NCBI RefSeq assembly: GCF_000215955.2
Contig: NZ_AFNV02000008.1
Location: forward strand, 1 to 64,000
Source: Salinisphaera shabanensis E1L3A
Lineage (GTDB): Bacteria; Pseudomonadota; Gammaproteobacteria; Nevskiales; Salinisphaeraceae
Direction: 5' to 3'
DNA: 64,000 nucleotides
Shown: positions 1 through 64,000 of the stretch, in pieces
Position numbering within the stretch: position 1 is the stretch's first letter
Layout: every line of letters starts with the position of its first letter
Notes under the pieces: generated by a model
The model's database searches: none
What the model was told of the DNA's origin: nothing
Seen by the model: only the letters and a program-made list of their open reading frames with translations
Made by a program: the position numbers and the translations under genes

Positions 1-1
1 G

Positions 2-988
2 AAACGGCAACACGCCCTAGTGGGCGTGGTTGCGGCATTGGGTGTTGCAACCGCGTCCATCGGTAACGCGCGGGCCGCCGAGACGATTAAGTTCGGGCAT
101 GTGGGCCAGCCTGGGTCGCTGATGGACAAGGTGGCCACCGAATTCGCCAAGCGCGCCAATGAAAAGCTCGGCGATAAGGCCGAAGTGCGGGTCTACGGCT
201 CCAGCCAGCTCGGCAGCGATACCCAGATGCTGCGCAAACTCAAGTTGGGTACGATCGATATGTCACTGCCGTCTACCGTGATGAGTTCGGTGGCGCCGTC
301 GTTCGCGCTGTTCGAAATGCCGTTCATGGTTGCCGATCGCGAGCACATGTCGCGTATCCGCGAAAGCGAGCTGATTCGCGGCAAGCTCGACGAGGCCGCC
401 GAGTCCCAGAATTACAAGATCATTGGCATCTGGGAAAACGGTTTCCGCAACATCACGAACAACGAGCGTGCGATCAACACGCCGCAAGACCTGCGCGGCA
501 TCAAGCTACGCACGCCGAACGGCCAGTGGCGCGTGCGCATGTTCAAGTCCTACGGCGCCAATCCGACGCCCATGCCGTACTCCGAGACGTTCGTCGGACT
601 GCAGACCGGCGCGGTCGACGGTCAGGAAAATCCCTTGGCCCAAATCTATCCGGCACGCTTCTACGAGGTGCAGGATTATCTGTCCCTGTCGCGCCACGTC
701 TATACGCCGGCCTATGTGCTCACCGGCGCCAGCTGGCAGCGCCTGCCCGATGACGTACGCCAGATTCTGGCGCAGACCGCCGAAGATATGCAGCCGGTCG
801 CACTCGAGATGGGCGCCCAGCTCGACGATGAGTTGCTCACCAAGCTCAAGGACGAGGGCATGAAGGTCAACGATATCGACCGTCAGGCGTTCGTCGATGC
901 CTCGAAGCCGATCTATCAGGCGTTCGAGGAGGAGGTCGAAGACGGCGCGGCGATGATCGAAGAGGTCCGCAGCCTGAAGGACGAGTAG
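2..988 (+). CDS. dctP: TRAP transporter substrate-binding protein DctP (5' end outside window)
   Basis: Periplasmic solute receptor of a tripartite ATP-independent (TRAP) transporter; it captures an organic acid and hands it to the DctQM membrane unit. The frame is open to the left edge and already reads a signal-peptide core (LVGVVAALGVATASI) ending near ARA-AE, so the start codon is upstream; a GTG at 20 is only an internal possibility. The mature part has the DctP family layout: GHVGQPGSL near the N-terminus, a QLGSDTQML segment, and the ligand-binding stretch around LRTPNGQW with GLQTGAVDGQENPLAQI after it. The substrate cannot be named. The neighbouring CoA-transferase and crotonase suggest an acid that is activated to a CoA thioester. 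Confidence 0.93.
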   Translation, partial: KRQHALVGVVAALGVATASIGNARAAETIKFGHVGQPGSLMDKVATEFAKRANEKLGDKAEVRVYGSSQLGSDTQMLRKLKLGTIDMSLPSTVMSSVAPSFALFEMPFMVADREHMSRIRESELIRGKLDEAAESQNYKIIGIWENGFRNITNNERAINTPQDLRGIKLRTPNGQWRVRMFKSYGANPTPMPYSETFVGLQTGAVDGQENPLAQIYPARFYEVQDYLSLSRHVYTPAYVLTGASWQRLPDDVRQILAQTAEDMQPVALEMGAQLDDELLTKLKDEGMKVNDIDRQAFVDASKPIYQAFEEEVEDGAAMIEEVRSLKDE

Positions 989-1078
989 TCCGACTACGCT
1001 ACACCGCGGCCTCGGCCCCACGGCCGGCCGCGGTGTGAGCCCCGCTGTGAATCGATCATCTGTTATGGAGTATTTCTC

Positions 1079-1663
1079 GTGAAGACACTAGCGGTCATTC
1101 GGGCGAGTCTCGACCGGGTGCTGGAAGCGATTGTCGTCGTGCTCATGATAGCGCTTGCGCTCGTGGTCACCGCCGGCTTTGCGTCCCGGTTGATGAATAT
1201 GCCCATGTCATGGACGGGCGAAGTCGCCGCCACCGGCCTGGCGTGGCTGACGTACTATGGCGGCGCGCTTGCGGCGAGCAAGGGCGCGCATATCACCTGC
1301 CCCAATATCGTCAACATGATGCCACCGGCCCTGCGGGTACCGGTGATCGTCGTCGCTGAAGTTTTCACGATCGCGTTCTTCGTGCTGCTGGCCTGGACCG
1401 GCTATCAGGTGATGGTGATCCTCGAAGGAAGTTCGTTGGTCAGCCTGCCGTCGGTGTCGCAACAGTTGACCCAGTAGGTGATTCCGATCGCCTCCGTGCT
1501 GTTCATTGTGGCCGAGCTGCTGCGTTTCCCGGAAACGCTTGCCTGTGCTCGTGGCAACGGCTTCGTGCATGAGCCCGACCTCGAAGAGGAAATGCCGGAG
1601 TCCGCCGAGGCGATAGAAGAGAACAGCGCAATCGCGCGCCGCGACGCGACGCAGGAGCGCTGA
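1079..1663 (+). pseudogene. dctQ: TRAP transporter small permease DctQ interrupted by an in-frame TAG
   Basis: Small four-helix membrane subunit that joins the DctP receptor to the DctM channel. GTG start at 1079 with GGAG at 1067-1070. The first 132 codons give three hydrophobic segments and the family's MSWTGEVAATGLAWLTYYGGALAA region. A TAG at 1475-1477 then stops translation right after SQQLTQ. The same frame continues for 61 codons with the expected fourth helix (VIPIASVLFIVAELL) and an acidic tail, ending in TGA one base before dctM. DctQ proteins usually have Trp at about this place, so TGG to TAG is the simplest explanation. It could be a real nonsense mutation, suppressed amber, or a base error. 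If real, the TRAP system is probably inactive. Confidence 0.85.
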
Positions 1664-1664
1664 C

Positions 1665-2951
1665 ATGGCGATTACTTTCATGCTGCTGGGCCTGTTGGCC
1701 CTCATTTTGATCAATGTGCCGATTGGCGTGGCGCTTGCCGTGGTCGGCGCCGCGGGCATGTACCTGAGCTACGGGGCGATGGCGCTGCCGAACGTGGCGC
1801 TGACCATGTACGACGGTGCGACCTCGTTCCCGCTGCTCGCGATCCCGCTGTTCGTGTTCGCCGGCGCGATCATGAATGCTTCGAGTATCGCGCGCCGGCT
1901 GATCGATCTGGCCTCGGCCATGGTCGGCTTTATTCGCGGCGGGCTGTCGCTGGTGACCATCGGTTCGTCAATCTTCTTTGCCGAGATCTCGGGCTCGGCG
2001 GTGGCCGGCGTGGCCGCGCTCGGCAGCGTACTGATCCCGGCGATGCGCAAGCGCGGTTACTCGCGCGAATTCTCGGCGGCGATCTCGTCGTCGGCGGCGA
2101 GCCTGGCCATCATCCTGCCGCCATCGATCCCGATGATTCTCTATGCCGTGATGGCGCAGGAGTCGGTGGTGAAGATGTTCATCGCCGGCGTTTTTCCGGG
2201 TCTGCTCGGCGCGCTCGGCCTGGCGTTGATGGCGTATTACCTGGCACGCAAGAACAATTATCCGGTCGAGGACAAGTTCCGCCTGTCACGGTTGCTGGAA
2301 GCGTTCAAGCACGCGTTCTGGGCGCTGACCATTCCGGTGATCGTGCTCGGCGGGATCTTCGGCGGTTTCGTGACCGCCACCGAAGGCGCCGCACTGGCCG
2401 TGGTCGCCGCGTTGCTCATCAGTGGTCTGATTTATCGCGAACTGAATCTGAGCAAGCTCTACAAGGCCTGCCTCGAGGGCGGCGTTCAGACCGCGGTTGT
2501 GATGCTTCTGGTCGCGGCCTCCGCGCTGGTTGGCGACTATTTCACCGAAGCCCAGCTGCCGCAGCAGCTCGCTGCCGGTATCGAGGGCATTACCACCAAT
2601 ACCTACGCGGTGCTGGCACTGCTGAATGTGTTCTTCCTGATTCTGGGCATGTTCCTGCACTCGGCCGCGGCGATCATCCTGGTCGTGCCGATCGTCATGC
2701 CGCTGATCCACGCGGTGGGTATCGATCCGGTGCACTTCGGCCTGATCGTGACGCTCAATCTCGCCATCGGCCAGCAGACGCCGCCGGTGGCCAGCGTGCT
2801 GATCACCTCCTGCTCGATCGCCAAGGCCGACGTCTGGCGTACCAGCCGCGTGAACCTGTGGTTCATCGGCGTGTTGTTCGCGCTGCTGATGATCAACACC
2901 TATGTGCCGACCATTGCGCTCGCGCTGGTGCACCTGGTCTATGGCTACTGA
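1665..2951 (+). CDS. dctM: TRAP transporter large permease DctM
   Basis: Twelve-helix channel subunit of the TRAP transporter, 428 aa, normal length for the family. ATG follows the dctQ stop by one base and has an AGGAGCG Shine-Dalgarno inside the end of dctQ, so translation is probably coupled. Visible family blocks are GLLALILINVPIGVALA at the N-terminus, PLLAIPLFVFAGAIM near 65-80, ISGSAVAGVAALGSVLIPAM near 110-130, PPSIPMILYAV near 155 and the conserved GQQTPPVASVL near 368. The gene is intact, unlike dctQ before it. Confidence 0.93.
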   Translation: MAITFMLLGLLALILINVPIGVALAVVGAAGMYLSYGAMALPNVALTMYDGATSFPLLAIPLFVFAGAIMNASSIARRLIDLASAMVGFIRGGLSLVTIGSSIFFAEISGSAVAGVAALGSVLIPAMRKRGYSREFSAAISSSAASLAIILPPSIPMILYAVMAQESVVKMFIAGVFPGLLGALGLALMAYYLARKNNYPVEDKFRLSRLLEAFKHAFWALTIPVIVLGGIFGGFVTATEGAALAVVAALLISGLIYRELNLSKLYKACLEGGVQTAVVMLLVAASALVGDYFTEAQLPQQLAAGIEGITTNTYAVLALLNVFFLILGMFLHSAAAIILVVPIVMPLIHAVGIDPVHFGLIVTLNLAIGQQTPPVASVLITSCSIAKADVWRTSRVNLWFIGVLFALLMINTYVPTIALALVHLVYGY

Positions 2952-2964
2952 TCGGGAGAAGATC

Positions 2965-3750
2965 ATGGCAACCGACGAACTGCTGTTCGAGAAATCCGGC
3001 GCCAAGGCGTCGATCGTGTTCAACCGGCCCGACGTACACAACGCCATGAACTGGGCGATGTACGACCGGCTCGAATCGGTCTGTGACGAGATCGACGCCG
3101 ACGACGATATCCGCGTGGTCACGCTGCGCGGCGCCGGCAGCAAGGCCTTCGTGGCCGGCACCGATATCGGCCAGTTCCGCGACTTCGAGTCGGGCGACGA
3201 TGCCGTGGCCTACGAACAGCGCATCGATCGCGTGGTCGGCCGGCTCGAACGGCTCAAGCGCCCGACGATCGCGTTGCTGCAGGGCGTATGCGTGGGCGGC
3301 GGCGCGGCCATCGCACTGGCCTGCGATTTTCGCTATGCGGACCAGAACCTCAAGCTCGGCATCCCCATCGCCAAGACGCTCGGCAACTGTCTGTCGATGG
3401 CCAACTTCGCGCGGCTGGTCGATTTGCTCGGCACGCCCAAGGCCAAGGAGATGCTCATGCTCGCGCGGCTGTTCAAGGCCGACGAGTGCGTTGCCGCGGG
3501 CGTGGTCAACGATGTATTCGATGCTCGCGAAATCGAGGCCGAGGTCGACGCCATCGCCGAGCGCCTCACACAGATGGCGCCATTGACCGTGGCCGCCACC
3601 AAGGCCGCGATTCAGCGTATCCACGAAGCCCGACGTATCGCGCCGGAAGACGGCGAAGATCTGATTCGGTCCTGCTACACGAGCGCGGATTTTCACGGCG
3701 CAGTCGACGCATTCATGCAAAAGCGGCAGTACACCTGGCAAGGCCGCTAG
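2965..3750 (+). CDS. Enoyl-CoA hydratase/isomerase (crotonase) family protein
   Basis: Crotonase-fold protein of 261 aa acting on a CoA thioester. ATG at 2965 is chosen because GGGAG lies at 2954-2958; an in-frame ATG at 2941 would overlap dctM. Oxyanion-hole elements are visible: FVAGTDIGQF near residue 50 and GVCVGGGAAIALACDFRYA near 100-118. By eye, the position that usually carries the hydratase Glu (QPE in enoyl-CoA hydratases) reads IPI here, so ordinary hydratase chemistry is doubtful and an isomerase, lyase or hydrolase activity is possible. It sits between the TRAP genes and a CoA-transferase, which suggests the imported acid is activated and processed as a CoA ester. Confidence 0.85.
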   Translation: MATDELLFEKSGAKASIVFNRPDVHNAMNWAMYDRLESVCDEIDADDDIRVVTLRGAGSKAFVAGTDIGQFRDFESGDDAVAYEQRIDRVVGRLERLKRPTIALLQGVCVGGGAAIALACDFRYADQNLKLGIPIAKTLGNCLSMANFARLVDLLGTPKAKEMLMLARLFKADECVAAGVVNDVFDAREIEAEVDAIAERLTQMAPLTVAATKAAIQRIHEARRIAPEDGEDLIRSCYTSADFHGAVDAFMQKRQYTWQGR

Positions 3751-3767
3751 ATACGGAGAAACTTAAG

Positions 3768-4953
3768 ATGAGTCTACCGCTGGACGGGCTGCGCGTGCTC
3801 GACATTTCGCAGATCATGGCCGGACCCTACTGCACGATGGTGCTCGCCGATATGGGCGCCGACGTCACCAAGATCGAAAAGATCAAGGGCGGCGACGATT
3901 CGCGCCAGATGGGTCCCTACATCGAGGACGAGTCGGCCTGCTTCATGCAGATCAACCGCAACAAGCGCAGTGTGGCGCTCAACCTCAAGGACCCGGCGGC
4001 GCGCGAGCTGTTCTATGACATGGCGCGCCAGGCCGACGTCATCATCGAGAACTACCGCCCCGGCGTGACCCAGTCGCTCGAGGTCGACTACGAAAGCATC
4101 AAGCAGATCAACCCGGGCATCATCTATGCGTCCATCTCCGGCTATGGTCAGACCGGGCCCTACGCCAACAAGGGCGGCTTCGACCTGGTCGCCCAGGGCG
4201 CAACCGGGCTGATGTCGATGACCGGCGAGCCGGGGCGGCGACCGCTCAAGACCGGCGTAGCGGTCTACGACATCGGCGCCGGCATCACTGCGGTCTACTC
4301 GATCCTGGCGGCTTATATCCATCGGCAGAAGACCGGCGAAGGCCAGCAGGTGGATGTGGCTATCGGCGAGTGCGGCATCCCGTGGTTCACCTGGGAGGCG
4401 GCCGCCTATTTCGGCGAGGGCCGCGAGCCGCAGCCCACCGGCTGGCGTCATCGAGTCTCCGCGCCGTACCAGGCGCTGGCCACGCGCGACGGCTATTTCA
4501 TGCTCGGCTGCGCCAACCAGCGTACCTGGGAGCGCTTCTGCAACGATGTGGTGAACAAGCCGGAATGGATCGACGATTCGCGCTTTGCCACGAACAGCGA
4601 TCGCGGACGTAACGTCGAGGAACTTGAAGCGCTCATCGAAGAGGCCTTTGCGGACGAGGACACGGATACCTGGCGCCAGCGCTGCGACGCCGCGGGCGTA
4701 CCGACCGATCAACACCTTTTCGCAGGCCTTGTCGGACCCGCACTATATCGAGCGCGGTATGGTCCAGGAATTCGAACATCCGACGGCCGGCAATGTGAAG
4801 ACGCTGGGCTTTGCGAGCAAGTTCTCGTCCACGCCGCAGCAGATCCGTCGCCCGAGCCCGTTGCTCGGCGAACATACCGAGGAAGTGCTGGCCGATATGG
4901 GTATCGACGCCGGGCGTCTGGCCGAACTGCGCGAGCGCGGGGCGGTCGGCTAG
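3768..4953 (+). pseudogene. CaiB/BaiF (class III) CoA-transferase, frameshifted near 4705
   Basis: Class III CoA-transferases move CoA between carboxylic acids. ATG at 3768 follows GGAG at 3755-3758. The first frame gives about 310 codons of clear family sequence: LDGLRVLDISQIMAGPYCTM at the N-terminus, KIEKIKGGDDSR, NRNKRSVALNLK, ISGYGQTGPY, and the catalytic-Asp region GVAVYDIGAG. At about 4700-4710, after DAAGVP, the family's usual (A/T)GPINTF continues in the +1 frame (PINTFSQALSDPHYIERGMVQ to the TAG at 4951-4953). A 5-base deletion, or 2 bases with one residue fewer, would explain it. Joined length is about 395 codons, normal for the family. Either a true frameshift or a sequence error. 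Confidence 0.87.
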
Positions 4954-5011
4954 GCTCGTTGACTGGGCGGTGCGGCTCAATCCGGGCCGCGCTTGCCCGG
5001 TTCGGATTGCG

Positions 5012-6127
5012 CTACAGACTCATGCCGCGCGCGGTCACCGGCCAGAGTGCAACCACGCGGTCGCCGCGAAAGCCGACGAGCCAGTCGTGCATGTTGACCG
5101 TCGGGTCGCAGTGCCCGGGTACGAGGCGCAGCGTATCGCCGAGCGTGAGCGTGTCCCGTGGATCGTCGAGCTGGCCGTGCTCGTCGGAGGCGCCGGTGTA
5201 AGTCACGCCTGGCCTGTCGAAGACGGTCGGCAAGCCCGAATCCACGCTGTGCGATTTCAGCCCGGCATCGCAAACCGCGCGACCGGCGCGCGTCTTGCTG
5301 ATCACCCGGGCCAGGACGAACAGGCTGTGTCGGAAGGGCAGGCCGGCGCCGTTGGTGGCGGCTACGCGCGCGTAGTCGGCGTCGAGAAAGACATAGGAAC
5401 CGCATTGCAACTCGTTGTAGACGCCGCTGGCGGCTTCCATGTCGAAACTGCCGGTGCCGGCGCCCGCAACGATCTCGCAAGTCAGCCCTTCGCGCGCCAG
5501 GCGCTCGACGGTGTCGCGCGTGAGGCCGACCACCGCATCGATGGCCGCGCGTCGTTCGGCGTGGTCGCGGATGTGCTGGGCGGGGCCGTGGTAGGCCTGC
5601 AGGCCGGCGAAGCGCAGGTTCGTACAGGCCGCGATCGAGCGGGCGAGCTTACAGGCCGGCTCGCCCGGTGCGAGGCCGCAGCGTCCGGCACCGACATCCA
5701 TTTCCACCAGCAAGTCGAGCCGGGTTGCGAAGCGGGCCGCGGCGGCCTCGAGAGCGGCCACGTTGTCGGCATCGTCGGCACAGACGATCACCCGCGCGTC
5801 ACCGGCGAGTGCGGCCAGTCGATCGATCATGCGCGGCGCGACCACTTCGTTGGATACGAGTACATCACGCACGCCGGCGTGCACCATGGCTTCGGCCTCG
5901 CTCACGGTCTGGCAGCACAGGCCGACCGCGCCTTGGGCGAGTTGGCGCGCGGCGATATCCGCGCTCTTGTGGCTTTTCGCATGCGGGCGCAGGCGTACCC
6001 CGGCCCTTTGTGCGAAGTCGGCGAGATACGCGATATTGGCCTCCAGCGCATCGATATCGACCAGCAGACACGGCGTATCGACCGCGGTGATATGCATGCC
6101 GACCTCGGCCGGTATATTGAACGCCAT
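5012..6127 (-). CDS. DSD1-family PLP enzyme (D-threonine aldolase / D-3-hydroxyaspartate aldolase-like)
   Basis: Fold-type III (alanine racemase-like) pyridoxal-phosphate enzyme, 371 aa, that would cleave or dehydrate a D-beta-hydroxy amino acid. The start is the ATG at 6127 (MAFNIPAEV), 14 bases after the GntR gene; upstream in-frame sequence overlaps that gene and looks non-coding. The PLP lysine is in LRPHAKSHK near residue 49. The C-terminal metal motif GHCDPTVNMHDW (His and Cys/Asp ligands) is intact near residues 343-354. D-threonine aldolase, D-serine dehydratase and D-3-hydroxyaspartate aldolase share these motifs, so the substrate is open. It lies in line with the GntR gene and the FAD dehydrogenase. 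Confidence 0.85.
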   Translation of the reverse strand: MAFNIPAEVGMHITAVDTPCLLVDIDALEANIAYLADFAQRAGVRLRPHAKSHKSADIAARQLAQGAVGLCCQTVSEAEAMVHAGVRDVLVSNEVVAPRMIDRLAALAGDARVIVCADDADNVAALEAAAARFATRLDLLVEMDVGAGRCGLAPGEPACKLARSIAACTNLRFAGLQAYHGPAQHIRDHAERRAAIDAVVGLTRDTVERLAREGLTCEIVAGAGTGSFDMEAASGVYNELQCGSYVFLDADYARVAATNGAGLPFRHSLFVLARVISKTRAGRAVCDAGLKSHSVDSGLPTVFDRPGVTYTGASDEHGQLDDPRDTLTLGDTLRLVPGHCDPTVNMHDWLVGFRGDRVVALWPVTARGMSL

Positions 6128-6140
6128 GCTACGACCGCGC

Positions 6141-6824
6141 TCAGTTGGCGAGTGCGTCGGCGCTCGGATTGTCGTCGTCCACCGTGTCCGCGTCCACGCG
6201 GTCCAGCTTGTGCTTGAGATGGCCGCGCAGAATATTGCCCATCGCTCGGCTGTCGCGATTTTCAAGGGCGACGACGATCTGTTCGTGTTCGTCGACCACC
6301 TGGGCCCAGAGCTCGGGTGACATACGTTCGGAAAACCGAAAACGGCGAACGCGCTCGTTGAGGTTGTGGTACGTCTCCGCCAGCACCGGATTGCGTGCGC
6401 CGGCGACCAGGGCCTCGTGGATTTGCTGGTTTATCTCGAAATAGGCGGTTAGATCGCCGGCTTCGTAGTGGGCAATCATGCGCGCGTGTAGCTGGCGTAC
6501 GGTTTCGATCTCTTCGGTGCTCACGTGCTGGCAGGCGAGTTCGCCAGACAGACCCTCGAGCGCGCTCATTACGTCGAGCGTGTCCTTGAGCATGCGACGC
6601 GTGAGCTTGACCACGCGCGCGCCGCGGTTGGGCAGTAGTTCCACAAAGCCTTCCGAGGCCAGCACCTTGAGCGCCTCGCGCAGCGGCGTACGCGAAATGC
6701 CGAACTGTTCGCAGAGCTGCTTCTCGGGCACCCGCGTACCGGGTTTCAGCTGGCCATCCTTGATCATCGCCCGGATGCGATGGGCCGCTTCACCGTAGAG
6801 AGAACCCTGTCTGATCTTGTCCAT
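6141..6824 (-). CDS. GntR-family regulator, FCD subfamily
   Basis: DNA-binding repressor or activator of 227 aa. Residues about 8-75 form the winged helix (GEAAHRIRAMIKDGQLKPG, then EQFGISRTPLREALKVLASEG). Residues about 85-210 are an all-helical FCD ligand domain with the usual FEINQQIHEAL motif. FadR-type regulators of this class commonly sense organic acids. It stands between the FAD dehydrogenase and the PLP enzyme, all on the same strand, so it probably controls these and perhaps the convergent TRAP operon. A candidate operator lies at 9948-9965. No strong ribosome binding site is visible. Confidence 0.9.
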   Translation of the reverse strand: MDKIRQGSLYGEAAHRIRAMIKDGQLKPGTRVPEKQLCEQFGISRTPLREALKVLASEGFVELLPNRGARVVKLTRRMLKDTLDVMSALEGLSGELACQHVSTEEIETVRQLHARMIAHYEAGDLTAYFEINQQIHEALVAGARNPVLAETYHNLNERVRRFRFSERMSPELWAQVVDEHEQIVVALENRDSRAMGNILRGHLKHKLDRVDADTVDDDNPSADALAN

Positions 6825-6841
6825 GCCGTAACTGCCAATAC

Positions 6842-6873
6842 CGACCCTCGGCGCATATCTGCACCGAGGGTCG
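6842..6873 (-). repeat. Perfect 10-bp inverted repeat ahead of the GntR gene
   Basis: CGACCCTCGG at 6842-6851 and its exact complement at 6864-6873 enclose a 12-base loop. It lies 53 bases after the stop of the FAD dehydrogenase and 17 bases before the GntR start, both on the minus strand. There is no T tract on the minus strand, so it is a weak candidate for a terminator. It could be an mRNA hairpin hiding the GntR start or an operator. Confidence 0.5.
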
Positions 6874-6926
6874 CGGGTGATTGTTTCAATTAGCGAGACG
6901 GTAACAGACCGTCGCCGCGCGGGCGT

Positions 6927-9914
6927 TCAGCTTGTTGCCCGCCGCTTGAGCTGGCGGGCGAGCAGTACCGCCACGTGTTCGGCCTCGCGCGCGGCGCCAT
7001 CGCGGATCTGATGCCGGCAGCTGGTGCCGTCGGCCACCAGATGCACATCGTTGCCGGCTTCGCGGACGGCCGGCAGCACGCCCAGTTCGCCGATCGCCAT
7101 CGAGGTATCGTAGTTCTCGGCCTGGTAGCCGAACGCACCGGCCATGTCGCAGCAGGTCGAGGCGATGGTTTCGATCTGCGCATCGGGGATGCGCTTGAGC
7201 AGCCGCTCGACATGGGATACGGCATTGAACGCTTTCTGATGGCAGTGCCCGTGCAGCAGCACGCGCTCGCCGCCCAGACTTTCCAGTTCGAGCGTGGCGC
7301 GCTCGGCGGCGCATTCGCGTTCCAGGAATTCCTCGAACAGCAAGGCGTTGTCGGCCAGGCGGGCGGCATCCGGCCCGGGTAGCAGCGAGTGGAATTCGTC
7401 GCGCAGTGTCAGCAGGCACGAGGGTTCCAGGCCGACCACCGGCACGCCGCGTTCGACATACGGCATGAGCGCGGCCATCGTGCGTTCGGCTTCGGCGCGC
7501 GCGTTGTCGGTATCGCCGGTCGAGAGATAGGTGCGGCCGCAGCACAGCGGTCGGCCGCCGTTCTCGGGCTGGGCCATATGCACGCGATAGCCGGCAGCGA
7601 CCAGTACCTCGATCGCCGCGCGCAGATTGTCCGATTCCTGCCAGCGGTTGAAAGTGTCGGCGAAGAGTACGACCTCGCCGGCGGTGGCGTCGCCGACCGA
7701 ATTCGTATCGCGAAACGGGCGAGCATGCCAGACCGGCAACGGGCGGCGTGCCGACATACCCATGATCTTTTCGCTGAGCTTGGCCAGCCCCGGAATACGA
7801 TCGCGCAGATTCAGCAGCCAGCCGAGCCAGGCGATCTTGGGTGCATAGCGTGGCAGGTGGGCGATGAGTTTGTCGCGCAGGCTACGGCCGTGGCGGGCGT
7901 GATAGTGGTGAAGGAATTCCACCTTCATCTTGGCCATGTCGACGCCGGTCGGGCATTCGCGCTTGCAGCCCTTGCAGCTCACGCATTTGGATAGCGTGTC
8001 GTACATCTCGTGCGAGGTCAGCGCGTCGTCGCCGAGTTGGCCGGACAGGGCCAGACGCAGCGAGTTGGCGCGCCCGCGGGTCACGTCGCGTTCGTTCTTG
8101 GTCGCACGATAGGACGGGCACATCACCGCAGCGTCGAACTTGCGGCACGCCCCGTTGTTGTTGCACATCTCCACCGCCGAGGCGAAGCTGCCGTGCGCCG
8201 ACCAGTCGAGCGCGGTCTTGATCGGAATGGTCTTGTAGTCGGGATTGAAGCGCATGAGTCGGGTGTCGTCCATGCGCAGCGGGTGCACGATCTTGTGCGG
8301 ATTGAACAGCCCGGTCGGATCGAAAGTCTGCTTGACTTCTTCAAAGGCCGTGATCAGGCGCTTGCCGTACATCGACTCGTGGAATTCGGAACGGGAGATA
8401 CCGTCGCCGTGCTCGCCCGAATGCGAGCCCTTGTACTCGCGCACCATAGCGAAGGCTTCTTCGGCGATCGCGCGCATCTTCGGCGCGCCTTCCGGGTCCT
8501 TGAGGTTGATGATCGGGCGCACGTGCAGGCAGCCCTCGGAGGCATGGGCGTACCAGGTGCCTTCGGTGCCGTGCTTGTGAAAAACCTCGGTCAGCCGCTC
8601 GGTATAGTCCGGCAGATCGGCGAGCGGTACCGCACAGTCCTCGATGAAGGACACCGGCTTACCGTCGCCCTTCATCGACATCATGATGTTGAGCCCGGCC
8701 TTGCGCACGCCCCAGATCTCGGTTTGCTGAGCCGGCGTAAGCGCTTCGACCACGCCGTCGGGATAGCCCAGGTCGCCCATCAGTTCGACCAGCTTCGCGA
8801 GATGCGCCTTCTGTTCGTCAAAGTTCTCGCCAGAAAATTCCACCAGGAGCACGGCTTCGGGGCGGCCACGGATATAACGCTCCATGACCGGGCGGAAGAT
8901 ATCGATTTCGCGCCCGAGCTCGATGAGCGTGGCGTCGACCAGTTCCACTGCGGCCGGATGGAGCGCCACGATCGGCGCCGCGGCTTCCATGGCGGCCCGG
9001 AAAGTCGGGAAATGACATACGCCCAGCACCTTGTGCTTGACCGTGGGCTGCAGGTCGATCTCGATCTGCTGGAAAAAGCCGAGCGTGCCCTCGGAGCCCA
9101 CCAACAGCCGGGCCAGATTGGGCGCGCGATCCGGCCGGTTCGGGGCCAGCTCGTTGAGGTTGTAGCCGCCCACGCGGCGATTCACCTCGGGAAAATACTT
9201 CGCCAGCTCGTCGGCCTCGCGTGCGTAGAGCGCGCTCATCCTCTCGGCGAGCGCGCGGTAGGCGGGCTCGGCCTTGGCCATGGCCTCGGCGTCGTCGATA
9301 CGCCCGAAGTGGTAGGCGCTGCCGTCGGCCAGCACCGCATCCAGCGCGCGCGTGTTGTGAACCATGTTGCCGTAGCGCAGGCTGCGCGTGCCGCAACTGT
9401 TGTTGCCCGCCATGCCGCCGAGCGTGGCGCGGGCGCTGGTGGACACATCCACCGGATACATCAGCCCGTGCGGGGCGAGTTTGGCGTTGAGCGCATCGAG
9501 GGTGATGCCCGGCTCGACCGTGGCGATGCGGTTTTCGACGTCGAGCGAGACCAGCGAATCCAGATACTTGCTGGTGTCGAGAACAAGCGCTTCATTGACG
9601 GTCTGGCCGTTCTGCGACGTGCCGCCGCCGCGGGGCAGCACCGGCACGCCTTCGCCACGCGCGATCCCCAGGGCACCGACGATGTCGGCCTGGGTGCGCG
9701 GCACGACCACGCCGAAGGGGCGCATCTGGTATATCGACGCATCGGTGCTGTAGCGCCCGCGCGAGAAATCGTCGAACAGCACCTCCGCCTGCAGTTCGTT
9801 GCGCAGGCGTCGTTCCAGCGGCGATTGCCGGTTGGGCTGCGATATGCGTGCGTTCCCGCGCTTGCGGACTGGAGTATCGGCGGCGTGTTCGCGCGCCAGT
9901 GTCTGTTCGGCCAT
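6927..9914 (-). CDS. ydiJ: YdiJ-type FAD/4Fe-4S D-2-hydroxyacid dehydrogenase (GlcD-GlcF fusion)
   Basis: Single-chain respiratory dehydrogenase of 995 aa, likely oxidising a D-2-hydroxy acid such as D-2-hydroxyglutarate or D-lactate and passing electrons to the quinone pool. The N-terminal half is a GlcD-like FAD domain (VPRTQADIVGALGIARGEGVPVLPRGG at about 72-98 split by the flavin-binding loop). A FAD-oxidase C-terminal domain follows, with SEGTLGFFQQ and HASEGCLHVRP. A ferredoxin-type motif CVSCKGCKRECPTG lies near residue 645. Two CCG domains end the protein, with LCCGRTYLSTGDTDNA near 795 and TCCDMAGAFGYQ near 930. Length and order match YdiJ. A palindrome upstream (9948-9965) may be its operator. 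Confidence 0.9.
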   Translation of the reverse strand: MAEQTLAREHAADTPVRKRGNARISQPNRQSPLERRLRNELQAEVLFDDFSRGRYSTDASIYQMRPFGVVVPRTQADIVGALGIARGEGVPVLPRGGGTSQNGQTVNEALVLDTSKYLDSLVSLDVENRIATVEPGITLDALNAKLAPHGLMYPVDVSTSARATLGGMAGNNSCGTRSLRYGNMVHNTRALDAVLADGSAYHFGRIDDAEAMAKAEPAYRALAERMSALYAREADELAKYFPEVNRRVGGYNLNELAPNRPDRAPNLARLLVGSEGTLGFFQQIEIDLQPTVKHKVLGVCHFPTFRAAMEAAAPIVALHPAAVELVDATLIELGREIDIFRPVMERYIRGRPEAVLLVEFSGENFDEQKAHLAKLVELMGDLGYPDGVVEALTPAQQTEIWGVRKAGLNIMMSMKGDGKPVSFIEDCAVPLADLPDYTERLTEVFHKHGTEGTWYAHASEGCLHVRPIINLKDPEGAPKMRAIAEEAFAMVREYKGSHSGEHGDGISRSEFHESMYGKRLITAFEEVKQTFDPTGLFNPHKIVHPLRMDDTRLMRFNPDYKTIPIKTALDWSAHGSFASAVEMCNNNGACRKFDAAVMCPSYRATKNERDVTRGRANSLRLALSGQLGDDALTSHEMYDTLSKCVSCKGCKRECPTGVDMAKMKVEFLHHYHARHGRSLRDKLIAHLPRYAPKIAWLGWLLNLRDRIPGLAKLSEKIMGMSARRPLPVWHARPFRDTNSVGDATAGEVVLFADTFNRWQESDNLRAAIEVLVAAGYRVHMAQPENGGRPLCCGRTYLSTGDTDNARAEAERTMAALMPYVERGVPVVGLEPSCLLTLRDEFHSLLPGPDAARLADNALLFEEFLERECAAERATLELESLGGERVLLHGHCHQKAFNAVSHVERLLKRIPDAQIETIASTCCDMAGAFGYQAENYDTSMAIGELGVLPAVREAGNDVHLVADGTSCRHQIRDGAAREAEHVAVLLARQLKRRATS

Positions 9915-9947
9915 TGTCGCTCTCGTTATGCTGCACTCCTCATTTTG

Positions 9948-9965
9948 AATTATGCATTCATAATT
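9948..9965. promoter_or_regulatory. Candidate GntR-type operator upstream of the FAD dehydrogenase
   Basis: AATTATG-CATT-CATAATT, an inverted repeat with 7-base arms, located 34-51 bases before the dehydrogenase start. The AT-rich patch stands out in GC-rich surroundings and would overlap the promoter. The nearby FCD-type GntR gene is the obvious candidate partner, but this is inference from position and symmetry only. Confidence 0.5.
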
Positions 9966-10063
9966 ACGTTGAGCTCAATTCGATTTATGGCGTAGCCACT
10001 GGAATGCTTGGTCGAGGTAAGTCCGTGCGTGGGCGCGCTTTTGTCGCCTGAACGCGCACACGT

Positions 10064-10125
10064 TGCGGCAATTCGTTGCCGCACAATGGATTTGCGTTAA
10101 ACGCACGGCCGCTTAATGCGGCCGT
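10064..10125 (-). terminator. Two tandem hairpins downstream of the SDR gene
   Basis: Two perfect stem-loops in a row. ACGGCCGC/GCGGCCGT with loop TTAAT lies at 10105-10125. TGCGGCAA/TTGCCGCA with a TTCG loop lies at 10064-10083. They begin 16 bases after the stop of the minus-strand SDR gene. Neither has a clean T tract, so termination efficiency is uncertain, but position and stability fit transcript ends. Confidence 0.5.
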
Positions 10126-10141
10126 CGCGGGCGGTGCCCTG

Positions 10142-10948
10142 TCAGGACTTGGGCAGCGCGAAACGCATGACGCGATCGATCATCCACGGCGTGAGCGAGC
10201 CGGGAGACAGTCGCGACAGCCGCATGAGCATGCGATAAGACAGGCCGGGCACGACCTGCGAGTGTTTGCCAAGCCCTTTGAGTGCGGCCTTGACCACGTC
10301 TTCGGCGCTCATGATCGTGGCCCGCATGGGCGCGGGCCAGTTGCTCGGGTCGACGTTGACATGTTCGAAGAACTCACTCTGCGTTAGACCGGGGCACAGC
10401 GATACGACATCGACGCCGTCGCGTGCCAGTTCTTCATGCAGACCTTCGCCGAGAAAGCGGTTCCAGGCCTTGGTGGCGCTGTAGTTGGCGAACATCGGGG
10501 TGGGTACGATGCCGGCCACCGAGGCAAGCATGATGATGCCGCCACGCCGGTCGTCGCGCATACGCCGTCCGAAATGATGGGCAAGTACCAACGGCGCACG
10601 GCAGTTGAGCGCCAGCATCTGTAGTTCGTCGTCTAGATCGTGATCCAGAAATTCGCCGGTCATGCCGGAACCGGCATTGTTGACCAGCAGCCCGACATGG
10701 CGGGTACCCAGTGCCTCGGTGATCGTGCTCAGGAAATCGTCGCTACAGAGATCGGCGCCAATGGCCAGGCTGCGCACGCCGTATTCTGATTCGAGTTCTT
10801 CGCCGAGTGCTTCCAGGCGCTCGCGTCGCCGGGCGACCAGAGCCACGTTCAAACCCTTGGCGGCGATCTGGCGTGCGAATTCCGCACCGATGCCGGCCGA
10901 TGCGCCGGTAATCAGAGCCCAGGGGCCGTATTTGTCGACAAAAGCCAT
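10142..10948 (-). CDS. Short-chain dehydrogenase/reductase (SDR family)
   Basis: NAD(P)-dependent oxidoreductase of 268 aa; substrate unknown. ATG at 10948 has AGGAG six bases upstream; a TTG two codons earlier is less likely. Cofactor motif ALITGASAGIGAEF is near residues 10-23, with NNAG near 88 and the catalytic Tyr-Lys in YSATK near 155. It resembles the DltE-like classical SDRs that act on lipid or keto substrates. It stands alone between hairpins downstream and the tspO operon upstream. Confidence 0.88.
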   Translation of the reverse strand: MAFVDKYGPWALITGASAGIGAEFARQIAAKGLNVALVARRRERLEALGEELESEYGVRSLAIGADLCSDDFLSTITEALGTRHVGLLVNNAGSGMTGEFLDHDLDDELQMLALNCRAPLVLAHHFGRRMRDDRRGGIIMLASVAGIVPTPMFANYSATKAWNRFLGEGLHEELARDGVDVVSLCPGLTQSEFFEHVNVDPSNWPAPMRATIMSAEDVVKAALKGLGKHSQVVPGLSYRMLMRLSRLSPGSLTPWMIDRVMRFALPKS

Positions 10949-11004
10949 GAACAACTCCTAGGTCGGTGAAAAGAACGACGCCAATAGGCGGTTTACAAGC
11001 TGTT

Positions 11005-11466
11005 TCAGTTCAAGAACAACAGTCCGGCGTTGAGATAGACGGCATAGCTGACCCAAGCCAGATAGGGCACGAGCAGCATGCCGGCGAGCCGGTCAATACG
11101 CCAGAATGCGGCGAGCGTGGCGGCGAGTACCAGCCACAGGGCGACGATCACTATCAGCGCCCAGACCAGCGCATGGGCACCGAATGCCACCGGCATCCAG
11201 AGTGCGTTGAGCAACAGCTGTGCCACGAACAGCGCCAGCGCACGGCCGATGCCGGCGGCGCGCCAGACCCGCCAGGCGGCGACGGCCATGGCGATATAGA
11301 GCAGCGTCCAGGCGATCGGGAAGGCGATATCGGGTGGCGTGCCGGCAGGCTGGTTGAGCTGTTCGTACCAGAGGCCGGGCGGAAAAACGGCGCCGGTCAG
11401 CGATACGAGAGCGACGGCGACGCCGCAAACCAGCGCGGCGCGTGTGGCATTGAACGACTCACGCAT
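11005..11466 (-). CDS. tspO: TspO/MBR family protein (tryptophan-rich sensory protein)
   Basis: Five-helix membrane protein of 153 aa that binds porphyrins and is linked to tetrapyrrole or redox signalling. The start at 11466 (MRESFNATRAA) overlaps the end of the preceding 93-aa membrane gene by 8 bases. Family motifs are present: LWYEQLNQPAGTPPDIAFPIAWTLLY split over residues 32-58, WRVWRAAG near 65, LNALWMPVAFG near 88 and PYLAWVSYAVYLNAG at the C-terminus. It is co-transcribed with a CbiX-type chelatase gene, which supports a tetrapyrrole role. An FNR/ANR-like box lies upstream of the operon. Confidence 0.92.
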   Translation of the reverse strand: MRESFNATRAALVCGVAVALVSLTGAVFPPGLWYEQLNQPAGTPPDIAFPIAWTLLYIAMAVAAWRVWRAAGIGRALALFVAQLLLNALWMPVAFGAHALVWALIVIVALWLVLAATLAAFWRIDRLAGMLLVPYLAWVSYAVYLNAGLLFLN

Positions 11467-11740
11467 GAAAGACACCCCGTCGCGTGGGTACCCACCAGGT
11501 AAAGCCGAATATGAACGTCGCCATGATGGTGGTACCCCAGCCGACCTTGCGGCCCTGTACCGCAATGAAGGCCAGTGGGAATTCGAGGATATGAATCAGC
11601 AGTACGATGGCCCACAGCTGGGTAACCGGGTGGGCAAAGCCTGCGGCGACGTAGCAATACACGCCAAAGCCGTGCAGAACCAGCAGCAGCAGATTGAGCA
11701 ACAACCAGAAACGACGGTTATCGGCGATACGATCCATCAT
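11459..11740 (-). CDS. Small membrane protein of unknown function (93 aa) between cbiX and tspO
   Basis: I do not recognise the family. The 93-residue protein has three predicted membrane segments (LLLNLLLLVLHGFGVYCYVA, LWAIVLLIHILEFPLAFIAV, TTIMATFIFGFTWWVP) and a short basic end. The start codon directly abuts the cbiX stop (TAGATG) and its end overlaps the tspO start by 8 bases, so all three genes are probably translated as one unit. The His-Ile-Leu-Glu-Phe-Pro patch inside the second helix and the Trp-Trp pair could bind a ligand such as a porphyrin, but that is only a guess from context. Confidence 0.75.
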   Translation of the reverse strand: MMDRIADNRRFWLLLNLLLLVLHGFGVYCYVAAGFAHPVTQLWAIVLLIHILEFPLAFIAVQGRKVGWGTTIMATFIFGFTWWVPTRRGVFHA

Positions 11741-12124
11741 CTAGACGCTGGTGGCCGCGCTATCGGCCAGCATGGTGAGCAACAGCCGCGGCATGGTTTC
11801 CGACGTACCCAGATAGGGCGCGATCTCGATATGCACATCCGGATGCTTGCTTTGGGTCGTGGACACTTCTTCGGGAATATCCTCGATCACGTGACGGCCG
11901 GCGGCCAGAAAATAAGGCAGCACCGTGATATGCGCGGCGCCGTCGGCGATCAGACGTTCCAGCCCATCCGGAATGGACGGTTCCGCCAGTTCCAGAAACG
12001 CGCACTCGATCGCCGCGAAGCGTTCGTTGGATTCCGCGCGCACGCGTTCGGTAAGCGCGCGTACTTCATCATTGGAGGCCTGACGGCGACTGCCGTGTGC
12101 CACGACCAGCAAGGATTTCTTCAT
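11741..12124 (-). CDS. CbiX/sirohydrochlorin chelatase family protein
   Basis: Short (127 aa) class II chelatase of the CbiX type, which inserts cobalt, iron or nickel into sirohydrochlorin or a related tetrapyrrole. The N-terminal metal-binding motif VVAHGSRR (His near residue 10) and LPYFLAAGRHVIEDIP near 89-104 with its second His are both present. It is the half-length form that works as a homodimer. First gene of a tight three-gene operon with a membrane protein and tspO, divergent from sufT. Confidence 0.88.
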   Translation of the reverse strand: MKKSLLVVAHGSRRQASNDEVRALTERVRAESNERFAAIECAFLELAEPSIPDGLERLIADGAAHITVLPYFLAAGRHVIEDIPEEVSTTQSKHPDVHIEIAPYLGTSETMPRLLLTMLADSAATSV

Positions 12125-12195
12125 AAGCGCAATCGTATCAGAGCAAACCGCGCTACAGGCTTTCGGACAGGTACCAATGCGGTTGGTAGACTATG

Positions 12196-12209
12196 TTGAT
12201 ATACATCAA
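12196..12209. promoter_or_regulatory. FNR/ANR/DNR-type box between cbiX operon and sufT
   Basis: TTGATATACATCAA matches the FNR-family consensus TTGAT-N4-ATCAA exactly. It is 72 bases before the cbiX start (minus strand), a suitable place to activate that operon. It is only 16 bases before the sufT start on the plus strand, where binding would block transcription. The predicted effect is oxygen-dependent switching of the two divergent units. Confidence 0.65.
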
Positions 12210-12224
12210 CGCAGGTATCGTGCC

Positions 12225-12776
12225 ATGCAGATGCCCTCCAATGAACCTGTAACCTTCCAGCGCGACTGCGAGGCGGTGCTGATTCCCGCCGGCGATACGG
12301 TCGAAATCCCGGTGGGCACACACGGCAATATCACGCAGGCGCTCGGCGGCTCGTTTACGGTCTATATTGCCGGTAACCTGATTCGTATTGCCGGTGAAAA
12401 CGCCGACGCCATCGGCCAGGAGCCCCCGGAACCGTTGCGCCTGCCTGAAGGTGCCGGCAACGATGATGTCGAAGCCATGGTCTGGGAACAGATGCGCACC
12501 GTGTTCGACCCCGAGATCCCGATCAATCTGGTCGACCTCGGCCTGGTCTATCAGTGTGATTTCGACCACAGCGACCCGCAGGCGCGGATCGTGGATATCG
12601 ACATGACGCTGACCGCGCCCGGCTGCGGCATGGGCGATATCCTTGTCGACGACGTGCGCAACAAGGTGAAGATGGTGCCCACCATTGCCCAGGTGCGTGT
12701 CGAACTCGTATTCGATCCGCCGTGGACCATGGAAATGATGAGCGACGCGGCCAAGCTCCAGGTTGGCATGCTCTAA
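12225..12776 (+). CDS. sufT: Putative Fe-S cluster assembly protein SufT
   Basis: MIP18-family (DUF59) protein of 183 aa that assists Fe-S cluster maturation. The DUF59 core covers about residues 80-175, with FDPEIPINLVDLGLVY and the signature LTAPGCGMGD whose Cys is thought to act in Fe or cluster transfer. The N-terminal 70 residues (GDTVEIPVGTHGNITQALGGSFTV) are the extension typical of stand-alone SufT. The start could be ATG 12225 or 12231; neither has a strong ribosome binding site. An FNR-type box immediately upstream suggests control by oxygen. Confidence 0.9.
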   Translation: MQMPSNEPVTFQRDCEAVLIPAGDTVEIPVGTHGNITQALGGSFTVYIAGNLIRIAGENADAIGQEPPEPLRLPEGAGNDDVEAMVWEQMRTVFDPEIPINLVDLGLVYQCDFDHSDPQARIVDIDMTLTAPGCGMGDILVDDVRNKVKMVPTIAQVRVELVFDPPWTMEMMSDAAKLQVGML

Positions 12777-12871
12777 CAAGCGCGCCCATGCGCGGGTCCT
12801 GGCCGTGGTTGCCTGAGGGCGCCGGCAAACGTAGGCTTCGCTGCATCATGCATTGGTAAAAGGCAGCGAGG

Positions 12872-14032
12872 GTGGCGTATACCATTGGCAGCGGCGATAG
12901 TGCCGATCGCCGCCTGTTGGGTTTGAGCTGGTCGCACTTTCTCAACGACGGTGCGGCGACTTTTCTACCCGGCATTCTGCCTGCATTGCTGATTCAGATG
13001 CAGCTGTCCGTGAGTCTGGCGGGCACCATCATGGCGGCCTTGCTGGTTGGTCAGGGATTGCAGCCTCTGGTCGGACTGCTTGGCGATCGATTCGGTGGGC
13101 GCACCTTCGTTGTGCTCGGCCTGTTGGGTTCGTCTGCCGGCGGCGCGATGATCGGTTTCGTCGAGACGCCGAGCGCCTTGATCGGCGTGCTCGTGCTCAT
13201 CGGCATTTCCAACTCGCTGTTTCATCCGCAAGCGCTTGCCGGTGTGCGCCTACTCGCGCACGAGCGCCAAGGCAGCGCGATGTCATTTTTTCTGGTGGGC
13301 GGCGAAATCGGACGGGGCGTTTGGCCCGCACTGGCCAGCCTGGTAGTGGTTCATATCGGCATGGGCTACCTCTGGCTGCTATCGATACCCGCGCTATTCA
13401 CCCTGCCTTTGCTGTGGCACTGGGCGCCGAGTCTGGCGCGGCGCCAGGCCGACACCACGCCGATCGCCTGGCGTGCACACGCCGGCCCGCTCACCGGGCT
13501 GGTGCTGTTCTGTGCGCTGCGCGCGCTGATCATCTTCACCGTCATCACGTTCGTGCCGGTGCTGTGGTCCCAGGCGGGCGGCGGCCTCACGGCGGGTGCG
13601 AGTTTCATTACCGTGCTCATGGTCGTGGGCGTGATCGGTAATCTCGGCGGCGGCCGCCTGGCCGATTCCAAGCCGACGCGCCCGATCCTCGTCGCCGCCA
13701 TGCTCATATCGAGCGCGTTGCTTGTCGCGTTTGTCCTGCTCGACGGCGTTTGGCTGTGGCTGGTATTGGCGGCGCTGGGTGTTGCGCTGTTTTCGACCCT
13801 GCCGCTGACCATCCTAATCGCCCAGGATATATTGCCGGAGAATCGCTCTTTCGGTTCGGGCTTGGCCCTGGGGTTGGCGAACGCGATCGGTGCGCTTGCG
13901 GTCATCGCGCTGGGCCCGGTCGCGGCGCACTGCGGCGCCGCGGCGCCGCTAGAGGTGGCCGCCGTCTGTGGCGTGATCGCTGGTTTGCTCGCGCTTTGGT
14001 TGCCGCAACACAAGACGTCGGCAGCTATCTGA
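12872..14032 (+). CDS. Major facilitator superfamily transporter (fosmidomycin-resistance-like)
   Basis: Twelve-helix MFS protein of 386 aa with GTG start at 12872. The N-terminus (LLGLSWSHFLNDGAATFLPGILPALL) and LVGQGLQPLVGLLGDRFGGR near 65 match the Fsr group of drug exporters. The second half has GVIGNLGGGRLADS near 253, the repeat of the same loop. Substrate is not predictable. It converges with a small DUF3096 gene whose stop lies 23 bases away. Confidence 0.87.
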   Translation: MAYTIGSGDSADRRLLGLSWSHFLNDGAATFLPGILPALLIQMQLSVSLAGTIMAALLVGQGLQPLVGLLGDRFGGRTFVVLGLLGSSAGGAMIGFVETPSALIGVLVLIGISNSLFHPQALAGVRLLAHERQGSAMSFFLVGGEIGRGVWPALASLVVVHIGMGYLWLLSIPALFTLPLLWHWAPSLARRQADTTPIAWRAHAGPLTGLVLFCALRALIIFTVITFVPVLWSQAGGGLTAGASFITVLMVVGVIGNLGGGRLADSKPTRPILVAAMLISSALLVAFVLLDGVWLWLVLAALGVALFSTLPLTILIAQDILPENRSFGSGLALGLANAIGALAVIALGPVAAHCGAAAPLEVAAVCGVIAGLLALWLPQHKTSAAI

Positions 14033-14055
14033 AAACGCGGGCGGCCCCGGATTGG

Positions 14056-14202
14056 CTAGAAGTGCACCAGCCCGAGTACGCCGATCAGGATCAGATAGCC
14101 GGCCACGATGTAGTTGAGCAGCCGCGGCACGACGAGAATGGCGACGCCGGCAGCCAGCGAGATGATCGGCACAAGACTGGCGTCGGAAATAGTGATGGTC
14201 AT
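14056..14202 (-). CDS. DUF3096-type small membrane protein (48 aa)
   Basis: Very short gene reading MTITISDASLVPIISLAAGV and then a second hydrophobic stretch with PRLLNYIVAGYLILIGVLGL before the stop. The pattern of two helices with a central VPRLLNYIVA motif is that of the DUF3096 family found in many proteobacteria; function unknown. ATG at 14200-14202 has no obvious Shine-Dalgarno. The reading frame is supported by family resemblance rather than by length. Confidence 0.75.
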   Translation of the reverse strand: MTITISDASLVPIISLAAGVAILVVPRLLNYIVAGYLILIGVLGLVHF

Positions 14203-14260
14203 CGAATAGATGCGGTGATGAGTTTGTCGTGAGAATGCGGCAAGCTGCAGCCGAGCGCAA

Positions 14261-14950
14261 TCACGCGCCCGAGGCGCTTCGGCCGGTCAGCCGATCGAGC
14301 TCGCGATGTTGAAGCGCAACCGCCTCGCGGGTCGCGCTTTCCAGGTCGCGGGTGCTGCGCATGGCCGAAAAACCTTCTGCGAGCAGGGCGTAGGTATGAC
14401 CCATACCCAGCGCTTTCGCCGGCGAGCCGGCCAGCTTGAACGCCCAGTATGCCGCCCGATTGTCGGCAAAGCCGCCCAGCAGATCGACCAGCTCGCGTAC
14501 CCAGCTGATCTGTTGTTCGCGGATATCGAACTGGCCGACGTCGCGAAAGGCACGAACGTAGCGCGTGGGCGTGATCGGCGCCTGCGGCGCCCGCGCGTCG
14601 AGTGCATCCGCGAGTTCGGCGTCGAGCGTGTCGGCGGTATGCTGTAGCCGAACGGCGATCACAAGCGGGCGGTCATCCTCGATGATACGGCCGATACGCG
14701 AGGCGATCTTGGCCGGGTCGGCGGTGAGTTCCGACCAGTCGGCTTCGAGATAGAAGCTGCGCGTGAGAAAGTGCAGCAGTTGCTCGCCGTTGTAGCGTTG
14801 CGCCAACCCCTTGTGCAGTTCGGCCGTGCAGGTCGATTGCCATTCGCGCACTGCCTGCAGGCGCGCATCGAAGGCTGGCGTACTGCGGCGCGCCAGTACA
14901 TTCTGTGCCTCGCGCAGTTCGACGAGGGCGTCTTCCAGGCCCGAACTCAC
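14261..14950 (-). CDS. FFLEELY-motif family protein (hypothetical)
   Basis: Soluble helical protein of 229 aa. It shows the layout of the so-called FFLEELY-motif proteins: HFLTRSFYLEADW near residues 60-72 and the QISWVRELVDLL segment near 150. No catalytic residues can be identified and no function is known for the family. Its ATG overlaps the stop of the upstream strictosidine-synthase-like gene (ATGA, 14947-14950), so the two are co-translated. Confidence 0.7.
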   Translation of the reverse strand: MSSGLEDALVELREAQNVLARRSTPAFDARLQAVREWQSTCTAELHKGLAQRYNGEQLLHFLTRSFYLEADWSELTADPAKIASRIGRIIEDDRPLVIAVRLQHTADTLDAELADALDARAPQAPITPTRYVRAFRDVGQFDIREQQISWVRELVDLLGGFADNRAAYWAFKLAGSPAKALGMGHTYALLAEGFSAMRSTRDLESATREAVALQHRELDRLTGRSASGA

Positions 14951-16095
14951 GGCGCGGTCTCGGGTTCGGGACGCGGAATACGGGCGAAAGAATCGGCGTT
15001 CAGACTACCCAGGTAGAGGGTGTCGCCGTCTTCCTCGACGCTGGTGATCGGCGCGAAGGCGTTCGTGGCATCGTCGCGTAAATCGGTGACGACCGTACCA
15101 TCCGACTTAATGCCCAACAGGCTGCCCACATGGGCCGGCGCAGGCTGCAGTGCCTCGGGCAGACGAAACACGATCCGGCGCAGCCACGGCTTGTCCGCCG
15201 CGAAATCGAGCATCTGATTGCGGGGTGCAAACAACGCTACCCAGAAGGTATCGCTGTCGGCGCCGTGCGAAATGCCATCGGGAAAGCCGGGTAGCCGGTC
15301 GATGAAAATATCGCTCTGGCCGGCCTTGTCGCCGGTTAGCCAGTAGCGCAGCACACGGTAGCTGCCGGTTTCGGTGACCAGGACATATGAATCATCGGCA
15401 CTGAGGGCGACACCGTTGGCAAACTGCAGGCCGCCAAGCAGTACCGTTACGGTGCCGGTGTTCGGGTCGTATTCCATCAATCGTCCGTGGCCGCCGTGTT
15501 CGAGAATATCGGTGCGGTAGGCGTTCTGGCCGTATTTGCTCGAGGCATCGGTGAAATAGATCGTACCGTTTTCCGCAACGTCGACATCGTCCGTGAACTT
15601 GAAAGGCAGGCCTTCGGCGCCGCTGGCCAGCATCTTGATATCGCCTTCGCCGTTGATCGCAAGCAGACCCTTGTCGGCATCCGCCACGATCAGCGTCTGG
15701 CCTTGCGGCGCATCGCTTTCGGCGGGCACGCCGTTTTGTGCTGTATTGTCAGGCGGCGCCACGGCTTTATCGGTGAAGGCCAGGCCCAGCGGACGGCCGT
15801 TGGTCGTGGCAAAGACCTCGCCGTTGCGCCCGTTTGCATCGAAACGGCGGATCGTTCCGTCGTCGTAACCGGCATACAGGTGACCTTCGTTATCCACTGC
15901 GACGTCCTCGGGGCCCGTGGCCACGCCTTGGGCCAAGCGCTCGGCTTGCCCCAGCGGCGCGCTTTTGACCGGCGCCGCGCCGGTCACCGCCGGCGGCGCG
16001 CTCCACGGCTGCGGCATGAAATCGCTGGGCCAGAACAGCGCAAAAGCCACGAAGGCCACGAGCGCGAGCAGCAGCAGGGTAAGCAGGTTCTTCAT
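14947..16095 (-). CDS. Strictosidine synthase-like / SMP-30 family six-bladed beta-propeller, membrane-anchored
   Basis: Protein of 382 aa with an N-terminal membrane anchor (LLTLLLLALVAFVAFALFWP) and a six-bladed propeller facing the periplasm. Family motifs include GPEDVAVDNEGHLYAGYDDG near 60-79, ITFTDASS-like IYFTDASSKYG near 175, FANGVALSADDSYVLVTE near 226 and PGFPDGISHGADSDTFWVAL near 262. Bacterial relatives are mostly uncharacterised lactonase- or phosphotriesterase-like hydrolases. First gene of a two-gene unit; divergent from the DUF4112 gene. Confidence 0.85.
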   Translation of the reverse strand: MKNLLTLLLLALVAFVAFALFWPSDFMPQPWSAPPAVTGAAPVKSAPLGQAERLAQGVATGPEDVAVDNEGHLYAGYDDGTIRRFDANGRNGEVFATTNGRPLGLAFTDKAVAPPDNTAQNGVPAESDAPQGQTLIVADADKGLLAINGEGDIKMLASGAEGLPFKFTDDVDVAENGTIYFTDASSKYGQNAYRTDILEHGGHGRLMEYDPNTGTVTVLLGGLQFANGVALSADDSYVLVTETGSYRVLRYWLTGDKAGQSDIFIDRLPGFPDGISHGADSDTFWVALFAPRNQMLDFAADKPWLRRIVFRLPEALQPAPAHVGSLLGIKSDGTVVTDLRDDATNAFAPITSVEEDGDTLYLGSLNADSFARIPRPEPETAP

Positions 16096-16187
16096 GTCAT
16101 TCCTTGGCCCGAAAACGGGTTCGGGCGCCGATGATCATATGAATCGGCATACAATGATCGCAAATATCGTGGCCGCATTATCCATAT

Positions 16188-16664
16188 ATGAACGACGCCG
16201 TCTCGCCCACGCTGTTAGCAAAGCGCCGCGCCAGCCTCAGTCGTATCGATCGCATCGCGTGGTGGCTCGATGATGCGTTTGAAATTCCGGTTATCCGCAA
16301 GCGCGTCGGTATCGACGGTATTGCGGGTATCGTGCCGTTCGCAGGCGATCTGGTGGGGGCCGGGCTGTCGAGCCTGCTGGTAATCGAAGCATTGCGACTT
16401 GGGGCGCCTAAACGTGTCTGGATGCGCATGGGCGCGAACGCCGGCGTGGATTTCGTGGTGGGGCTGGTGCCGTTGTTCGGCGATATCTTCGATATGGCGT
16501 GGAAGGCCAATCGCCGCAACGAGCGCGTGCTACGACGTTGGCTTGAACAGGAGACCGCCGCTGAAAAAAAGCCGTCTCGCTGGGGCGGCCTCATAGGCGT
16601 TAGCCTCGGCCTGGCCGCTGCATTCATTGTCACCGTCGTGCTCTGGCGGGCGCTGTTCGGGTAA
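16188..16664 (+). CDS. DUF4112 domain-containing membrane protein
   Basis: 158 aa. The DUF4112 signature is clear: WWLDDAFEIPVIRKRVGIDG, then PFAGDLVGAGLSSLLVIEALRLG and the repeated GLVPLFGDIFDMAWKANRRN. Two or three membrane segments, with a last helix LAAAFIVTVVLWRALFG at the C-terminus. Function unknown. Followed after 5 bases by a peroxiredoxin gene on the same strand, so they are probably co-transcribed. Confidence 0.88.
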   Translation: MNDAVSPTLLAKRRASLSRIDRIAWWLDDAFEIPVIRKRVGIDGIAGIVPFAGDLVGAGLSSLLVIEALRLGAPKRVWMRMGANAGVDFVVGLVPLFGDIFDMAWKANRRNERVLRRWLEQETAAEKKPSRWGGLIGVSLGLAAAFIVTVVLWRALFG

Positions 16665-16669
16665 GTCGC

Positions 16670-17131
16670 ATGAGTCATAAAGTCGATAAGGGCGATCGAG
16701 CGCCCACGATAGAGCGAAAAGCGCATGATGGTCGCGAGATCGATACCCGGGCGCGGATCGGCGCACGGCCGCTGGTGATCTATTTCTATCCGCGCGATGG
16801 AACGCCGGTGTGTACGCGTCAGGCCTGCAGCTTTCGCGATCAGCTCGAGGCCTTTAACTCGCTGGATGCCGAGGTGATCGGCATCAGCGCGGACGACGAC
16901 GACAGTCATCGTGCCTTTGCCGAAAAATACGATCTGGACTTTGCGCTGGTCTCGGACCACGACGGTACGTTGTCCAAAGCGTTCGGCGTCGGTCGTGCGC
17001 TAGGCGTGCTCGGCAACCGGGTGACGTTCGTGATCGATTGTGATGGCATCGTGCGCTTGCGTTATCAGGCGCAGATGGCGGCCTCCCGGCATGTCGACAA
17101 GGCGTTGGCCACGCTGCGCGAACTGGGCTAA
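16670..17131 (+). CDS. Peroxiredoxin, BCP/PrxQ type
   Basis: Thiol peroxidase of 153 aa that reduces hydrogen peroxide and organic peroxides. The active site TPVCTRQACSF near residues 44-54 has the peroxidatic Cys and a second Cys five residues later, the pattern of BCP/PrxQ with an intramolecular disulfide. YFYPRDGTPVC and VIGISADDDDSH fit the family. Cytoplasmic; no signal peptide. Confidence 0.9.
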   Translation: MSHKVDKGDRAPTIERKAHDGREIDTRARIGARPLVIYFYPRDGTPVCTRQACSFRDQLEAFNSLDAEVIGISADDDDSHRAFAEKYDLDFALVSDHDGTLSKAFGVGRALGVLGNRVTFVIDCDGIVRLRYQAQMAASRHVDKALATLRELG

Positions 17132-17150
17132 GCCAAGCGCCGGTCCTGGG

Positions 17151-17522
17151 TTAGCTGCGCACGATCGGCCAGAGCAAAGCCGCCCAGCCCACGATCAGCA
17201 ATACGCCGCCGATGGGTGTGATCGCCCCGAGCCAGCGAATGCCTGAGAAGGCGAGCACATACAGACTGCCCGAAAAGATCAGCGTGCCCAGCGCAAAGCA
17301 GACGGTGGCGGTCATCATGCTGGCGCCGGCCATGCCTTGCCGGGCCAGCAGTCCGACCGCCAGCAGTGCGAGCGCGTGGTAGAACTGATACTGCACCGCG
17401 GTATGCCAGATCGCCTGCAGGTCGGCCGAGAGCTTGGATGCCAGTGCATGGGCGCCAAAAGCCCCGAGCAGTACGCCGATCAGCCCATAAAGACTGCCGG
17501 CTGCGAGCGCGAACTGGGTCAT
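17151..17522 (-). CDS. DUF423 membrane protein (YgdD-like)
   Basis: Four-helix membrane protein of 123 aa. MTQFALAAGSLYGLIGVLLGAFGAHAL at the N-terminus (about 27 residues), YQFYHALALLAVGLL near 45 and FSGIRWLGAITPIGG near 93 are the DUF423 hallmarks. Function unknown. The start at 17522 overlaps the stop of the phzF-like gene (ATGA), so translation is coupled. Confidence 0.9.
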   Translation of the reverse strand: MTQFALAAGSLYGLIGVLLGAFGAHALASKLSADLQAIWHTAVQYQFYHALALLAVGLLARQGMAGASMMTATVCFALGTLIFSGSLYVLAFSGIRWLGAITPIGGVLLIVGWAALLWPIVRS

Positions 17523-18355
17523 GGTTTGGCATCCTCGAGATCGATGAAAATACGGCTTTCGGCATAGCGTACGGCGTGCCCGCCCAGATGTACGCGTTCG
17601 CCGGCCAGACGACACATTACGGTGCCGCCGCGCTGCGAGATCTGGCGCCCGGCCAGTTCGGTCTTGTTCAGACGCGCGCCCCAATAGGGCGCTGACGTGC
17701 AATGGGCCGAGCCGGTGACCGGGTCTTCGTCGATGCCGTGGGCGGGGGCGAAATAGCGTGAGACGAAGTCGTGGACGCCGTCGTCGGCCGGCGCTGTCGC
17801 GATGACACCGCTATTGTCTTCGCGATTGCACTTCGCGAGCGCGCGCATGTCGGGATCAAGCGCGGCCACGGTGGCGGCGTCTTTAAACACGGCCAGATGA
17901 TTGGCACCGACATACCACTCGACGCTGTTCGCCCCGAGCGCGGCTTCGATCGCTGCCGGCGCCTGTTCCACGGTCTGGGCCGGGCGCGCCGGGAAATCCA
18001 GCCATAGCATGCCGTCTGCCTCGTCGACGCCGAGTTCGCCCGCGCTGCGGCTGGCAAAGCGCAGCGGCGCGTTGAAACCGTGGCGGCAATGCAGCAGTAC
18101 ATAGGCACTGGCCAACGTGGCATGCCCGCACAGATCGACCTCACAGGTCGGGGTGAACCAGCGTAAGTCGTGCACAGCGTCCCCCGGCACCACGAACGCT
18201 GTTTCGGCGAGGTTATGCTCGGCAGCGATTGCCTGCAGCGTCGTATCATCGAGCCAGTTATCGAGTATGACCACCGAGGCCGGGTTGCCACGAAACACGC
18301 GGTCGGTGAATGCATCGATATGGTATGCGGTGAGTTGCAGCATTGCGTTTGTCAT
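17519..18355 (-). CDS. PhzF family isomerase
   Basis: Diaminopimelate-epimerase fold protein of 278 aa. PhzF relatives catalyse proton shifts on small carboxylates. The N-terminal motif AYHIDAFTDRVFRGNPASVV and the catalytic Glu in EHNLAETAFV near residue 51 are present. The C-terminal half repeats the fold and contains FAPAHGIDEDPVTGSAH near 215. Start may be 18355 or 18343 (MLQL). Most members have no known substrate. Upstream of and coupled to the DUF423 gene. Confidence 0.88.
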   Translation of the reverse strand: MTNAMLQLTAYHIDAFTDRVFRGNPASVVILDNWLDDTTLQAIAAEHNLAETAFVVPGDAVHDLRWFTPTCEVDLCGHATLASAYVLLHCRHGFNAPLRFASRSAGELGVDEADGMLWLDFPARPAQTVEQAPAAIEAALGANSVEWYVGANHLAVFKDAATVAALDPDMRALAKCNREDNSGVIATAPADDGVHDFVSRYFAPAHGIDEDPVTGSAHCTSAPYWGARLNKTELAGRQISQRGGTVMCRLAGERVHLGGHAVRYAESRIFIDLEDAKP

Positions 18356-18430
18356 GGAACTGTCATCTGCTGTTGCTATCCGTTAAGCCCATTTTTTCAG
18401 CCGGCGCGGTGCGTCGCGAGTCGATTCAGC

Positions 18431-20518
18431 ATGAGTGCAAATCCAGAAGCCGTCGCAGAGCGTCCGCTCGACGCCCCCGATCTGTTCATCAATCGCGAGC
18501 TGTCGCTGCTCGAGTTCAACGATCGGGTGCTGGAGCAGGCGCGCGATACGCGCGTTCCGCTGCTCGAACGGCTGAAGTTCCTGTGTATTTCCTCGACCAA
18601 TCTGGACGAGTTCTTCGAAGTGCGCGTGGCCGGCCTCAAGCAGAAGGCCGAGCTGGTCAACTCGCCGACCGAAGCCGACAATCGTACGCCGACCGAAGCA
18701 CTGCGCGCGATCAGTGCCCGCGCGCATGAGCTGGTGGCCAAACAATACAGCACCCTCAACGACGAACTCATTCCGGCATTGCAGGACGAGGGTATCCGCT
18801 TTTTGCGCCGGTCGGAATGGAATCCGGAACAGCGCGCATGGCTGGCCCAGTTCTTCGAAGAAGAGCTGCTGCCGGTGATCAGCCCCTTGGGGCTCGATCC
18901 GGCCCATCCGTTTCCGCGGATTCTCAACAAATCGCTGAATTTCATCGTTTCGCTGGATGGCACCGATGCCTTCGGCCGCAAGATCGACTATGCCGTGGTG
19001 CAGGCGCCGCGTGCGCTGCCGCGTGTGATCCAGCTGCCGTCAGAAGCCGGTAGCGGCGATCACGATTTCGTGTTCCTGTCGTCGATCATCCACCAGCATG
19101 TCGGCGATCTGTTTCCGAGCATGGGCACGCGCGGCTGTTACCAGTTCCGGGTGACCCGCAATTCCGATCTGTTCGTCGATGAAGAAGAGGTCGATGACTT
19201 GCTGCGTGCGGTCGAGGGCGAGCTGCCGTCGCGCCGCTATGGCGATTGTGTGCGCCTGGAAGTGGCGCACAACTGCCCCGATTCGCTGTGCAAGTACCTG
19301 CTTGACCGTTTTCTGCTCTCCAAGGAAGACCTGTTTCAGGTTGATGGGCCGGTCAACGTGAACCGGTTGATGTCGTTGCTGGATACGGTCGACCGCCCCG
19401 ATCTGAAATACCCGGCCTTCTCACCGCGCCTGCCCAGTGAACTCGGGCCCAGCGGCGATCTGTTTGCTGAAATCCGGGCCTCGGACGTGCTGCTGCACCA
19501 TCCGTTCGATTCCTTTCTGCCGGTGATCGATTTCGTGCGCCGCGCGGCCTCCGATTCGCGCGTGCTCGCGATCAAGCAGACGCTCTACCGCACCGGGCCG
19601 GATTCCGCTGTCGTCGATGCCCTGGTGGAAGCGGCACGGGCCGGCAAGGAAGTCACCGTGGTGGTCGAGTTGCGCGCCCGTTTCGACGAAGCCGACAACA
19701 TCGAGCTGGCCAACCGTCTCCAGGCCGCCGGTGCGCACGTGGTCTATGGCGTGGTGGGCTACAAGACCCACGCCAAGATGACGCTGATCGTGCGCCGCGA
19801 GACCGACGGTCTGCACAACTACGTGCATCTGGGCACCGGCAATTATCATCCCAAGACGGCGCGGCTGTACACCGACTACGGTCTGTTCTCCTGCGATGAC
19901 GATCTCGGCAACGATGTCCACGAGATGTTCCTGCAGCTGACCAGTCTCGGCAAGGTGTCGGGTCTGGAACGCTTGCTGGACGCGCCGTTTCGTCTGCACA
20001 AGGCGATCATCGAGAAAATCGATCGCGAGGCCGCGAATGCGCGTGCCGGCAAACCGGCGCATATCATCGCCAAGATGAATTCGCTGGTGGAACCACAGTC
20101 CATTCGGGCGCTCTATGCCGCATCGCAGGCCGGCGTGACCATCGATCTGATCGTGCGCGGCATCTGCTGTCTGCGACCTGGGGTCGCCGGTGTCTCGGAG
20201 AATATTCACGTGCGTTCAGTGGTCGGGCGGTTTCTCGAACACACGCGCGTGTTCTATTTCGCCAACGACGATGCGCCGGAGTTGTATCTGGCCAGCGCCG
20301 ACTGGATGGATCGAAATTTCTTCCGTCGTGTCGAGACCTGCTTTCCCGTGACCAGCCCGGCGTTATATGATCGGGTACAGCGCGAACTCGCGCTCTACCT
20401 CGCCGACAACAGTCAGGCCTGGCTGCTCGGCAACGACGGGCGCTACACGCGAGCCGAGCCCGTCGGCGACGAAGCGCCGCTGGCCGCCCAGAAACGGTTG
20501 ATGGAGGGCCCGGGCTGA
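18431..20518 (+). CDS. ppk1: Polyphosphate kinase 1
   Basis: Makes long-chain polyphosphate from ATP reversibly at the membrane. 695 aa from ATG 18431, a normal PPK1 length; the frame is open further upstream but has no family sequence there. The N-terminal domain starts with LFINRELSLLEFNDRVLEQA and contains ISSTNLDEFFEVRVAGLKQ. The autophosphorylated His lies in HLGTGNYHPKTARLYTDYGL near residue 470, and the PLD-like C-terminal domains include IVRGICCLRPGV and NFFRRVETCFPV. Divergent from the phzF-like gene. Confidence 0.96.
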   Translation: MSANPEAVAERPLDAPDLFINRELSLLEFNDRVLEQARDTRVPLLERLKFLCISSTNLDEFFEVRVAGLKQKAELVNSPTEADNRTPTEALRAISARAHELVAKQYSTLNDELIPALQDEGIRFLRRSEWNPEQRAWLAQFFEEELLPVISPLGLDPAHPFPRILNKSLNFIVSLDGTDAFGRKIDYAVVQAPRALPRVIQLPSEAGSGDHDFVFLSSIIHQHVGDLFPSMGTRGCYQFRVTRNSDLFVDEEEVDDLLRAVEGELPSRRYGDCVRLEVAHNCPDSLCKYLLDRFLLSKEDLFQVDGPVNVNRLMSLLDTVDRPDLKYPAFSPRLPSELGPSGDLFAEIRASDVLLHHPFDSFLPVIDFVRRAASDSRVLAIKQTLYRTGPDSAVVDALVEAARAGKEVTVVVELRARFDEADNIELANRLQAAGAHVVYGVVGYKTHAKMTLIVRRETDGLHNYVHLGTGNYHPKTARLYTDYGLFSCDDDLGNDVHEMFLQLTSLGKVSGLERLLDAPFRLHKAIIEKIDREAANARAGKPAHIIAKMNSLVEPQSIRALYAASQAGVTIDLIVRGICCLRPGVAGVSENIHVRSVVGRFLEHTRVFYFANDDAPELYLASADWMDRNFFRRVETCFPVTSPALYDRVQRELALYLADNSQAWLLGNDGRYTRAEPVGDEAPLAAQKRLMEGPG

Positions 20519-20635
20519 TCGCGGCACATGCCGCTGGTGTGAACCTGTGGTTGTTGCAGCGGTCTGATCGCGAGTAACACTCGATTCGAGTTGGCGCATT
20601 CGCCGACTTCAACTCCGTAAGCAGGGGAAGCATAG

Positions 20636-21598
20636 ATGAAACAATGGATCACGGCGTTCGTGGCAGCGATTGCGTTGCTCTCGACCACGACCAGTGCACT
20701 GGCGGCCAGTGAACAGCAGCAAAAGCTCGACGATGCCACCACCGTCGTCCGGCAGTTCGTGGATATCCCCGAAAATGCCATTCCGCCGGCACTGCTTGGT
20801 CAGGCGTATGGCATTGCCGTCATCCCCAGTGTGTTCAAGGCCGGCTTCATCCTAGGCGGCCGCCACGGTGAAGGCGTTCTGTCCGTTCGTACCGCGGACG
20901 GCAGCTGGTCCAACCCCAGCTTCATCTCGCTGACCGGCGGCTCGATCGGCTGGCAGATCGGCGCGTCGTCGTCGGATATCATTCTGGTGTTCAAGACCCA
21001 GCGCAGCATCGACAAGATCGCAAACGGCCAGATCAACCTGGGCGCGGATGCGGCGGTCGCGGCGGGGCCGGTCGGTCGTAGTGCCGGTGCCTCGACCAAC
21101 CTGGGCTTCGATGCCGAGGTCTACTCCTATTCGCGTGCCCGTGGCTTGTTCGCCGGCGTGTCGCTGGAAGGCGGCAAGATCAGCATCGATCGCGAAGCGA
21201 ATTGGCTGTTCTACGACAAGGCCGGTATCGATGCCTACTCGATCCTGCGCAATGGCAACGAATCCGGTCTGCCGCAGTCCGGTCAGAAGTTCGTCTATAC
21301 GCTGGATCGCTACATGCCGGCCTCGAGCGACTTCGATCGCGAAGCAGCGACCCGCGGCACGAGCATGGATTCGAGCAACAACGGCAATTCCGGCGGTAGC
21401 AATCCCCAGCAAGACGACTACAGCCGTGGCCAGGCCGTGCCTTATGACAGCGGCAACGGTGTCGAAGTGCGCCAGGGCAATTACGAGGCTCAGGACAATA
21501 GCGGCAACAGCGGCTATAACCAGAACAGCGCCAATGACGGCAGCTACAACCAGGGTGGTGGCAGTGGCGACTACGGTAGTGGCAACAGCAACTATTGA
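20636..21598 (+). CDS. SYLF (YSC84-like) lipid-binding protein, exported, with low-complexity tail
   Basis: Secreted protein of 320 aa. A Sec signal peptide ends at ALA-AS near residue 24. Residues about 30-205 form the SYLF/YSC84 domain (AYGIAVIPSVFKAGFILGGRHGEGVLS; then SIGWQIGASSSDIILVF), which binds lipids in other proteins. From residue 225 the protein becomes Asn/Gly/Ser/Gln/Tyr-rich (repeats such as SGNSGYNQNSAND), probably disordered. AGGGG lies at 20622-20627. Its TGA overlaps the TTG start of mtgA, so the pair is coupled and may act on the cell envelope. Confidence 0.88.
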   Translation: MKQWITAFVAAIALLSTTTSALAASEQQQKLDDATTVVRQFVDIPENAIPPALLGQAYGIAVIPSVFKAGFILGGRHGEGVLSVRTADGSWSNPSFISLTGGSIGWQIGASSSDIILVFKTQRSIDKIANGQINLGADAAVAAGPVGRSAGASTNLGFDAEVYSYSRARGLFAGVSLEGGKISIDREANWLFYDKAGIDAYSILRNGNESGLPQSGQKFVYTLDRYMPASSDFDREAATRGTSMDSSNNGNSGGSNPQQDDYSRGQAVPYDSGNGVEVRQGNYEAQDNSGNSGYNQNSANDGSYNQGGGSGDYGSGNSNY

Positions 21599-22302
21599 GC
21601 ATCCTGTTTAAACGACCCTTTCGCTATGTCCTGATCGCTGTCGGCGTGCTCTTGCTCGCGCCGGCAGCGATGATTCTGGTCATGCGCTGGGTGAATCCAC
21701 CGATCACGGCGTACATGCTGCGCGTGCATTTCGAAAGCCAGTCCAGCGACAACGGCCCGACGATCTTGTATCGCTGGGCCGATCTCGACGACATGGCTGC
21801 CTGTATGCCACTGGCGGCCGTCGCATCCGAAGATCAGACCTTTCCGAACCACCACGGCTTTATGTGGGAAGCCATCGGGGATGCGCTGGCCGACAACGCC
21901 CAGGGCGGCACCATTCGCGGTGCGAGCACGATCAGCCAGCAAACGGCCAAGAACCTGTTTCTCTGGCCGGCCAAGAGCTATATCCGTAAAGGGATCGAAG
22001 CGTATCTTACGTTTTGGCTCGAAGTGCTCTGGCCCAAGCGACGCATTCTCGAGGTCTATCTGAATATCGCCCAGTTCGACGATCGCATTTTCGGCGTGGG
22101 CGCCGCGGCCGAGCGGTTATTCGGCGTAAGCGCGAAGCAGCTCAGTACCAGTCAGTGCGCACGTCTGGCGGCGGTGCTGCCGAACCCGGAGCGCTACAGC
22201 GCTGCGTCGCCGGGGCCCTATGTGCAAGGGCAGGCGGCATGGATCATGCGGCAGATGCGCCAGCTTGGCGATGGTTATCTTGCTGAAACCATAACGCGCT
22301 AG
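21595..22302 (+). CDS. mtgA: Monofunctional biosynthetic peptidoglycan transglycosylase
   Basis: GT51 glycosyltransferase of 235 aa that polymerises lipid II into glycan strands. An N-terminal membrane anchor (YVLIAVGVLLLAPAAMILV) precedes the catalytic domain. Motifs: ASEDQTFPNHHGF with the catalytic Glu near 80, GASTISQQTAKNLFLWP near 107-123, and WPKRRILEVYLNIAQF near 145. The TTG start overlaps the upstream stop as TTGA and has no own Shine-Dalgarno, so it relies on translational coupling. Confidence 0.93.
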   Translation: MSILFKRPFRYVLIAVGVLLLAPAAMILVMRWVNPPITAYMLRVHFESQSSDNGPTILYRWADLDDMAACMPLAAVASEDQTFPNHHGFMWEAIGDALADNAQGGTIRGASTISQQTAKNLFLWPAKSYIRKGIEAYLTFWLEVLWPKRRILEVYLNIAQFDDRIFGVGAAAERLFGVSAKQLSTSQCARLAAVLPNPERYSAASPGPYVQGQAAWIMRQMRQLGDGYLAETITR

Positions 22303-22349
22303 ATTGTCCGGAACGATATGAAGTCGACTCTGCCCAACCGATAGTTGTC

Positions 22350-23366
22350 ATGCTTACTCGTAGCGAATTCGAACCCGCATTCTGGCTGCGCAATCCGCAT
22401 GTTCAGACGGTCTTTGCTTCCAAGGTGCGGTCTTCGCCGCCGCTCGAGGTAGAGCGCGAACGCCTCGAGCTTGATGACGGTGACTTTCTGGATCTGTCCT
22501 GGTTGCCCGAGCGCGGTCTCGATGCCGATGCGCCGGTCGTGGTTATACTGCATGGCCTCAACGGCTCGCTGGAATCGAAGTATGCGCGTGGTCTGTTGCG
22601 CCAGGCCGATGCGCACGGCGCGCGCGGCGTATTGATGCATTTTCGCGGGGCCGCCGAGCCCAATCGCCTCGCGCGCAGCTATCACTCTGGCGAAACCGAA
22701 GATTTTCATACCGTCGTCTCGCATGTGCGCAAGCGGTTTGCGCGCGCGCCGCTGGCTGCGGTTGGCTACTCGCTGGGTGGCAACGTGCTGCTCAAGTATC
22801 TCGGTGAACAGGGGCGCGCCGCGCCGCTGGCCTGTGCGACGGCCGTCTCCGTGCCCTACGACCTCAAGCGCTGTGCGCAGGCCATTCAGCAGGGTTTGTC
22901 GCGTATCTACCAGGCGCATCTGATCAATGGTCTGCGCGAGGCCTACGAAACCAAGTTCAAGATGATCGAGGCGCCGCAGCCGTACCCGGACTTTCGTCGG
23001 CTACGGGATTTTCCATCGTTCGATAACGCCATTACCGCGCCGCTCAACGGGTTTCGCGATGCCGACGATTACTACGCGCGCTCCAGCAGTGGCCCGTTCC
23101 TCAAGCATATCCGGGTGCCGACGCTGGTAATCCATGCCGAGGACGACCCCTTCATGTCGCCGGATATCATCCCCACCCCCGAGGCGTTGTCGCCCTCGGT
23201 TCGCCTGGAAGTATCGCGTCACGGGGGCCATGTCGGCTTCATCAGTGCCGGGCGGTATGGGGAGCCGCTCTATTGGCTGGAGCAGCGTATTCCTGCGTGG
23301 CTGCGTGAGCGCCTGCCTGGCTTTGCCGCAGACGACACGGTCAACGAGGCCGAGGAAGCCGGCTGA
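22350..23366 (+). CDS. YheT-like alpha/beta hydrolase
   Basis: Hydrolase of the YheT/EMB8 group, 338 aa; probable esterase with unknown substrate. The start of the family is clear (FEPAFWLRNPHVQTVFAS). The nucleophile Ser is in VGYSLGGNVLLKYLG near residue 147; the acid Asp is in VIHAEDDPFM near 264 and the His in SRHGGHVGF near 293. VVILHGLNGSLES holds the oxyanion loop. It is followed after 5 bases by a glycosyltransferase gene. Confidence 0.92.
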   Translation: MLTRSEFEPAFWLRNPHVQTVFASKVRSSPPLEVERERLELDDGDFLDLSWLPERGLDADAPVVVILHGLNGSLESKYARGLLRQADAHGARGVLMHFRGAAEPNRLARSYHSGETEDFHTVVSHVRKRFARAPLAAVGYSLGGNVLLKYLGEQGRAAPLACATAVSVPYDLKRCAQAIQQGLSRIYQAHLINGLREAYETKFKMIEAPQPYPDFRRLRDFPSFDNAITAPLNGFRDADDYYARSSSGPFLKHIRVPTLVIHAEDDPFMSPDIIPTPEALSPSVRLEVSRHGGHVGFISAGRYGEPLYWLEQRIPAWLRERLPGFAADDTVNEAEEAG

Positions 23367-23371
23367 TCGCA

Positions 23372-24397
23372 ATGCCGGCGTCGTTAACCGTCATCGTGCC
23401 CGCGATTGACGAGGCCGAGGCGCTGGCGCCGCTGTTGGCCGACCTCGCGGTACAGCGCGATGTGGTGCTGCAAGTGCTCGTCGCTGACGGCGGTTCGACC
23501 GATCAGACCGTAGCCGTCGCCGGCGCGGGACACGCCGAGGTGATTTCCAGTGCGCCCGGACGAGGTGTCCAGATGAATACGGCCGCCGCCCATGCCGATC
23601 ATCCCTGGCTTTGTTTTCTCCATGCCGACAGCCGTCTGACCCATCCCCGTCAACTGGCCGCGGCGATCGATTGCCTGGCGGCGGATCCGGATCGTCGTGT
23701 GGCCGGCCATTTCGCGCTGCGCTTCATGCGCACAACACGCGGCCATGCGTTTTTCTATCGTTATCTGGAAGCCAAGAGCGCGGCATCACGCCGCTATACG
23801 ATCAACGGCGACCAGGGCTTGATCATGCCGGCACGTTTTTTCAACGAGCTCGGCGGGTTCGATACGCGATTGGCATTTCTGGAAGATCAGCGCATGGCCA
23901 CGGCCATCGACTCCAACGGGCAATGGCGCTTGTGTCCGTACCGGCTGGCGACTTCGGCCCGGCGCTTCGAGCGCGAGGGCGAGCGGGCGCGCTATCTGCT
24001 CATGGCGTTGATCATGGCGATGCATACGGCTGGCGTGTCCCGTTTTTTCGAGCGTGCGCCCGGCGTTTATGCTCGTCAGAGCCAGACCGAGCGTCTGGTG
24101 TTATCGCCTTATATCGATCTGCTCGTGTCGCTGTGGCGCGAATGCGGCATCCGCGCTGGCCTGGCGGTGAGCTGGCGTATGGCCGGCGTGGCAGTAACGC
24201 AAAGCTGGCAGCCGTTTCTGGCCATCGATGTAGCGATTGAACCGCTGCTGGGCGCGCGCCGTTACGCAAGCAGGTTGCACGATCGGCTGCTTCGTCATCT
24301 GTTGCAGAATCGTCTGCTGCAGGCCGTGTTGATGGTGGCGGGTTTGTTATGGGTTTTCGGGCTGTTACGGCTGTGGTGTAGGCTGCGAAACAAATAG
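23372..24397 (+). CDS. TIGR04283-type family 2 glycosyltransferase
   Basis: Protein of 341 aa. The first 230 residues are a GT2 domain: LTVIVPAIDEAEALAPLLADL, then VLVADGGSTDQT, HADSRL as the DXD-like metal site near 82, and a GGFDTRLAFLEDQRM segment near 165. A C-terminal extension carries a hydrophobic helix (LLQAVLMVAGLLWVFGLLRL), so it is probably membrane-attached. Relatives are linked to lipid or arsenosugar metabolism; no arsenic genes are seen here, so the acceptor is unknown. Confidence 0.82.
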   Translation: MPASLTVIVPAIDEAEALAPLLADLAVQRDVVLQVLVADGGSTDQTVAVAGAGHAEVISSAPGRGVQMNTAAAHADHPWLCFLHADSRLTHPRQLAAAIDCLAADPDRRVAGHFALRFMRTTRGHAFFYRYLEAKSAASRRYTINGDQGLIMPARFFNELGGFDTRLAFLEDQRMATAIDSNGQWRLCPYRLATSARRFEREGERARYLLMALIMAMHTAGVSRFFERAPGVYARQSQTERLVLSPYIDLLVSLWRECGIRAGLAVSWRMAGVAVTQSWQPFLAIDVAIEPLLGARRYASRLHDRLLRHLLQNRLLQAVLMVAGLLWVFGLLRLWCRLRNK

Positions 24398-24410
24398 TCG
24401 CGTCCTCGCC

Positions 24411-25601
24411 ATGAACACGTCCAATTCTTCATCTCCGAGCCACGATCCCAGGGACTACCGACGCGCGCTGGAAGGCACGCTCGGAATCCCGTTCACTACC
24501 GGCAATCGTATCGAACGCCTGGTAAACGGCATTCGTATATTCCCGGCGATGATCGACACCGTCGCCGCCGCGCAGAGCTCGATCGATTTTCTGACCTTCA
24601 TCTATTGGCAGGGCGAAGTGGCCGAACGCTTCGGCCATGCGTTGGCTGAGCGGGCGCGCGCCGGTGTGCGTGTACGCATATTGCTGGATAGTTTCGGCGC
24701 ACACAGCATGCCCAAGGACGTGCTCGCCGAACTCGAACAGGCGGGCGCACAGATCGCCTGGTTCCGTCCGGCCGTGCGCTGGCGTTTCTGGCAGGCAGAC
24801 AATCGCACGCATCGCAAGATTCTGGTCGTCGACAACCGCATCGGTTTTACCGGGGGGGTCGGTATCGCTGCAGAGTGGGACGGTGATGCGCGCGAGCCCA
24901 ACGAATGGCGGGAAACGCATTTTCGTCTCACCGGGCCGGTGGTCGACGGCCTGCGCGGCGCGTTCCTGTCGAACTGGGTCGAGGCCGGCGAGCGCGGCTT
25001 CGATGACAGTTGGACGTTCTCTGATCCGGAGATCACCGAAGAGAAGAATGGCGCGCTCATCCAGGTGCTGCGGACCTCGGCGGCGGTCAATTACAGCGAT
25101 ATTGCGACCCTGTTCCGGCTGGTGATTTCGCTTGCACGGCATCGGCTTCGTATTACCACCGGTTACTTCGTGCCCGACACGGCCACTATCGACATGCTGT
25201 GCAACGCCGCCCGTCGCGGTGTAGACATCGAAGTGCTCATGCCAGGCCCGTATACCGACTCGCGGGTCGCGCGGGCAGCCGCCGACGATGCCTATCAACC
25301 ACTGCTCGAGGCCGGCGTGAAGCTGTATCGCTATCAGCCGACAATGTTGCACGCCAAGATCGTGCTGGTCGACGATGTCGTGGCGATCAGCGGCTCGGCG
25401 AATTTCAATCACCGCTCTATGGGCAAGGACGATGAAATCGCCATTGCCATGATTGACCCGCCCACCTTCGCCGCGCTCGATACGGATTTCGATGACGACC
25501 GCGCGCGTTGTCATCAGGTCACGCTTGAGAATTGGCAAAAGCGCGGCGTCTTTCAGCGCATCAAGGAATATCTCAGCCGTATTCTCAAACCCCAGGCGTA
25601 G
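24411..25601 (+). CDS. Cardiolipin synthase / phospholipase D family protein (ClsB-like)
   Basis: 396-aa PLD-superfamily enzyme that condenses phospholipids into cardiolipin. Two HKD motifs are intact: THRKILVVDNRIGFTGG near residues 131-147 and LHAKIVLVDDVVAISGSANF near 308-327 (His-x-Lys-x4-Asp in each). No N-terminal membrane helices, which fits ClsB rather than ClsA. It lies third in a plus-strand run with the hydrolase and glycosyltransferase, suggesting a shared envelope-lipid theme. Confidence 0.9.
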   Translation: MNTSNSSSPSHDPRDYRRALEGTLGIPFTTGNRIERLVNGIRIFPAMIDTVAAAQSSIDFLTFIYWQGEVAERFGHALAERARAGVRVRILLDSFGAHSMPKDVLAELEQAGAQIAWFRPAVRWRFWQADNRTHRKILVVDNRIGFTGGVGIAAEWDGDAREPNEWRETHFRLTGPVVDGLRGAFLSNWVEAGERGFDDSWTFSDPEITEEKNGALIQVLRTSAAVNYSDIATLFRLVISLARHRLRITTGYFVPDTATIDMLCNAARRGVDIEVLMPGPYTDSRVARAAADDAYQPLLEAGVKLYRYQPTMLHAKIVLVDDVVAISGSANFNHRSMGKDDEIAIAMIDPPTFAALDTDFDDDRARCHQVTLENWQKRGVFQRIKEYLSRILKPQA

Positions 25602-25618
25602 GTTCGGCGTGAGCCCCG

Positions 25619-26416
25619 TCAGATCCGGCGCAGCCGGTCGAGACGCAGCCGGTGGCGATCGTCGAACAGCCGTCGCGAGCCCAGTTCGACCGCAAGCAGG
25701 GTGCCGAAGCCCGTACCGGTCGCGATCAGGAACATGATCAATATCTGATATTTGACCGCTTCCCAAGGCGGGCTGCCGGCCAGAATCTGCCCGGTCATCA
25801 TGCCCGGCAGGCTGATAATGCCGGCTGCGGCCATGGCGTTGAGCATGGGAATGAGCCCCGCGCGCATGGCATCGCGGCGCATATCGACAATCGCCTGCTG
25901 GCCGTTGGCACCGAGCGCGAGCCGGGTTTCAACGACGTTCGCGCCGCGCCAGACTTCCTGAGTGAGCCGGTCCATGGAGAGCGCGATACCCGTCATCGTG
26001 TTGCCGAGCAGCATCCCCAGCAGCGGAATCGCGTACTGCGGCGTATACCAGGGCTCGACCCGGATCACGATCACCAGTGTCGCCACCGCGGTCACGAACG
26101 ATGATAGAAACATCGACGCGGTGCCGGCGAAAAAGCCATAGCCACCGACGAAACGCCGCTTTTGTCGTGTTGCCGCTTCACGTCCGGCCAGCAGCAGCAT
26201 GACGAATGCCATCAGTGCGACCCAGAGCAGGCGCTCCTGCGCGAATACCGCTTCGAGGATCAGGCCCACCAGCGCGAGTTGTGCGGCGGTTCGTACGGCC
26301 GCCACGACGAGCGTACGCGTGACACCGAGCTTCATCGCCGCCGTCGTGCCGGCCAGCGCCAGCACTGCGCCAGCAGCGAGTGCGAGATCGAAAAACGATA
26401 ACGAGATCAGCTGCAT
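25619..26416 (-). CDS. fetB: FetB-type ABC transporter permease (iron/metal export)
   Basis: UPF0014/YbbM membrane protein, 265 aa from ATG 26416 (a GTG at 26428 is also possible). Seven or so hydrophobic helices. Family features include LGVTRTLVVAAVRTAAQLALVG near 30, PLLGMLLGNTMTGIALSMDRL near 135 and LPGMMTGQILAGSPPWEAVKYQ near 205. In E. coli FetAB exports iron and protects from oxidative stress. It overlaps the end of fetA by 10 bases. Confidence 0.9.
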   Translation of the reverse strand: MQLISLSFFDLALAAGAVLALAGTTAAMKLGVTRTLVVAAVRTAAQLALVGLILEAVFAQERLLWVALMAFVMLLLAGREAATRQKRRFVGGYGFFAGTASMFLSSFVTAVATLVIVIRVEPWYTPQYAIPLLGMLLGNTMTGIALSMDRLTQEVWRGANVVETRLALGANGQQAIVDMRRDAMRAGLIPMLNAMAAAGIISLPGMMTGQILAGSPPWEAVKYQILIMFLIATGTGFGTLLAVELGSRRLFDDRHRLRLDRLRRI

Positions 26417-27018
26417 GGTGCATCGCACGGCTGTCCGTGGGCATCGAGTATGAGCAGTGAGGAGGCCACACGTTCGAGTTGTGCCCGATCATGGCTTACC
26501 CAGATACAACAGGCGCGGTGCGTGGTCAGATAGGCCGCGATCAGACGCTCTACGCGATCGATGTTCACGGCGTCGAGATTCGCGGTCGGCTCGTCGAGCA
26601 GCAGCACCTCGGGGGTGTGGGCGAGTGTTCGCACAAGCGCCATGCGCTGACGCTGGCCGGAGGAGAGTAGCTCGATCGGCATATCGAGCAGCGCAGAAGT
26701 CAGGTCGAGTGCATCGAGCAGCTTCTCGCAACCACGGTCGAAGTGCTCGCGCGGTGTATCGGCCCACCAGGCCGATTCCGCGGCAAGGAACGCCACCCGG
26801 CGCCGCCATTCGGGAGCCGGCATATTGGCGGCAGAAACACCGTCGAGCCGGCAATCGCCCTCGTGTAGGTCGAGGTCAGCCATCGCGCGTAACAAACGCG
26901 TCTTGCCGGCACCGGAGGGCGCGCTCAGGCCCAGGCAATGGCCAGCATCAACATCGATATCGATCGGCCCGATCGTGCCGGCCGCCAGGCCGATTGCCTG
27001 AAAGCGCGCTGCCGTCAT
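26407..27018 (-). CDS. fetA: FetA-type ABC transporter ATP-binding protein
   Basis: 203-aa ATPase partner of FetB. Walker A is SAPSGAGKTRLL near residue 33, signature LLSSGQRQRMALVRTL near 116, Walker B EVLLLDEPTANLDA near 136 and the switch His in WVSHDRAQ. The gene is compact, like YbbL/FetA. It is the first gene of the two-gene fetAB unit and starts 46 bases after the stop of the upstream glnK on the same strand. Confidence 0.9.
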   Translation of the reverse strand: MTAARFQAIGLAAGTIGPIDIDVDAGHCLGLSAPSGAGKTRLLRAMADLDLHEGDCRLDGVSAANMPAPEWRRRVAFLAAESAWWADTPREHFDRGCEKLLDALDLTSALLDMPIELLSSGQRQRMALVRTLAHTPEVLLLDEPTANLDAVNIDRVERLIAAYLTTHRACCIWVSHDRAQLERVASSLLILDAHGQPCDAPCS

Positions 27019-27064
27019 GCCTGCGTCGCCATGCTGAAGCCGGGCGCGACGCAGGCCGTGGGGA

Positions 27065-27463
<399 letters not shown>

Positions 27464-27472
27464 TTAAGGAAC

Positions 27473-27763
27473 CTAAAGATCGTACCCGCGCTCTTCGTGT
27501 TCGAGAATATCGAACCCGACCTGTTCGTCCGCCACGCCCACGCGTAATCCCATGCTCGTTTCGAGCACTTTGAGGATGATCCAGGTCAATAGACGAACAC
27601 AGTCACGACGCCCAGCGCCTGGATACCCGCTTGGCTGGCGATGCCATCTGCAAACCCGTGGCCCGAGAAGGGGCCGAGATCGGGGGGATGCGAATACGCC
27701 AGCCAGGCGCGTGCCGATAATGCCGCCCATGCCACACGAAAATGCCGGTTTTCGCGTGGTCAT
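27473..27763 (-). pseudogene. Remnant of a second ammonium transporter gene (3' end only)
   Basis: The minus strand between glnK and amtB still encodes the last part of an Amt protein, but in pieces. One frame gives MGGIIGTRLAGVFASP, which breaks in a run of six C (around 27688). The next frame continues DLGPFSGHGFADGIASQAG and then IQALGVVTVFVY before a TGA near 27586. The first frame then resumes LLTWIILKVLETSMGLRV and ends EHEERGYDL at the TAG. This is the family's order of HGxGGIxGxxxxGVFAS, GIAxQxGIQxLGV, LTWxILK and a GLDxxEHxExGY tail. About 300 N-terminal codons are missing and two shifts are present, so it is a decayed gene and not a sequence error. Confidence 0.87.
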
Positions 27764-27810
27764 TGCCGGCTAGTCGTCGCAGCGGTTCGTTTGTTGTTCG
27801 TGTCGCAGAC

Positions 27811-27839
27811 AAAAAAAGAGGCCCCGTTGCCGGGGCCTC
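27811..27839 (-). terminator. Intrinsic terminator after amtB
   Basis: On the minus strand a GAGGCCCC/GGGGCCTC stem with a six-base loop is followed by seven T. It starts 27 bases after the amtB stop. It separates the glnK-amtB operon from the amt remnant and the second glnK. Confidence 0.9.
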
Positions 27840-27865
27840 CAGATGCGCAATCGCTCGCGAGCGAT

Positions 27866-29152
27866 TTAGGACATCGAGCGACGGCTGCCGCCGGAGGTGA
27901 ACTCCGGATAGGCTTCCATACCGCATTCGCCCAGATCCACGCCTTCGACTTCCTCTTCTTCCGAGACGCGGATGCCGAACACGACCTTGAGAAGGCCCCA
28001 GACGATAAGGCTGGTCACGAAAACCCAGGCAAAGATCGTCAGTGCGCCGATGGCCTGGCCCGAGAAGCTCACCTCGGAGTTGGTGATCGGTACGACCATC
28101 AGGCCGAGCAGACCACAGACACCATGGACCGAGATGGCACCCACCGGGTCGTCGATCTTGATCTTGTCGAAGAATACGATCGACAGCACCACCAGAATAC
28201 CGCCGGCTGCACCGAACAAGGTGGCGACGAGCGGGGTGGGGGTGGAGGGTTCGGCAGTAATGACCACCAGACCGGCCAGCGCGCCGTTGAGCGCCATGGT
28301 CAGGTCGCCCTTGCCGAACATGGCACGGGCCAGCAGCAGGGCCGCGACCAGGCCACCGGCGGCGGCCGTATTGGTGTTCAGGAACACCATGGCCACGGAG
28401 TTGGCGCTGGCGATATCACCGAGCTTGAGCACGGAGCCACCGTTGAAGCCGAACCAGCCCATCCAGAGGATCAGCGTGCCGAGTGCGGCCAGCGGCAGGT
28501 TGGCACCCGGAATGGCGCCGATGCTGCCGTCTGCGCGGAACTTGCCTTTACGCGGGCCAAGCAGCAACACGCCAGCTAGTGCCGCGGAAGCGCCGGCCAT
28601 ATGCACAATGCCCGAGCCGGCAAAGTCGGAGAAGCCGAGATCGCCCAGCGTGTACAGGCCGAACACGGCGTCGCCGTTCCAGGTCCACGAGCCTTCCATC
28701 GGGTAGATGAAACCGGTCATGACCACAGCGAAGGCAAGGAACGCCCACAGTTTCATGCGTTCGGCGACCGCGCCGGAGACAACCGACATGGCGGTGGCCA
28801 CGAACACGACCTGGAAGAAGAAGTCGGATGCGTCGGCGTAGACCGAATCGCCGCCGAAACCGTTCTCTGTCGAGGCTGCGAGTGCGTCCTGGACCAGGGT
28901 GTCGCCGCCGGCGATCCCCGCGAGGAACAGGCCACCGTCATACATGATCATGTAGCCGCAGACCATGTACATGATGCAGGAGATTGAATACAACGCGATG
29001 TTCTTGGTCAGGATTTCGGTCGTGTTCTTGGCACGAACCAGGCCGCCCTCCAGCATGGAGAAGCCGGCGGCCATCCACATGACCAGTGCCCCGCAGATCA
29101 AAAAGTAAAAGGTATCGATTGCGTACTGCAATTCGAAGATATTGTTTTCCAT
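27866..29152 (-). CDS. amtB: Ammonium transporter
   Basis: Trimeric ammonium channel, 428 aa, eleven or twelve helices, without an obvious cleaved signal peptide. Conserved elements: AAGFSMLEGGLVRAKNTTEI near 30, SGIVHMAGASAALAGVLLLGPR near 170-190 with the first pore His, GWFGFNGGS near 220, and SVHGVCGLLGLMVVP near 332 with the second pore His. The C-terminal tail GVDLGECGMEAYPEF contacts PII in this family. It follows a second PII gene and shares its sigma-54-type promoter. Confidence 0.95.
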   Translation of the reverse strand: MENNIFELQYAIDTFYFLICGALVMWMAAGFSMLEGGLVRAKNTTEILTKNIALYSISCIMYMVCGYMIMYDGGLFLAGIAGGDTLVQDALAASTENGFGGDSVYADASDFFFQVVFVATAMSVVSGAVAERMKLWAFLAFAVVMTGFIYPMEGSWTWNGDAVFGLYTLGDLGFSDFAGSGIVHMAGASAALAGVLLLGPRKGKFRADGSIGAIPGANLPLAALGTLILWMGWFGFNGGSVLKLGDIASANSVAMVFLNTNTAAAGGLVAALLLARAMFGKGDLTMALNGALAGLVVITAEPSTPTPLVATLFGAAGGILVVLSIVFFDKIKIDDPVGAISVHGVCGLLGLMVVPITNSEVSFSGQAIGALTIFAWVFVTSLIVWGLLKVVFGIRVSEEEEVEGVDLGECGMEAYPEFTSGGSRRSMS

Positions 29153-29197
29153 GGCGTGGGATTTCCCTCGAAATTTAAGGCGTTACGCGGGCGCGGC

Positions 29198-29557
<360 letters not shown>

Positions 29558-29626
29558 TTATCGCACGCTCCGTTGCCTCGCATTCAAGCATTCGGGACGT
29601 GCAAGCGAGAGATTGCGATCCGGTCT

Positions 29627-29643
29627 AAGCACTCACCGTGCCA
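29627..29643 (-). promoter_or_regulatory. Sigma-54 (RpoN) promoter of glnK-amtB
   Basis: On the minus strand TGGCACG-GTGA-GTGCTT matches the sigma-54 consensus TGGCACG-N4-TTGCW except one base in the -12 element; GG and GC are ten bases apart. It lies about 90 bases before the glnK start. Confidence 0.75.
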
Positions 29644-29716
29644 AGGCATAAAAAACAATAAGTTATACAGGTATGGCTAGAGGCCGAAAAATGCCGGGAA
29701 CAGGCGCTGATAGCGC

Positions 29717-29733
29717 TGCACCAATAAAGTGCA
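29717..29733. promoter_or_regulatory. NtrC-type enhancer site
   Basis: TGCACCAATAAAGTGCA is close to the known NtrC site pattern (TGCACC-N5-GGTGCA), with both outer half-sites intact. It is about 74 bases upstream of the -24 element of the glnK promoter, a typical enhancer distance. It sits inside a longer GC-rich inverted repeat. Confidence 0.75.
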
Positions 29734-29803
29734 GGGCGCCTTTGCGTAGCGCGTGGCTTCGCGTCATGCTGTGGCTTTAACCGCCGAGGTCGTCCAACCG
29801 CTT

Positions 29804-30049
29804 ATGCGCTCTATCGAAGATATCGCCGCCCGTCTCGCTCAGGCGCTGCCGCCGCAGGTCGCGCCGTTACGCGACGAGTTGCACGCCAATTTCCGTACGA
29901 TCCTGCAGGGGCAACTCGCACGGCTCGATCTGGTGCCGCGAGAGGAGTTCGAGGCAGCGCGCGAAATGCTTGCGCATACGCGTCGCAAGCTTGACGCGCT
30001 CGAAGCTCAGGTCGCCGCCCTGGAAGCTGAACGCGACAGCGGCGGCTAG
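29804..30049 (+). CDS. ubiK: UbiK family ubiquinone biosynthesis accessory factor
   Basis: 81-aa coiled-coil protein (BMFP family, formerly YqiC) that aids aerobic ubiquinone synthesis with UbiJ. MRSIEDIAARLAQALPP at the N-terminus and LVPREEFEAAREMLAHTRRKL near 47 followed by a leucine-heptad coiled coil are characteristic. ATG 29804 gives the usual length; a GTG at 29753 would add 17 atypical residues. It is followed by the comM-like gene 14 bases on. Confidence 0.9.
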   Translation: MRSIEDIAARLAQALPPQVAPLRDELHANFRTILQGQLARLDLVPREEFEAAREMLAHTRRKLDALEAQVAALEAERDSGG

Positions 30050-30063
30050 CCAGAAGAGTTTTC

Positions 30064-31581
30064 GTGACGCTGGCGACCGTACACAGTCGAGCGCAAACGG
30101 GCCTGGAGGCGCCGGCGGTCACTGTCGAGGTGGATCTGGCCGGCGGCCTGCCGGCGCTTGCGATCGTGGGTTTGCCGGAAACCGAGGTCAAGGAAAGCAA
30201 GGACCGGGTTCGGGCGGCAATCGTCAACAGTGGTTACGAATTTCCGACCCGCCGTATTACCGTCAATCTGGCGCCCGCGGATCTGCCCAAGGAAGGCGGG
30301 CGTTTCGATCTGGCCATTGCGCTCGGCATACTGGCGGCGTCCGGCCAGATTCCTGGTACCGCCTTGACGGGTTACGAATTCCTTGGCGAGCTGTCGCTGT
30401 CCGGCGCGCTACGCGGCGTACGTGGCGCACTCCCGGCCGCGCTCGCGGCCAGTCAGGCGCAACGCACGTTGGTGGCGCCCGATGAGAACGGCCCCGAAGC
30501 GGCGCTCGCCGCACCGGATGGTGTGTTCGCAGCTGGGCATTTAGCCGATGTTGCCGCCAGTCTGGCCGGCGACGAGACGCCTTGGCATCGTCCGGAACCC
30601 GCGCCGGGGCATCAAACGTCGACCTATGAGGATATTGCCGACGTGCGTGGCCAACAGCAGGCCAAGCGCGCGCTGGAGATCGCGGCGGCCGGCGCCCATT
30701 CGTTACTGCTGATCGGCCCGCCCGGCGCGGGCAAGACCATGCTTGCATGTCGCTTGCCGGGCCTTTTGCCGGATATGACGTTAGAGCAGGCCATGCAAAG
30801 CGCAGCAGTCGCTTCAATAGGGCCGGGCGGTTTTTCTCCGGAAAACTGGGGTCGAAGACCGTTTCGGGCACCGCACCATACGGCCTCCGGCGTGGCCTTG
30901 GTGGGGGGTGGCTCGACGCCGCGCCCGGGCGAGATCACGCTGGCGCATAACGGCATTCTTTTCCTGGACGAGCTGCCGGAGTTCGATCGCCGCGTACTTG
31001 AAGTATTGCGCGAGCCGCTCGAGTCCGGACATATCGTGATTTCCCGTGCCGCACGCCAAGCCGAGTTCCCGGCGGCGTTTCAATTGATCGCTGCCATGAA
31101 CCCGTGTCCCTGCGGCTATTTGGGCGATGCATCGGGGCGCTGTCACTGCACGCCCGAACGTATTGCGCGCTATCGGGATCGCATATCCGGGCCGCTGCTC
31201 GACCGGATCGATATGCATCTCAATGTGGCGCCGGTCGCGCGCGACGTGCTCATGGGTGGTGCGCAGGCCGAGCCCGCCGAGAGCAGTGCGACAGTGCGCC
31301 AACGCGTTATCGCGGCACGGCAGTTCGCGGCCGACCGCGGGCACGGCCCCAATGCCACTCTTGCGCCGGCAGAAATCGACATGCATTGCCTGCTCGAAAA
31401 AAGTGCACGCGCTATTTTGGAGCAGGCTATTGCGCGACTTGGTCTGTCCGCGCGCGCCTATCATCGTATTCTTCGGGTGGCTCGCACGGTCGCGGATCTC
31501 GCCGGCGCCGATACGATCTCTTCCGGGCATGTGGCCGAAGCAATCGGCTTTCGCCAGCTCGACCGCCGCGCCGCCTCTTAG
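30064..31581 (+). CDS. comM: YifB/ComM family Mg-chelatase-like AAA+ ATPase
   Basis: 505-aa AAA+ protein; ComM is a branch-migration helicase aiding natural transformation. GTG start. The N-terminal Lon-like domain includes VEVDLAGGLPALAIVGLPET and LAPADLPKEGGRFDLAIALG. Walker A is IGPPGAGKTMLACRLPGL near 221, Walker B ILFLDELPEFDR near 300. A Cys-rich part (NPCPCGYLGD and GRCHC near 345-360) is also typical of the family. Downstream of ubiK, as in several gammaproteobacteria. Confidence 0.92.
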   Translation: MTLATVHSRAQTGLEAPAVTVEVDLAGGLPALAIVGLPETEVKESKDRVRAAIVNSGYEFPTRRITVNLAPADLPKEGGRFDLAIALGILAASGQIPGTALTGYEFLGELSLSGALRGVRGALPAALAASQAQRTLVAPDENGPEAALAAPDGVFAAGHLADVAASLAGDETPWHRPEPAPGHQTSTYEDIADVRGQQQAKRALEIAAAGAHSLLLIGPPGAGKTMLACRLPGLLPDMTLEQAMQSAAVASIGPGGFSPENWGRRPFRAPHHTASGVALVGGGSTPRPGEITLAHNGILFLDELPEFDRRVLEVLREPLESGHIVISRAARQAEFPAAFQLIAAMNPCPCGYLGDASGRCHCTPERIARYRDRISGPLLDRIDMHLNVAPVARDVLMGGAQAEPAESSATVRQRVIAARQFAADRGHGPNATLAPAEIDMHCLLEKSARAILEQAIARLGLSARAYHRILRVARTVADLAGADTISSGHVAEAIGFRQLDRRAAS

Positions 31582-31810
31582 TTTCGACAAGTTTGCCTGT
31601 ATAAATAGTTTCGGGCCGCAAGCGATCAGCCGATTCGAGATCGTTTGGGTTAAATCTGTATGGCCGATATGGTGCGCGACACCTTCGCTCATGCATTTTC
31701 CATCCGGTTTGGCATGTCTCGTGCATCGATTCAACGCATCCCGCTCAAGGCCTAGGCTGCGTTTGGGGTTTCTCGTTACGAGACTTTTTGCAAAGGGAGC
31801 AAAAACCGAG

Positions 31811-32548
31811 ATGAAAAAACAACTTCTAATGGGCTGTGCCGCAGCGATCGTTACCGTATCCAGTGCCAGCGCCGTGGCCGCCGAAGCCAGTGCCAATATT
31901 GCGTTCACGACCGATTATCGCTATCGCGGCGTATCGCAGACCGACCGTGATTTCGCCATTCAGGGCGGTTTCGACTATGCGCTCGAAAGCGGCCTTTATA
32001 TGGGCACCTGGGCTTCGAACGTCGACAACTTCAACCCCAGCCCGGTCACCGGCGACAACGGTGCCCAGGCCGAGATCGATTTCTATGCGGGCTACGGGCT
32101 GGCGCTGAGCGATCACTGGGCGCTCGATTTCAACGTTCTGTACTACTACTACCCGGGCGCGAGCACGGCCGGCGACAATAACGAAATCGACTTCTGGGAA
32201 TACACGCCGGGCATCGCCTACAGCGACGACAACATGACGGCTGCGTTGTCGGTGTCCTATAGCGACGATTTCTATAACGAATCGGGAGATGCCTTCTACT
32301 ACAACACCAGCTTCGAGTTTCCGCTGGAAGAGTGGCTGACGTTGGGCGCACACGCGGGCTATCAGACCGTCGATGAAAACGATCTATACTTCGAAGACTA
32401 TGCCGACTGGTCAATCTCGCTGGCCACGACGCAGTTCGGCCTCGATTGGTCGGTGGCTTATATCGATACCGATCTGGACGATACTGCCTGTGGCGGCTTG
32501 AACGTCTGTGGCGCTACCGCGGTCGGCACGATCAGCAAATCGTTCTAA
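31811..32548 (+). CDS. TorF family putative outer-membrane porin
   Basis: 245-aa beta-barrel protein of the TIGR02001 family. The signal peptide (MKKQLLMGCAAAIVTVSSAS) ends near AVAA-EA. The mature protein begins NIAFTTDYRYRGVSQTDRDFAIQGGFDY, the family hallmark split over about 28 residues. It ends in KSF with a C-terminal Phe. AAGGGAG at 31792-31798 precedes ATG 31811. The 229 bases before it hold no gene and probably its promoter. A strong terminator follows. Confidence 0.88.
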   Translation: MKKQLLMGCAAAIVTVSSASAVAAEASANIAFTTDYRYRGVSQTDRDFAIQGGFDYALESGLYMGTWASNVDNFNPSPVTGDNGAQAEIDFYAGYGLALSDHWALDFNVLYYYYPGASTAGDNNEIDFWEYTPGIAYSDDNMTAALSVSYSDDFYNESGDAFYYNTSFEFPLEEWLTLGAHAGYQTVDENDLYFEDYADWSISLATTQFGLDWSVAYIDTDLDDTACGGLNVCGATAVGTISKSF

Positions 32549-32575
32549 AGAACGCGTCTTGTACTGAAGACGATG

Positions 32576-32600
32576 AGCCGGCCTTCGGGCCGGCTTTTTT
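32576..32600 (+). terminator. Intrinsic terminator after the TorF-type porin
   Basis: AGCCGGCC-TTCG-GGCCGGCT followed by T tract: a perfect 8-bp stem with a stable tetraloop, 27 bases after the porin stop. Confidence 0.93.
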
Positions 32601-32663
32601 GTGCCCACCGACAACTGACAGGCCGTCTGCCGGCGCCGCGCTAACTGCTAGACTCTGCCGCCC

Positions 32664-34667
32664 ATGGCGACTCCCAAGCTCAACCCCGAACAGGACGCGG
32701 CCGTACGGTATCTCGACGGCCCGTTGCTCGTACTCGCCGGCGCCGGTTCGGGCAAAACCGGTGTCATTACGCGCAAGATCGCGCATCTGATCCAGCGTGG
32801 TTATGCCGGGGATCGGATCGCGGCGGTCACGTTCACCAACAAGGCTGCGCGCGAGATGAAACAGCGCGCCTCCAAACTCATCGACAGCGATGCCGCCCGT
32901 GGGCTGACCGTGAGTACCTTCCACAGCCTCGGCCTGCAGATGATTCGCGCCGAGCATGCCGCGCTCGGCTACAAGCCGCGCTTTTCGATCTTCGATGCCG
33001 AGGATGCAGACAAGCTGCTGGCCGATCTGATTGGCAAGGATGCCGAACTGCGCAAGACCGCACGGTTCACGATCAGCGCCTGGAAGTCGGCGCTTGTAGA
33101 TCCCGAGGGTGCGGCGGCCACCGCAGCCGGTTCCGAGCAGGCGATCGCACGCGCCTATGCGGAATATCAGCGTCGGCTGAAAGCCTATAACGCCGTTGAT
33201 TTCGATGATCTGCTCAGCCTGCCCGTGCAGTTGCTGCGTGAAGACGCCGCCGCGCGAGAGCGCTGGCAGAACCGTTTCCGGTATTTGCTGGTCGACGAAT
33301 ATCAGGACACCAATGCGGCACAGTACGAGCTGATGCGGCTTCTCGCGGGCGTGCGTGCGGCGTTTACCGTGGTGGGTGACGACGATCAGTCGATCTATGC
33401 ATGGCGCGGCGCGCGGCCCGGCAATATCGCCGATCTGTCGCGCGATTTCCCCCATTTGAAGGTCATCAAGCTCGAACAGAACTATCGCTCGGTGGGCAAC
33501 GTCCTGTCGGCGGCGAACACGCTGATTTCGTCCAACGCGCGGGTCTACGAAAAGAACCTCTGGAGCGCGATGGGCCCGGGTGATCGCATTCGCGTACTCG
33601 CCTGTGCGGATGAGGCCGGCGAGGCCGATCGCGTGGCCAGCGAAATATCATCGCACCGGCTACGCACGGGCAATGCGTTCGGTGATTATGCGGTGCTCTA
33701 TCGCGGCAATTTCCAATCGCGGGCGTTCGAAAAAGCCATGCGCGAGCGCCAGATTCCGTATCGCGTGTCCGGTGGGCGCTCGTTTTTCGAACGCAGCGAG
33801 ATTCGCGATCTGGCGGCTTATCTCAAGCTGCTGGTCAACCCGGATGACGACGCGGCGTTTCTCCGTGTGGTCAATCTGCCACGCCGCGAAATCGGGCCGG
33901 CCACTCTGGAAGCCCTGGCGCGCTATGCCGGGAGTCGTCATCTGAGCCTGTTCGATGCCGCGCGCGGTGTCGGTCTGGCCGGTGGGGTAGGCGATCGTGC
34001 CGGCCGGCGGCTGGCCGAATTCGTCGACTGGGCGAAAGGGCTGGCCCGCGACGGCGAGTCCACGCCCGCCAAGGCACTGGTGGTACAGCTGATCGCCGAT
34101 ATCGACTATCGCGAATGGCTACGCGATACCGCGGCCAATACGCGCGCCGCGCGCAAGCGCCTGGAAAATGTAGACGAGTTTCTTGCCTGGCTCGGCCATA
34201 TGGAAGAAAACACCGACGGCACGCCGCGCGGACTCGATGAAGTCGTGCGTCGGCTCAGTCTCATGGACTTTGCCAATCAGAGCGAAAAAGACATCGAAAA
34301 CCAGGTGCACCTGCTTACGCTGCATGCTGCCAAGGGCCTGGAGTTCGATCATGTCTTTCTCGTCGGCATGGAAGAAGGGTTGTTGCCGCACCATGCCTGC
34401 ATGGACGATGAAAAGATCGAAGAAGAACGCCGCCTGCTTTACGTCGGCATCACTCGGGCTCGCAAAACGCTGTCGCTGAGCTATGCGCGACAACGCCGTC
34501 GCGGCGGCGAGAATACGGACAGCACGCCCAGCCGTTTTCTCGAAGAACTGCCCAAGGACGAGATCGAGTGGCCGCAATCACGCAAGCGCGACCCCAAGGC
34601 CGAAGCCGAGCATGGGCGCAACCAGCTCGCGGCTCTCAAGGCCATGCTGGGCGATTCAGCGGACTAA
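32664..34667 (+). CDS. rep: ATP-dependent DNA helicase Rep
   Basis: UvrD/Rep-type 3'-5' helicase, 667 aa, that clears proteins from DNA ahead of forks. Motif I is LVLAGAGSGKTGVITRKIAHL near 21-41. VTFTNKAAREMKQR (Ia), YLLVDEYQDTNAAQYELM (II), VVGDDDQSIYAWRGA (III), LEQNYRS (IV), LLTLHAAKGLEFDHVFLVG (V) and RRLLYVGITRARKTL (VI) follow in order. The size and lack of a long C-terminal extension favour Rep over UvrD. Confidence 0.95.
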   Translation: MATPKLNPEQDAAVRYLDGPLLVLAGAGSGKTGVITRKIAHLIQRGYAGDRIAAVTFTNKAAREMKQRASKLIDSDAARGLTVSTFHSLGLQMIRAEHAALGYKPRFSIFDAEDADKLLADLIGKDAELRKTARFTISAWKSALVDPEGAAATAAGSEQAIARAYAEYQRRLKAYNAVDFDDLLSLPVQLLREDAAARERWQNRFRYLLVDEYQDTNAAQYELMRLLAGVRAAFTVVGDDDQSIYAWRGARPGNIADLSRDFPHLKVIKLEQNYRSVGNVLSAANTLISSNARVYEKNLWSAMGPGDRIRVLACADEAGEADRVASEISSHRLRTGNAFGDYAVLYRGNFQSRAFEKAMRERQIPYRVSGGRSFFERSEIRDLAAYLKLLVNPDDDAAFLRVVNLPRREIGPATLEALARYAGSRHLSLFDAARGVGLAGGVGDRAGRRLAEFVDWAKGLARDGESTPAKALVVQLIADIDYREWLRDTAANTRAARKRLENVDEFLAWLGHMEENTDGTPRGLDEVVRRLSLMDFANQSEKDIENQVHLLTLHAAKGLEFDHVFLVGMEEGLLPHHACMDDEKIEEERRLLYVGITRARKTLSLSYARQRRRGGENTDSTPSRFLEELPKDEIEWPQSRKRDPKAEAEHGRNQLAALKAMLGDSAD

Positions 34668-34742
34668 CGAAAATCGTGGCCAGCGTTCGCGCTGACTAAG
34701 TTCGTGTTCCCGATCAACGATCGATAACGCCCAGGCGACGTA

Positions 34743-35210
34743 TTAAAGTCCCAAATCGCTAAGTCCGGCATGGTCGTCCGGCCGGCGCCCCTGGGGCCAG
34801 AAAAACAGGCGTTGATCGTCGTTGATCGGACAGTCGTTGATGCTGGCAAGGCGCGTATGCATCAGCCCGTCCGCGTCGAACTGCCAGTTCTCGTTGCCAT
34901 AGGCGCGATACCACTGGCCCGTATCGTCGCGATATTCGTAGGCGAAGCGAACCGCGATGCGATCCTCGCCATAAGCCCAGAGCGCTTTAATCAGGCGGTA
35001 CTCGAGTTCGCGCTGCCATTTGCGTTGCAAGAACGCGTGAATCGCATCGCGCCCCGTAAAGCGCTCCACCCGGTTGCGCCAGCGGCTGTCAGGCGTATAG
35101 GCAAGCACCACACGGTCGGGGTCGCGGCTGTTCCAGGCGTCTTCAGCCAGGCGAACCTTGCGGATGGCGCCCTCCAGATCAAAAGGCGGTACAGGCGGTT
35201 TGGCAGTCAT
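34743..35210 (-). CDS. DUF1348 / NTF2-like family protein
   Basis: 155-aa cytoplasmic protein with the NTF2-like cone fold (SnoaL-like). The DUF1348 pattern is clear: [34 protein letters not shown], and [21 protein letters not shown] near 90-110 with [19 protein letters not shown]. No enzyme activity is established for the family. It is divergent from a TetR gene with two matched operators between, so it is the probable target of that regulator. Confidence 0.9.
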
Positions 35211-35227
35211 GGCATTCCCCGAAATGA

Positions 35228-35247
35228 TGTAGACAGAATGGTCTACA
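35228..35247. promoter_or_regulatory. TetR operator, site 1
   Basis: TGTAGAC-AGAATG-GTCTACA, an imperfect copy of the palindrome at 35266-35285. It lies 18-37 bases before the DUF1348 start on the minus strand. Centre-to-centre distance to the other site is 38 bp. Confidence 0.8.
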
Positions 35248-35265
35248 TAAACGCAGTCTGGCGTA

Positions 35266-35285
35266 TGTAGACAGATCTGTCTACA
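35266..35285. promoter_or_regulatory. TetR operator, site 2 (perfect palindrome)
   Basis: TGTAGACAGATCTGTCTACA is a perfect 20-bp palindrome ending 8 bases before the tetR start. Together with site 1 it would let the regulator repress itself and the divergent DUF1348 gene. Confidence 0.85.
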
Positions 35286-35293
35286 CTGCGGCG

Positions 35294-35956
35294 ATGATCG
35301 AGGAAATATCGGTAGATGCCCAGGCGCCTGCCCGCCAACGCATTCTTCAAGCGGCTCAGCGGCTTTTTTATCGCGATGGCATTCGTGCGACCGGCACCAA
35401 TGCGCTGATCTCAGAAGCCGGGGTAACCAAAGTCACGTTCTACCGTCATTTCGCCAGTAAGGACGTGCTGGTGGCGGCGTTTCTGCAGCAGCGTCACGCG
35501 CGCTGGATTGGCTGGTTTGAACAGGCGCTCGTGCGCCATGGCAGTGGCACGACTGCGATCGTACCGGCACTGGCTGAATGGCTAACTAGCGCTGGTTTTC
35601 GAGGCTGCGCGTTTCTCAATAGTGTGGGCGAGTACGGCGAGGTTCTGGCATCAGTGAACACGGTCGCGCGCGAACACAAACGCGACATGGTGGCCGCGGT
35701 AGCCGCGTGTATCGAGGGCGAGGGCGCACAAGCGCAAGCGCGCCAGATCGCCTTGGCTATCGACGGCGCGATCATGCGTGTTCAAAGCGGGGAGCCGGCA
35801 CACGCTGTCCTGGCTGACCTCGATGCGTTGATCGCGTGCCTCACGGCCAACGTTACCCGTTGGACAGGCGTGCATAAAAAAGCCGCCCCAGCGGACGGCT
35901 TTTTCGAATGCGCTGGGCGTCGCGATCAGGTCGCGCCGGCTTCGCCGAGGATATGA
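35294..35956 (+). CDS. TetR family transcriptional regulator
   Basis: 220-aa regulator. The N-terminal helix-turn-helix is [44 protein letters not shown] in the first 57 residues (given here only as landmarks: [15 protein letters not shown], then TFYRHFASK). The ligand domain contains [13 protein letters not shown], the pattern of many TetR proteins controlling small-molecule defence. The last 27 codons are unusual: they run through a terminator hairpin and overlap the 3' end of the convergent cytochrome gene by 31 bases, so the native stop may have been lost. Confidence 0.88.
35876..35904. terminator. Bidirectional terminator embedded in the end of tetR
   Basis: AAAAAAGCCG at the left and CGGCTTTTT at the right give a stem with A and T tracts on both sides, usable in both directions. 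It is 21 bases after the cytochrome c5 stop and inside the last codons of tetR. Confidence 0.8.
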
Positions 35957-36417
35957 TCGACGGCCTTGTGCATTTCCTCTTCGGAAAGATCGGGGTTGCC
36001 GCCCTTGGCGGGCATGCCCTTGTAGCCGTTGATCGCACGCGAATAGAGCGTGTCCTTGCCTTGTTCATCCAGGCGTTTTTTCCATTCGGCGGTATCGGAC
36101 GTCTTGGGTGCGCCGGCCACGCCGGAGGCATGACAGGCTGAACAGACGTTGGCATACACCTCGTCGCCTGACATCGGCTCGCCGCCGCTATCGTCGCCCG
36201 ACGCCGCTATCGACGTGGCGTTCGGGTCCGTATTGACCGCGTAAGCCGGTTCGGTACGGTCCTGGACGCGCGTGAGCTGTTCAGGGCGCATCTCGCCGCT
36301 GTCACCAGAGCCCGAAATCAACCGTGCGCCAATGATGGCTGCGATCGTGATCAGGAATAGCGCGCCGAGTACGATCGTGAAAGCGCGAAAGAATGTCTGG
36401 TCGGTGTTGGCGGTCAT
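35926..36417 (-). CDS. Cytochrome c5 family protein, membrane-anchored
   Basis: 163-aa class I c-type cytochrome, an electron carrier on the periplasmic face. N-terminal anchor [20 protein letters not shown] near 12-31, then a flexible Ser/Asp/Gly-rich linker. Heme motif CSACH at residues 92-96; the axial Met is in [10 protein letters not shown] near 135. Two-stage layout is typical of the gammaproteobacterial cytochrome c5 group feeding terminal oxidases. Confidence 0.92.
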
Positions 36418-36553
36418 GGCAAACTTTATATGGCGTGGTCGAACGGTGCGCGGAATTGCGCGCAGTATAACGGATTTTGTTCGTCACACGGATACGCCCA
36501 TCATCGCAGGATGGACGCGAAGCCGGCGTGTGCGTATCCTTTGCGGCGCCGAT

Positions 36554-36630
36554 GCGCCCGTAGCTCAGCTGGATAGAGTGTCGGCCTCCGAAGCCGAAGG
36601 TCGCAGGTTCGAATCCTGCCGGGCGCACCA
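36554..36630 (+). tRNA. tRNA-Arg (anticodon CCG)
   Basis: 77-base cloverleaf. Acceptor arm GCGCCCG (36554-36560) pairs with CGGGCGC (36620-36626). The anticodon stem TCGGC/GCCGA holds loop CTCCGAA with anticodon CCG. T-arm GCAGG-TTCGAAT-CCTGC, encoded CCA at 36628-36630. Reads the CGG codon of Arg. Confidence 0.97.
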
Positions 36631-36669
36631 TATAAAAATGCCGGCCGCAGTGCCGGTATTTTTATATGG
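36628..36669 (+). terminator. Terminator of tRNA-Arg
   Basis: A long inverted repeat (about 18-base arms) begins at the CCA end; the core TGCCGG/CCGGTA stem is followed by ATTTTTATATGG, giving a T-rich end. The arms are AT-rich outside and GC-rich inside, so it may work in both directions. Confidence 0.8.
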
Positions 36670-36837
36670 TTCATCGATAAGTTTCGAACCTGCGACAGAT
36701 AAACAAGCGGGGGTCGAGGGACTCGCGCAGTCTTTGGCGATGCGCACAGCCGAGCCTTATTTTGTCACTGACTGCCCGGTTATCTGCCTTGCCCGGGCAG
36801 CCGCGACCGTTCCGCTAAGGCCTTGATCGCACGAAGA

Positions 36838-38244
36838 TCAGAACGAGTACTCGATGGCCAGTCGGTTCTGGAGGAAGTCCTCTTCATACACGGGCGAAAT
36901 CTGGTAACCCAAGAAATTGGCGATACTCAGCCCTTCCAGCGCGCCGTCGAAGTTATAGATCCCGTAGACGAGGTATTCCTGCTGGTTGATCGAGTCGCTG
37001 ACAGCGGTCGGTTTCAGGTCCATGAACGAGTACCTTGCGCCCGCAAACACCTTGTCGAATGGCGCGCCCTTGATATCGAATGCGTAAGCGCTGCCCGAGC
37101 CGAGATCTTGCGTGCTGGTGAGGAACGGCTGTGCGTAGTATGGGCCTGACGACACATTGTGTTGATAGGGCGTGACCAGGGAGCCGTTCAGGAAGGTGCC
37201 TTCGCGGTGCGGAATATAGTCGTAGTTGAGCGTCGCGGTCAGTGAATTACGCTTTAAGCCCAGCTGTACGCCGTAGGTGTGATGATCGATCTCGCCGAGC
37301 AGGGCATCGCCTTCTTCCGTCGCACGAATGTACTGCAGTCCGATAAACGGTTTGATTGATCCTTCTGCCTTCGCGATCTGGCCGTCGACGTAGTACATGT
37401 TGGCGTAGTCCATATAGTTGAAGAACCAGGCCTGCCCGGTCAGGTCGACAGGGCCGGTGTTCATGGTATGGCCTGCGCCGGCAGCCCAGAAGCCGTCTGT
37501 CCTTTCCGTGGTATTGGGGCCAAATGGCGCGTATTTCTGATTGTAGGTCGTCGTACGGTCGAATTCGTCGTTGATATACGATTTGAACTGGGTGATGCGC
37601 ATGCCGGTGACATAGCTGTCGTCCGTGCCGTAACGCATAGTCACCCCCTGGAAAAGCGGCGGGATGATGCGCCAGTCGGTGGTCGATGTGAACGGCGCAT
37701 CCAGACGCTGGTTACCAGCCCGAATCTGGAACATATCGTCCGGGGTCTGCCATTGGATATAGGCCTCGCCGAGCGTTGAGACATCGTTACCGAGGACGCT
37801 GTCGTTACGGCTGGGGTCGTTCGATTCGTCGATCTGGCGTTGCGCATAGGCCGCAAGCTGTATCGTAAAACCAGCCAGTTCAGCGGTGGTGAAACGAAGG
37901 CGGCCACCAACAGAAACGGTATCCTGATCCTGATTGGGCGTGAAGAATGCATTGTCCGACGAGTAGTAGAGCGTACGCAGATTGCCGTCCACGGTGCCCT
38001 GTTCGAACATATCGCGGAGCGTAGCGACCTCGGGCTCGCTAGGGGGCGCATCTTCGCTTTCCGGCGGAATGCCTTCTTCGGTATCAGCCGGGGCTGCTGA
38101 GGGCTGCTCCTGATAATCGTCCGGCGTGGTTATTGTGTTGTCGTCCTGGGCGAACGCGCATGAGGTGCCGACGGCGGCCAAAACACTTGTCGCGGATGCG
38201 ACATAGAACAAACCGAGCCTGAGCGTAGAAGAACAGCGAAGCAT
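36838..38244 (-). CDS. OprD-like outer-membrane porin
   Basis: 468-aa beta-barrel porin for small organic solutes. ATG 38244 gives a signal peptide (LGLFYVASATSVLAAVGTSC) ending near AFA-QD. A low-complexity acidic stretch follows (about residues 25-65). The barrel has alternating strands such as GGRLRFTTAELAGFTIQLAAYAQ and ends in EYSF. The C-terminal Phe is the usual outer-membrane signal. An excellent sigma-54-type promoter (38293-38308), an IHF-type site and a copy of the shared GTATGCAAC motif lie upstream. It therefore probably takes up a nitrogen source used by the catabolic clusters to the right. Confidence 0.85.
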   Translation of the reverse strand: MLRCSSTLRLGLFYVASATSVLAAVGTSCAFAQDDNTITTPDDYQEQPSAAPADTEEGIPPESEDAPPSEPEVATLRDMFEQGTVDGNLRTLYYSSDNAFFTPNQDQDTVSVGGRLRFTTAELAGFTIQLAAYAQRQIDESNDPSRNDSVLGNDVSTLGEAYIQWQTPDDMFQIRAGNQRLDAPFTSTTDWRIIPPLFQGVTMRYGTDDSYVTGMRITQFKSYINDEFDRTTTYNQKYAPFGPNTTERTDGFWAAGAGHTMNTGPVDLTGQAWFFNYMDYANMYYVDGQIAKAEGSIKPFIGLQYIRATEEGDALLGEIDHHTYGVQLGLKRNSLTATLNYDYIPHREGTFLNGSLVTPYQHNVSSGPYYAQPFLTSTQDLGSGSAYAFDIKGAPFDKVFAGARYSFMDLKPTAVSDSINQQEYLVYGIYNFDGALEGLSIANFLGYQISPVYEEDFLQNRLAIEYSF

Positions 38245-38560
38245 CGTGATAACCCCCGAGTAAATACATTGATGTATGCAACATCTCCTGCATGCAACGG
38301 GTGTGCCTAACTGGCTCAAGCGTTGGAATAATTCTTATATTTGCGCATACGTTAAATAAGATATTGATTTAATTATGTATATTAGCGTTTCGGCGTTCGT
38401 GCCTTATCCCGCACAGTGCCGAAAGAGGGCGCACTGGCGCTATTTGAAAGCTCGATTAACGTGCGGGGCTGTTGGAGTGCAACAGCTCAGAGCATTTTCC
38501 TGTTTGGCGTAGGCAGAAGCGGCGTCGGTCGAATTCACGCGCGATGGCGATGCGAACGAG
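38245..38560 (-). promoter_or_regulatory. Regulatory region upstream of the porin: shared motif, sigma-54 promoter and IHF-type site
   Basis: No gene is seen in these 316 bases. On the minus strand AGGCAC-ACCCG-TTGCA at 38293-38308 matches the sigma-54 consensus but for its first base. A motif reading TGATGTATGCAACA lies at about 38270-38283, on the expected transcription start. TAA-GATA-TTGATT at 38357-38369 matches the IHF consensus, within a very AT-rich stretch (38330-38395). A GCTGTTG/CAACAGC hairpin at 38468-38486 may end the amidohydrolase operon. Confidence 0.75.
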
Positions 38561-40000
38561 TTAACAGCAGCCCGATTGCTGATACCAGCCATGCACATGC
38601 GCTTCGATATCAGACCAGACCGCTTGCAACGGACGCCGATCGGTCCAGCGCCGTCGATATTGGTCGATCAGTTCGTCGTGGACGGCAGCGATATCGAGAT
38701 TGACCAGTGCCGCGTCGCACACGACCGGCTGTCCGCCCACCCAAAGCTGATCGATATGGGCCGCCGTGGTATGGCTGAACAGTGAGGCCGGAATCGGGTT
38801 GTCGACGAGATCGTAGCGTTGTAGTCGCGCCAGATCGAGCACCAGCCAGTCAGCTGGTTGACCGGCCGCCAGCCGACCATCGCCGGGCGCGCCGATGCAG
38901 ACCCTGCCATGACTGGTCGCGCAGGCGAGCATGTCGCGATGTCCGGCCCATGATTCGAAACCCCGGTCAGCGTGCACCAGGCGCGTTAGCCGCATTTCCC
39001 GAAGCGCGTCGTCGTCCTGATCGAGCGCCGAACCATCGAGGCCCAGGGCGACCCGACAACCGGTATCGAGCATGCGCCGTAGTGGCGCGATGCCTGAGCG
39101 CAGGTGCAGGTTGGAGCTGGTATTGACTGCGATAGTCGCGCCGGATTCGGCAATGCGTTCGAGTTCGTCGTCGCGCGCCCAAACACAGTGCGCCAGTGTC
39201 AGCCGTGGGCCGAGCAGCCCGATCTCAGCCAGATGTTGGACGATGCCGTTCGGATACTGTCGGTCGGCCCACTCGCGTTGATAGCGGGTTTCGAGCAAGT
39301 GCATATGTACACGCCGCCCGGTATCGGCGCTCGCCTGCGCGATCGCGGCGAGGAGTGCATCCGAACACCATTGCACGCCGGTCGGCCCGTATTGTACGTC
39401 GAGGTCGCGGTCGGTCACCGCTTCGGCACAGGCATCGACGCTTTCCAGCATCGCGTCGATGGATTGATTCGGCACGTTGAAATATCGGTCGGCTACGGGG
39501 CGGGTTTCAGCATCCATTGCGGCGCGAATCGTTGCGTCGTCGCCGTAAACCAGCGGGTTGCGATCGCGCAGGCCTACTGCAAAAGCCGCGCGAATGCCGA
39601 CGGTGTCTGCGGCGCGGGCAACTGCGGCCACTTCGGTGGGCAGATCGTTTAGCCCTTGCGCCCGCGTGCAGTGCATCATCACCGCGCCTGATCCGCCGAG
39701 TGCGGCCCGGCCGAAACTGGCACAGGCCGCGATATATGGATCGACCGAGGGTGCCACGGCCAGGCGCAACAACCAGGTTTCCAGCGGCTTGTCGACGGCG
39801 CCGAACGCCACCGTGGGTAGCGGTCGGCCGTGATCGTGGGCGTTGGCGAAACAGGGCATGACCAGCCGCCGCGGCCCGGCAGGTCTGGCGCCGAGCGGTT
39901 CGATGGCGGTGATTCGCCCATCATCATGCGTTATACGCACCGGCCCACGGCTATCGCAGCCGGCGCCGAGGAGCGCGTCGTGGGCAATGAATTCGCTCAT
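38561..40000 (-). CDS. Amidohydrolase family protein (deaminase-type, TRZ/ATZ-like)
   Basis: 479-aa metal-dependent hydrolase of the cytosine deaminase/TRZ-ATZ group; expected to deaminate a nitrogen heterocycle. Metal ligands: NAHDHGRP near residue 56, HMHLLETRYQREW near 232 and LAHCVWARDD near 268. The catalytic Asp is in VALGLDGSALDQDDD near 319. The exact substrate cannot be read. Last gene of an eight-gene minus-strand operon with an ABC importer, a cyclic amidase and an isochorismatase-fold amidase. That makes a ring deaminase feeding a hydrolytic route plausible. Confidence 0.87.
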   Translation of the reverse strand: MSEFIAHDALLGAGCDSRGPVRITHDDGRITAIEPLGARPAGPRRLVMPCFANAHDHGRPLPTVAFGAVDKPLETWLLRLAVAPSVDPYIAACASFGRAALGGSGAVMMHCTRAQGLNDLPTEVAAVARAADTVGIRAAFAVGLRDRNPLVYGDDATIRAAMDAETRPVADRYFNVPNQSIDAMLESVDACAEAVTDRDLDVQYGPTGVQWCSDALLAAIAQASADTGRRVHMHLLETRYQREWADRQYPNGIVQHLAEIGLLGPRLTLAHCVWARDDELERIAESGATIAVNTSSNLHLRSGIAPLRRMLDTGCRVALGLDGSALDQDDDALREMRLTRLVHADRGFESWAGHRDMLACATSHGRVCIGAPGDGRLAAGQPADWLVLDLARLQRYDLVDNPIPASLFSHTTAAHIDQLWVGGQPVVCDAALVNLDIAAVHDELIDQYRRRWTDRRPLQAVWSDIEAHVHGWYQQSGCC

Positions 40001-40012
40001 GTTCGTGCTTGC

Positions 40013-41041
40013 CTACGGCAGGCGCTGATCACGCGGCGGCAAAAACCGATCGGTAAACACCGTTTCGGCGAGCGGTTTGCTTTCGAGATCGTAAAGATCG
40101 GCAATGGTGTCGATGGACCTCGACAAACGCTGCGTGCTGACATCGCCGATGCCAATTTCGCGGCTTTCGTCGGAGACGATCAGATGCGTCATTGCATAGT
40201 CGAGACGCTTGCGCTCGGCATCGGCATCGATAAACGCTTCGCGTTGCTTGACTGCGGCAATGCCGGCGTCCGGGTCTTGGATGATGTCCTGCATGGCATG
40301 GTTGATCGCTTTGACGAGCCCTTCGACTGCCTCGGGGTGATCGGCAATCATCGCCTGCGACACCATCACGCCGTTCGAGTAGATATCAAGGCCGTGATCG
40401 CCGTAGGCAAACCAGCGGTAATCGGCTTGCGGGTCGCGACCCTGCGAAACCAGGTTCATATAGCTGGTGACATTGAACACCAGTGCGGCGTCTACATCGC
40501 CGCGATTGAGCAACTGTTCCTGAAGCTGCGGCGCAACGTTGGTGATGCTGACCGAATCGGGGTTGATGTCGGAGGCTTCGAGCATTGCAGGAAACAGCTT
40601 GGTAGCGGCACTGCCGGCCGGGCCGCCGAATGTGTGGCCGGGAAAATCCGCTACCGATTCGGTCGGCCCGTCGGCGGTGGTCAGCACCGCAAACGGCGGC
40701 TGGTTGTAGATCTGGTAGACCATGACCGGCGCCCGGTCGGGCGATTTGGCCGCGGTCTGGATGATGGCATTCATATCGCCGAAGCCGGCATCGTAGGCGC
40801 CGGAGAGCACGCGGCTCACCGTCGCCGCTGAGCCTTCGCCCTGATCGATGGTCACATCCAGGCCCTGGTCCGCGAAGTACCCGCGCTGCTGGGCGAGATA
40901 GAACGGCGCATGCACGCCCTGGATCTTCCAATCCAGGGTGAACCGGACCGCTACGGTTTCAGCCGCGGCATTCGTGGCCGAAAAGAGCAATGTGCCCAGT
41001 ATCAGGGTGCGTGTGAGCGTTCGAAAAAGTAGGTCAATCAT
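40013..41041 (-). CDS. NMT1/THI5-like ABC transporter substrate-binding protein
   Basis: 342-aa periplasmic binding protein. A signal peptide (LILGTLLFSATNAAAE) precedes VRFTLDWKIQGVHAPFYLAQQ and GYFADQGLDVTIDQGEGSA, the hallmark of NMT1/THI5-like proteins that bind pyrimidines, riboflavin or sulfonates. The ligand site residues are not resolvable by eye. Gene lies just downstream of the permease and ATPase genes of the same transporter. A second, similar binding protein is encoded at 45070-46128 in the same operon. Confidence 0.9.
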   Translation of the reverse strand: MIDLLFRTLTRTLILGTLLFSATNAAAETVAVRFTLDWKIQGVHAPFYLAQQRGYFADQGLDVTIDQGEGSAATVSRVLSGAYDAGFGDMNAIIQTAAKSPDRAPVMVYQIYNQPPFAVLTTADGPTESVADFPGHTFGGPAGSAATKLFPAMLEASDINPDSVSITNVAPQLQEQLLNRGDVDAALVFNVTSYMNLVSQGRDPQADYRWFAYGDHGLDIYSNGVMVSQAMIADHPEAVEGLVKAINHAMQDIIQDPDAGIAAVKQREAFIDADAERKRLDYAMTHLIVSDESREIGIGDVSTQRLSRSIDTIADLYDLESKPLAETVFTDRFLPPRDQRLP

Positions 41042-41064
41042 GGTCGGTTCCCATTAAGCGAAAA

Positions 41065-41853
41065 TCAGGCCAGTGGTGTGTCGGCGCCGCGCGATGCCCA
41101 GCCGCAGACACGGCGCTCGAGCAGCGAGAACAGGCCGTAGAGCACAACGCCCATCACGGCGAGCAGGAACAGGCCTGCGAACACCAGCGGCACGTCGAAA
41201 TTGGATGTGGCGATCATCATCACGTTGCCGATGCCACGATTGGCGGCCACCGTTTCCGAGAGCACGGTGCCCACGAAGGCGAGCGTGATAGCAACCTTGA
41301 GTGCGGCAAACAGATAAGGCATCGCACTCGGCAGGCTGATGTTGAATAGAATCTCGCGCCGGCTTGCACCGAGCGCCTTGAGCACGTCCTGTTGTTCCGG
41401 CGACGTGGTAGCCAGTCCGGTGGCTACATTGACCACGATCGGAAAGATACAAATGACATAAGAGGTCAGAATCGCCGGCACTGTGCCACTGCCGAACCAC
41501 AGTACGAAGATCGGCACCACGGCGACCTTCGGGATCGAGGAAAACCCGACCAGCAACGGGTAGGCCGTGTCGTAGGCGATTTTGGACGAGCCTACGAGCG
41601 CGCCGAGCACGATGCCGGTGAATACGCCCGCCGCAAAGCCGATCATCGTGGTCATAAGCGTCTGCACGATATGCGGCACGAGGGCAGGAAAACGTTCGAT
41701 GAGCGTCATTAGAACCGCACTCGGGCGGGGCAGCACGAACGGCGAGATCGAAAAGACCACGCAGGCCGCTTCCCACAGCAAGAAGAAGCCGACGATGAAC
41801 GCGATAGAGGCGGCGCGCTGCATCGCGCGCGGGCCGAGCAGGCGCTGTGTCAT
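41065..41853 (-). CDS. ABC transporter permease (SsuC/TauC/ThiX-like)
   Basis: 262-aa inner-membrane protein with about six helices. The start at 41853 (MTQRLLGPRAM) overlaps the ATPase stop by ATGA. Family elements: FVLPRPSAVLMTLIERF near 39, GFSSIPKVAVVPIFVLWFG near 105 and the EAA-type coupling loop LKALGASRREILFNISLP near 162-180. Works with the ATPase upstream and one or both binding proteins. Confidence 0.92.
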   Translation of the reverse strand: MTQRLLGPRAMQRAASIAFIVGFFLLWEAACVVFSISPFVLPRPSAVLMTLIERFPALVPHIVQTLMTTMIGFAAGVFTGIVLGALVGSSKIAYDTAYPLLVGFSSIPKVAVVPIFVLWFGSGTVPAILTSYVICIFPIVVNVATGLATTSPEQQDVLKALGASRREILFNISLPSAMPYLFAALKVAITLAFVGTVLSETVAANRGIGNVMMIATSNFDVPLVFAGLFLLAVMGVVLYGLFSLLERRVCGWASRGADTPLA

Positions 41854-42698
41854 GACGCCGCACTCCCGACCGTATTCGGGCCGTCGTGGGTGATCAGGGC
41901 GCGCAGATCCTGCATGAGCTTTATGAAGTCGTTGTCGTAGGTCCGCGCAACGGTACGTGGCCGTTGGAAATCGACCGCACGGTCTTCGACGATGCGCCCT
42001 GGGCGCGGGCTCATGATGCATACCCGCGAGGCCAGATAGGCCGCTTCGCGCAGATCGTGAGTAACCAGCAGTACGGTCGGCTTCTTGTCCAGCCAAAGGT
42101 CCTGGAGAATGCCCCAGAGTTCCTCACGGGTGAATTGATCGAGCGCGCCGAACGGCTCGTCGAGCAGCAATACGCGCGGTTCGTGAATCAATGCCCGGCA
42201 CAGCGAGGCGCGTTGGAGCATGCCTCCCGATAGCTGCCAGGGATATTTGTCGCCGAAACCGTCGAGCCCGACCTGGGCGAGCAGGGCATCGGCACGCTCG
42301 CGGTACTCGGTCGCCTTCTTGGACCGGTAACCGGCCTTGAACGGCGACACGATCTTGAGCGGCAGCATGATGTTGTCACGCACGCTCAGCCAGGGAAGCA
42401 TGGTCGCATTCTGAAAGGCGATGCCCACGCGCGCGGCTCGTGCCGATATCTCGCGTCCGCCGACGAATACATAGCCTTCGGAGGCCGGCAACAGGCCGGC
42501 GGCAAGCTTGAGAATGGTCGATTTGCCACAGCCCGAGGGGCCGACGAGCGCAACGAATTCGCCGTCGCGCAGGACCAGCGAAGTGGTATCCAATGCGCGC
42601 GTTGCGGTCTCGCCGCGACCGTAGGTGACCGCTGTGTCTTCAAGCACGATAGCGGCATCGTCGAAGCGCCCCATCGGTGTGTTCTGAGCCGTGTTCAT
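41850..42698 (-). CDS. ABC transporter ATP-binding protein (SsuB/TauB-like)
   Basis: 282-aa importer ATPase. Walker A VGPSGCGKSTILKLAAG near 54, signature LSGGMLQRASLCRAL near 156 and Walker B PRVLLLDEPFGALD near 174, switch His in VTHDLREA. Q-loop is in AFQNATMLPW. Start overlaps the stop of the cyclic amidase gene (ATGA). Belongs with the permease and the binding proteins in one operon. Confidence 0.93.
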   Translation of the reverse strand: MNTAQNTPMGRFDDAAIVLEDTAVTYGRGETATRALDTTSLVLRDGEFVALVGPSGCGKSTILKLAAGLLPASEGYVFVGGREISARAARVGIAFQNATMLPWLSVRDNIMLPLKIVSPFKAGYRSKKATEYRERADALLAQVGLDGFGDKYPWQLSGGMLQRASLCRALIHEPRVLLLDEPFGALDQFTREELWGILQDLWLDKKPTVLLVTHDLREAAYLASRVCIMSPRPGRIVEDRAVDFQRPRTVARTYDNDFIKLMQDLRALITHDGPNTVGSAAS

Positions 42699-44137
42699 GA
42701 CTTCTCCGGCGTTTTGGCGATTTCAGCGGCCAGCGTGCGATCCGCGTTTTGGATATTGGCTTTCGACATGTTTTGTATGCGTTTGACGTTGCGCCCGTGA
42801 CCGCGCGCCTCGGCCACCAGGCGGCGTTTGCGCATGACGAATCGGCCGCCGACGAGCGTATGGACCGGCACACCGGTCACGGCTACGTCATGAAACGGCG
42901 AAATACGCGCGTTGACCGAATGCAGCTGATTCTGGTCTATGGTCTCGGTGCGGTTCATATCCACCAGTGCAATATCGGCATCGGCGCCTACGCCGATACG
43001 CCCCTTGGCTGGATACAGCCCCCAGGCCTTGGCTGGAGCGACCGACGAGATACGTACGTAATCGCACAGCGACAACCGCCCGGCATTGACCGAATCCAGC
43101 ATCAGAGGCATCTGGGTTTCCACGCCCGGAAAACCGCAGTCGGCATCCCAGATCACGTCGTTGTGTTTTTCCTTGGGCAGATGCGGCGCATGATCAGTGG
43201 CGATCATGTCGAGCGTGCCGTCGGCCAGGCCGGCCCACAGCGCGGCGGCATCTGCGGGCTCGCGCACCGGCGGATTGACGCGGATCACGCTGCCCAGACG
43301 GTCGTAGTCTTCGGTGGAAAGACGCAGATAGTGCGGGCAGGTTTCGGCGGTGATATCCACGCCGCGCGCCTTGGCCTCGGCCATCGGCCGCAGCTCCGCA
43401 GCCGACGACACATGCAATACGTGAATTCGTGCGCCCGTCCATTCCGACAGGATCGCCGCGCGGGCAACGGCTTCGACAGCGACCACCGACGGGCGGGCGG
43501 CCACATGAGCGAGCGGGTCGTGACGCCCGGCTGCGCGCAGGCGCTCGTAGCGCCAAGCCATGATCGAAGCGGTTTCGGCATGCAACGAAGTGCGCAGGCC
43601 CAGCGGTGCGATACGTTCGAAGGCTTCCAGCATCGCACCCGTCGAAGGCGAGGGCAGATTGCCGAAGGTATTGCCCATGAAGCACTTGTAGCCGATCACC
43701 CCGGCCGCGGCCAAGGCTTCGAGCTGGTCCACATTGTTTTCCGCGAGCAGCCCGTAAACGCCAAAATCGACATAGGCATTGGCCTCGGCGCGTTCGAGCT
43801 TGTCAGCCACTGCATCCGCGGTCGCGGTGGGCGGGTGTGTGTTGGGCATTTCGAAGACCGTAGTCGTGCCGCCCATTGCAGCCGCGGCCGTACCGGTTTC
43901 CCAGGTTTCCTTGTAGTCGTAGCCTGGGTCGCGAAAATGCACGTGGACATCGATCGCCCCGGGCAACAGATGCAGGCCGGTCGCGTCGAAGCGTTCGTGG
44001 GCGCTGGGCATGGTGGCATCGGCCCCGACAGCCACGATCACGCCGTCGTCGACTGCCACGCTGGCAGGGAACTGGTGCGTGTCGGTGACCACGGTCGCGC
44101 CGTGGATCACGAGGTCGACGGTTTGTTGTTCGGTCAT
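42695..44137 (-). CDS. Cyclic amidase of the allantoinase/dihydropyrimidinase/dihydroorotase group
   Basis: 480-aa binuclear metal amidohydrolase that opens a cyclic ureide or imide. Metal motif GAIDVHVHFRDPGYDYKE near 58-75; the carbamylated Lys is in VIGYKCFMGN near 150. His ligands follow in SLHAETAS and HVLHVSS, and the catalytic Asp in ATDHAPH near 313. MGGTTTVFEMPNTHPP is as in allantoinases, but dihydropyrimidinases and hydantoinases are close. The neighbouring isochorismatase-fold amidase could remove the carbamoyl group released by ring opening. A C-terminal tail of about 40 residues is unusual and basic. Confidence 0.88.
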   Translation of the reverse strand: MTEQQTVDLVIHGATVVTDTHQFPASVAVDDGVIVAVGADATMPSAHERFDATGLHLLPGAIDVHVHFRDPGYDYKETWETGTAAAAMGGTTTVFEMPNTHPPTATADAVADKLERAEANAYVDFGVYGLLAENNVDQLEALAAAGVIGYKCFMGNTFGNLPSPSTGAMLEAFERIAPLGLRTSLHAETASIMAWRYERLRAAGRHDPLAHVAARPSVVAVEAVARAAILSEWTGARIHVLHVSSAAELRPMAEAKARGVDITAETCPHYLRLSTEDYDRLGSVIRVNPPVREPADAAALWAGLADGTLDMIATDHAPHLPKEKHNDVIWDADCGFPGVETQMPLMLDSVNAGRLSLCDYVRISSVAPAKAWGLYPAKGRIGVGADADIALVDMNRTETIDQNQLHSVNARISPFHDVAVTGVPVHTLVGGRFVMRKRRLVAEARGHGRNVKRIQNMSKANIQNADRTLAAEIAKTPEKS

Positions 44138-44149
44138 GGTCGGTAACTC

Positions 44150-44944
44150 CTAGACTGCGGCCCAGCCGCCGTCGACCGGCAGGTCCACGCCGGTGATCTG
44201 GCGCGCCCGGGCGCTGGCAAGAAACAGGCAGGCGTGCGCTACATCCGCACTGGTCGATACGCGTTGCAGGGCATAGTCGGCGGCATGGCGAGCGGCCGCC
44301 TGTTCAAGGCTGATGCCTTCGCGCGCGGCGATATCGGCACAGACCTTGTCGCGAAAACGCGGTCCGTCGACCATGCCGGGGGCGACCGTGTTCACGTTGA
44401 TGTTGTAGGCGCCCAGTTCTAGCGCAAAGCTCTTGGTGATACCGCGCAGGCCCCATTTAGACGCTGAATAACCCAGCCGCCCGGCACGGCCGCGCATGCC
44501 GAATGTGCCGCCCACATTGACGATGCGTCCCGCTTTTTGCTCGATCATGCCGGGTGCCACGGCATGAATGGTGTTGAAACAGCCGGTCATGTTGAGGTCG
44601 ACGATGTCGCGGAATTCTGCGGCGGTGGTGTCGGCGCCGGTCTTGCCGATCGGCCCCGAGCCGCCAGCGATATTGACGAGCACATCGATGGCCTTGCCGT
44701 AGTGTTGCGTTGCGGCCTGGATCGCGGCCTCGCAGGCGTCGGCATCGGTAATATCGCAGGCGGCGACGAAAACGGTGCGCCCATCGCTGCGTAGATCCTC
44801 GGCCAAAGCCTCGATGGGCGCGGTATCGCGGCCCAGCAGTACGAGCCGCGCGCCTTCGGCGGCGAACGCACGGGTGATGACCTCGCCCATGCCCTTTGCA
44901 GGACCGGTCAGGGCGACGATCTGGTTATCGAGTTCGAGATTCAT
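44150..44944 (-). CDS. SDR family oxidoreductase
   Basis: 264-aa NAD(P)-dependent dehydrogenase. Cofactor motif ALTGPAKGMGE near 12-22 (TGxxxGxG), VNIAGG near 88 and catalytic Tyr-Lys in GYSASKWGL near 158. It could reduce a ring double bond or oxidise an alcohol of the substrate; the reaction is not known. Part of the minus-strand catabolic operon, 12 bases before the cyclic amidase gene. Confidence 0.9.
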   Translation of the reverse strand: MNLELDNQIVALTGPAKGMGEVITRAFAAEGARLVLLGRDTAPIEALAEDLRSDGRTVFVAACDITDADACEAAIQAATQHYGKAIDVLVNIAGGSGPIGKTGADTTAAEFRDIVDLNMTGCFNTIHAVAPGMIEQKAGRIVNVGGTFGMRGRAGRLGYSASKWGLRGITKSFALELGAYNINVNTVAPGMVDGPRFRDKVCADIAAREGISLEQAAARHAADYALQRVSTSADVAHACLFLASARARQITGVDLPVDGGWAAV

Positions 44945-45069
44945 GAGTCGTTTCTTGTATTGGGGCGGGGGTCAAGACAGGCGTGCTGCGCGCCGCTCGG
45001 CGTAGGGCCGAGCGGGCGCAGGGGTGTCGCGATGAAATCGGCGCGCCGCGGGCGACGCGAAGGAGGGAT

Positions 45070-46128
45070 TTAGGGCGCTTCGTAATCGAGCGTGTAGATG
45101 CGCTTGTTTTTCGGCGGTAAAAAGCGCGTATCGAAGATTTCGTCGACCGTCGGCGTGCGTTCCAGATCCTTGGCGTCCACGACGATATCGATCGCCTTGG
45201 CGAAACGCTGTTCGTCGATATTGCCCAGCCCCAGATCGCCCATGTTGTCGAAATCAATCTCGTCGCGCAGCGTGGCAAGCAGGCGTTTGGTTTCCACGTC
45301 GCGGTTGAGTAGCGGCTCGCGCTGCATGACGGCATCGATGCCCGTATCGATATCGGCGAGCGTATCGGCGATGGCGTGATTGATGGCAGTAACGAGCCCA
45401 CGCACCGCGTCCGGATTGTTCTCGACCAGCTCTTTGGAGACGATGATCGCATTGGAATACAGATCCATGCCGTAATCGCCGTAGCGGATGAAGCGGAAAT
45501 CCTTGTTGGCGTCGATACCCGCAAGCATCGCCGAGAAACGGATCGTGTTCACATAGCCAAAGACGCCGTCAACGCGTTCACGAATGAGCATCTGCTCTCG
45601 CAGGCGCGGCTCGATATTGAGAATATCGATCTTCGAAGCATCGATACCGGTGATCTTGGCAAACGCCGGGAACAGCTTCAGTGCGCCGTCGTTGGCTGGT
45701 CCGGCGATGGTCTTGCCTTCCAGATCGGCCGGCGTTTTGATATCGCTATTGGCGTTGACGGCGATCGTGAACGGCGGCTGGTTGTAAATCTGGTAAACCG
45801 CGTAGGGGTGGTCGTCCGGGCTCTTGGCTGCGAATTCGATGAGCGTGTTCACATCGCCGAAGCCGGCATCGTAGGCGCCGGTGGCCACCTGCGAAACCGC
45901 CGCGCTCGAGCCCGAGCCCTGATCGAGGATCACGTTCAGGCCCTGATCGGCGAAATAGCCGCGTTGCTTGGCCAGAAAGAACCAGGCCTGCGGGCCTTCG
46001 TATTTCCAGTTCAGTACTATCCGGATCGTGGTGGTCTGCTGCGCGCTCGCGGTGCCAGCGAACATCAATGGGGTGCAGGCCAGCAGTAGCGCGGCTACTG
46101 CGTGGGTCAGCCAAGGTCTGGTACGCAT
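45070..46128 (-). CDS. NMT1/THI5-like ABC transporter substrate-binding protein (second in operon)
   Basis: 352-aa periplasmic binding protein. ATG 46128 with AGGA upstream gives a signal peptide (THAVAALLLACTPLMFAG) ending near ASA-QQ. Mature start IRIVLNWKYEGPQAWFFLAKQRGYF and a GSGSSAAVSQVATGAYDAGFGDVN segment show it is a paralogue of the protein at 40013-41041. Having two binding proteins for one permease/ATPase suggests a wider substrate range, or one may serve another importer. Confidence 0.9.
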   Translation of the reverse strand: MRTRPWLTHAVAALLLACTPLMFAGTASAQQTTTIRIVLNWKYEGPQAWFFLAKQRGYFADQGLNVILDQGSGSSAAVSQVATGAYDAGFGDVNTLIEFAAKSPDDHPYAVYQIYNQPPFTIAVNANSDIKTPADLEGKTIAGPANDGALKLFPAFAKITGIDASKIDILNIEPRLREQMLIRERVDGVFGYVNTIRFSAMLAGIDANKDFRFIRYGDYGMDLYSNAIIVSKELVENNPDAVRGLVTAINHAIADTLADIDTGIDAVMQREPLLNRDVETKRLLATLRDEIDFDNMGDLGLGNIDEQRFAKAIDIVVDAKDLERTPTVDEIFDTRFLPPKNKRIYTLDYEAP

Positions 46129-46150
46129 GAATAAATCCTCGAAAAGGGGG

Positions 46151-46921
46151 TTATCGGGCGTCGACGAAGGCGTCGACAGTGGTGGTAAAACCATAGATCT
46201 GGCGCACGATCGTGCAGGCGGCCTCGCGTACGTCCGCCGGTGAGGGCGTGGCGGTGGCATCGTCGACGAGCGCCACGTCGTAGCCTGCGAACGTTGCGTC
46301 CATCAGGCTGGCGAGCACGCAGCGGTCGGTATTCACGCCGGTAAAACACAGCGTGGTGATATCCAGGCGACGCAGGACGGCGTCGAGTTCGTTATGCCAG
46401 AAGCCGCTGAAGCGGTTCTTGTGCACCACGATGTCGTTATCGGTCGGCGCGAGCGCATCGATCGTGGCCGCGCCCCAGGTACCGGTTACCAGCGCCGGCT
46501 CGCCACCGGCACGATACGGTTCGGCATAACCCGTGGCGCGGCCGAACATCTGGCCAAAGGCAAGCTGGCCGGGGCTCATGTCCAGCGCGTCGGCACGTAC
46601 GCCCCAGTTCAGAAAGACGACCGGCATGCCGTGGGCATGGGCGGCGTCGATCGTGCGGCGTACCTGTGGCACCACCGCCTGAATCGCGGTGAGATCCACG
46701 CCGCGACTGGCGAACCAGCCGTCGTCGTGACAGAAATCGTTCTGCATATCCACCACGATTAAGGCCGTACGCGCCGCATCGATCGTGACGGGCTCTGGCG
46801 CAGCGGTCAGCCGTCGTGCCCGCGGCGCAAGCGCTTCGCGAACCAGCGAAACGCCATCCGCGTCGCTGGGCCACGCGGGTATGGCGTGACGGTGCTCTTT
46901 TGTCGTGTGGGAGTCAGCCAT
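46151..46921 (-). CDS. Isochorismatase-fold cysteine hydrolase (ureidoacrylate/biuret/carbamoyl amidase-like)
   Basis: 256-aa amidase of the N-carbamoylsarcosine/ureidoacrylate/biuret hydrolase superfamily. The catalytic triad is complete: Asp in LIVVDMQNDFC near 57, Lys in VVHKNRFSGF near 168 and Cys in TGVNTDRCVLAS near 202. ATG 46921 (MADSHTTKE) is the likely start. First gene of the operon; in context it may hydrolyse the N-carbamoyl product of the cyclic amidase, releasing ammonia and carbon dioxide. It contrasts with the inactive-looking paralogue at 54254. Confidence 0.9.
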   Translation of the reverse strand: MADSHTTKEHRHAIPAWPSDADGVSLVREALAPRARRLTAAPEPVTIDAARTALIVVDMQNDFCHDDGWFASRGVDLTAIQAVVPQVRRTIDAAHAHGMPVVFLNWGVRADALDMSPGQLAFGQMFGRATGYAEPYRAGGEPALVTGTWGAATIDALAPTDNDIVVHKNRFSGFWHNELDAVLRRLDITTLCFTGVNTDRCVLASLMDATFAGYDVALVDDATATPSPADVREAACTIVRQIYGFTTTVDAFVDAR

Positions 46922-47131
46922 GACATGAGCCATCTGTGAGCGATGGGCACAGCCTCGCAAAGGTGAGCGTCGACGACTATTGCTTTATTTCTGCTAGCGT
47001 GTTGCAGAAAAGTCAACGCTATGGATGTGGCCGAGCTGCGTTGGGTAACAATGCATTGCCACGGCGCATGAGCTCGGCGAGTCGGGCTGTAAAGCGCCAT
47101 TTTCGATGTAGTTACTTACCAAGAGCGTCCC

Positions 47132-48033
47132 ATGAAGCATTTTCGTTATTTTCGTTATATGGACGCTGTCGTACGCGCCGGCTCGATCCGGCGCGCTGCC
47201 GAGCAGCTCTATATCACGCCCTCCGCGCTGGACCGGCGGATTCACGATCTCGAAAAAGAGCTCGGCACACCATTGTTCGAGCGCCACGCCCGGGGCATGC
47301 GGCTGCTCGCCGCTGGCGAGATATTTCTGGGCTATGTGCGCCGTCATCTGGCCGATCTGGACCGTATGCATCCGAGATTGAAAGTCTTAAAGGCCTAAAA
47401 CGGGGTCATGTCGAAATTGTTGCGAGTCAGGCCGTGGCAGGTGGTTTTCTCCCCCATCAGGTACGCGCATTTCAACAAGACCACCCGGGGGTGTCCTTCA
47501 ACGTGCGTATCACCGACCGCGGCGAAGCCATGCGCGCGCTTACCGCGTTTGAAGCCGATCTGGCGCTTGTGATTTCGCCGCTGCGCACGGCCGAGCTTCT
47601 GCCGCTGGTCGTGATCGCCCAACCCGTGATGGCGATGATGGATGCCGAGCACCCGCTGGCCGATCGTGCATCACTGCGTTTGGGCGATTGTCTGAGCTAT
47701 CCGCTCGTTTTGCCGCGCGCCACGCTCGCCACGCGGGCACTCATTGATAACGTGCTCGATACGCGCTCGGTGCCGGTGACCGTCGCCGCTGAAACCGACT
47801 CCTTCGAATTGATGCGCGGCCTGCTCGCTCATACCCGCAACATCGGCTTCCAGGTGGCCATCGGCGCGCCTGACACCCAGGTCGATCCACGCCTGGTTGC
47901 CCGCCCCATCGACGAACGCGATATCTCGGCCGCACCCATGGTCTGTGCCCAGCTCAAAGGCCGCAGCCTATCGGTCGCCGCGGCTCGGTTTGCGAATCAA
48001 GTGGTGGGGGCGTTGGATGCGATGAAGCGGTGA
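47132..48033 (+). pseudogene. LysR family regulator with a one-base deletion near 47369
   Basis: LysR-type activator divergent from the catabolic operon. From ATG 47132 the first frame gives a full winged helix (MDAVVRAGSIRRAAEQLYIT, then ALDRRIHDLEKELGTPLFERHARGM) and runs into a stop at 47396-47398. The expected linker and effector domain continue in another frame from about 47369 (SEIESLKGLKRGHVEIVASQ to the stop at 48031-48033). Restoring one base in ATGCATCC, for example ATGGCATCC, rejoins the two as RMASEIESLKGL. Joined length is about 301 aa, normal for LysR. Real inactivation or an indel error. Confidence 0.88.
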
Positions 48034-48251
48034 TGGCTGCTAATTCGACCCGTAGTAGCGAAGCGCTTAACTGTGTGAATAGGCCGAGACAACAAGGTCC
48101 GGTTTTGGCCAGAAGTGATGCTGGCAGCTCGAGCTACTCGCGCGGCAAGCCGCGTCTGAATAGTAAAGCGAGCGTTCGCATTCAGGCTAGAGTGCGCACG
48201 ACGCCCTTATCGCTGCATGTGGCTTCGAAGATTATTCTTGGCCGGATTGCT

Positions 48252-48827
48252 TCAAAGCCATTTCGAAACGTTTACTCGCTCGAATTCCTCTAGATGGGTA
48301 ATCAACGAGCCGGGGTCGCCATCGACGACGATGGATTCGCGATGAGCCGCGGGTAGGAAGGACTCTGCGATCATATGGTCGATCAGGGCCATGAGTGGGT
48401 CGTAGAAGCGGGCGATGTTATAGAGGCCGGCAGGTTTGTCGATCTCGCCGAGTTGGTTGAGCGTCCAGACTTCCATGAACTCTTCTAGCGTGCCGATGCC
48501 GCCGGGCAGGGCAATGAATGCATCGGCCAGCTCGGCCATTCGGGCTTTGCGCTGACGCATGGTGGGCACAATTTCGCTTTCGTGCAGGCGCGGATGGCTA
48601 TGGCCCTTGTTATGAAGACGTTCGGTAATCACGCCGTGCGCATGGCCGCCGCCATCGATCACGGCATCTGCGAGCACGCCCATAAGGCCTTTGTGCGTAC
48701 CGCCATAGACGATACCCAGGCCAGCTTGGGCGATAGCGCTGCCCAGGGCGGCGGCGGCGTCGGTATAGCGGTCGCCGCGGCCAGTGTTGGAACCACAGAA
48801 TACGGCGATCGTCTGAATTCGGGGCAT
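48252..48827 (-). CDS. LOG family protein (nucleotide 5'-monophosphate phosphoribohydrolase)
   Basis: 191-aa Rossmann-fold enzyme related to cytokinin-activating LOG; members cleave nucleoside monophosphates to the base and ribose 5-phosphate. IAVFCGSNTGRGDRY at the N-terminus, VYGGTHKGLMG near 40 and the signature ALPGGIGTLEEFMEVWT near 106-122 (PGGxGTxxE) are intact. Located between the LysR gene and the nucleobase importer operon. A nucleobase-releasing enzyme fits this purine/pyrimidine setting, though LOG genes occur in many contexts. Confidence 0.92.
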   Translation of the reverse strand: MPRIQTIAVFCGSNTGRGDRYTDAAAALGSAIAQAGLGIVYGGTHKGLMGVLADAVIDGGGHAHGVITERLHNKGHSHPRLHESEIVPTMRQRKARMAELADAFIALPGGIGTLEEFMEVWTLNQLGEIDKPAGLYNIARFYDPLMALIDHMIAESFLPAAHRESIVVDGDPGSLITHLEEFERVNVSKWL

Positions 48828-49153
48828 GGAGCGTCAGCCAGGAAATGGTGGGCGGCAGTATGCGTTGCGTATTGGCTCACCGCCAATGCGCGGGGATGGT
48901 GCGCTTGCCCGGTTATGATGCACGCAACGATGCGTCTCGATGGTGCTTCGAACAGAAAGCGCCCCGCCCCCGCTGTGTGCAGCACCTTGAGTAATCGTGC
49001 GAACCCAACCAGTGCCATGCCATGACGCTGTTTTGACTTGGGTGCGTTGTATGCAACGGGGCGATATTGGCACGCTCGATGCATCGTCTCTCTTATCGAA
49101 TCGCGGCCGCCGCTCGGCGCGGCTCGCTCTATCGCTGTTTCAAGAGAGGCCTC
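48828..49153 (+). promoter_or_regulatory. Promoter region of the BMP importer operon: shared motif and sigma-54 promoter
   Basis: No gene is seen in these 326 bases. TTGGCAC-GCTCG-ATGCA at 49067-49083 matches the sigma-54 consensus except one base of the -12 box, with GG and GC ten bases apart. CGTTGTATGCAACG at 49045-49058 lies just upstream. The same 14-mer (15 bases with the following G) recurs at 62949-62962 ahead of the AtzD-like gene. Confidence 0.75.
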
Positions 49154-50284
49154 ATGAAAGACCATCGAACGAGCATTTCCCGTCGCCGCCTGCTGCAAGC
49201 CGCGGGTGGATTGGGCGGCCTCGGCCTGGTCGGCGGGCTGGTGCCCACCGCTGTATGGGCTGCAGATACATTGTCCATCGGTTTTATCTATGTCGGGCCG
49301 AAGGACGATTTCGGCTATAACCAAGCCCATGCCGAAGGCGCGGCGGCAATCGCGGCGATGGACGGCACGAAGATTTACGAGCAGGAGGGCGTGCCGGAAA
49401 CGCTGGAAGTGCAGAAGGTCATGGAAAGCATGATCAACTTCGACCGCACACAGATGCTGTTCCCGACCTCGTTCGGTTACTACGACCCGCACATCAAGAA
49501 GATCGCGCCAAAATATCCGGACGTGAAATTCCTGCATGCGGGCGGCTTGTACGAAGAGGGCGACCCGGAAAACGCGAGCAGCTATTTCGGCTATATCGAT
49601 GAAGCCCAGTATGTCGCCGGCACGGTGGCCGGGCATATGACCCAGACCAAGAAGCTCGGGTTCGTCGCGGCCAAGCCTATTCCGCAGGTGCTGCGCAATA
49701 TCAATGCGTACACGCTCGCCGCTCGAAAGGTCGATCCCGAGATCACCACTCAGGTGATCTTTACCGGCGACTGGGCGATGCCCGTCAAGGAAGCCGAAGC
49801 TACGAACAGTCTGGTGAACCAGGGCGTGGACGTGATCACCTGTCATGTGGATAGCCCCAAGGTTGTGAGCCAGACCGCAGCGGAACGCGGCGCGTACGTG
49901 ACCGGTTATCACGTCGACCAGTCGCCGCTGGCGCCTCAGCAATATCTGACCGGCGCGGAATGGAACTGGGGTGAAATCTATCCGCGTTTCGTGAAGTGGC
50001 AGAAGGCCGGCAAGGATTGGCCGCATTTGTATCGCGGCGGGCTCAAGGATGGTTTCGTGAAGACTTCGGACTATGGCCCGGCGGTAACCGATGCCGCGCG
50101 CAAGGCCGGCGACGAGGCCATCGCCTATTTCATGTCTGGCGAGGGCGTGATCTACAAGGGCGAGCTCAAGGACAACCGCGGCAATGTCGTGATCCCGGCC
50201 GGCCAGGAGCGCGAACAGACCGATATCCAGCTTGAGAAGATGGATTATCTGGTCGAAGGCGTGATCGGTTCCACGAGCGCTTGA
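49154..50284 (+). CDS. BMP family ABC transporter substrate-binding protein (nucleoside/nucleobase type), Tat-exported
   Basis: 376-aa binding protein of the PnrA/BmpA group. ATG 49154 follows GAGAGG. The leader is a twin-arginine signal (ISRRRLLQAAGGLGGLGLVGG) ending near VWA-AD. Mature part: LSIGFIYVGPKDDFGYNQAHAEGA near 38-61, ILFPTSFGYYD-like MLFPTSFGYYDPHIKK, and AEWNWGEIYPRFV near 270. Proteobacterial members with this architecture often bind purines or other nucleobases. First gene of the importer operon, separated from the permease by a hairpin. Confidence 0.9.
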   Translation: MKDHRTSISRRRLLQAAGGLGGLGLVGGLVPTAVWAADTLSIGFIYVGPKDDFGYNQAHAEGAAAIAAMDGTKIYEQEGVPETLEVQKVMESMINFDRTQMLFPTSFGYYDPHIKKIAPKYPDVKFLHAGGLYEEGDPENASSYFGYIDEAQYVAGTVAGHMTQTKKLGFVAAKPIPQVLRNINAYTLAARKVDPEITTQVIFTGDWAMPVKEAEATNSLVNQGVDVITCHVDSPKVVSQTAAERGAYVTGYHVDQSPLAPQQYLTGAEWNWGEIYPRFVKWQKAGKDWPHLYRGGLKDGFVKTSDYGPAVTDAARKAGDEAIAYFMSGEGVIYKGELKDNRGNVVIPAGQEREQTDIQLEKMDYLVEGVIGSTSA

Positions 50285-50302
50285 TCGCGATTGCCGTACA
50301 CG

Positions 50303-50341
50303 GCCCGCGTGTTCCTAGGCGAGTGCGCGGGCGTCTTTTTG
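50303..50341 (+). terminator. Hairpin with T tract between the binding-protein and permease genes
   Basis: GCCCGCG at 50303-50309 pairs with CGCGGGC at 50326-50332, followed by GTCTTTTTG. It sits 18 bases after the BMP protein stop and within the operon. A partial terminator here would give more binding protein than permease. Confidence 0.6.
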
Positions 50342-50363
50342 ATCTATTGCAGGTTTCTAGTCG

Positions 50364-51422
50364 ATGACGAGCCATCCCGGCCTGCGTCTGGCGGCAGAGA
50401 GCGTGGTGCTTATCTTGGCCACGTTTGCGGCCACGGCGCTGCTGTTCGCGTTGTTCGTGGCGGCCGCTGGCGCGCCGCCTACCGGCGTGTTCTACGATAT
50501 CTATCTCGGCGCGTTCGGTAGCTGGTTCTCCTGGCAGAACACGCTCACACGGGCGGCCCCGTTCATGCTGGCGGCTTTGTGTACGGCGTTGCCGGCACGT
50601 CTTGGGCTGCTGGTGATCGGCAACGAAGGCGCGCTGGTGATTGGCGGCGTGGCCGCCGCGGCGGCCGGTATTTCGCTCAATGGTGTCGCGCCGTTGGCGG
50701 TCCAGGTCGGCATGTTTGTCGCGGCAGCCGTGGCCGGCGGGTTGTGGATCGCCGGCGCGTTGGCCTTGCGCCACTACCGCGGCGTCAATGAAACCATCAG
50801 CACGTTGTTGCTCAATTACCTGGCGATCGCGTTACTGCTGTGGCTCGTGGGCGGGCCGCTGCATGATCCGGCCAGTCTCAACAAGCCGTCCACGCCGTCG
50901 ATCGGCAGCGCGAACATGCTGGGCGATATGCCGGGCATGTCGGTGCACTGGGGGCTGGCCTACGGTGTGATCGCCTGTGCGCTGTTGTTCGTGCTGTTTC
51001 GTTATACGACGTTCGGGTTTGCCGCGCGCATCATCGGCGGCAACGTGCGTGCTGCCCAGCTTAACGGCCTAGCTGTCGCCCGGATCACGTTGATCGTGGG
51101 TTTTCTTGCGGGTGCGGCGGCAGGCGTAGCCGGCATGGTGGAGGTGGCTGCGGTGCACGGTCGGGCCAATGAGTCTCTGGTTGCAGGCTATGGCTACGTC
51201 GGCATTCTGGTGGCGTTTCTGGCGCGCCAGAACCTGGCGATGATTGTGCCGGTCGCGATTCTGCTCGGCGGTATCGAGGCCAGCGGTGGCTTGCTGCAAC
51301 GCCATTTCGAATTGCCGGATGCCACTACCACCGTATTGCAGGGCACGTTGTTCATGTTGCTGCTTGCCAGTGAAAGCTTGCGCGGGCGTATTTTCCCGAT
51401 CCGCGTCCAGGAGGCGAACTGA
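50364..51422 (+). CDS. ABC transporter permease (nucleoside/nucleobase importer, subunit 1)
   Basis: 352-aa BPD_transp_2 permease with about nine helices. The family's core GLLVIGNEGALVIGGVAAAAAG near 91-112 and ALRHYRGVNETISTLLLNYLAI near 133-154 are clear, as is AGAAAGVAGMVEVAAVHGR near 250. This is the NupP/YufP-type subunit of a BMP-dependent importer. Its stop and the next start are one base apart. Confidence 0.92.
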   Translation: MTSHPGLRLAAESVVLILATFAATALLFALFVAAAGAPPTGVFYDIYLGAFGSWFSWQNTLTRAAPFMLAALCTALPARLGLLVIGNEGALVIGGVAAAAAGISLNGVAPLAVQVGMFVAAAVAGGLWIAGALALRHYRGVNETISTLLLNYLAIALLLWLVGGPLHDPASLNKPSTPSIGSANMLGDMPGMSVHWGLAYGVIACALLFVLFRYTTFGFAARIIGGNVRAAQLNGLAVARITLIVGFLAGAAAGVAGMVEVAAVHGRANESLVAGYGYVGILVAFLARQNLAMIVPVAILLGGIEASGGLLQRHFELPDATTTVLQGTLFMLLLASESLRGRIFPIRVQEAN

Positions 51423-51423
51423 T

Positions 51424-52359
51424 ATGGAAGGTGCAGCCGATCTGGGGTGGTGGGGCGTGCCGTTGGCGCTGTTAGCCGGCGCTGTGCGTGCCAGTACGCC
51501 GTTTCTGTTCGTGAGCCTCGGCGAATGCCTGACCGAAAAGAGCGGACGTATCAATCTCGGTCTCGAAGGCACGCTGGTCATGGGGGCGATGATCGCCTAC
51601 GGCATTTCGTTTCTGACCGGCTCGCCGTGGCTGGGCGTAGCTGGCGCGGCCGGCGTGGGCCTGGTGATGGGTGCGTTGCACGGCGTGATCTGCGGGCTGC
51701 CGCGGGTCAACCATATCGCCGTCGGTATTGCGTTGATGATCTTCGGCGTGGGGCTGGCGTTCTTTCTGGGTAAACCGCTGATCCAGCCGAGCGCGCCCCA
51801 GTTGCCCGGCCTGGCCCTGGGCGCCTGGAGCGATTCGCGGGCGGTACGGGCCGCGCTCAACGTGAATGCGTTGTTCATCATCGGCGTGATTTTGACGTTC
51901 GTGATGGCCTGGATGTTTCGCTCGACGCGTATCGGCCTTGCCATTCGCACGGTGGGTGATAGCCGCGATGCAGCGCGCGCGGTCGGCTTGGATGTGAAAC
52001 GCATCCGGCTATTGACCACGGCGGTGGGCGGCGCGTTCGCCGGCGTGGGCGGTTCGTTTCTATCGCTGTATTACCCGGGGAGCTGGAACGAGGGGCTGTC
52101 GAGCGGCCAGGGGTTGATGGCCGTCGCGCTCGTGATCTTCGCGCGTTGGGACCCGATCAAATGTCTGTATGCGTCGCTGTTGTTCGGCGGCGCCGGGGCG
52201 CTCGGCCCGGCATTGCAGGGGGTGGGTATATCCACCGGCTATTACCTGTTCAACGCTACGCCTTATCTGCTCACGCTGATCGTGATGATCGCCGCCAGCT
52301 CGCGCGATCGCGCGCTGGCCGGCGCCCCGGGCGATCTGAGCATCAATTCCTCGTCATGA
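51424..52359 (+). CDS. ABC transporter permease (nucleoside/nucleobase importer, subunit 2)
   Basis: 311-aa permease of the NupQ/YufQ type. ATG 51424 follows CCAGGAGG in the end of the preceding gene. Motifs: FVSLGECLTEKSGRINLGLEG near 29-49, VNHIAVGIALMIFGVGLAFF near 98 and GIAIRTVGD-like LAIRTVGDSRDAARAVGLD near 175. The stop overlaps the ATPase start (ATGA). Confidence 0.92.
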   Translation: MEGAADLGWWGVPLALLAGAVRASTPFLFVSLGECLTEKSGRINLGLEGTLVMGAMIAYGISFLTGSPWLGVAGAAGVGLVMGALHGVICGLPRVNHIAVGIALMIFGVGLAFFLGKPLIQPSAPQLPGLALGAWSDSRAVRAALNVNALFIIGVILTFVMAWMFRSTRIGLAIRTVGDSRDAARAVGLDVKRIRLLTTAVGGAFAGVGGSFLSLYYPGSWNEGLSSGQGLMAVALVIFARWDPIKCLYASLLFGGAGALGPALQGVGISTGYYLFNATPYLLTLIVMIAASSRDRALAGAPGDLSINSSS

Positions 52360-53903
52360 CGGTATCGAACGACAAACGAGCGGCCAGCCGAGCGATCCTG
52401 GAAACGCTGGGCGTGGGCAAAGTGTTCGGTGCCACCCGCGCGCTTGACGACGTGACGCTCCGGGTCGCGCCGCGCGGCATCCATGCATTGCTGGGCGAAA
52501 ACGGTGCAGGCAAGAGCACGTTGGTGAAATGCCTGGCCGGCTTTCATCGGCCCAGCAGTGGCCAGATCATGATCGGCGGGCGCGAGCGCGTGCTACGCAG
52601 CCCGCGCGATGCGCATGCGGCCGGCGTGGGCATGGTGTATCAGCATTTCACGCTCGCCCCCAATCTGACCGTACTCGAAAACCTGGTCCTGGCCGTGCCC
52701 GATCGCAACGGCGTATCGGCAAGGCGCATCGACTGGAAGGCCGAGCGTGCACGCTTTGCCCAGCAGATCGATGAGCTACCGTTCGATGCCGATCTCGATG
52801 TTACGGTCAGTTCGTTGTCGAGCGGCCAGAAACAGAAAGTCGAGATCATCAAGCAGCTCTGCCTCGGCCCGCGGATTCTCATTCTCGATGAGCCGACGTC
52901 GGTGCTCACGCCGGACGAGGCCGACGAGGTGCTGGGCACGCTACACGAGATGACGCGCGATCAGGATCTCGCGGTGATTCTGATCACCCACAAGATGCGC
53001 GAGGTGTTTGCCTATGCCGATCGCGTCACGGTGCTGCGTGGCGGGCGTGTGACCGGCGACGACGAAATTGGCGCGCTCGATGCCGATGCGCTGTCCGAAA
53101 TGATGATCGGCGAGGTCGAGATAGCCAAGAGCCCGGAGCGCGCGCCAACCGCTGCCGATAACGTGTTGCTGCGAATCGAAAATCTCAGCGCCGACAACGA
53201 CCGCGGCGTGCGCGCGCTCGATGATGTGAACCTGACCGTGGCTGCGGGCGAGATCGTTGGCGTGGCCGGGGTGTCCGGTAATGGCCAGACCGAGCTGGCA
53301 CAGGTGCTGGCTGGTCAACGCCGGGCCATGGCCGGGCGTATCCAGGTCCACGAGGAAGTCTATTCGGGTACCCGTGCCGAGATCTCACGTCACGGTATGC
53401 ACTGTTTGCCGGAAGAGCCGTTGCGCAACGCCTGTGTGCCCGATATGAGCGTCGCCGACAATCTTGCGTTTCGGCATTTCGACCGGCCCGAATACAGTCT
53501 GGGCGGGCTGTTCATGCGCGGTGCGCCGCTTGCGCGGCGAGCCGCAACGCTCATGGAGCGTTTTAACGTCAAACCGCGAGAACCGCGCCTGCCCATGGCG
53601 TCGTTGTCGGGCGGCAACGTCCAGCGGGCCGCACTGGCACGCGAACTCGGCGAGGATGTCGACATTCTCGTGGTGACCAATCCCTGTTTCGGGCTCGACG
53701 TGGCGGCGGTCGCCCAAATTCATGCCCAGCTCATGGATGCCCGCAACGCCGGTACGGCCGTGTTGCTGATCAGCGAAGACCTGGACGAATTGCTCACCCT
53801 GGCCGACCGGCTGGTCGTGCTCTTCGAAGGTCGAGCGGTGCACGAATGCACGCGCGAGCAGGCCGATCGCCGCGGCATCGGCCAGAAAATGACCGGTTAT
53901 TGA
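52356..53903 (+). CDS. ABC transporter ATP-binding protein with two ATPase domains (nucleoside importer)
   Basis: 515-aa tandem ATPase of the NupO/YufO type. First domain: Walker A LLGENGAGKSTLVKCLAG near 48, signature SSLSSGQKQKVEIIKQL near 150 and Walker B ILILDEPTSVLTPDEADE near 173. Second domain: degenerate P-loop GVSGNGQTELAQVLAG near 308, signature SLSGGNVQRAALAREL near 415 and LVVTNPCFGLDVAA near 440, as usual for this class. ATG 52356 overlaps the permease stop. The importer thus has all four parts. Confidence 0.93.
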   Translation: MTVSNDKRAASRAILETLGVGKVFGATRALDDVTLRVAPRGIHALLGENGAGKSTLVKCLAGFHRPSSGQIMIGGRERVLRSPRDAHAAGVGMVYQHFTLAPNLTVLENLVLAVPDRNGVSARRIDWKAERARFAQQIDELPFDADLDVTVSSLSSGQKQKVEIIKQLCLGPRILILDEPTSVLTPDEADEVLGTLHEMTRDQDLAVILITHKMREVFAYADRVTVLRGGRVTGDDEIGALDADALSEMMIGEVEIAKSPERAPTAADNVLLRIENLSADNDRGVRALDDVNLTVAAGEIVGVAGVSGNGQTELAQVLAGQRRAMAGRIQVHEEVYSGTRAEISRHGMHCLPEEPLRNACVPDMSVADNLAFRHFDRPEYSLGGLFMRGAPLARRAATLMERFNVKPREPRLPMASLSGGNVQRAALARELGEDVDILVVTNPCFGLDVAAVAQIHAQLMDARNAGTAVLLISEDLDELLTLADRLVVLFEGRAVHECTREQADRRGIGQKMTGY

Positions 53904-53912
53904 AAGATATCT

Positions 53913-54257
53913 ATGACAGATCAACCCCAGACTTTCGTGATCCCCGATGTCGGCGAACGGACCGGCCCAGGTTGGCAGGTTCTGCGCGAGGGCGTGCATG
54001 TCTACGTGCTACAGCCGGGCTACGACGACACGCCCCGTATCGCGTTGCTGGACTACGAACCCGGCGCGAGCGTGCCTTGGCACCGCCATTCTGGCGACGA
54101 GCATATCTTCGTGCTTGAAGGCAGCCAGCAGGATGAATCGGGCGTATATCCGGCCGGCAGTTATGTCTACAACCCGAAAGGCACGGCCCATAGCGTGGCC
54201 AGCCCCGAAGGCTGTCGCGTGCTCATTCAGTGGTTCGCCCCGGTGGTGTTCGAATGA
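53913..54257 (+). CDS. Cupin domain protein (ChrR-like)
   Basis: 114-aa single-domain cupin. Metal-binding motif PWHRHSGDEHIFVLEGSQQDE near 51-71 with His-x-His and Glu ligands, and GTAHSVASPEGC near 90 with the second-motif His. ChrR-type cupins bind zinc or act as small dioxygenases/isomerases. Its role here is unknown, but translational overlap with the next gene (ATGA) ties it to the transport and catabolic unit. Confidence 0.85.
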   Translation: MTDQPQTFVIPDVGERTGPGWQVLREGVHVYVLQPGYDDTPRIALLDYEPGASVPWHRHSGDEHIFVLEGSQQDESGVYPAGSYVYNPKGTAHSVASPEGCRVLIQWFAPVVFE

Positions 54258-54922
54258 TGGCGCCAGCACAAACGGCGTTGCGCGTACCGGCGGCGCCCTA
54301 CGAGTGGCCGCCGTTCGGCCCGATCGAACGCGATCGGGCGGCGCTGCTGGTGATCGATTGCCAGCAGGTGCAAACGCAGCGGCTCGGCGCGCCTGGGATG
54401 GTCGATGTTGTAGAAGCTATAGAAACCGCCATCGCCGGCGCGCGCGATGCCGGTTTGCGCGTTGTTCATGCGCGCCAGGGCGAAAGGCCGGAAATCGTGG
54501 CGGCGTCCGCACGCCGTGCAGGTGCCGATCCCGCGGCCGGCATCGGCGAGGCGGCGCTCGTACGCGGTGATGATGCCTGGCAGTTCCTTTCCCGCTGCAC
54601 GCCAGCCGCGGGCGAGGTGGTCGTCGAGCATCCCGGCCGTGATGTGTTTCATGCCAGTGATCTCGACCTGATCCTGCGTACGCTTGGAGTCACGCACTTG
54701 GTACTGGCCGGACTGTCGGCCGACGGTGCTGTGCACGCGACCATGCGCTCGGCCAACGACCGTGGCCTGGATTGCCTGTTGCTCGACGACGCCGTGCGCG
54801 CGACCGACCCGGGCCGCTACGGCGACGCCTGTATCAGCATGACGACCATGCAGTCGGGCATTTTCGGGGCAGCTTGTGCTGCCCGCACCTTCGCCGCGGC
54901 GCTAGCCGGGGCGAGCGATTGA
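54254..54922 (+). CDS. Isochorismatase-fold protein lacking catalytic Lys and Cys
   Basis: 222-aa protein of the cysteine hydrolase superfamily. ATG 54254 overlaps the cupin stop. The fold is clear (ALLVIDCQQVQ near 39, LRTLGVTHLVLAGLSADGAVH near 146). The first triad residue Asp is present. The position of the Lys (usually VxKxxxSAF) reads VVEHPGRDVFHASDL with Glu, and the nucleophile position (usually TDxCV) reads ADGAVHATM with Ala. It therefore cannot use the normal cysteine mechanism and may be a regulator, a chaperone of another enzyme, or have changed chemistry. A frameless loss is unlikely because the rest is well kept. Confidence 0.82.
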   Translation: MMAPAQTALRVPAAPYEWPPFGPIERDRAALLVIDCQQVQTQRLGAPGMVDVVEAIETAIAGARDAGLRVVHARQGERPEIVAASARRAGADPAAGIGEAALVRGDDAWQFLSRCTPAAGEVVVEHPGRDVFHASDLDLILRTLGVTHLVLAGLSADGAVHATMRSANDRGLDCLLLDDAVRATDPGRYGDACISMTTMQSGIFGAACAARTFAAALAGASD

Positions 54923-54968
54923 TCCAACCCAATGAATATGCCGGCGGTGGCCGGCCCGGAGTAGACAC

Positions 54969-55961
54969 ATGAGCGGACTCGGCGGACTCAATAAATCCCC
55001 CAACGGTGTGGTCGTCGGCGTGGTGCAGAAACAGCTACCCAAGGTCGAGACCAAGGCCCAACTCACCGCCGAGACAGAACGCGTCTGCGAGCTGGTGGCC
55101 AAGGCTCGTCGGCAGATGCCGACCATGGATCTCGTGGTATTTCCGGAATACGCGCTGCACGGGCTGTCGATGGATATCCGCGACGAGATCATGTGCGCTG
55201 TGGATGGCCCGGAAGTCGCGGCCATGCGTCAGGCCTGTATCGACAACGAGATCTGGGGTTGTTTTTCCATTATGGAATACAACCCGGACGGCAACCCCTA
55301 TAACACCGGTCTCATTTTCGACGACAAGGGCGAACAGAAGCTTTTCTATCGCAAGTTGCATCCGTGGACCCCGGTCGAGCCCTGGGAGCCGGGGAATCTA
55401 GGTATCCCTGTGTGCGACGGGCCCAACGGCTCCAAGCTCGCGCTGATTATCTGCCACGACGGCATGTTCCCCGAAATGGCGCGCGAGTGTGCCTACAAGG
55501 GGGCAAACATCATGCTGCGCACGGCCGGCTATACTCAGCCGATCAACCATTCCTGGACAATCACCAACCAGGCCAATGCGTTCACCAATCTCATGGCGAC
55601 CGCAAATGTCTGTCTGGCCGGCAGCGACGGCACCTTCAATTCCATGGGTGAGGGCCAGATCATCGACTTCGATGGGCGGCCGTTGGCCATGGGCAACGCC
55701 GTAGCCGACCATATCGTCACCGCCGAAATCCGGCCCGACCGGATTGACGAAGCACGTCGCCTCTGGGGCGTGGAGAACAATCCCTACCAGTTCGGCCATC
55801 GCGGCTATGTTGCGGTCGAAGGTGGGGCAACCGACTGCCCCTATACCTATATGAAAGACATGGTGGCGGGCGAATACCGCTTGCCGTGGGAGGACGAGGT
55901 TCACGTCACCGACGGCAGCGACTTCGGCTTCGAACGGCCGACCCGCCAGTACGCAGGTTAG
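54969..55961 (+). CDS. amiF: Formamidase
   Basis: 330-aa nitrilase-superfamily enzyme, formamide to formate and ammonia. Strong match to AmiF: MSGLGGLNKSPNGVVVGVVQ at the N-terminus, VVFPEYALHGLS with the catalytic Glu near 58, YRKLHPWTPVEPWEPGNLG with the catalytic Lys near 131. The nucleophile Cys is in LIICHDGMFPEMARE near 163. ENNPYQFGHRGYVAVEGG and GEYRLPWEDEV at the C-terminus are also typical. Two stretches near 179-200 (RTAGYTQPINHSWTITNQAN) support AmiF over the longer AmiE. It would supply ammonia from a formamide released in ring breakdown, or imported as such. Confidence 0.92.
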   Translation: MSGLGGLNKSPNGVVVGVVQKQLPKVETKAQLTAETERVCELVAKARRQMPTMDLVVFPEYALHGLSMDIRDEIMCAVDGPEVAAMRQACIDNEIWGCFSIMEYNPDGNPYNTGLIFDDKGEQKLFYRKLHPWTPVEPWEPGNLGIPVCDGPNGSKLALIICHDGMFPEMARECAYKGANIMLRTAGYTQPINHSWTITNQANAFTNLMATANVCLAGSDGTFNSMGEGQIIDFDGRPLAMGNAVADHIVTAEIRPDRIDEARRLWGVENNPYQFGHRGYVAVEGGATDCPYTYMKDMVAGEYRLPWEDEVHVTDGSDFGFERPTRQYAG

Positions 55962-56019
55962 GTTTGATGACGCGCCGCTCGAAAACAGCCGGTACGAAAC
56001 CATCGGCTGAGCCCACCCG

Positions 56020-56670
56020 ATGAGCCGGGCCGCGCCGCGCATCGCGATCGTGTTCGACTCGCGCTATGGCAGCACGCTGGCGCTGGCCCAGGCAATGCAG
56101 GCGGGCTGCGGCGACGAAAACGCCGATGGCGTGCTGTACATGGCCGCCGGGTTCGAGCCTGAAGTCGGCGTGGATAGCGAGCGTGATCAATACGTTCAGG
56201 CCCAGCGCACCATCGACGGTATTCCGGTGGCAAGCCTGGAAGATATTCGTGCCGCGGACGCGCTTGTGATGGGCTCGCCGACTCGTTTCGGCCATATGAC
56301 CCGGCCAATGATGGCGTTTCTCGAACGTATCGGCCCGTTATGGCGTGAAGGCGCGCTCATCGGCAAGGTCGGCGCCGCGTTCACTTCCACAGGCGGGATG
56401 CATTCAGGGCATGAAACCACGCTGCTGTCGCTGATTATGACGATGTTCCAGCACGGCATGGTGGTAGCCGGCGTGCCACACAGCGTCGAAGCGCTGATCG
56501 AAACCCGCTTCGGTGGCTCGCCGCTGGGTGCAGGTGCGGTGACCACGTTCAACGGCCGGCGCGAAGTCGATGCCAACGAACTGGCGATTGCACGGGCACT
56601 GGGCGCGCGTGTGGCCAGGCTCGCACGCCAAGTCGAGCCGGAGCCTGCGCCGCTGATCGGGCCGTCTTAG
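56020..56670 (+). CDS. Flavodoxin-like NAD(P)H:quinone oxidoreductase (WrbA-like)
   Basis: 216-aa FMN-binding fold. IAIVFDSRYGSTLALAQAM near 8-26 is the phosphate loop; VMGSPTRFGHMTRPMMAFLERIG near 83-105 and TSTGGMHSGHETTLLSL near 123 match WrbA. A quinone or other two-electron reductase is the usual role. In this cluster it could pass electrons to the Rieske oxygenase, for which no ordinary ferredoxin reductase is seen, but that is inference. Confidence 0.85.
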   Translation: MSRAAPRIAIVFDSRYGSTLALAQAMQAGCGDENADGVLYMAAGFEPEVGVDSERDQYVQAQRTIDGIPVASLEDIRAADALVMGSPTRFGHMTRPMMAFLERIGPLWREGALIGKVGAAFTSTGGMHSGHETTLLSLIMTMFQHGMVVAGVPHSVEALIETRFGGSPLGAGAVTTFNGRREVDANELAIARALGARVARLARQVEPEPAPLIGPS

Positions 56671-56839
56671 GGGGCGTGTTGAAGCAGGATGATAAATAGA
56701 TGTCAGCCTCCAGTTGACGCGGTGTTGCCGGCAGCAGAGATCGTCAGCTGCTTTGGTGCCGGATTAATAATCCATCGGTCGGGCGGGCATGGTGGCGACG
56801 ATCCCCAGCATAACTGCCCTGTAGCTGCTGGCGCCCAGC

Positions 56840-56855
56840 TGGCACAGCCGTTGCA
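56840..56855 (+). promoter_or_regulatory. Sigma-54 promoter of the NMT1-type lipoprotein genes
   Basis: TGGCAC-AGCCG-TTGCA is a perfect match to the sigma-54 core consensus TGGCAC-N5-TTGCA. The expected start point is near 56867, about 36 bases before the TTG start at 56903. Confidence 0.88.
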
Positions 56856-56866
56856 TTAGGTGTCGC

Positions 56867-56880
56867 CATGTATACAACGT
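56867..56880. promoter_or_regulatory. Copy of the shared GTTGTATRCA motif
   Basis: CATGTATACAACGT, which reads CGTTGTATACATG on the other strand. It begins at the predicted transcription start of the sigma-54 promoter at 56840-56855. Related motifs occur at 38271, 49045, 62949 and 63189. Confidence 0.55.
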
Positions 56881-56902
56881 TGCGCATTGGCAGGGCTCTA
56901 CA

Positions 56903-58021
56903 TTGATCACTCGCAATAACTCTGGTCCGTTTTCGGTCATCATGTGCGGTCACAGCCTGGCAACTGCACTGTGTCTGTGCGTGCTCATATTGGTCGGGTG
57001 TGGCCCATCTTCTGATGAGGCCACAGCTGATACGAGCCCCTCAGCTGGCACGAACGCGGCAGAACATGCCGATCAAGCTTCCAGTGGCGTGGCATCGAAG
57101 AAAATCCGCCTCACCACGAATTGGTATGCGCAGGCCGAACACGGCGGTTTCTACCAAGCGGTCGCCGCCGGTATTTATGCCGATCATGGCCTTGATGTCT
57201 CGATCGACATGGGCGGGCCGCAGGTCAACAACCTGCAGCTCCTGCTCGCTGGCAAAACCGATTTCGTGGTGGGGTTCGGTATCCGGGCGATCAATTCGCT
57301 CAACGAGGATCTGCCGGTGGTTACGGTCGCCGCTTATTTTCAGAAAGACCCGCAGGCGATTCTGGCCCATCCCGACATCGAGTCGTTGGCCGATCTCAAG
57401 GGCAAACCGATTGCGGTGGCGGCCAGTGCCGATACGACGTATTGGCCTTGGCTGGAAGAAAAATACGGGTTTACGGGCGGTCAGAAACAGCCCTACCAGT
57501 TTAGCGTCGCGCCTTTCATCGCCAATCCCGATCTATCGCAGCAAGGCTATGTGACCTCCGAGCCTTATGCGGTCCAGCAGGCAGCGGATTTCGAGCCAGA
57601 AATTTTCTTGTTCGCAGATTACGGCTATCCCGCTTACTCCACCACCATCACGACCACGCGCGACATGGTCGAGAATCACCCGGATGTGGTGCAACGCTTC
57701 GTGGCGGCTTCGATTGAAGGCTGGCAATCGTTTCTCGATGACCCAGCACAGGCCAAGAAACTGATTCAGGAAGAAAATGCTGATATGGGCGACGGCCAAT
57801 TCGACTTTGGCGTCGACAAGATCAGGGAATACGAGCTAGTCACCGGGGGTGACGCCGTCGAACAGGGCATCGGGATCATGACCGACGCACGCTGGCAACA
57901 GACGTTCAACTTCATGCGCGAAGCCGGCATGGTCGACGCCGACGTCGATTACAAGAAGGCCTACACGCTGAAGTTCGTGCAGCAGGCACACGCCGATGCC
58001 AATCCGGACGCCCCGCAATAA
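56903..58021 (+). CDS. NMT1/THI5-like substrate-binding lipoprotein (tandem copy 1)
   Basis: 372-aa lipoprotein. Lipobox LILVGCG near residues 28-34. The mature protein has IRLTTNWYAQAEHGGFYQAV, GLDVSIDMGGPQVNNLQLLLAGK, and NWPW-like TTYWPWLEEKYGFTG, as in riboflavin/pyrimidine-type NMT1 proteins. TTG 56903 is taken as start because it lies a suitable distance after the sigma-54 promoter; ATG 56942 is the alternative. No permease or ATPase gene follows, so it may use the importer encoded at 40-43 kb or one outside the window. Confidence 0.88.
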   Translation: MITRNNSGPFSVIMCGHSLATALCLCVLILVGCGPSSDEATADTSPSAGTNAAEHADQASSGVASKKIRLTTNWYAQAEHGGFYQAVAAGIYADHGLDVSIDMGGPQVNNLQLLLAGKTDFVVGFGIRAINSLNEDLPVVTVAAYFQKDPQAILAHPDIESLADLKGKPIAVAASADTTYWPWLEEKYGFTGGQKQPYQFSVAPFIANPDLSQQGYVTSEPYAVQQAADFEPEIFLFADYGYPAYSTTITTTRDMVENHPDVVQRFVAASIEGWQSFLDDPAQAKKLIQEENADMGDGQFDFGVDKIREYELVTGGDAVEQGIGIMTDARWQQTFNFMREAGMVDADVDYKKAYTLKFVQQAHADANPDAPQ

Positions 58022-58061
58022 AACCGTCCATGAAAACGGGCCCACAGGGATTCATAGCGAC

Positions 58062-59171
58062 ATGCAGAACACTTCACCCATGAAAACTAAATCCGCTGCC
58101 TTTTCGAATCGATGCGTCCTGCGTCTTATCGTCATGGCGCTGCTGCTGACGTTGCTGGCCGGTTGCGGCGAGTCGTCAGATACCCAATCGGACGATCGCA
58201 ATGCCAACTCGTCGCAAAGTGCGTCGGCCGAAAAAGACAAACCACTCGACAAGGTAACCTTCACCACCAGCTGGTATGCCCAGGCCGAGCACGGCGGCTA
58301 CTACCAGGCCGTTGCCGACGGGACTTACGAAAAATACGGGTTGGACGTGACGGTCGATATGGGTGGGCCGCAGGTCAACAATCTGCAGCTGCTGCTCGCG
58401 GGGAAGGCCGATTTCATCATGGGCTATGGCGTGCGCGCGCTGAAGTCCGCCGGCGATGGTCTGCCAGCGGTCGTCGTCGGCGCCATCTTTCAGAAGGATC
58501 CGCAGGCGTTGCTCGCGCATCCGGATATCAAGACCTTGGCTGATCTCAAGGGCCATCCCATTGCGGTGTCGTCCTATGCGGATACGACGTTCTGGCCATG
58601 GCTACAGTCGAAATACGGCTATACCGGCGATCAGAAACAACCATATTCGTTTAGCGTGGCCCCGTTCATCAACAACCCGGAGCTGGCCCAGCAGGCTTAT
58701 GTCACATCCGAGCCGTTCGCCGTGCAACAGCAGGCCGATTTTGAGCCGACCATTCTCTTGTTTGCCGACAACGGTTATCCGCCCTACGGCAACACGATTA
58801 CCACCACCCGCGAAATGGTCGAAGAAAACCCGGATGTCGTGCAGCGTTTCGTGACCGCCACGATCGTGGGCTGGCAGCACTATTTGGATGATCCGACCGA
58901 GGGCAACAAGCACATCCAGCAGGCCAATGCCGATATGAGCGACGAACAGATTGCCTTCGGTATCGACAAGATGAAGGAATACGGTCTTATTACCGGCGGC
59001 GACACGGGCAATCCCGGCATCGGCACGATGACTGACGAGCGCTGGAAACAGACCTTCGATTTCATGACCAACGTGGGCATGGTGCCCGCCGATACCGATT
59101 ACAAACAGGTCTACACGCTCGATTTCGTCAACAAGGCACAAGAGATGCTCGGCAACGACGAGCCCGACTGA
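58062..59171 (+). CDS. NMT1/THI5-like substrate-binding lipoprotein (tandem copy 2)
   Basis: 369-aa lipoprotein, clearly a duplicate of the preceding gene: FTTSWYAQAEHGGYYQAV, VDMGGPQVNNLQLLLAGKAD and the C-terminal half align along the whole length. Lipobox LLLTLLAGCG near 24-33. ATG 58062 is favoured; 58080 is possible. The two copies have diverged most in the signal and linker. It is followed by a strong stem-loop at 59179-59207. Confidence 0.9.
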   Translation: MQNTSPMKTKSAAFSNRCVLRLIVMALLLTLLAGCGESSDTQSDDRNANSSQSASAEKDKPLDKVTFTTSWYAQAEHGGYYQAVADGTYEKYGLDVTVDMGGPQVNNLQLLLAGKADFIMGYGVRALKSAGDGLPAVVVGAIFQKDPQALLAHPDIKTLADLKGHPIAVSSYADTTFWPWLQSKYGYTGDQKQPYSFSVAPFINNPELAQQAYVTSEPFAVQQQADFEPTILLFADNGYPPYGNTITTTREMVEENPDVVQRFVTATIVGWQHYLDDPTEGNKHIQQANADMSDEQIAFGIDKMKEYGLITGGDTGNPGIGTMTDERWKQTFDFMTNVGMVPADTDYKQVYTLDFVNKAQEMLGNDEPD

Positions 59172-59178
59172 AGCATGA

Positions 59179-59207
59179 GGCCGGCGCGCGGCACACCCGC
59201 GCCGGCC
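59179..59207 (+). repeat. Stable stem-loop after the second lipoprotein gene
   Basis: GGCCGGCGCG and CGCGCCGGCC form a perfect 10-bp stem with a 9-base loop, starting 7 bases after the stop codon. No T tract follows, so it may protect the upstream mRNA or act as a Rho-assisted end. Confidence 0.65.
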
Positions 59208-59293
59208 CGCGTCGCGAAGCGCAGATTCCGGCTTCGCGCAAAAACCCATCGCGTCCGGCACAGCGCGTATCCAAGCTCAAGAGGACCATCGAG

Positions 59294-60319
59294 ATGCTTG
59301 TGACTCAACAACCGGTATTGCGCCGTTTCTGGTATCCCGTCATGCCGCTCGGCGAACTCGACGACGGCCCGAAACCCTTCACGCTGCTCGGCGAAAATAT
59401 TGTGCTCTGGAAGAACACGTCCGACGAGCCGGTCGCGCTGGCCGATCGCTGCTGCCATCGCCATGCCCAGCTGTCCCGGGGCTGGGTCGATGGCGACCAG
59501 ATCGTATGCGGCTACCATGGCTGGTGTTACGACGCGACCGGCGCCTGCGTGAAGATTCCGCAAACGCCTGACCGGCCGGCCCGTGGCAAGGTCGCGGCCT
59601 ACCACTGCCAGGCCCGCTACGACTATGCCTGGGTCTGTCTAGACGAACCGCTCTTCGACATCCCTGAGTTCGAAGAGGCCGAACGCGAAGGCTATCGCAT
59701 GTTCCACGAGTTCTACGAACCCTGGTCTTGTGCCGGGCTGCGCATCATGGAGAACTCGTTCGACAACGCACATTTTTCTTTCGTGCACCAGAACACGTTC
59801 GGCAAGGCCGAGGACCCGGTGCCGGCCAAGCTGGCCATCGACGAGGTCGTCGACGGTTTCCATATGCACGCCATCGCGCCGGTCAAGAACCCGGAAGCAC
59901 AAAAGAAGGCGCTGAACATGGACAGCGACGAAACCGAGCGCGATATGCGCAGCCGCTGGTACCTGCCGTTCGGCCGCAAGCTCCAGATCACGTATCCCAA
60001 CGGGGTGGTGCACGCCATCGTGACCTGGGCGACGCCAATCGACGATGCCACCTCGCAGATCTGTCAGTTCGTCTATCGCAGCGACAGCGAAGCCGACTCG
60101 CCGGCTGCCGGGATCATCGCCTTCGATCGTGAAGTCACCGGCGAGGACAAGTTCATCCTCGAGTCGACCAACTACGATGTACCCCTCGACACCGCCAGCG
60201 GTGAGGAGCTGCATATGCCCTCGGACAAGCCAGGGCTGGTCATGCGCCAGCAGCTCAAACGTCTGCTGGAGGCGCACGGCGAACCGGAAGCTCGGCTTAG
60301 GTCGTCTGCCGTTGCCTGA
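59294..60319 (+). CDS. Rieske non-heme iron oxygenase (HpxD-like candidate)
   Basis: 341-aa oxygenase alpha subunit. Rieske [2Fe-2S] ligands C53-x-H55 and C72-x2-H75 (DRCCHRH and CGYHGW). Mononuclear iron motif ENSFDNAHFSFVH with Asp157, His160 and His165. Relatives include phthalate/vanillate-type oxygenases, methylxanthine N-demethylases, and HpxD, which hydroxylates purines in Klebsiella. The setting, directly before 8-oxoguanine deaminase and near uricase, favours a purine hydroxylase or demethylase. AGGACC precedes ATG 59294. No matching reductase gene is seen. Confidence 0.9.
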   Translation: MLVTQQPVLRRFWYPVMPLGELDDGPKPFTLLGENIVLWKNTSDEPVALADRCCHRHAQLSRGWVDGDQIVCGYHGWCYDATGACVKIPQTPDRPARGKVAAYHCQARYDYAWVCLDEPLFDIPEFEEAEREGYRMFHEFYEPWSCAGLRIMENSFDNAHFSFVHQNTFGKAEDPVPAKLAIDEVVDGFHMHAIAPVKNPEAQKKALNMDSDETERDMRSRWYLPFGRKLQITYPNGVVHAIVTWATPIDDATSQICQFVYRSDSEADSPAAGIIAFDREVTGEDKFILESTNYDVPLDTASGEELHMPSDKPGLVMRQQLKRLLEAHGEPEARLRSSAVA

Positions 60320-60340
60320 GTTGCCACGCTAGACCCAAGC

Positions 60341-60381
60341 GCCGGCCGTCGTCGTTCGTTGCTGCGAGCGGCGGCCGTTTT
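60341..60381 (+). terminator. Possible terminator after the Rieske gene
   Basis: CGGCCG at 60343-60348 can pair with CGGCCG at 60372-60377, with partial pairing inside, and TTTT follows. The stem is imperfect and the loop large, so this is weak. Confidence 0.35.
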
Positions 60382-60431
60382 GCGTCATTTCATTATCGCA
60401 TCGCCTGCGCGGTGCGCATTCAAGGAAAGTC

Positions 60432-61781
60432 ATGTCGATCTGGATCAAGAATCCGTTATCCATTCTGGCCGAGAACGCAGGCGGCGGTATCGTTGTCGAT
60501 GGCGCGCGTATAGTCGAACTCGTACCCAGCGGCCAGACGCCGCAGGCTCATGTAGACAGTGTCTACGACGCCGGTGAACACGTTGTGATTCCCGGAATGA
60601 TTAATACCCATCACCATTTCTTCCAAACGCTCACACGGGCCTTTCCGCCGGCGCTGAACAAGGAGCTCTATCCGTGGCTGGGCTCGCTGTTCCCTTTCTG
60701 GAAGCACTTGACGCCGGAAATGATGCGTCTGGCTGTACGGGTCGCCATGGCCGAACTGTTGCTATCGGGTTGTACGACGGTGATGGATCATCACTACCTC
60801 TATCCGAAGGGGCTGGATGACAAGGCCGTGGATATCGAGGCCGAGGAAGCTCGTGCACTGGGTTTACGCGCAGTGCTCACGCGCGGCTCGATGGATCAGG
60901 CCGGTCGCCCAGGTGATGTGCAACCCGAAAGCGTGGTCCAACCGACTGAACATATCCTGCTCGAGTCCGAGCGGATACTGAACACCTATCACGAGACCGG
61001 CGACGGCGCGATGCTGCAGATCGCGCTCGCCCCCTGCACGCTGCTGTCCTGTACCCAGGAACTTATGCGTGAAAGCGCGCGCCTGGCCCGCCGCCACGGT
61101 GCGCTATTGCATACCCATATGGCCGAGACCACCGGCGAGGTCGATTACTGCGTCGAGCACTACGGCTGCCGCTCGGCCGACTATATGGAAGACGTCGAAT
61201 GGTTGGCCAACGACGTCTGGCTGGGCCACGGCATCCATTTCGACGATCACGAAATAGCCAAGCTGGGTAAGGCAGGTGTGGGCATTGCCCATTGTCCGAG
61301 TTCGAACATGATTCTGGCGTCGGGCACCTGTCGCGCCACCGACCTGGAGCGCGCTGGCTGCTCGATCGGCCTCGGCGTGGACGGCTCTGCCTCGAACGAT
61401 TGCTCGAACCTGATGCAGGAGGTGCGTCAGGCGTTTTTCCTGCAACGTCTGGCCACCGACGCTCAGACCGTGACCCATGCCGATGCCCTACGCTGGGCCA
61501 CGCTCGGCTCGGCGAAATGCCTGGGTCGTGCCAATGACCTGGGTTCGATCGAAGTCGGCAAACAGGCCGACCTGGCCCTGTTCAAGCTCGACGAACTGCG
61601 TTTCTCCGGCCACGGCGATCCGCTGGCCGCGATCGTGCTGTGCGGTGCACACCGTGCGGATCGCGTGATGGTGGCGGGGCGTTGGGTGGTAGAAGACGGC
61701 GCGATTCCGGGTATGGATATCGGCCATCTCATCCACGACCACACTGCGGCGGCCAAGGTGTTACAGACAGCCATCGCATAA
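60432..61781 (+). CDS. 8-oxoguanine deaminase
   Basis: 449-aa amidohydrolase that converts 8-oxoguanine to urate and ammonia. Metal motif INTHHHFFQTLTRAFPPAL near 58 with the family's following PWLGSLFPFWKHL. HTHMAETTGEVDYC near 226, GHGIHFDDHE near 262 and LGVDGSASNDCSN near 316 complete the active site. AAGGAA precedes the ATG. It sits between an HpxD-like Rieske gene and uricase genes, so its product urate would be used at once. Confidence 0.9.
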   Translation: MSIWIKNPLSILAENAGGGIVVDGARIVELVPSGQTPQAHVDSVYDAGEHVVIPGMINTHHHFFQTLTRAFPPALNKELYPWLGSLFPFWKHLTPEMMRLAVRVAMAELLLSGCTTVMDHHYLYPKGLDDKAVDIEAEEARALGLRAVLTRGSMDQAGRPGDVQPESVVQPTEHILLESERILNTYHETGDGAMLQIALAPCTLLSCTQELMRESARLARRHGALLHTHMAETTGEVDYCVEHYGCRSADYMEDVEWLANDVWLGHGIHFDDHEIAKLGKAGVGIAHCPSSNMILASGTCRATDLERAGCSIGLGVDGSASNDCSNLMQEVRQAFFLQRLATDAQTVTHADALRWATLGSAKCLGRANDLGSIEVGKQADLALFKLDELRFSGHGDPLAAIVLCGAHRADRVMVAGRWVVEDGAIPGMDIGHLIHDHTAAAKVLQTAIA

Positions 61782-61823
61782 CGCTCGCCGCGGACGCTGC
61801 ATGCAGCCTCGGCTTGCCGAGGT

Positions 61824-62903
61824 CTAGCCGCGCGAGAGGATGGCCGCGATGACCCCGCCGCCGCTCGGGCCCTGATGCTCGGCGCCACCGGAGACATACA
61901 CCGTCGGGTCGCCGGCCAGGGCCGCAATCACACCGCCCACCACTGCGCGTGCGTGACGGGTGTGATTGATATCCGAGTCGTTGATCATCGTATGCCGGCG
62001 ACCGCGGATTTCGCCCGATGGGTCGGCTTCGGCTTTTGCGAACAGCTGAACGACGCGATCCCCGGGCGCATCGGCGGCCAGTGCCTGTCGTACCGCCTCG
62101 GCATCGATTGCGTCCTGCATGACCGCATGGCGGGCATACAGATCGCCGCTCGCGGAAAGCGTGTTGCCAATGACGATTACCTCGCAATAGTCGAGTTCGC
62201 TGCCGGCCGAGGCAGAAGCCACCGCGCTGAAGCAGTTCATGTCCTCGAGGACGGTTTCGTCCTGCGCCCGTTCGGCTTCGATCTCGCCGAGCGCGACTGC
62301 CACGCCGAGCGCACTGGCGCCGCGAGAATAGCCCATCGATTTGTAGGTATCCGTGGTTGCCACTGCGTGACCGGTCGTCTGGGCTTCACGGATTTTCTGG
62401 CTGGTTAGCAACGGGCATTTGACCTGCACGTAGTGCACATCATCGGGGTCGTCGATACCCGCCTGCTGCAGCGCCTGCGCCGTGGCAGTGGCCACGGCCT
62501 GGATCTGGGCACGTCGGCCGATGTCGTGTGCTGCCAGCTCGGGCGTTCGTGCGACGCCGACGGCGAGTGCCTGGGTGTCCACGGCGCTGGGTTGCGCACT
62601 CCGCTCGCGGCAAATGACGGTGAGGTGTGGGCTGATAACCCCTTCGGTACCGCCGGACATAACCATTGCGATGCGTCGCGCTGCATCGCTGCCGATATGC
62701 GATGCAAACAGATTCTGCAGGCGCTCCGTGGCATAGCCGCGGGTGAAATCGTTGACGCAGCCGTTGCCTTCGGTTTTGCCGAACACCGCGACAACGGTCG
62801 CGGGATCGAGGGCGTTGGATTCGATGAGTTGAACCAGGCCGCGGGTGTCAGCGGGAGAATCGGTCGCTATACGGTGGACAGTGGTCCGGGTTGATGTCGT
62901 CAT
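61824..62903 (-). CDS. Ring-opening amidohydrolase, AtzD/barbiturase family
   Basis: 359-aa enzyme of the cyanuric acid hydrolase/barbiturase ('Toblerone' fold) family, which opens barbiturate or cyanuric acid rings. All three Ser-Lys repeats are visible: Lys43 in FGKTEGNGCVND with SGGTEGV near 83; Lys162 in VQVKCPLL with GYSRGASALGVA near 191; Lys290 in LFAKAEADPSG with SGGAEHQGPSGGG near 338. ATG 62903 has GGAG upstream. Length is as in AtzD. Whether it acts on barbiturate, cyanuric acid or an oxidised purine product is open; a sigma-54-type site and the shared 14-mer lie upstream. Confidence 0.92.
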   Translation of the reverse strand: MTTSTRTTVHRIATDSPADTRGLVQLIESNALDPATVVAVFGKTEGNGCVNDFTRGYATERLQNLFASHIGSDAARRIAMVMSGGTEGVISPHLTVICRERSAQPSAVDTQALAVGVARTPELAAHDIGRRAQIQAVATATAQALQQAGIDDPDDVHYVQVKCPLLTSQKIREAQTTGHAVATTDTYKSMGYSRGASALGVAVALGEIEAERAQDETVLEDMNCFSAVASASAGSELDYCEVIVIGNTLSASGDLYARHAVMQDAIDAEAVRQALAADAPGDRVVQLFAKAEADPSGEIRGRRHTMINDSDINHTRHARAVVGGVIAALAGDPTVYVSGGAEHQGPSGGGVIAAILSRG

Positions 62904-62948
62904 GGCGTGAATAACTCCAGAGTCATTTAAATGGGCGAGCACGGAGGT

Positions 62949-62962
62949 CGTTGTATGCAACG
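62949..62962. promoter_or_regulatory. Shared 14-mer motif ahead of the AtzD-like gene
   Basis: CGTTGTATGCAACG, identical to the copy at 49045-49058 ahead of the BMP importer. It has 5-base inverted arms (CGTTG/CAACG), as expected for a dimeric regulator such as a GntR-type protein. It lies 46-59 bases before the start codon. Confidence 0.6.
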
Positions 62963-63155
62963 GCTAGGCCACCATAGTAGAAGCGACCTCGCAGACGTGC
63001 GCTGTATGGCGGCGGCCACAACCAGTGCGCCATGTTCGAGCAGAGGGAGGGTCAATTGCCCGTATCGAGTGCAACGATCTATCGTCTAAGCATTTCGTTG
63101 GTGCGCCCGGGCTCGTCTGTTGCCTATAGCTGCCGGACCCATGGCGTGGCATGAG

Positions 63156-63171
63156 TGGCACAGAAGATGCT
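63156..63171 (+). promoter_or_regulatory. Sigma-54-type promoter of the OHCU decarboxylase/uricase genes
   Basis: TGGCAC-AGAAG-ATGCT: perfect -24 box, one mismatch in -12, ten bases between GG and GC. Predicted start near 63182, about 90 bases before the GTG start. Confidence 0.65.
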
Positions 63172-63181
63172 ACGAGCCTGA

Positions 63182-63201
63182 GATGCAATGTTGTATGCAT
63201 C
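63182..63201. promoter_or_regulatory. Inverted repeat with the shared motif at the uraD promoter start
   Basis: GATGCA-ATGTTGTA-TGCATC, containing GTTGTATGCA as in the other copies. It starts at the predicted transcription start of the sigma-54-type promoter at 63156-63171. Confidence 0.55.
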
Positions 63202-63270
63202 TAGGGTAGTCACATTGGCTCTCATATATACCGGCAGCTTCGTTCGCCTGCGATTGAAAGGTCAGCCTCG

Positions 63271-63789
63271 GTGAGGTGGACACTCGACCGGTTGAACCGA
63301 TTAGGGGCATCCGAATTCGAGGCTGCCCTTGGCGATATCTACGAAAACTCGCCGTGGGTCGCCCACGCAGGCGCCGAGGCGCGGCCTTTCAGCACGTTGT
63401 CCGCACTGCATGCGGCCTTGGCCGCACAGGTTGATGGAGCTGACGAGGCTGCACGACTGGCCTTGATTCGTGCGCATCCGTCATTGAACGCCGGGGCGTT
63501 TCGGGCAGCCCCGCTGAGCGCGGACTCGGGGCGTGAGCAAGCCGGCGCTGGCCTCGACTCGCTGGACGATCACCAGGCCGAGGTCTTGGCCCGGCTCAAC
63601 CAGGCGTACGAAGATAAGTTCGATATGCCATTCGTCATGGCGGTGAAAGGCCATGGCGCGACTTCGATCGTGGCCCATATTGAAGCGCGCCTGAACCACA
63701 CGTTCGCACAGGAAAAAGCCGCCGCTGTGGCTGAAATTCACCGTATCGCGTACTTGCGTCTGTGCGACAGGATAGAGGATTCACTTTGA
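63271..63789 (+). CDS. uraD: 2-oxo-4-hydroxy-4-carboxy-5-ureidoimidazoline (OHCU) decarboxylase
   Basis: 172-aa enzyme converting OHCU to S-allantoin, the last step of urate oxidation. The catalytic His is in LIRAHPSLN near residue 70. The C-terminal half has the family pattern NQAYEDKFDMPFVMAVKGH near 110-128 and EARLNHTFAQEKAAAVAEIHRIA near 137. GTG start with AAAGG about 10 bases before. Its TGA overlaps the TTG start of the uricase gene (TTGA), so the two are coupled. Confidence 0.9.
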   Translation: MRWTLDRLNRLGASEFEAALGDIYENSPWVAHAGAEARPFSTLSALHAALAAQVDGADEAARLALIRAHPSLNAGAFRAAPLSADSGREQAGAGLDSLDDHQAEVLARLNQAYEDKFDMPFVMAVKGHGATSIVAHIEARLNHTFAQEKAAAVAEIHRIAYLRLCDRIEDSL

Positions 63790-64000
63790 ATATTACCCAT
63801 ATCGAATACGGCAAATGTGCCGTCACGATGTATCGCAGCTACGCTGCGCCGTTGACCGGTATCACCCCGATTCCCGAGTCCGGTTTTACTGGTCGTGCCA
63901 ACCGCTTGTTCGCGGTGGACGTCGAGGTCCATGTGCTCGGTGACCATTTCGAAGCCGCTTATACCAAGGGCGACAATCAGGCGGTCGTGGCCACCGACAC
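63786..64000 (+). CDS. Uricase (urate oxidase), 5' part only
   Basis: Oxidises urate to 5-hydroxyisourate. TTG start at 63786 inside the uraD stop. The 71 codons in the window read NITHIEYGKCAVTMYRSY and later ANRLFAVDVEVHVLGDHFEA and AYTKGDNQAVVATDT. The last is the uricase active-site motif containing the conserved Thr and Asp (VVATDT). The gene runs off the right edge. The hydroxyisourate hydrolase expected between uricase and OHCU decarboxylase steps is not in the window. Confidence 0.9.
   Translation, partial: MNITHIEYGKCAVTMYRSYAAPLTGITPIPESGFTGRANRLFAVDVEVHVLGDHFEAAYTKGDNQAVVATD

Follow-up and report, generated by a model that had tools for sequence, protein, structure and literature searches.

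The closest known system to the one described here comes from Pseudomonas sp. ADP, whose cyanuric acid regulon (atzDGEHF and atzRSTUVW) is under sigma-54/NtrC and AtzR. According to sections of PMC6834077, both operons have sigma-54 promoters and are induced under nitrogen starvation, and AtzR with cyanuric acid represses atzRSTUVW. Salinisphaera shabanensis E1L3A has in common with Pseudomonas sp. ADP an AtzD, an AtzH, an allophanate hydrolase, an AtzT-like BMP importer and sigma-54 promoters, and a local regulator acts on a sigma-54 promoter in ADP, as a candidate one would in Salinisphaera. ADP has the LysR-type AtzR and two plasmid operons, whereas Salinisphaera has at least 11 dispersed promoters, one short dyad and a candidate regulator of the MarR (or GntR) family; unlike in ADP, biuret amidohydrolase and urate/8-oxoguanine genes lie under the same sites. 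The atzD, atzE, atzH and atzF genes were not found in one operon in Salinisphaera: AtzD is encoded on contig C34, amidase-AtzH on C37 and allophanate hydrolase on C11, and the amidase scored under the AtzE cut-off (182.7 vs 425.75). The hpx genes of Klebsiella, which serve nitrogen-controlled purine breakdown and include the AtzH-like HpxZ, an amidase and GGT-like HpxW relatives, resemble the Salinisphaera set. Klebsiella hpx uses LysR and GntR regulators, unlike the MarR candidate of Salinisphaera, and we know of no shared dyad at many dispersed promoters in that system.

Sigma-54-like promoters and predicted operators in the window

In the window (the whole 64,000-nucleotide stretch analyzed), the original prediction had placed a sigma-54-type promoter and a related motif at five transcription units. 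These coordinates proved correct, with the BMP element beginning at 49068 rather than 49067. The sigma-54-like element and a palindrome of the type GTTGYATRCA(A/T)C were present together at 5/5 promoters, as listed with their genes.

36838-38319 (open frame; true start near 38244), minus strand: OprD-family porin (PF03573, 42.6 bits)
38271-38282, minus strand: predicted porin operator GTTGCATACATC, class B, centre 18 nt downstream of the -12 GC
38293-38308, minus strand: porin sigma-54-like element AGGCACACCCGTTGCA, score 15
49046-49057, plus strand: predicted BMP operon operator GTTGTATGCAAC, class A, centre 30 nt upstream of the -12 GC
49068-49083, plus strand: sigma-54-like element of the BMP importer operon TGGCACGCTCGATGCA, score 15
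49154-50284, plus strand: BMP/PnrA-like binding protein (PF02608; nearest solved structure AtzT, 6pi5, phmmer 2.1e-59)
After the BMP protein, to 56670: two permeases, ATPase, cupin, isochorismatase, formamidase, FMN reductase
56840-56855, plus strand: NMT1 sigma-54 element TGGCACAGCCGTTGCA, full consensus
56867-56878, plus strand: predicted NMT1 operator CATGTATACAAC (GTTGTATACATG on the minus strand), class B, 19 nt downstream of the -12 GC
56903-61781, plus strand: two NMT1 proteins, Rieske oxygenase, 8-oxoguanine deaminase
60432-61781, plus strand: the 8-oxoguanine deaminase (PRK08203 614.3, cut-off 532)
61824-62960 (open frame; true start downstream of the promoter), minus strand: cyanuric acid amidohydrolase AtzD (NF052395 509.9, cut-off 360)
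62950-62961, minus strand: predicted AtzD operator GTTGCATACAAC, class A, overlapping the -12 element, 2 nt from the GC
62956-62971, minus strand: AtzD sigma-54-like element TGGCCTAGCCGTTGCA, score 15, three mismatches, the weakest -24
63156-63171, plus strand: uraD/uricase sigma-54-like element TGGCACAGAAGATGCT, score 15
63190-63201, plus strand: predicted uraD operator GTTGTATGCATC, class B, 26 nt downstream of the -12 GC
63271-63789, plus strand: OHCU decarboxylase (uraD), heading the urate set

The claim that the motif lies at the predicted start in three cases was a fair description of the porin, NMT1 and uraD sites, whose centres follow the -12 GC by 18, 19 and 26 nt. At the porin, a second and weaker operator copy (38287-38298) sits on the -12 element. 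The formamidase of the BMP operon scored 548.9 with PRK13287 (cut-off 406), and the best PDB match of AtzD was 6bum (1.8e-117). The urate set continues after uraD with uricase, HIUase and xanthine dehydrogenase, extends beyond the window end, and matched PF09349, PF01014, PF00576 and TIGR03383 (204.0, cut-off 168.4). The window also holds a LysR gene at 46936-48033.

When palindromes were counted on both strands of the window, 13 matches with at most two mismatches were found vs 3.87 expected, and none of 100 shuffles reached 13. Palindrome matches at 15224 and 28983 lie outside the regulon set. The sigma-54-like matches with at most three mismatches were not by themselves enriched in the window (114 vs 126.8 expected), and therefore the signal is their pairing with the palindrome.

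Paired sites across the genome

The initial palindrome pattern, fixed before the search beyond the window, occurred at nine places in the genome, five of them beyond the originally predicted set, and at 4/5 of these a sigma-54 element scoring at least 15 lay no more than 45 nt away. A broader pattern, picked after a matrix scan had already revealed two of its sites, gave 14 places, 11 of them with such an element, compared with 212 of 21,214 background positions (1.0%); the genome-wide scan thus extended the predicted regulon to other contigs. The remaining places, C20:37265, C29:5156 and C36:97684, were without a strong sigma-54 element and were treated as chance yet retained in the counts; that at C36:97684 falls within rpsB. 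Seven one-mismatch palindrome places likewise had no strong sigma-54 element (scores 9-13). The strict sigma-54 consensus TGGCAYRNNNNTTGCW occurred 14 times in the genome vs twice for a reversed control, and 5/14 occurrences were accompanied by the palindrome. All 11 paired promoters had the GG-N10-GC core, and five had the full consensus. A search for four-base inverted words upstream of the 11 promoters gave none common to more than three.

These counts bear on the reading that the pairing is an artefact of chance or base composition. The lack of enrichment of sigma-54-like matches in the window is in its favor, and palindrome and promoter share the -12 TTGCA at three class A sites, so that the two signals are not fully independent there. 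It is contradicted by the 4/5 out-of-set places, by the overall proportion against the 1% background, and by the fact that other species retain the paired arrangement, and we consider it very improbable. The existence of a real nitrogen-heterocycle regulon, formed by at least 11 dispersed sigma-54-like promoters each with a putative 12-bp dyad operator, is supported at the sequence level.

Members of the regulon

Six additional paired promoters lie outside the original five, ahead of the following genes.

Biuret amidohydrolase (profile score 402.9, cut-off 370), class B site
Isochorismatase, class B site
NMT1 protein
Amidohydrolase/molybdo-hydroxylase set
Contig C37: amidase-AtzH-MarR set
Contig C11: allophanate hydrolase (profile score 842.8, cut-off 511)/urea carboxylase/GntR set, class B site

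The promoters, at least 11 in number, are spread over three contigs. Their members are functionally coherent (AtzD, biuret amidohydrolase, allophanate hydrolase, uraD/uricase and the AtzT-like importer), and the promoters probably serve a cyanurate-biuret-allophanate route together with urate entry. Class A sites comprised those of BMP, AtzD and the C37 pair, and class B sites (GTTGYATRCAT) those of the porin, NMT1, uraD, biuret amidohydrolase, isochorismatase and C11. Class A sites and the variant before the gene at C34:83039 had their centres no further than 2 nt downstream of the -12 GC, and class B sites 6-26 nt downstream. Overall, the most upstream operator lay about 30 nt before the -12 GC and the most downstream 26 nt after it, with others across the -12 element; such variable positions fit steric exclusion of polymerase, not activation from a fixed distance.

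The genome encodes RpoN (C40:55737) and NtrC (C39; TIGR01818 715.9 bits, cut-off 558.6), and has 13 Sigma54_activat matches. NtrC-like sites with at least 8/10 matches were found upstream of 7/11 promoters, a level that 25.5% of random 300-nt stretches also reach, and sites with at least 9/10 matches upstream of none of the 11; they count as weak evidence for NtrC as the activator.

Candidate regulators of the dyad operator

The main candidate is encoded outside the window, as the original prediction had anticipated for the regulator.

C37:149275-149772, minus strand: MarR gene, third in the amidase-AtzH-MarR set

The amidase, AtzH and MarR genes follow directly on one strand behind the promoter site TGGCATAGGCGTTGCATACAAC, and the MarR has a winged-helix domain (PF01047 57.2 bits, cut-off 24.6). 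A MarR orthologue (87-89%) was present in 3/14 genus genomes and 3/85 order genomes, and the palindrome was found at the promoter of this set in G000, G003 and G013. The same 3/14 genus genomes were those in which an exact TTGTATRCAA lay no more than 45 nt from a sigma-54 element scoring at least 15; the other two MarR genomes each had only one exact site (class A) at a strong sigma-54 element, which counts against the MarR. This co-occurrence (3/3 vs 0/11) does not represent independent events, because the three MarR genomes are close relatives. The best PDB sequence matches of the MarR were PcaV (4fht, 2.1e-15) and 6pcp (6.0e-10), the latter of which we take to be BpsR; PcaV and BpsR are catabolic repressors of the MarR family. 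We take 6pcp to be BpsR because its residue numbers fit those in PMC6837509, which names Arg26 and His32 as ligand residues of BpsR. These residues align with R29 and H35 of the Salinisphaera MarR. BpsR His23 aligns with Phe26, and the target genes differ from those of PcaV and BpsR. PcaV and BpsR operators are not known to overlap sigma-54 promoters.

From this evidence and that of the homologue loci described below, the MarR is probably the regulator of the dyad operator and is its best candidate. Two signals would converge on each promoter controlling the uptake and breakdown of nitrogen-rich heterocycles: nitrogen limitation, acting through RpoN-polymerase together with an enhancer-binding activator (NtrC being the likeliest), and a MarR-family repressor, which as a dimer would bind in or beside the promoter and block transcription until a pathway ligand frees the promoter from it. 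The MarR gene itself lies behind its own predicted operator. We assign a probability of about 0.6 to this reading as a whole, that is, RpoN, activator and MarR repressor at the promoters (at least 11). The original proposal of a nitrogen-heterocycle regulon under RpoN/NtrC and a dimeric, perhaps GntR-like regulator thus stands for the sigma-54-like promoters, the shared dyad and the encoded RpoN and NtrC; the GntR-like identity has given way to a MarR-family candidate, though a GntR stays a serious rival.

That rival, an FCD-GntR, is encoded at C11:12307-13038 within the allophanate hydrolase-urea carboxylase operon and would regulate all sites or those of class B, leaving class A or none to the MarR. 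For at least its own operon it is a serious rival: its promoter carries a sigma-54 element and a TGTATACAT-containing site in 6/6 genus genomes with an orthologue (63-81%), and a second TGTATGCAG or CGTATGCAG half adjoins the site in all six. Against the MarR, a very similar site is retained in the three of these genomes that have no MarR orthologue (G004, G008 and G011), that of G011 being degenerate at its left end (CCTG, not GTTG). FCD-GntR operators are often TTGTATACAA-like, which we also counted in favor of the GntR. The separation of classes A and B by position relative to the -12 GC would suit two regulators, but was noticed only after the fact, and the A/T alternation is seen in MarR loci as well. 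The three genomes with the GntR but not the MarR gave no exact GTTGYATRCAAC at a strong sigma-54 element, and a GntR homologue lay within the flanks of only 3/80 MarR loci, though GTGGYATRCC(A/T)C sites occur there. Beyond the genus, GntR orthologues at E <= 1e-50 were found in 3/369 class genomes, only one of them new (G190, 50%); its 17-kb surroundings contained one sigma-54-like site and no operator with at most two mismatches, and therefore do not help with the GntR question. Control of all or the class B sites by the GntR is accordingly judged unlikely.

Another regulator, for example a further GntR, a LysR or an IclR, might own the operator, with MarR and GntR as incidental neighbors. 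The genome does offer several other regulators besides eight GntR-domain places, one of which is a below-cut-off hit to the MarR itself, but the MarR co-occurrence, its autoregulatory placement and the matching palindromes at homologues speak against an unrelated regulator, which appears improbable.

MarR homologue loci in other genomes

GTGGYATRCC(A/T)C sites were found near related MarR genes in 25/79 loci, all of closer homologues, and neither site form in the other 54, including all 38 most distant. The form GTKGYATRCMAC gave 24 sites in 18/79 loci; 359 permuted palindromes in the same loci averaged 1.3, and none reached 24. Nine of the 24 sites had an exact sigma-54 consensus no more than 60 nt away, compared with 81/20,000 random positions, and ten homologue-locus sites were fused to the sigma-54 -24 element as TGGYATRCMACTTGCT. 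In these loci, GTGGYATRCCTC (21) was about as frequent as GTGGYATRCCAC (19), the next variant occurring nine times, and this A/T alternation is the one that divides classes A and B in Salinisphaera. Bridging GTTGTATGCCAC sites were present in L103, L111 and L116. The exact Salinisphaera palindrome was nearly absent near homologues: L124 and L128 alone had copies, which lay 8.7-8.8 kb away from the MarR and without sigma-54, and the MarR link therefore needs a G-to-T change in the operator. This near-absence was initially counted against the MarR, until the GTGG form was found. Residue 82 of MarR was Gly in 1/80 loci (Salinisphaera only) and Ala in 72. Conservation of R29, H32 and H35 was excluded as evidence; the 80 homologues had been selected by IRRLHQIH or SALFTKET.

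These results are compatible with a wider reading, which we hold tentatively, at somewhat short of even odds: a gamma-/betaproteobacterial clade of MarR repressors would bind operators that form part of sigma-54 promoters, with either the -24 TGGCAT or the -12 TTGCA coming from the palindrome. Heterocycle use would thereby pass through a compact AND-gate of nitrogen limitation and substrate. In Salinisphaera the operator would have changed from GTGGYATRCCAC to GTTGYATRCAAC alongside a recognition-helix change (Gly82), and the regulon would have spread across three contigs, uniting cyanurate, biuret and urate use.

If the MarR reading is true, a regulator, an operator and a gene set are named for direct testing, and the joint switching of scattered cyanurate, biuret, allophanate and urate genes would be explained. 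The promoters would give a natural series of repressor operators at differing positions in sigma-54 promoters, and the GTGG and GTTG operator forms, with matching repressor changes, may serve as a model for how specificity shifts while the overlapping promoter element is retained.

Promoter-operator pairs in the window and in the whole genome

Pattern searches of the window bore out the coordinates of the five originally predicted pairs of a sigma-54-like promoter and a 12-bp palindromic operator (GTTGYATRCA(A/T)C type), and the gene assignments held, with sharper names. By themselves, sigma-54-like matches were not enriched in the window (114 vs 126.8 expected); the palindrome was enriched (13 vs 3.87 expected), and none of 100 shuffles reached 13. 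A full-consensus sigma-54 match without an operator at 11210-11225 (-) overlaps predicted open frames and is probably due to chance.

As an independent test, the whole 3.76-Mb genome was searched for the palindrome alone, and sigma-54 matches were scored against the promoter consensus afterwards. The first-fixed pattern occurred at nine places, five of them outside the predicted set, and at four of these five a sigma-54 match scoring 15 or 16 lay no more than 45 nt away. A broader pattern, picked after a matrix scan had already revealed two of its sites, gave 14 places in total, 11 of them sigma-54-positive; the background rate was 212 of 21,214 genome positions, a sample that contains the regulon itself. 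The negative places were C20:37265, C29:5156, and C36:97684, the last inside rpsB, and seven one-mismatch places were also negative.

Genes in the window and new members elsewhere in the genome
Window: OprD-family porin, gene of one promoter-operator pair
Window: BMP importer, binding protein closest to AtzT (6pi5, 2.1e-59)
Window: formamidase
Window: NMT1 proteins
Window: Rieske oxygenase
Window: 8-oxoguanine deaminase
Window: cyanuric acid amidohydrolase AtzD (NF052395, 509.9 bits over a cut-off of 360)
Window: uraD-uricase-HIUase-xanthine dehydrogenase set
C34:70811: precedes biuret amidohydrolase (402.9 bits over 370) and GGT
C34:73432: precedes isochorismatase
C34:83039: precedes an NMT1 protein; variant operator TTTGCATGCAAC
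C37:148977: precedes amidohydrolase and molybdo-hydroxylase subunits
C37:151682: precedes amidase, AtzH, and MarR
C11:6834: precedes allophanate hydrolase, urea carboxylase, and an FCD-GntR

A sigma-54-like element, TGGTACACAAATTGCG, at about C37:139270 (L017:264-292) stands before genes for permeases and a family-5 solute-binding protein, is conserved in G013 (L081:5319-5347), and has a half-palindrome immediately 5' in both G000 (the window's genome) and G013; it is a possible twelfth, weaker member. The C37 molybdo-hydroxylase genes are followed on their strand by a gene for an AllG-like oxamate carbamoyltransferase subunit (L017:3231-4505, -), a hint of oxamate as the end of the pathway.

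Relative to the -12 GC (downstream positive), the operators of the 11 promoters centre at -30, -29, 2, 2, 2, 6, 12, 13, 18, 19, and 26 nt. No constant distance or helical phase was apparent among them, which suits a repressor blocking polymerase rather than an activator. Class A operators (ending CAAC) and the C34:83039 variant centre at 2 nt or less and class B operators (ending CAT) at 6 nt or more, a split spotted after the fact. At the allophanate promoter (L019:6833-6856; L210-L214), the TGTATRCA-type half occurs twice, the two copies adjacent and spaced by 12 nt, an arrangement conserved in six Salinisphaera genomes; the remaining sites are single-copy, the porin perhaps having two.

Candidate regulators

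The MarR protein (C37:149275-149772, -) is encoded by an open frame at first masked by an antisense frame. Its gene is third, after amidase and AtzH, and therefore lies behind one of the operators. Orthologues were found only in G000, G003, and G013 (3 of 14 genus and 3 of 85 order genomes), the 89% MarR being on contig C17 of G003 and likewise on NZ_AYKH01000017.1 of Salinisphaera orenii MK-B5. Among 22 TTGTATRCAA loci fetched in the genus, six had a sigma-54 score of at least 15, all within these three genomes; a seventh, in G013, scored 14, and the remaining 15 scored 8-13. In G003 and G013 such a site lies at the amidase-AtzH-MarR promoter itself. We put the probability that MarR is the main regulator at roughly 60%, where the original prediction had suggested a GntR-like protein.

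The best 80 of 294 MarR homologue loci (79 besides S. orenii, 45-65% identity) had as neighbors relatives of amidohydrolase (54/80), molybdo-hydroxylase subunits (52/80 and 48/80), AtzH (27/80), amidase (23/80), and GGT (16/80). The palindrome there takes the form GTGGYATRCC(A/T)C: GTKGYATRCMAC gave 24 sites in 18 of the 79 loci, and 359 permuted palindromes averaged 1.3 sites (largest 20, from two near-identical patterns). The exact sigma-54 consensus lay within 60 nt of 9 of the 24 sites; for random positions the figure was 81 of 20,000, and for control-palindrome sites 15 of 474. When the two forms are taken together, 25 of these 79 loci had a site, comprising 25 of 41 closer homologues vs 0 of 38 more distant ones, and in 16 loci a site lay within 600 nt upstream of MarR. 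In at least 10 sites, from Pseudomonas, Marinobacter, Marinobacterium, Alloalcanivorax, Halopseudomonas, and Corticibacter, the palindrome is fused to the promoter, forming its -24 TGGCAT or TGGTAT and being followed by TTGCT at the exact distance; L117, L131, and L133, among others, have the palindrome and no sigma-54 match.

It is less likely, though worth weighing, that the FCD-GntR of the allophanate operon (C11:12307-13038) regulates all sites or those of class B. Six of the 14 genus genomes have its orthologue (63-81% identity); each of the six has a sigma-54 promoter with a related site before allophanate hydrolase, and three of them lack the MarR orthologue. Since GntR genomes without MarR keep this site, GntR may control at least that operon, and MarR and GntR may recognize similar sites. 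The usual form of FCD-GntR operators is taken from general knowledge. TTTTGTATACAAAA sites without sigma-54 in L034 (G008) and L037 (G013) lie within a few hundred bases of other FCD-GntR genes (G008:C57:48563 and G013:C1:347362) and are probably the operators of those proteins. Another FCD-GntR gene, at window 6141-6824 (-), shares 27% identity with the C11 protein over most of its length and showed no link to operator sites. MarR remains our preferred main regulator.

Probable nitrogen control and relation to known systems

By profile matches, the genome encodes RpoN and NtrC, along with nine or more additional strong enhancer-binding domains (1 of 13 matches is broken by a stop). The sigma-54 and NtrC consensus sequences used are general knowledge. 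We infer that NtrC may be the activator. An NtrC-site scan gave at least 8 of 10 matches upstream of 7 of the 11 promoters, a level also reached by 25.5% of random 300-nt stretches, and 9 matches at none of the 11. MarR action on such sigma-54 promoters may be novel; no paper on it came up in the PMC articles searched, whose coverage excludes most subscription journals.

The nearest known system is the cyanurate regulon of Pseudomonas sp. ADP, for which sigma-54 promoters, induction under nitrogen starvation, and repression by AtzR of its own operon with cyanuric acid are described (PMC6834077). The Salinisphaera set differs in that it has a regulator of another family, is dispersed, and adds a urate branch. 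AtzD, biuret amidohydrolase, and allophanate hydrolase jointly provide it with a cyanurate-to-ammonia route, a pathway of established order.
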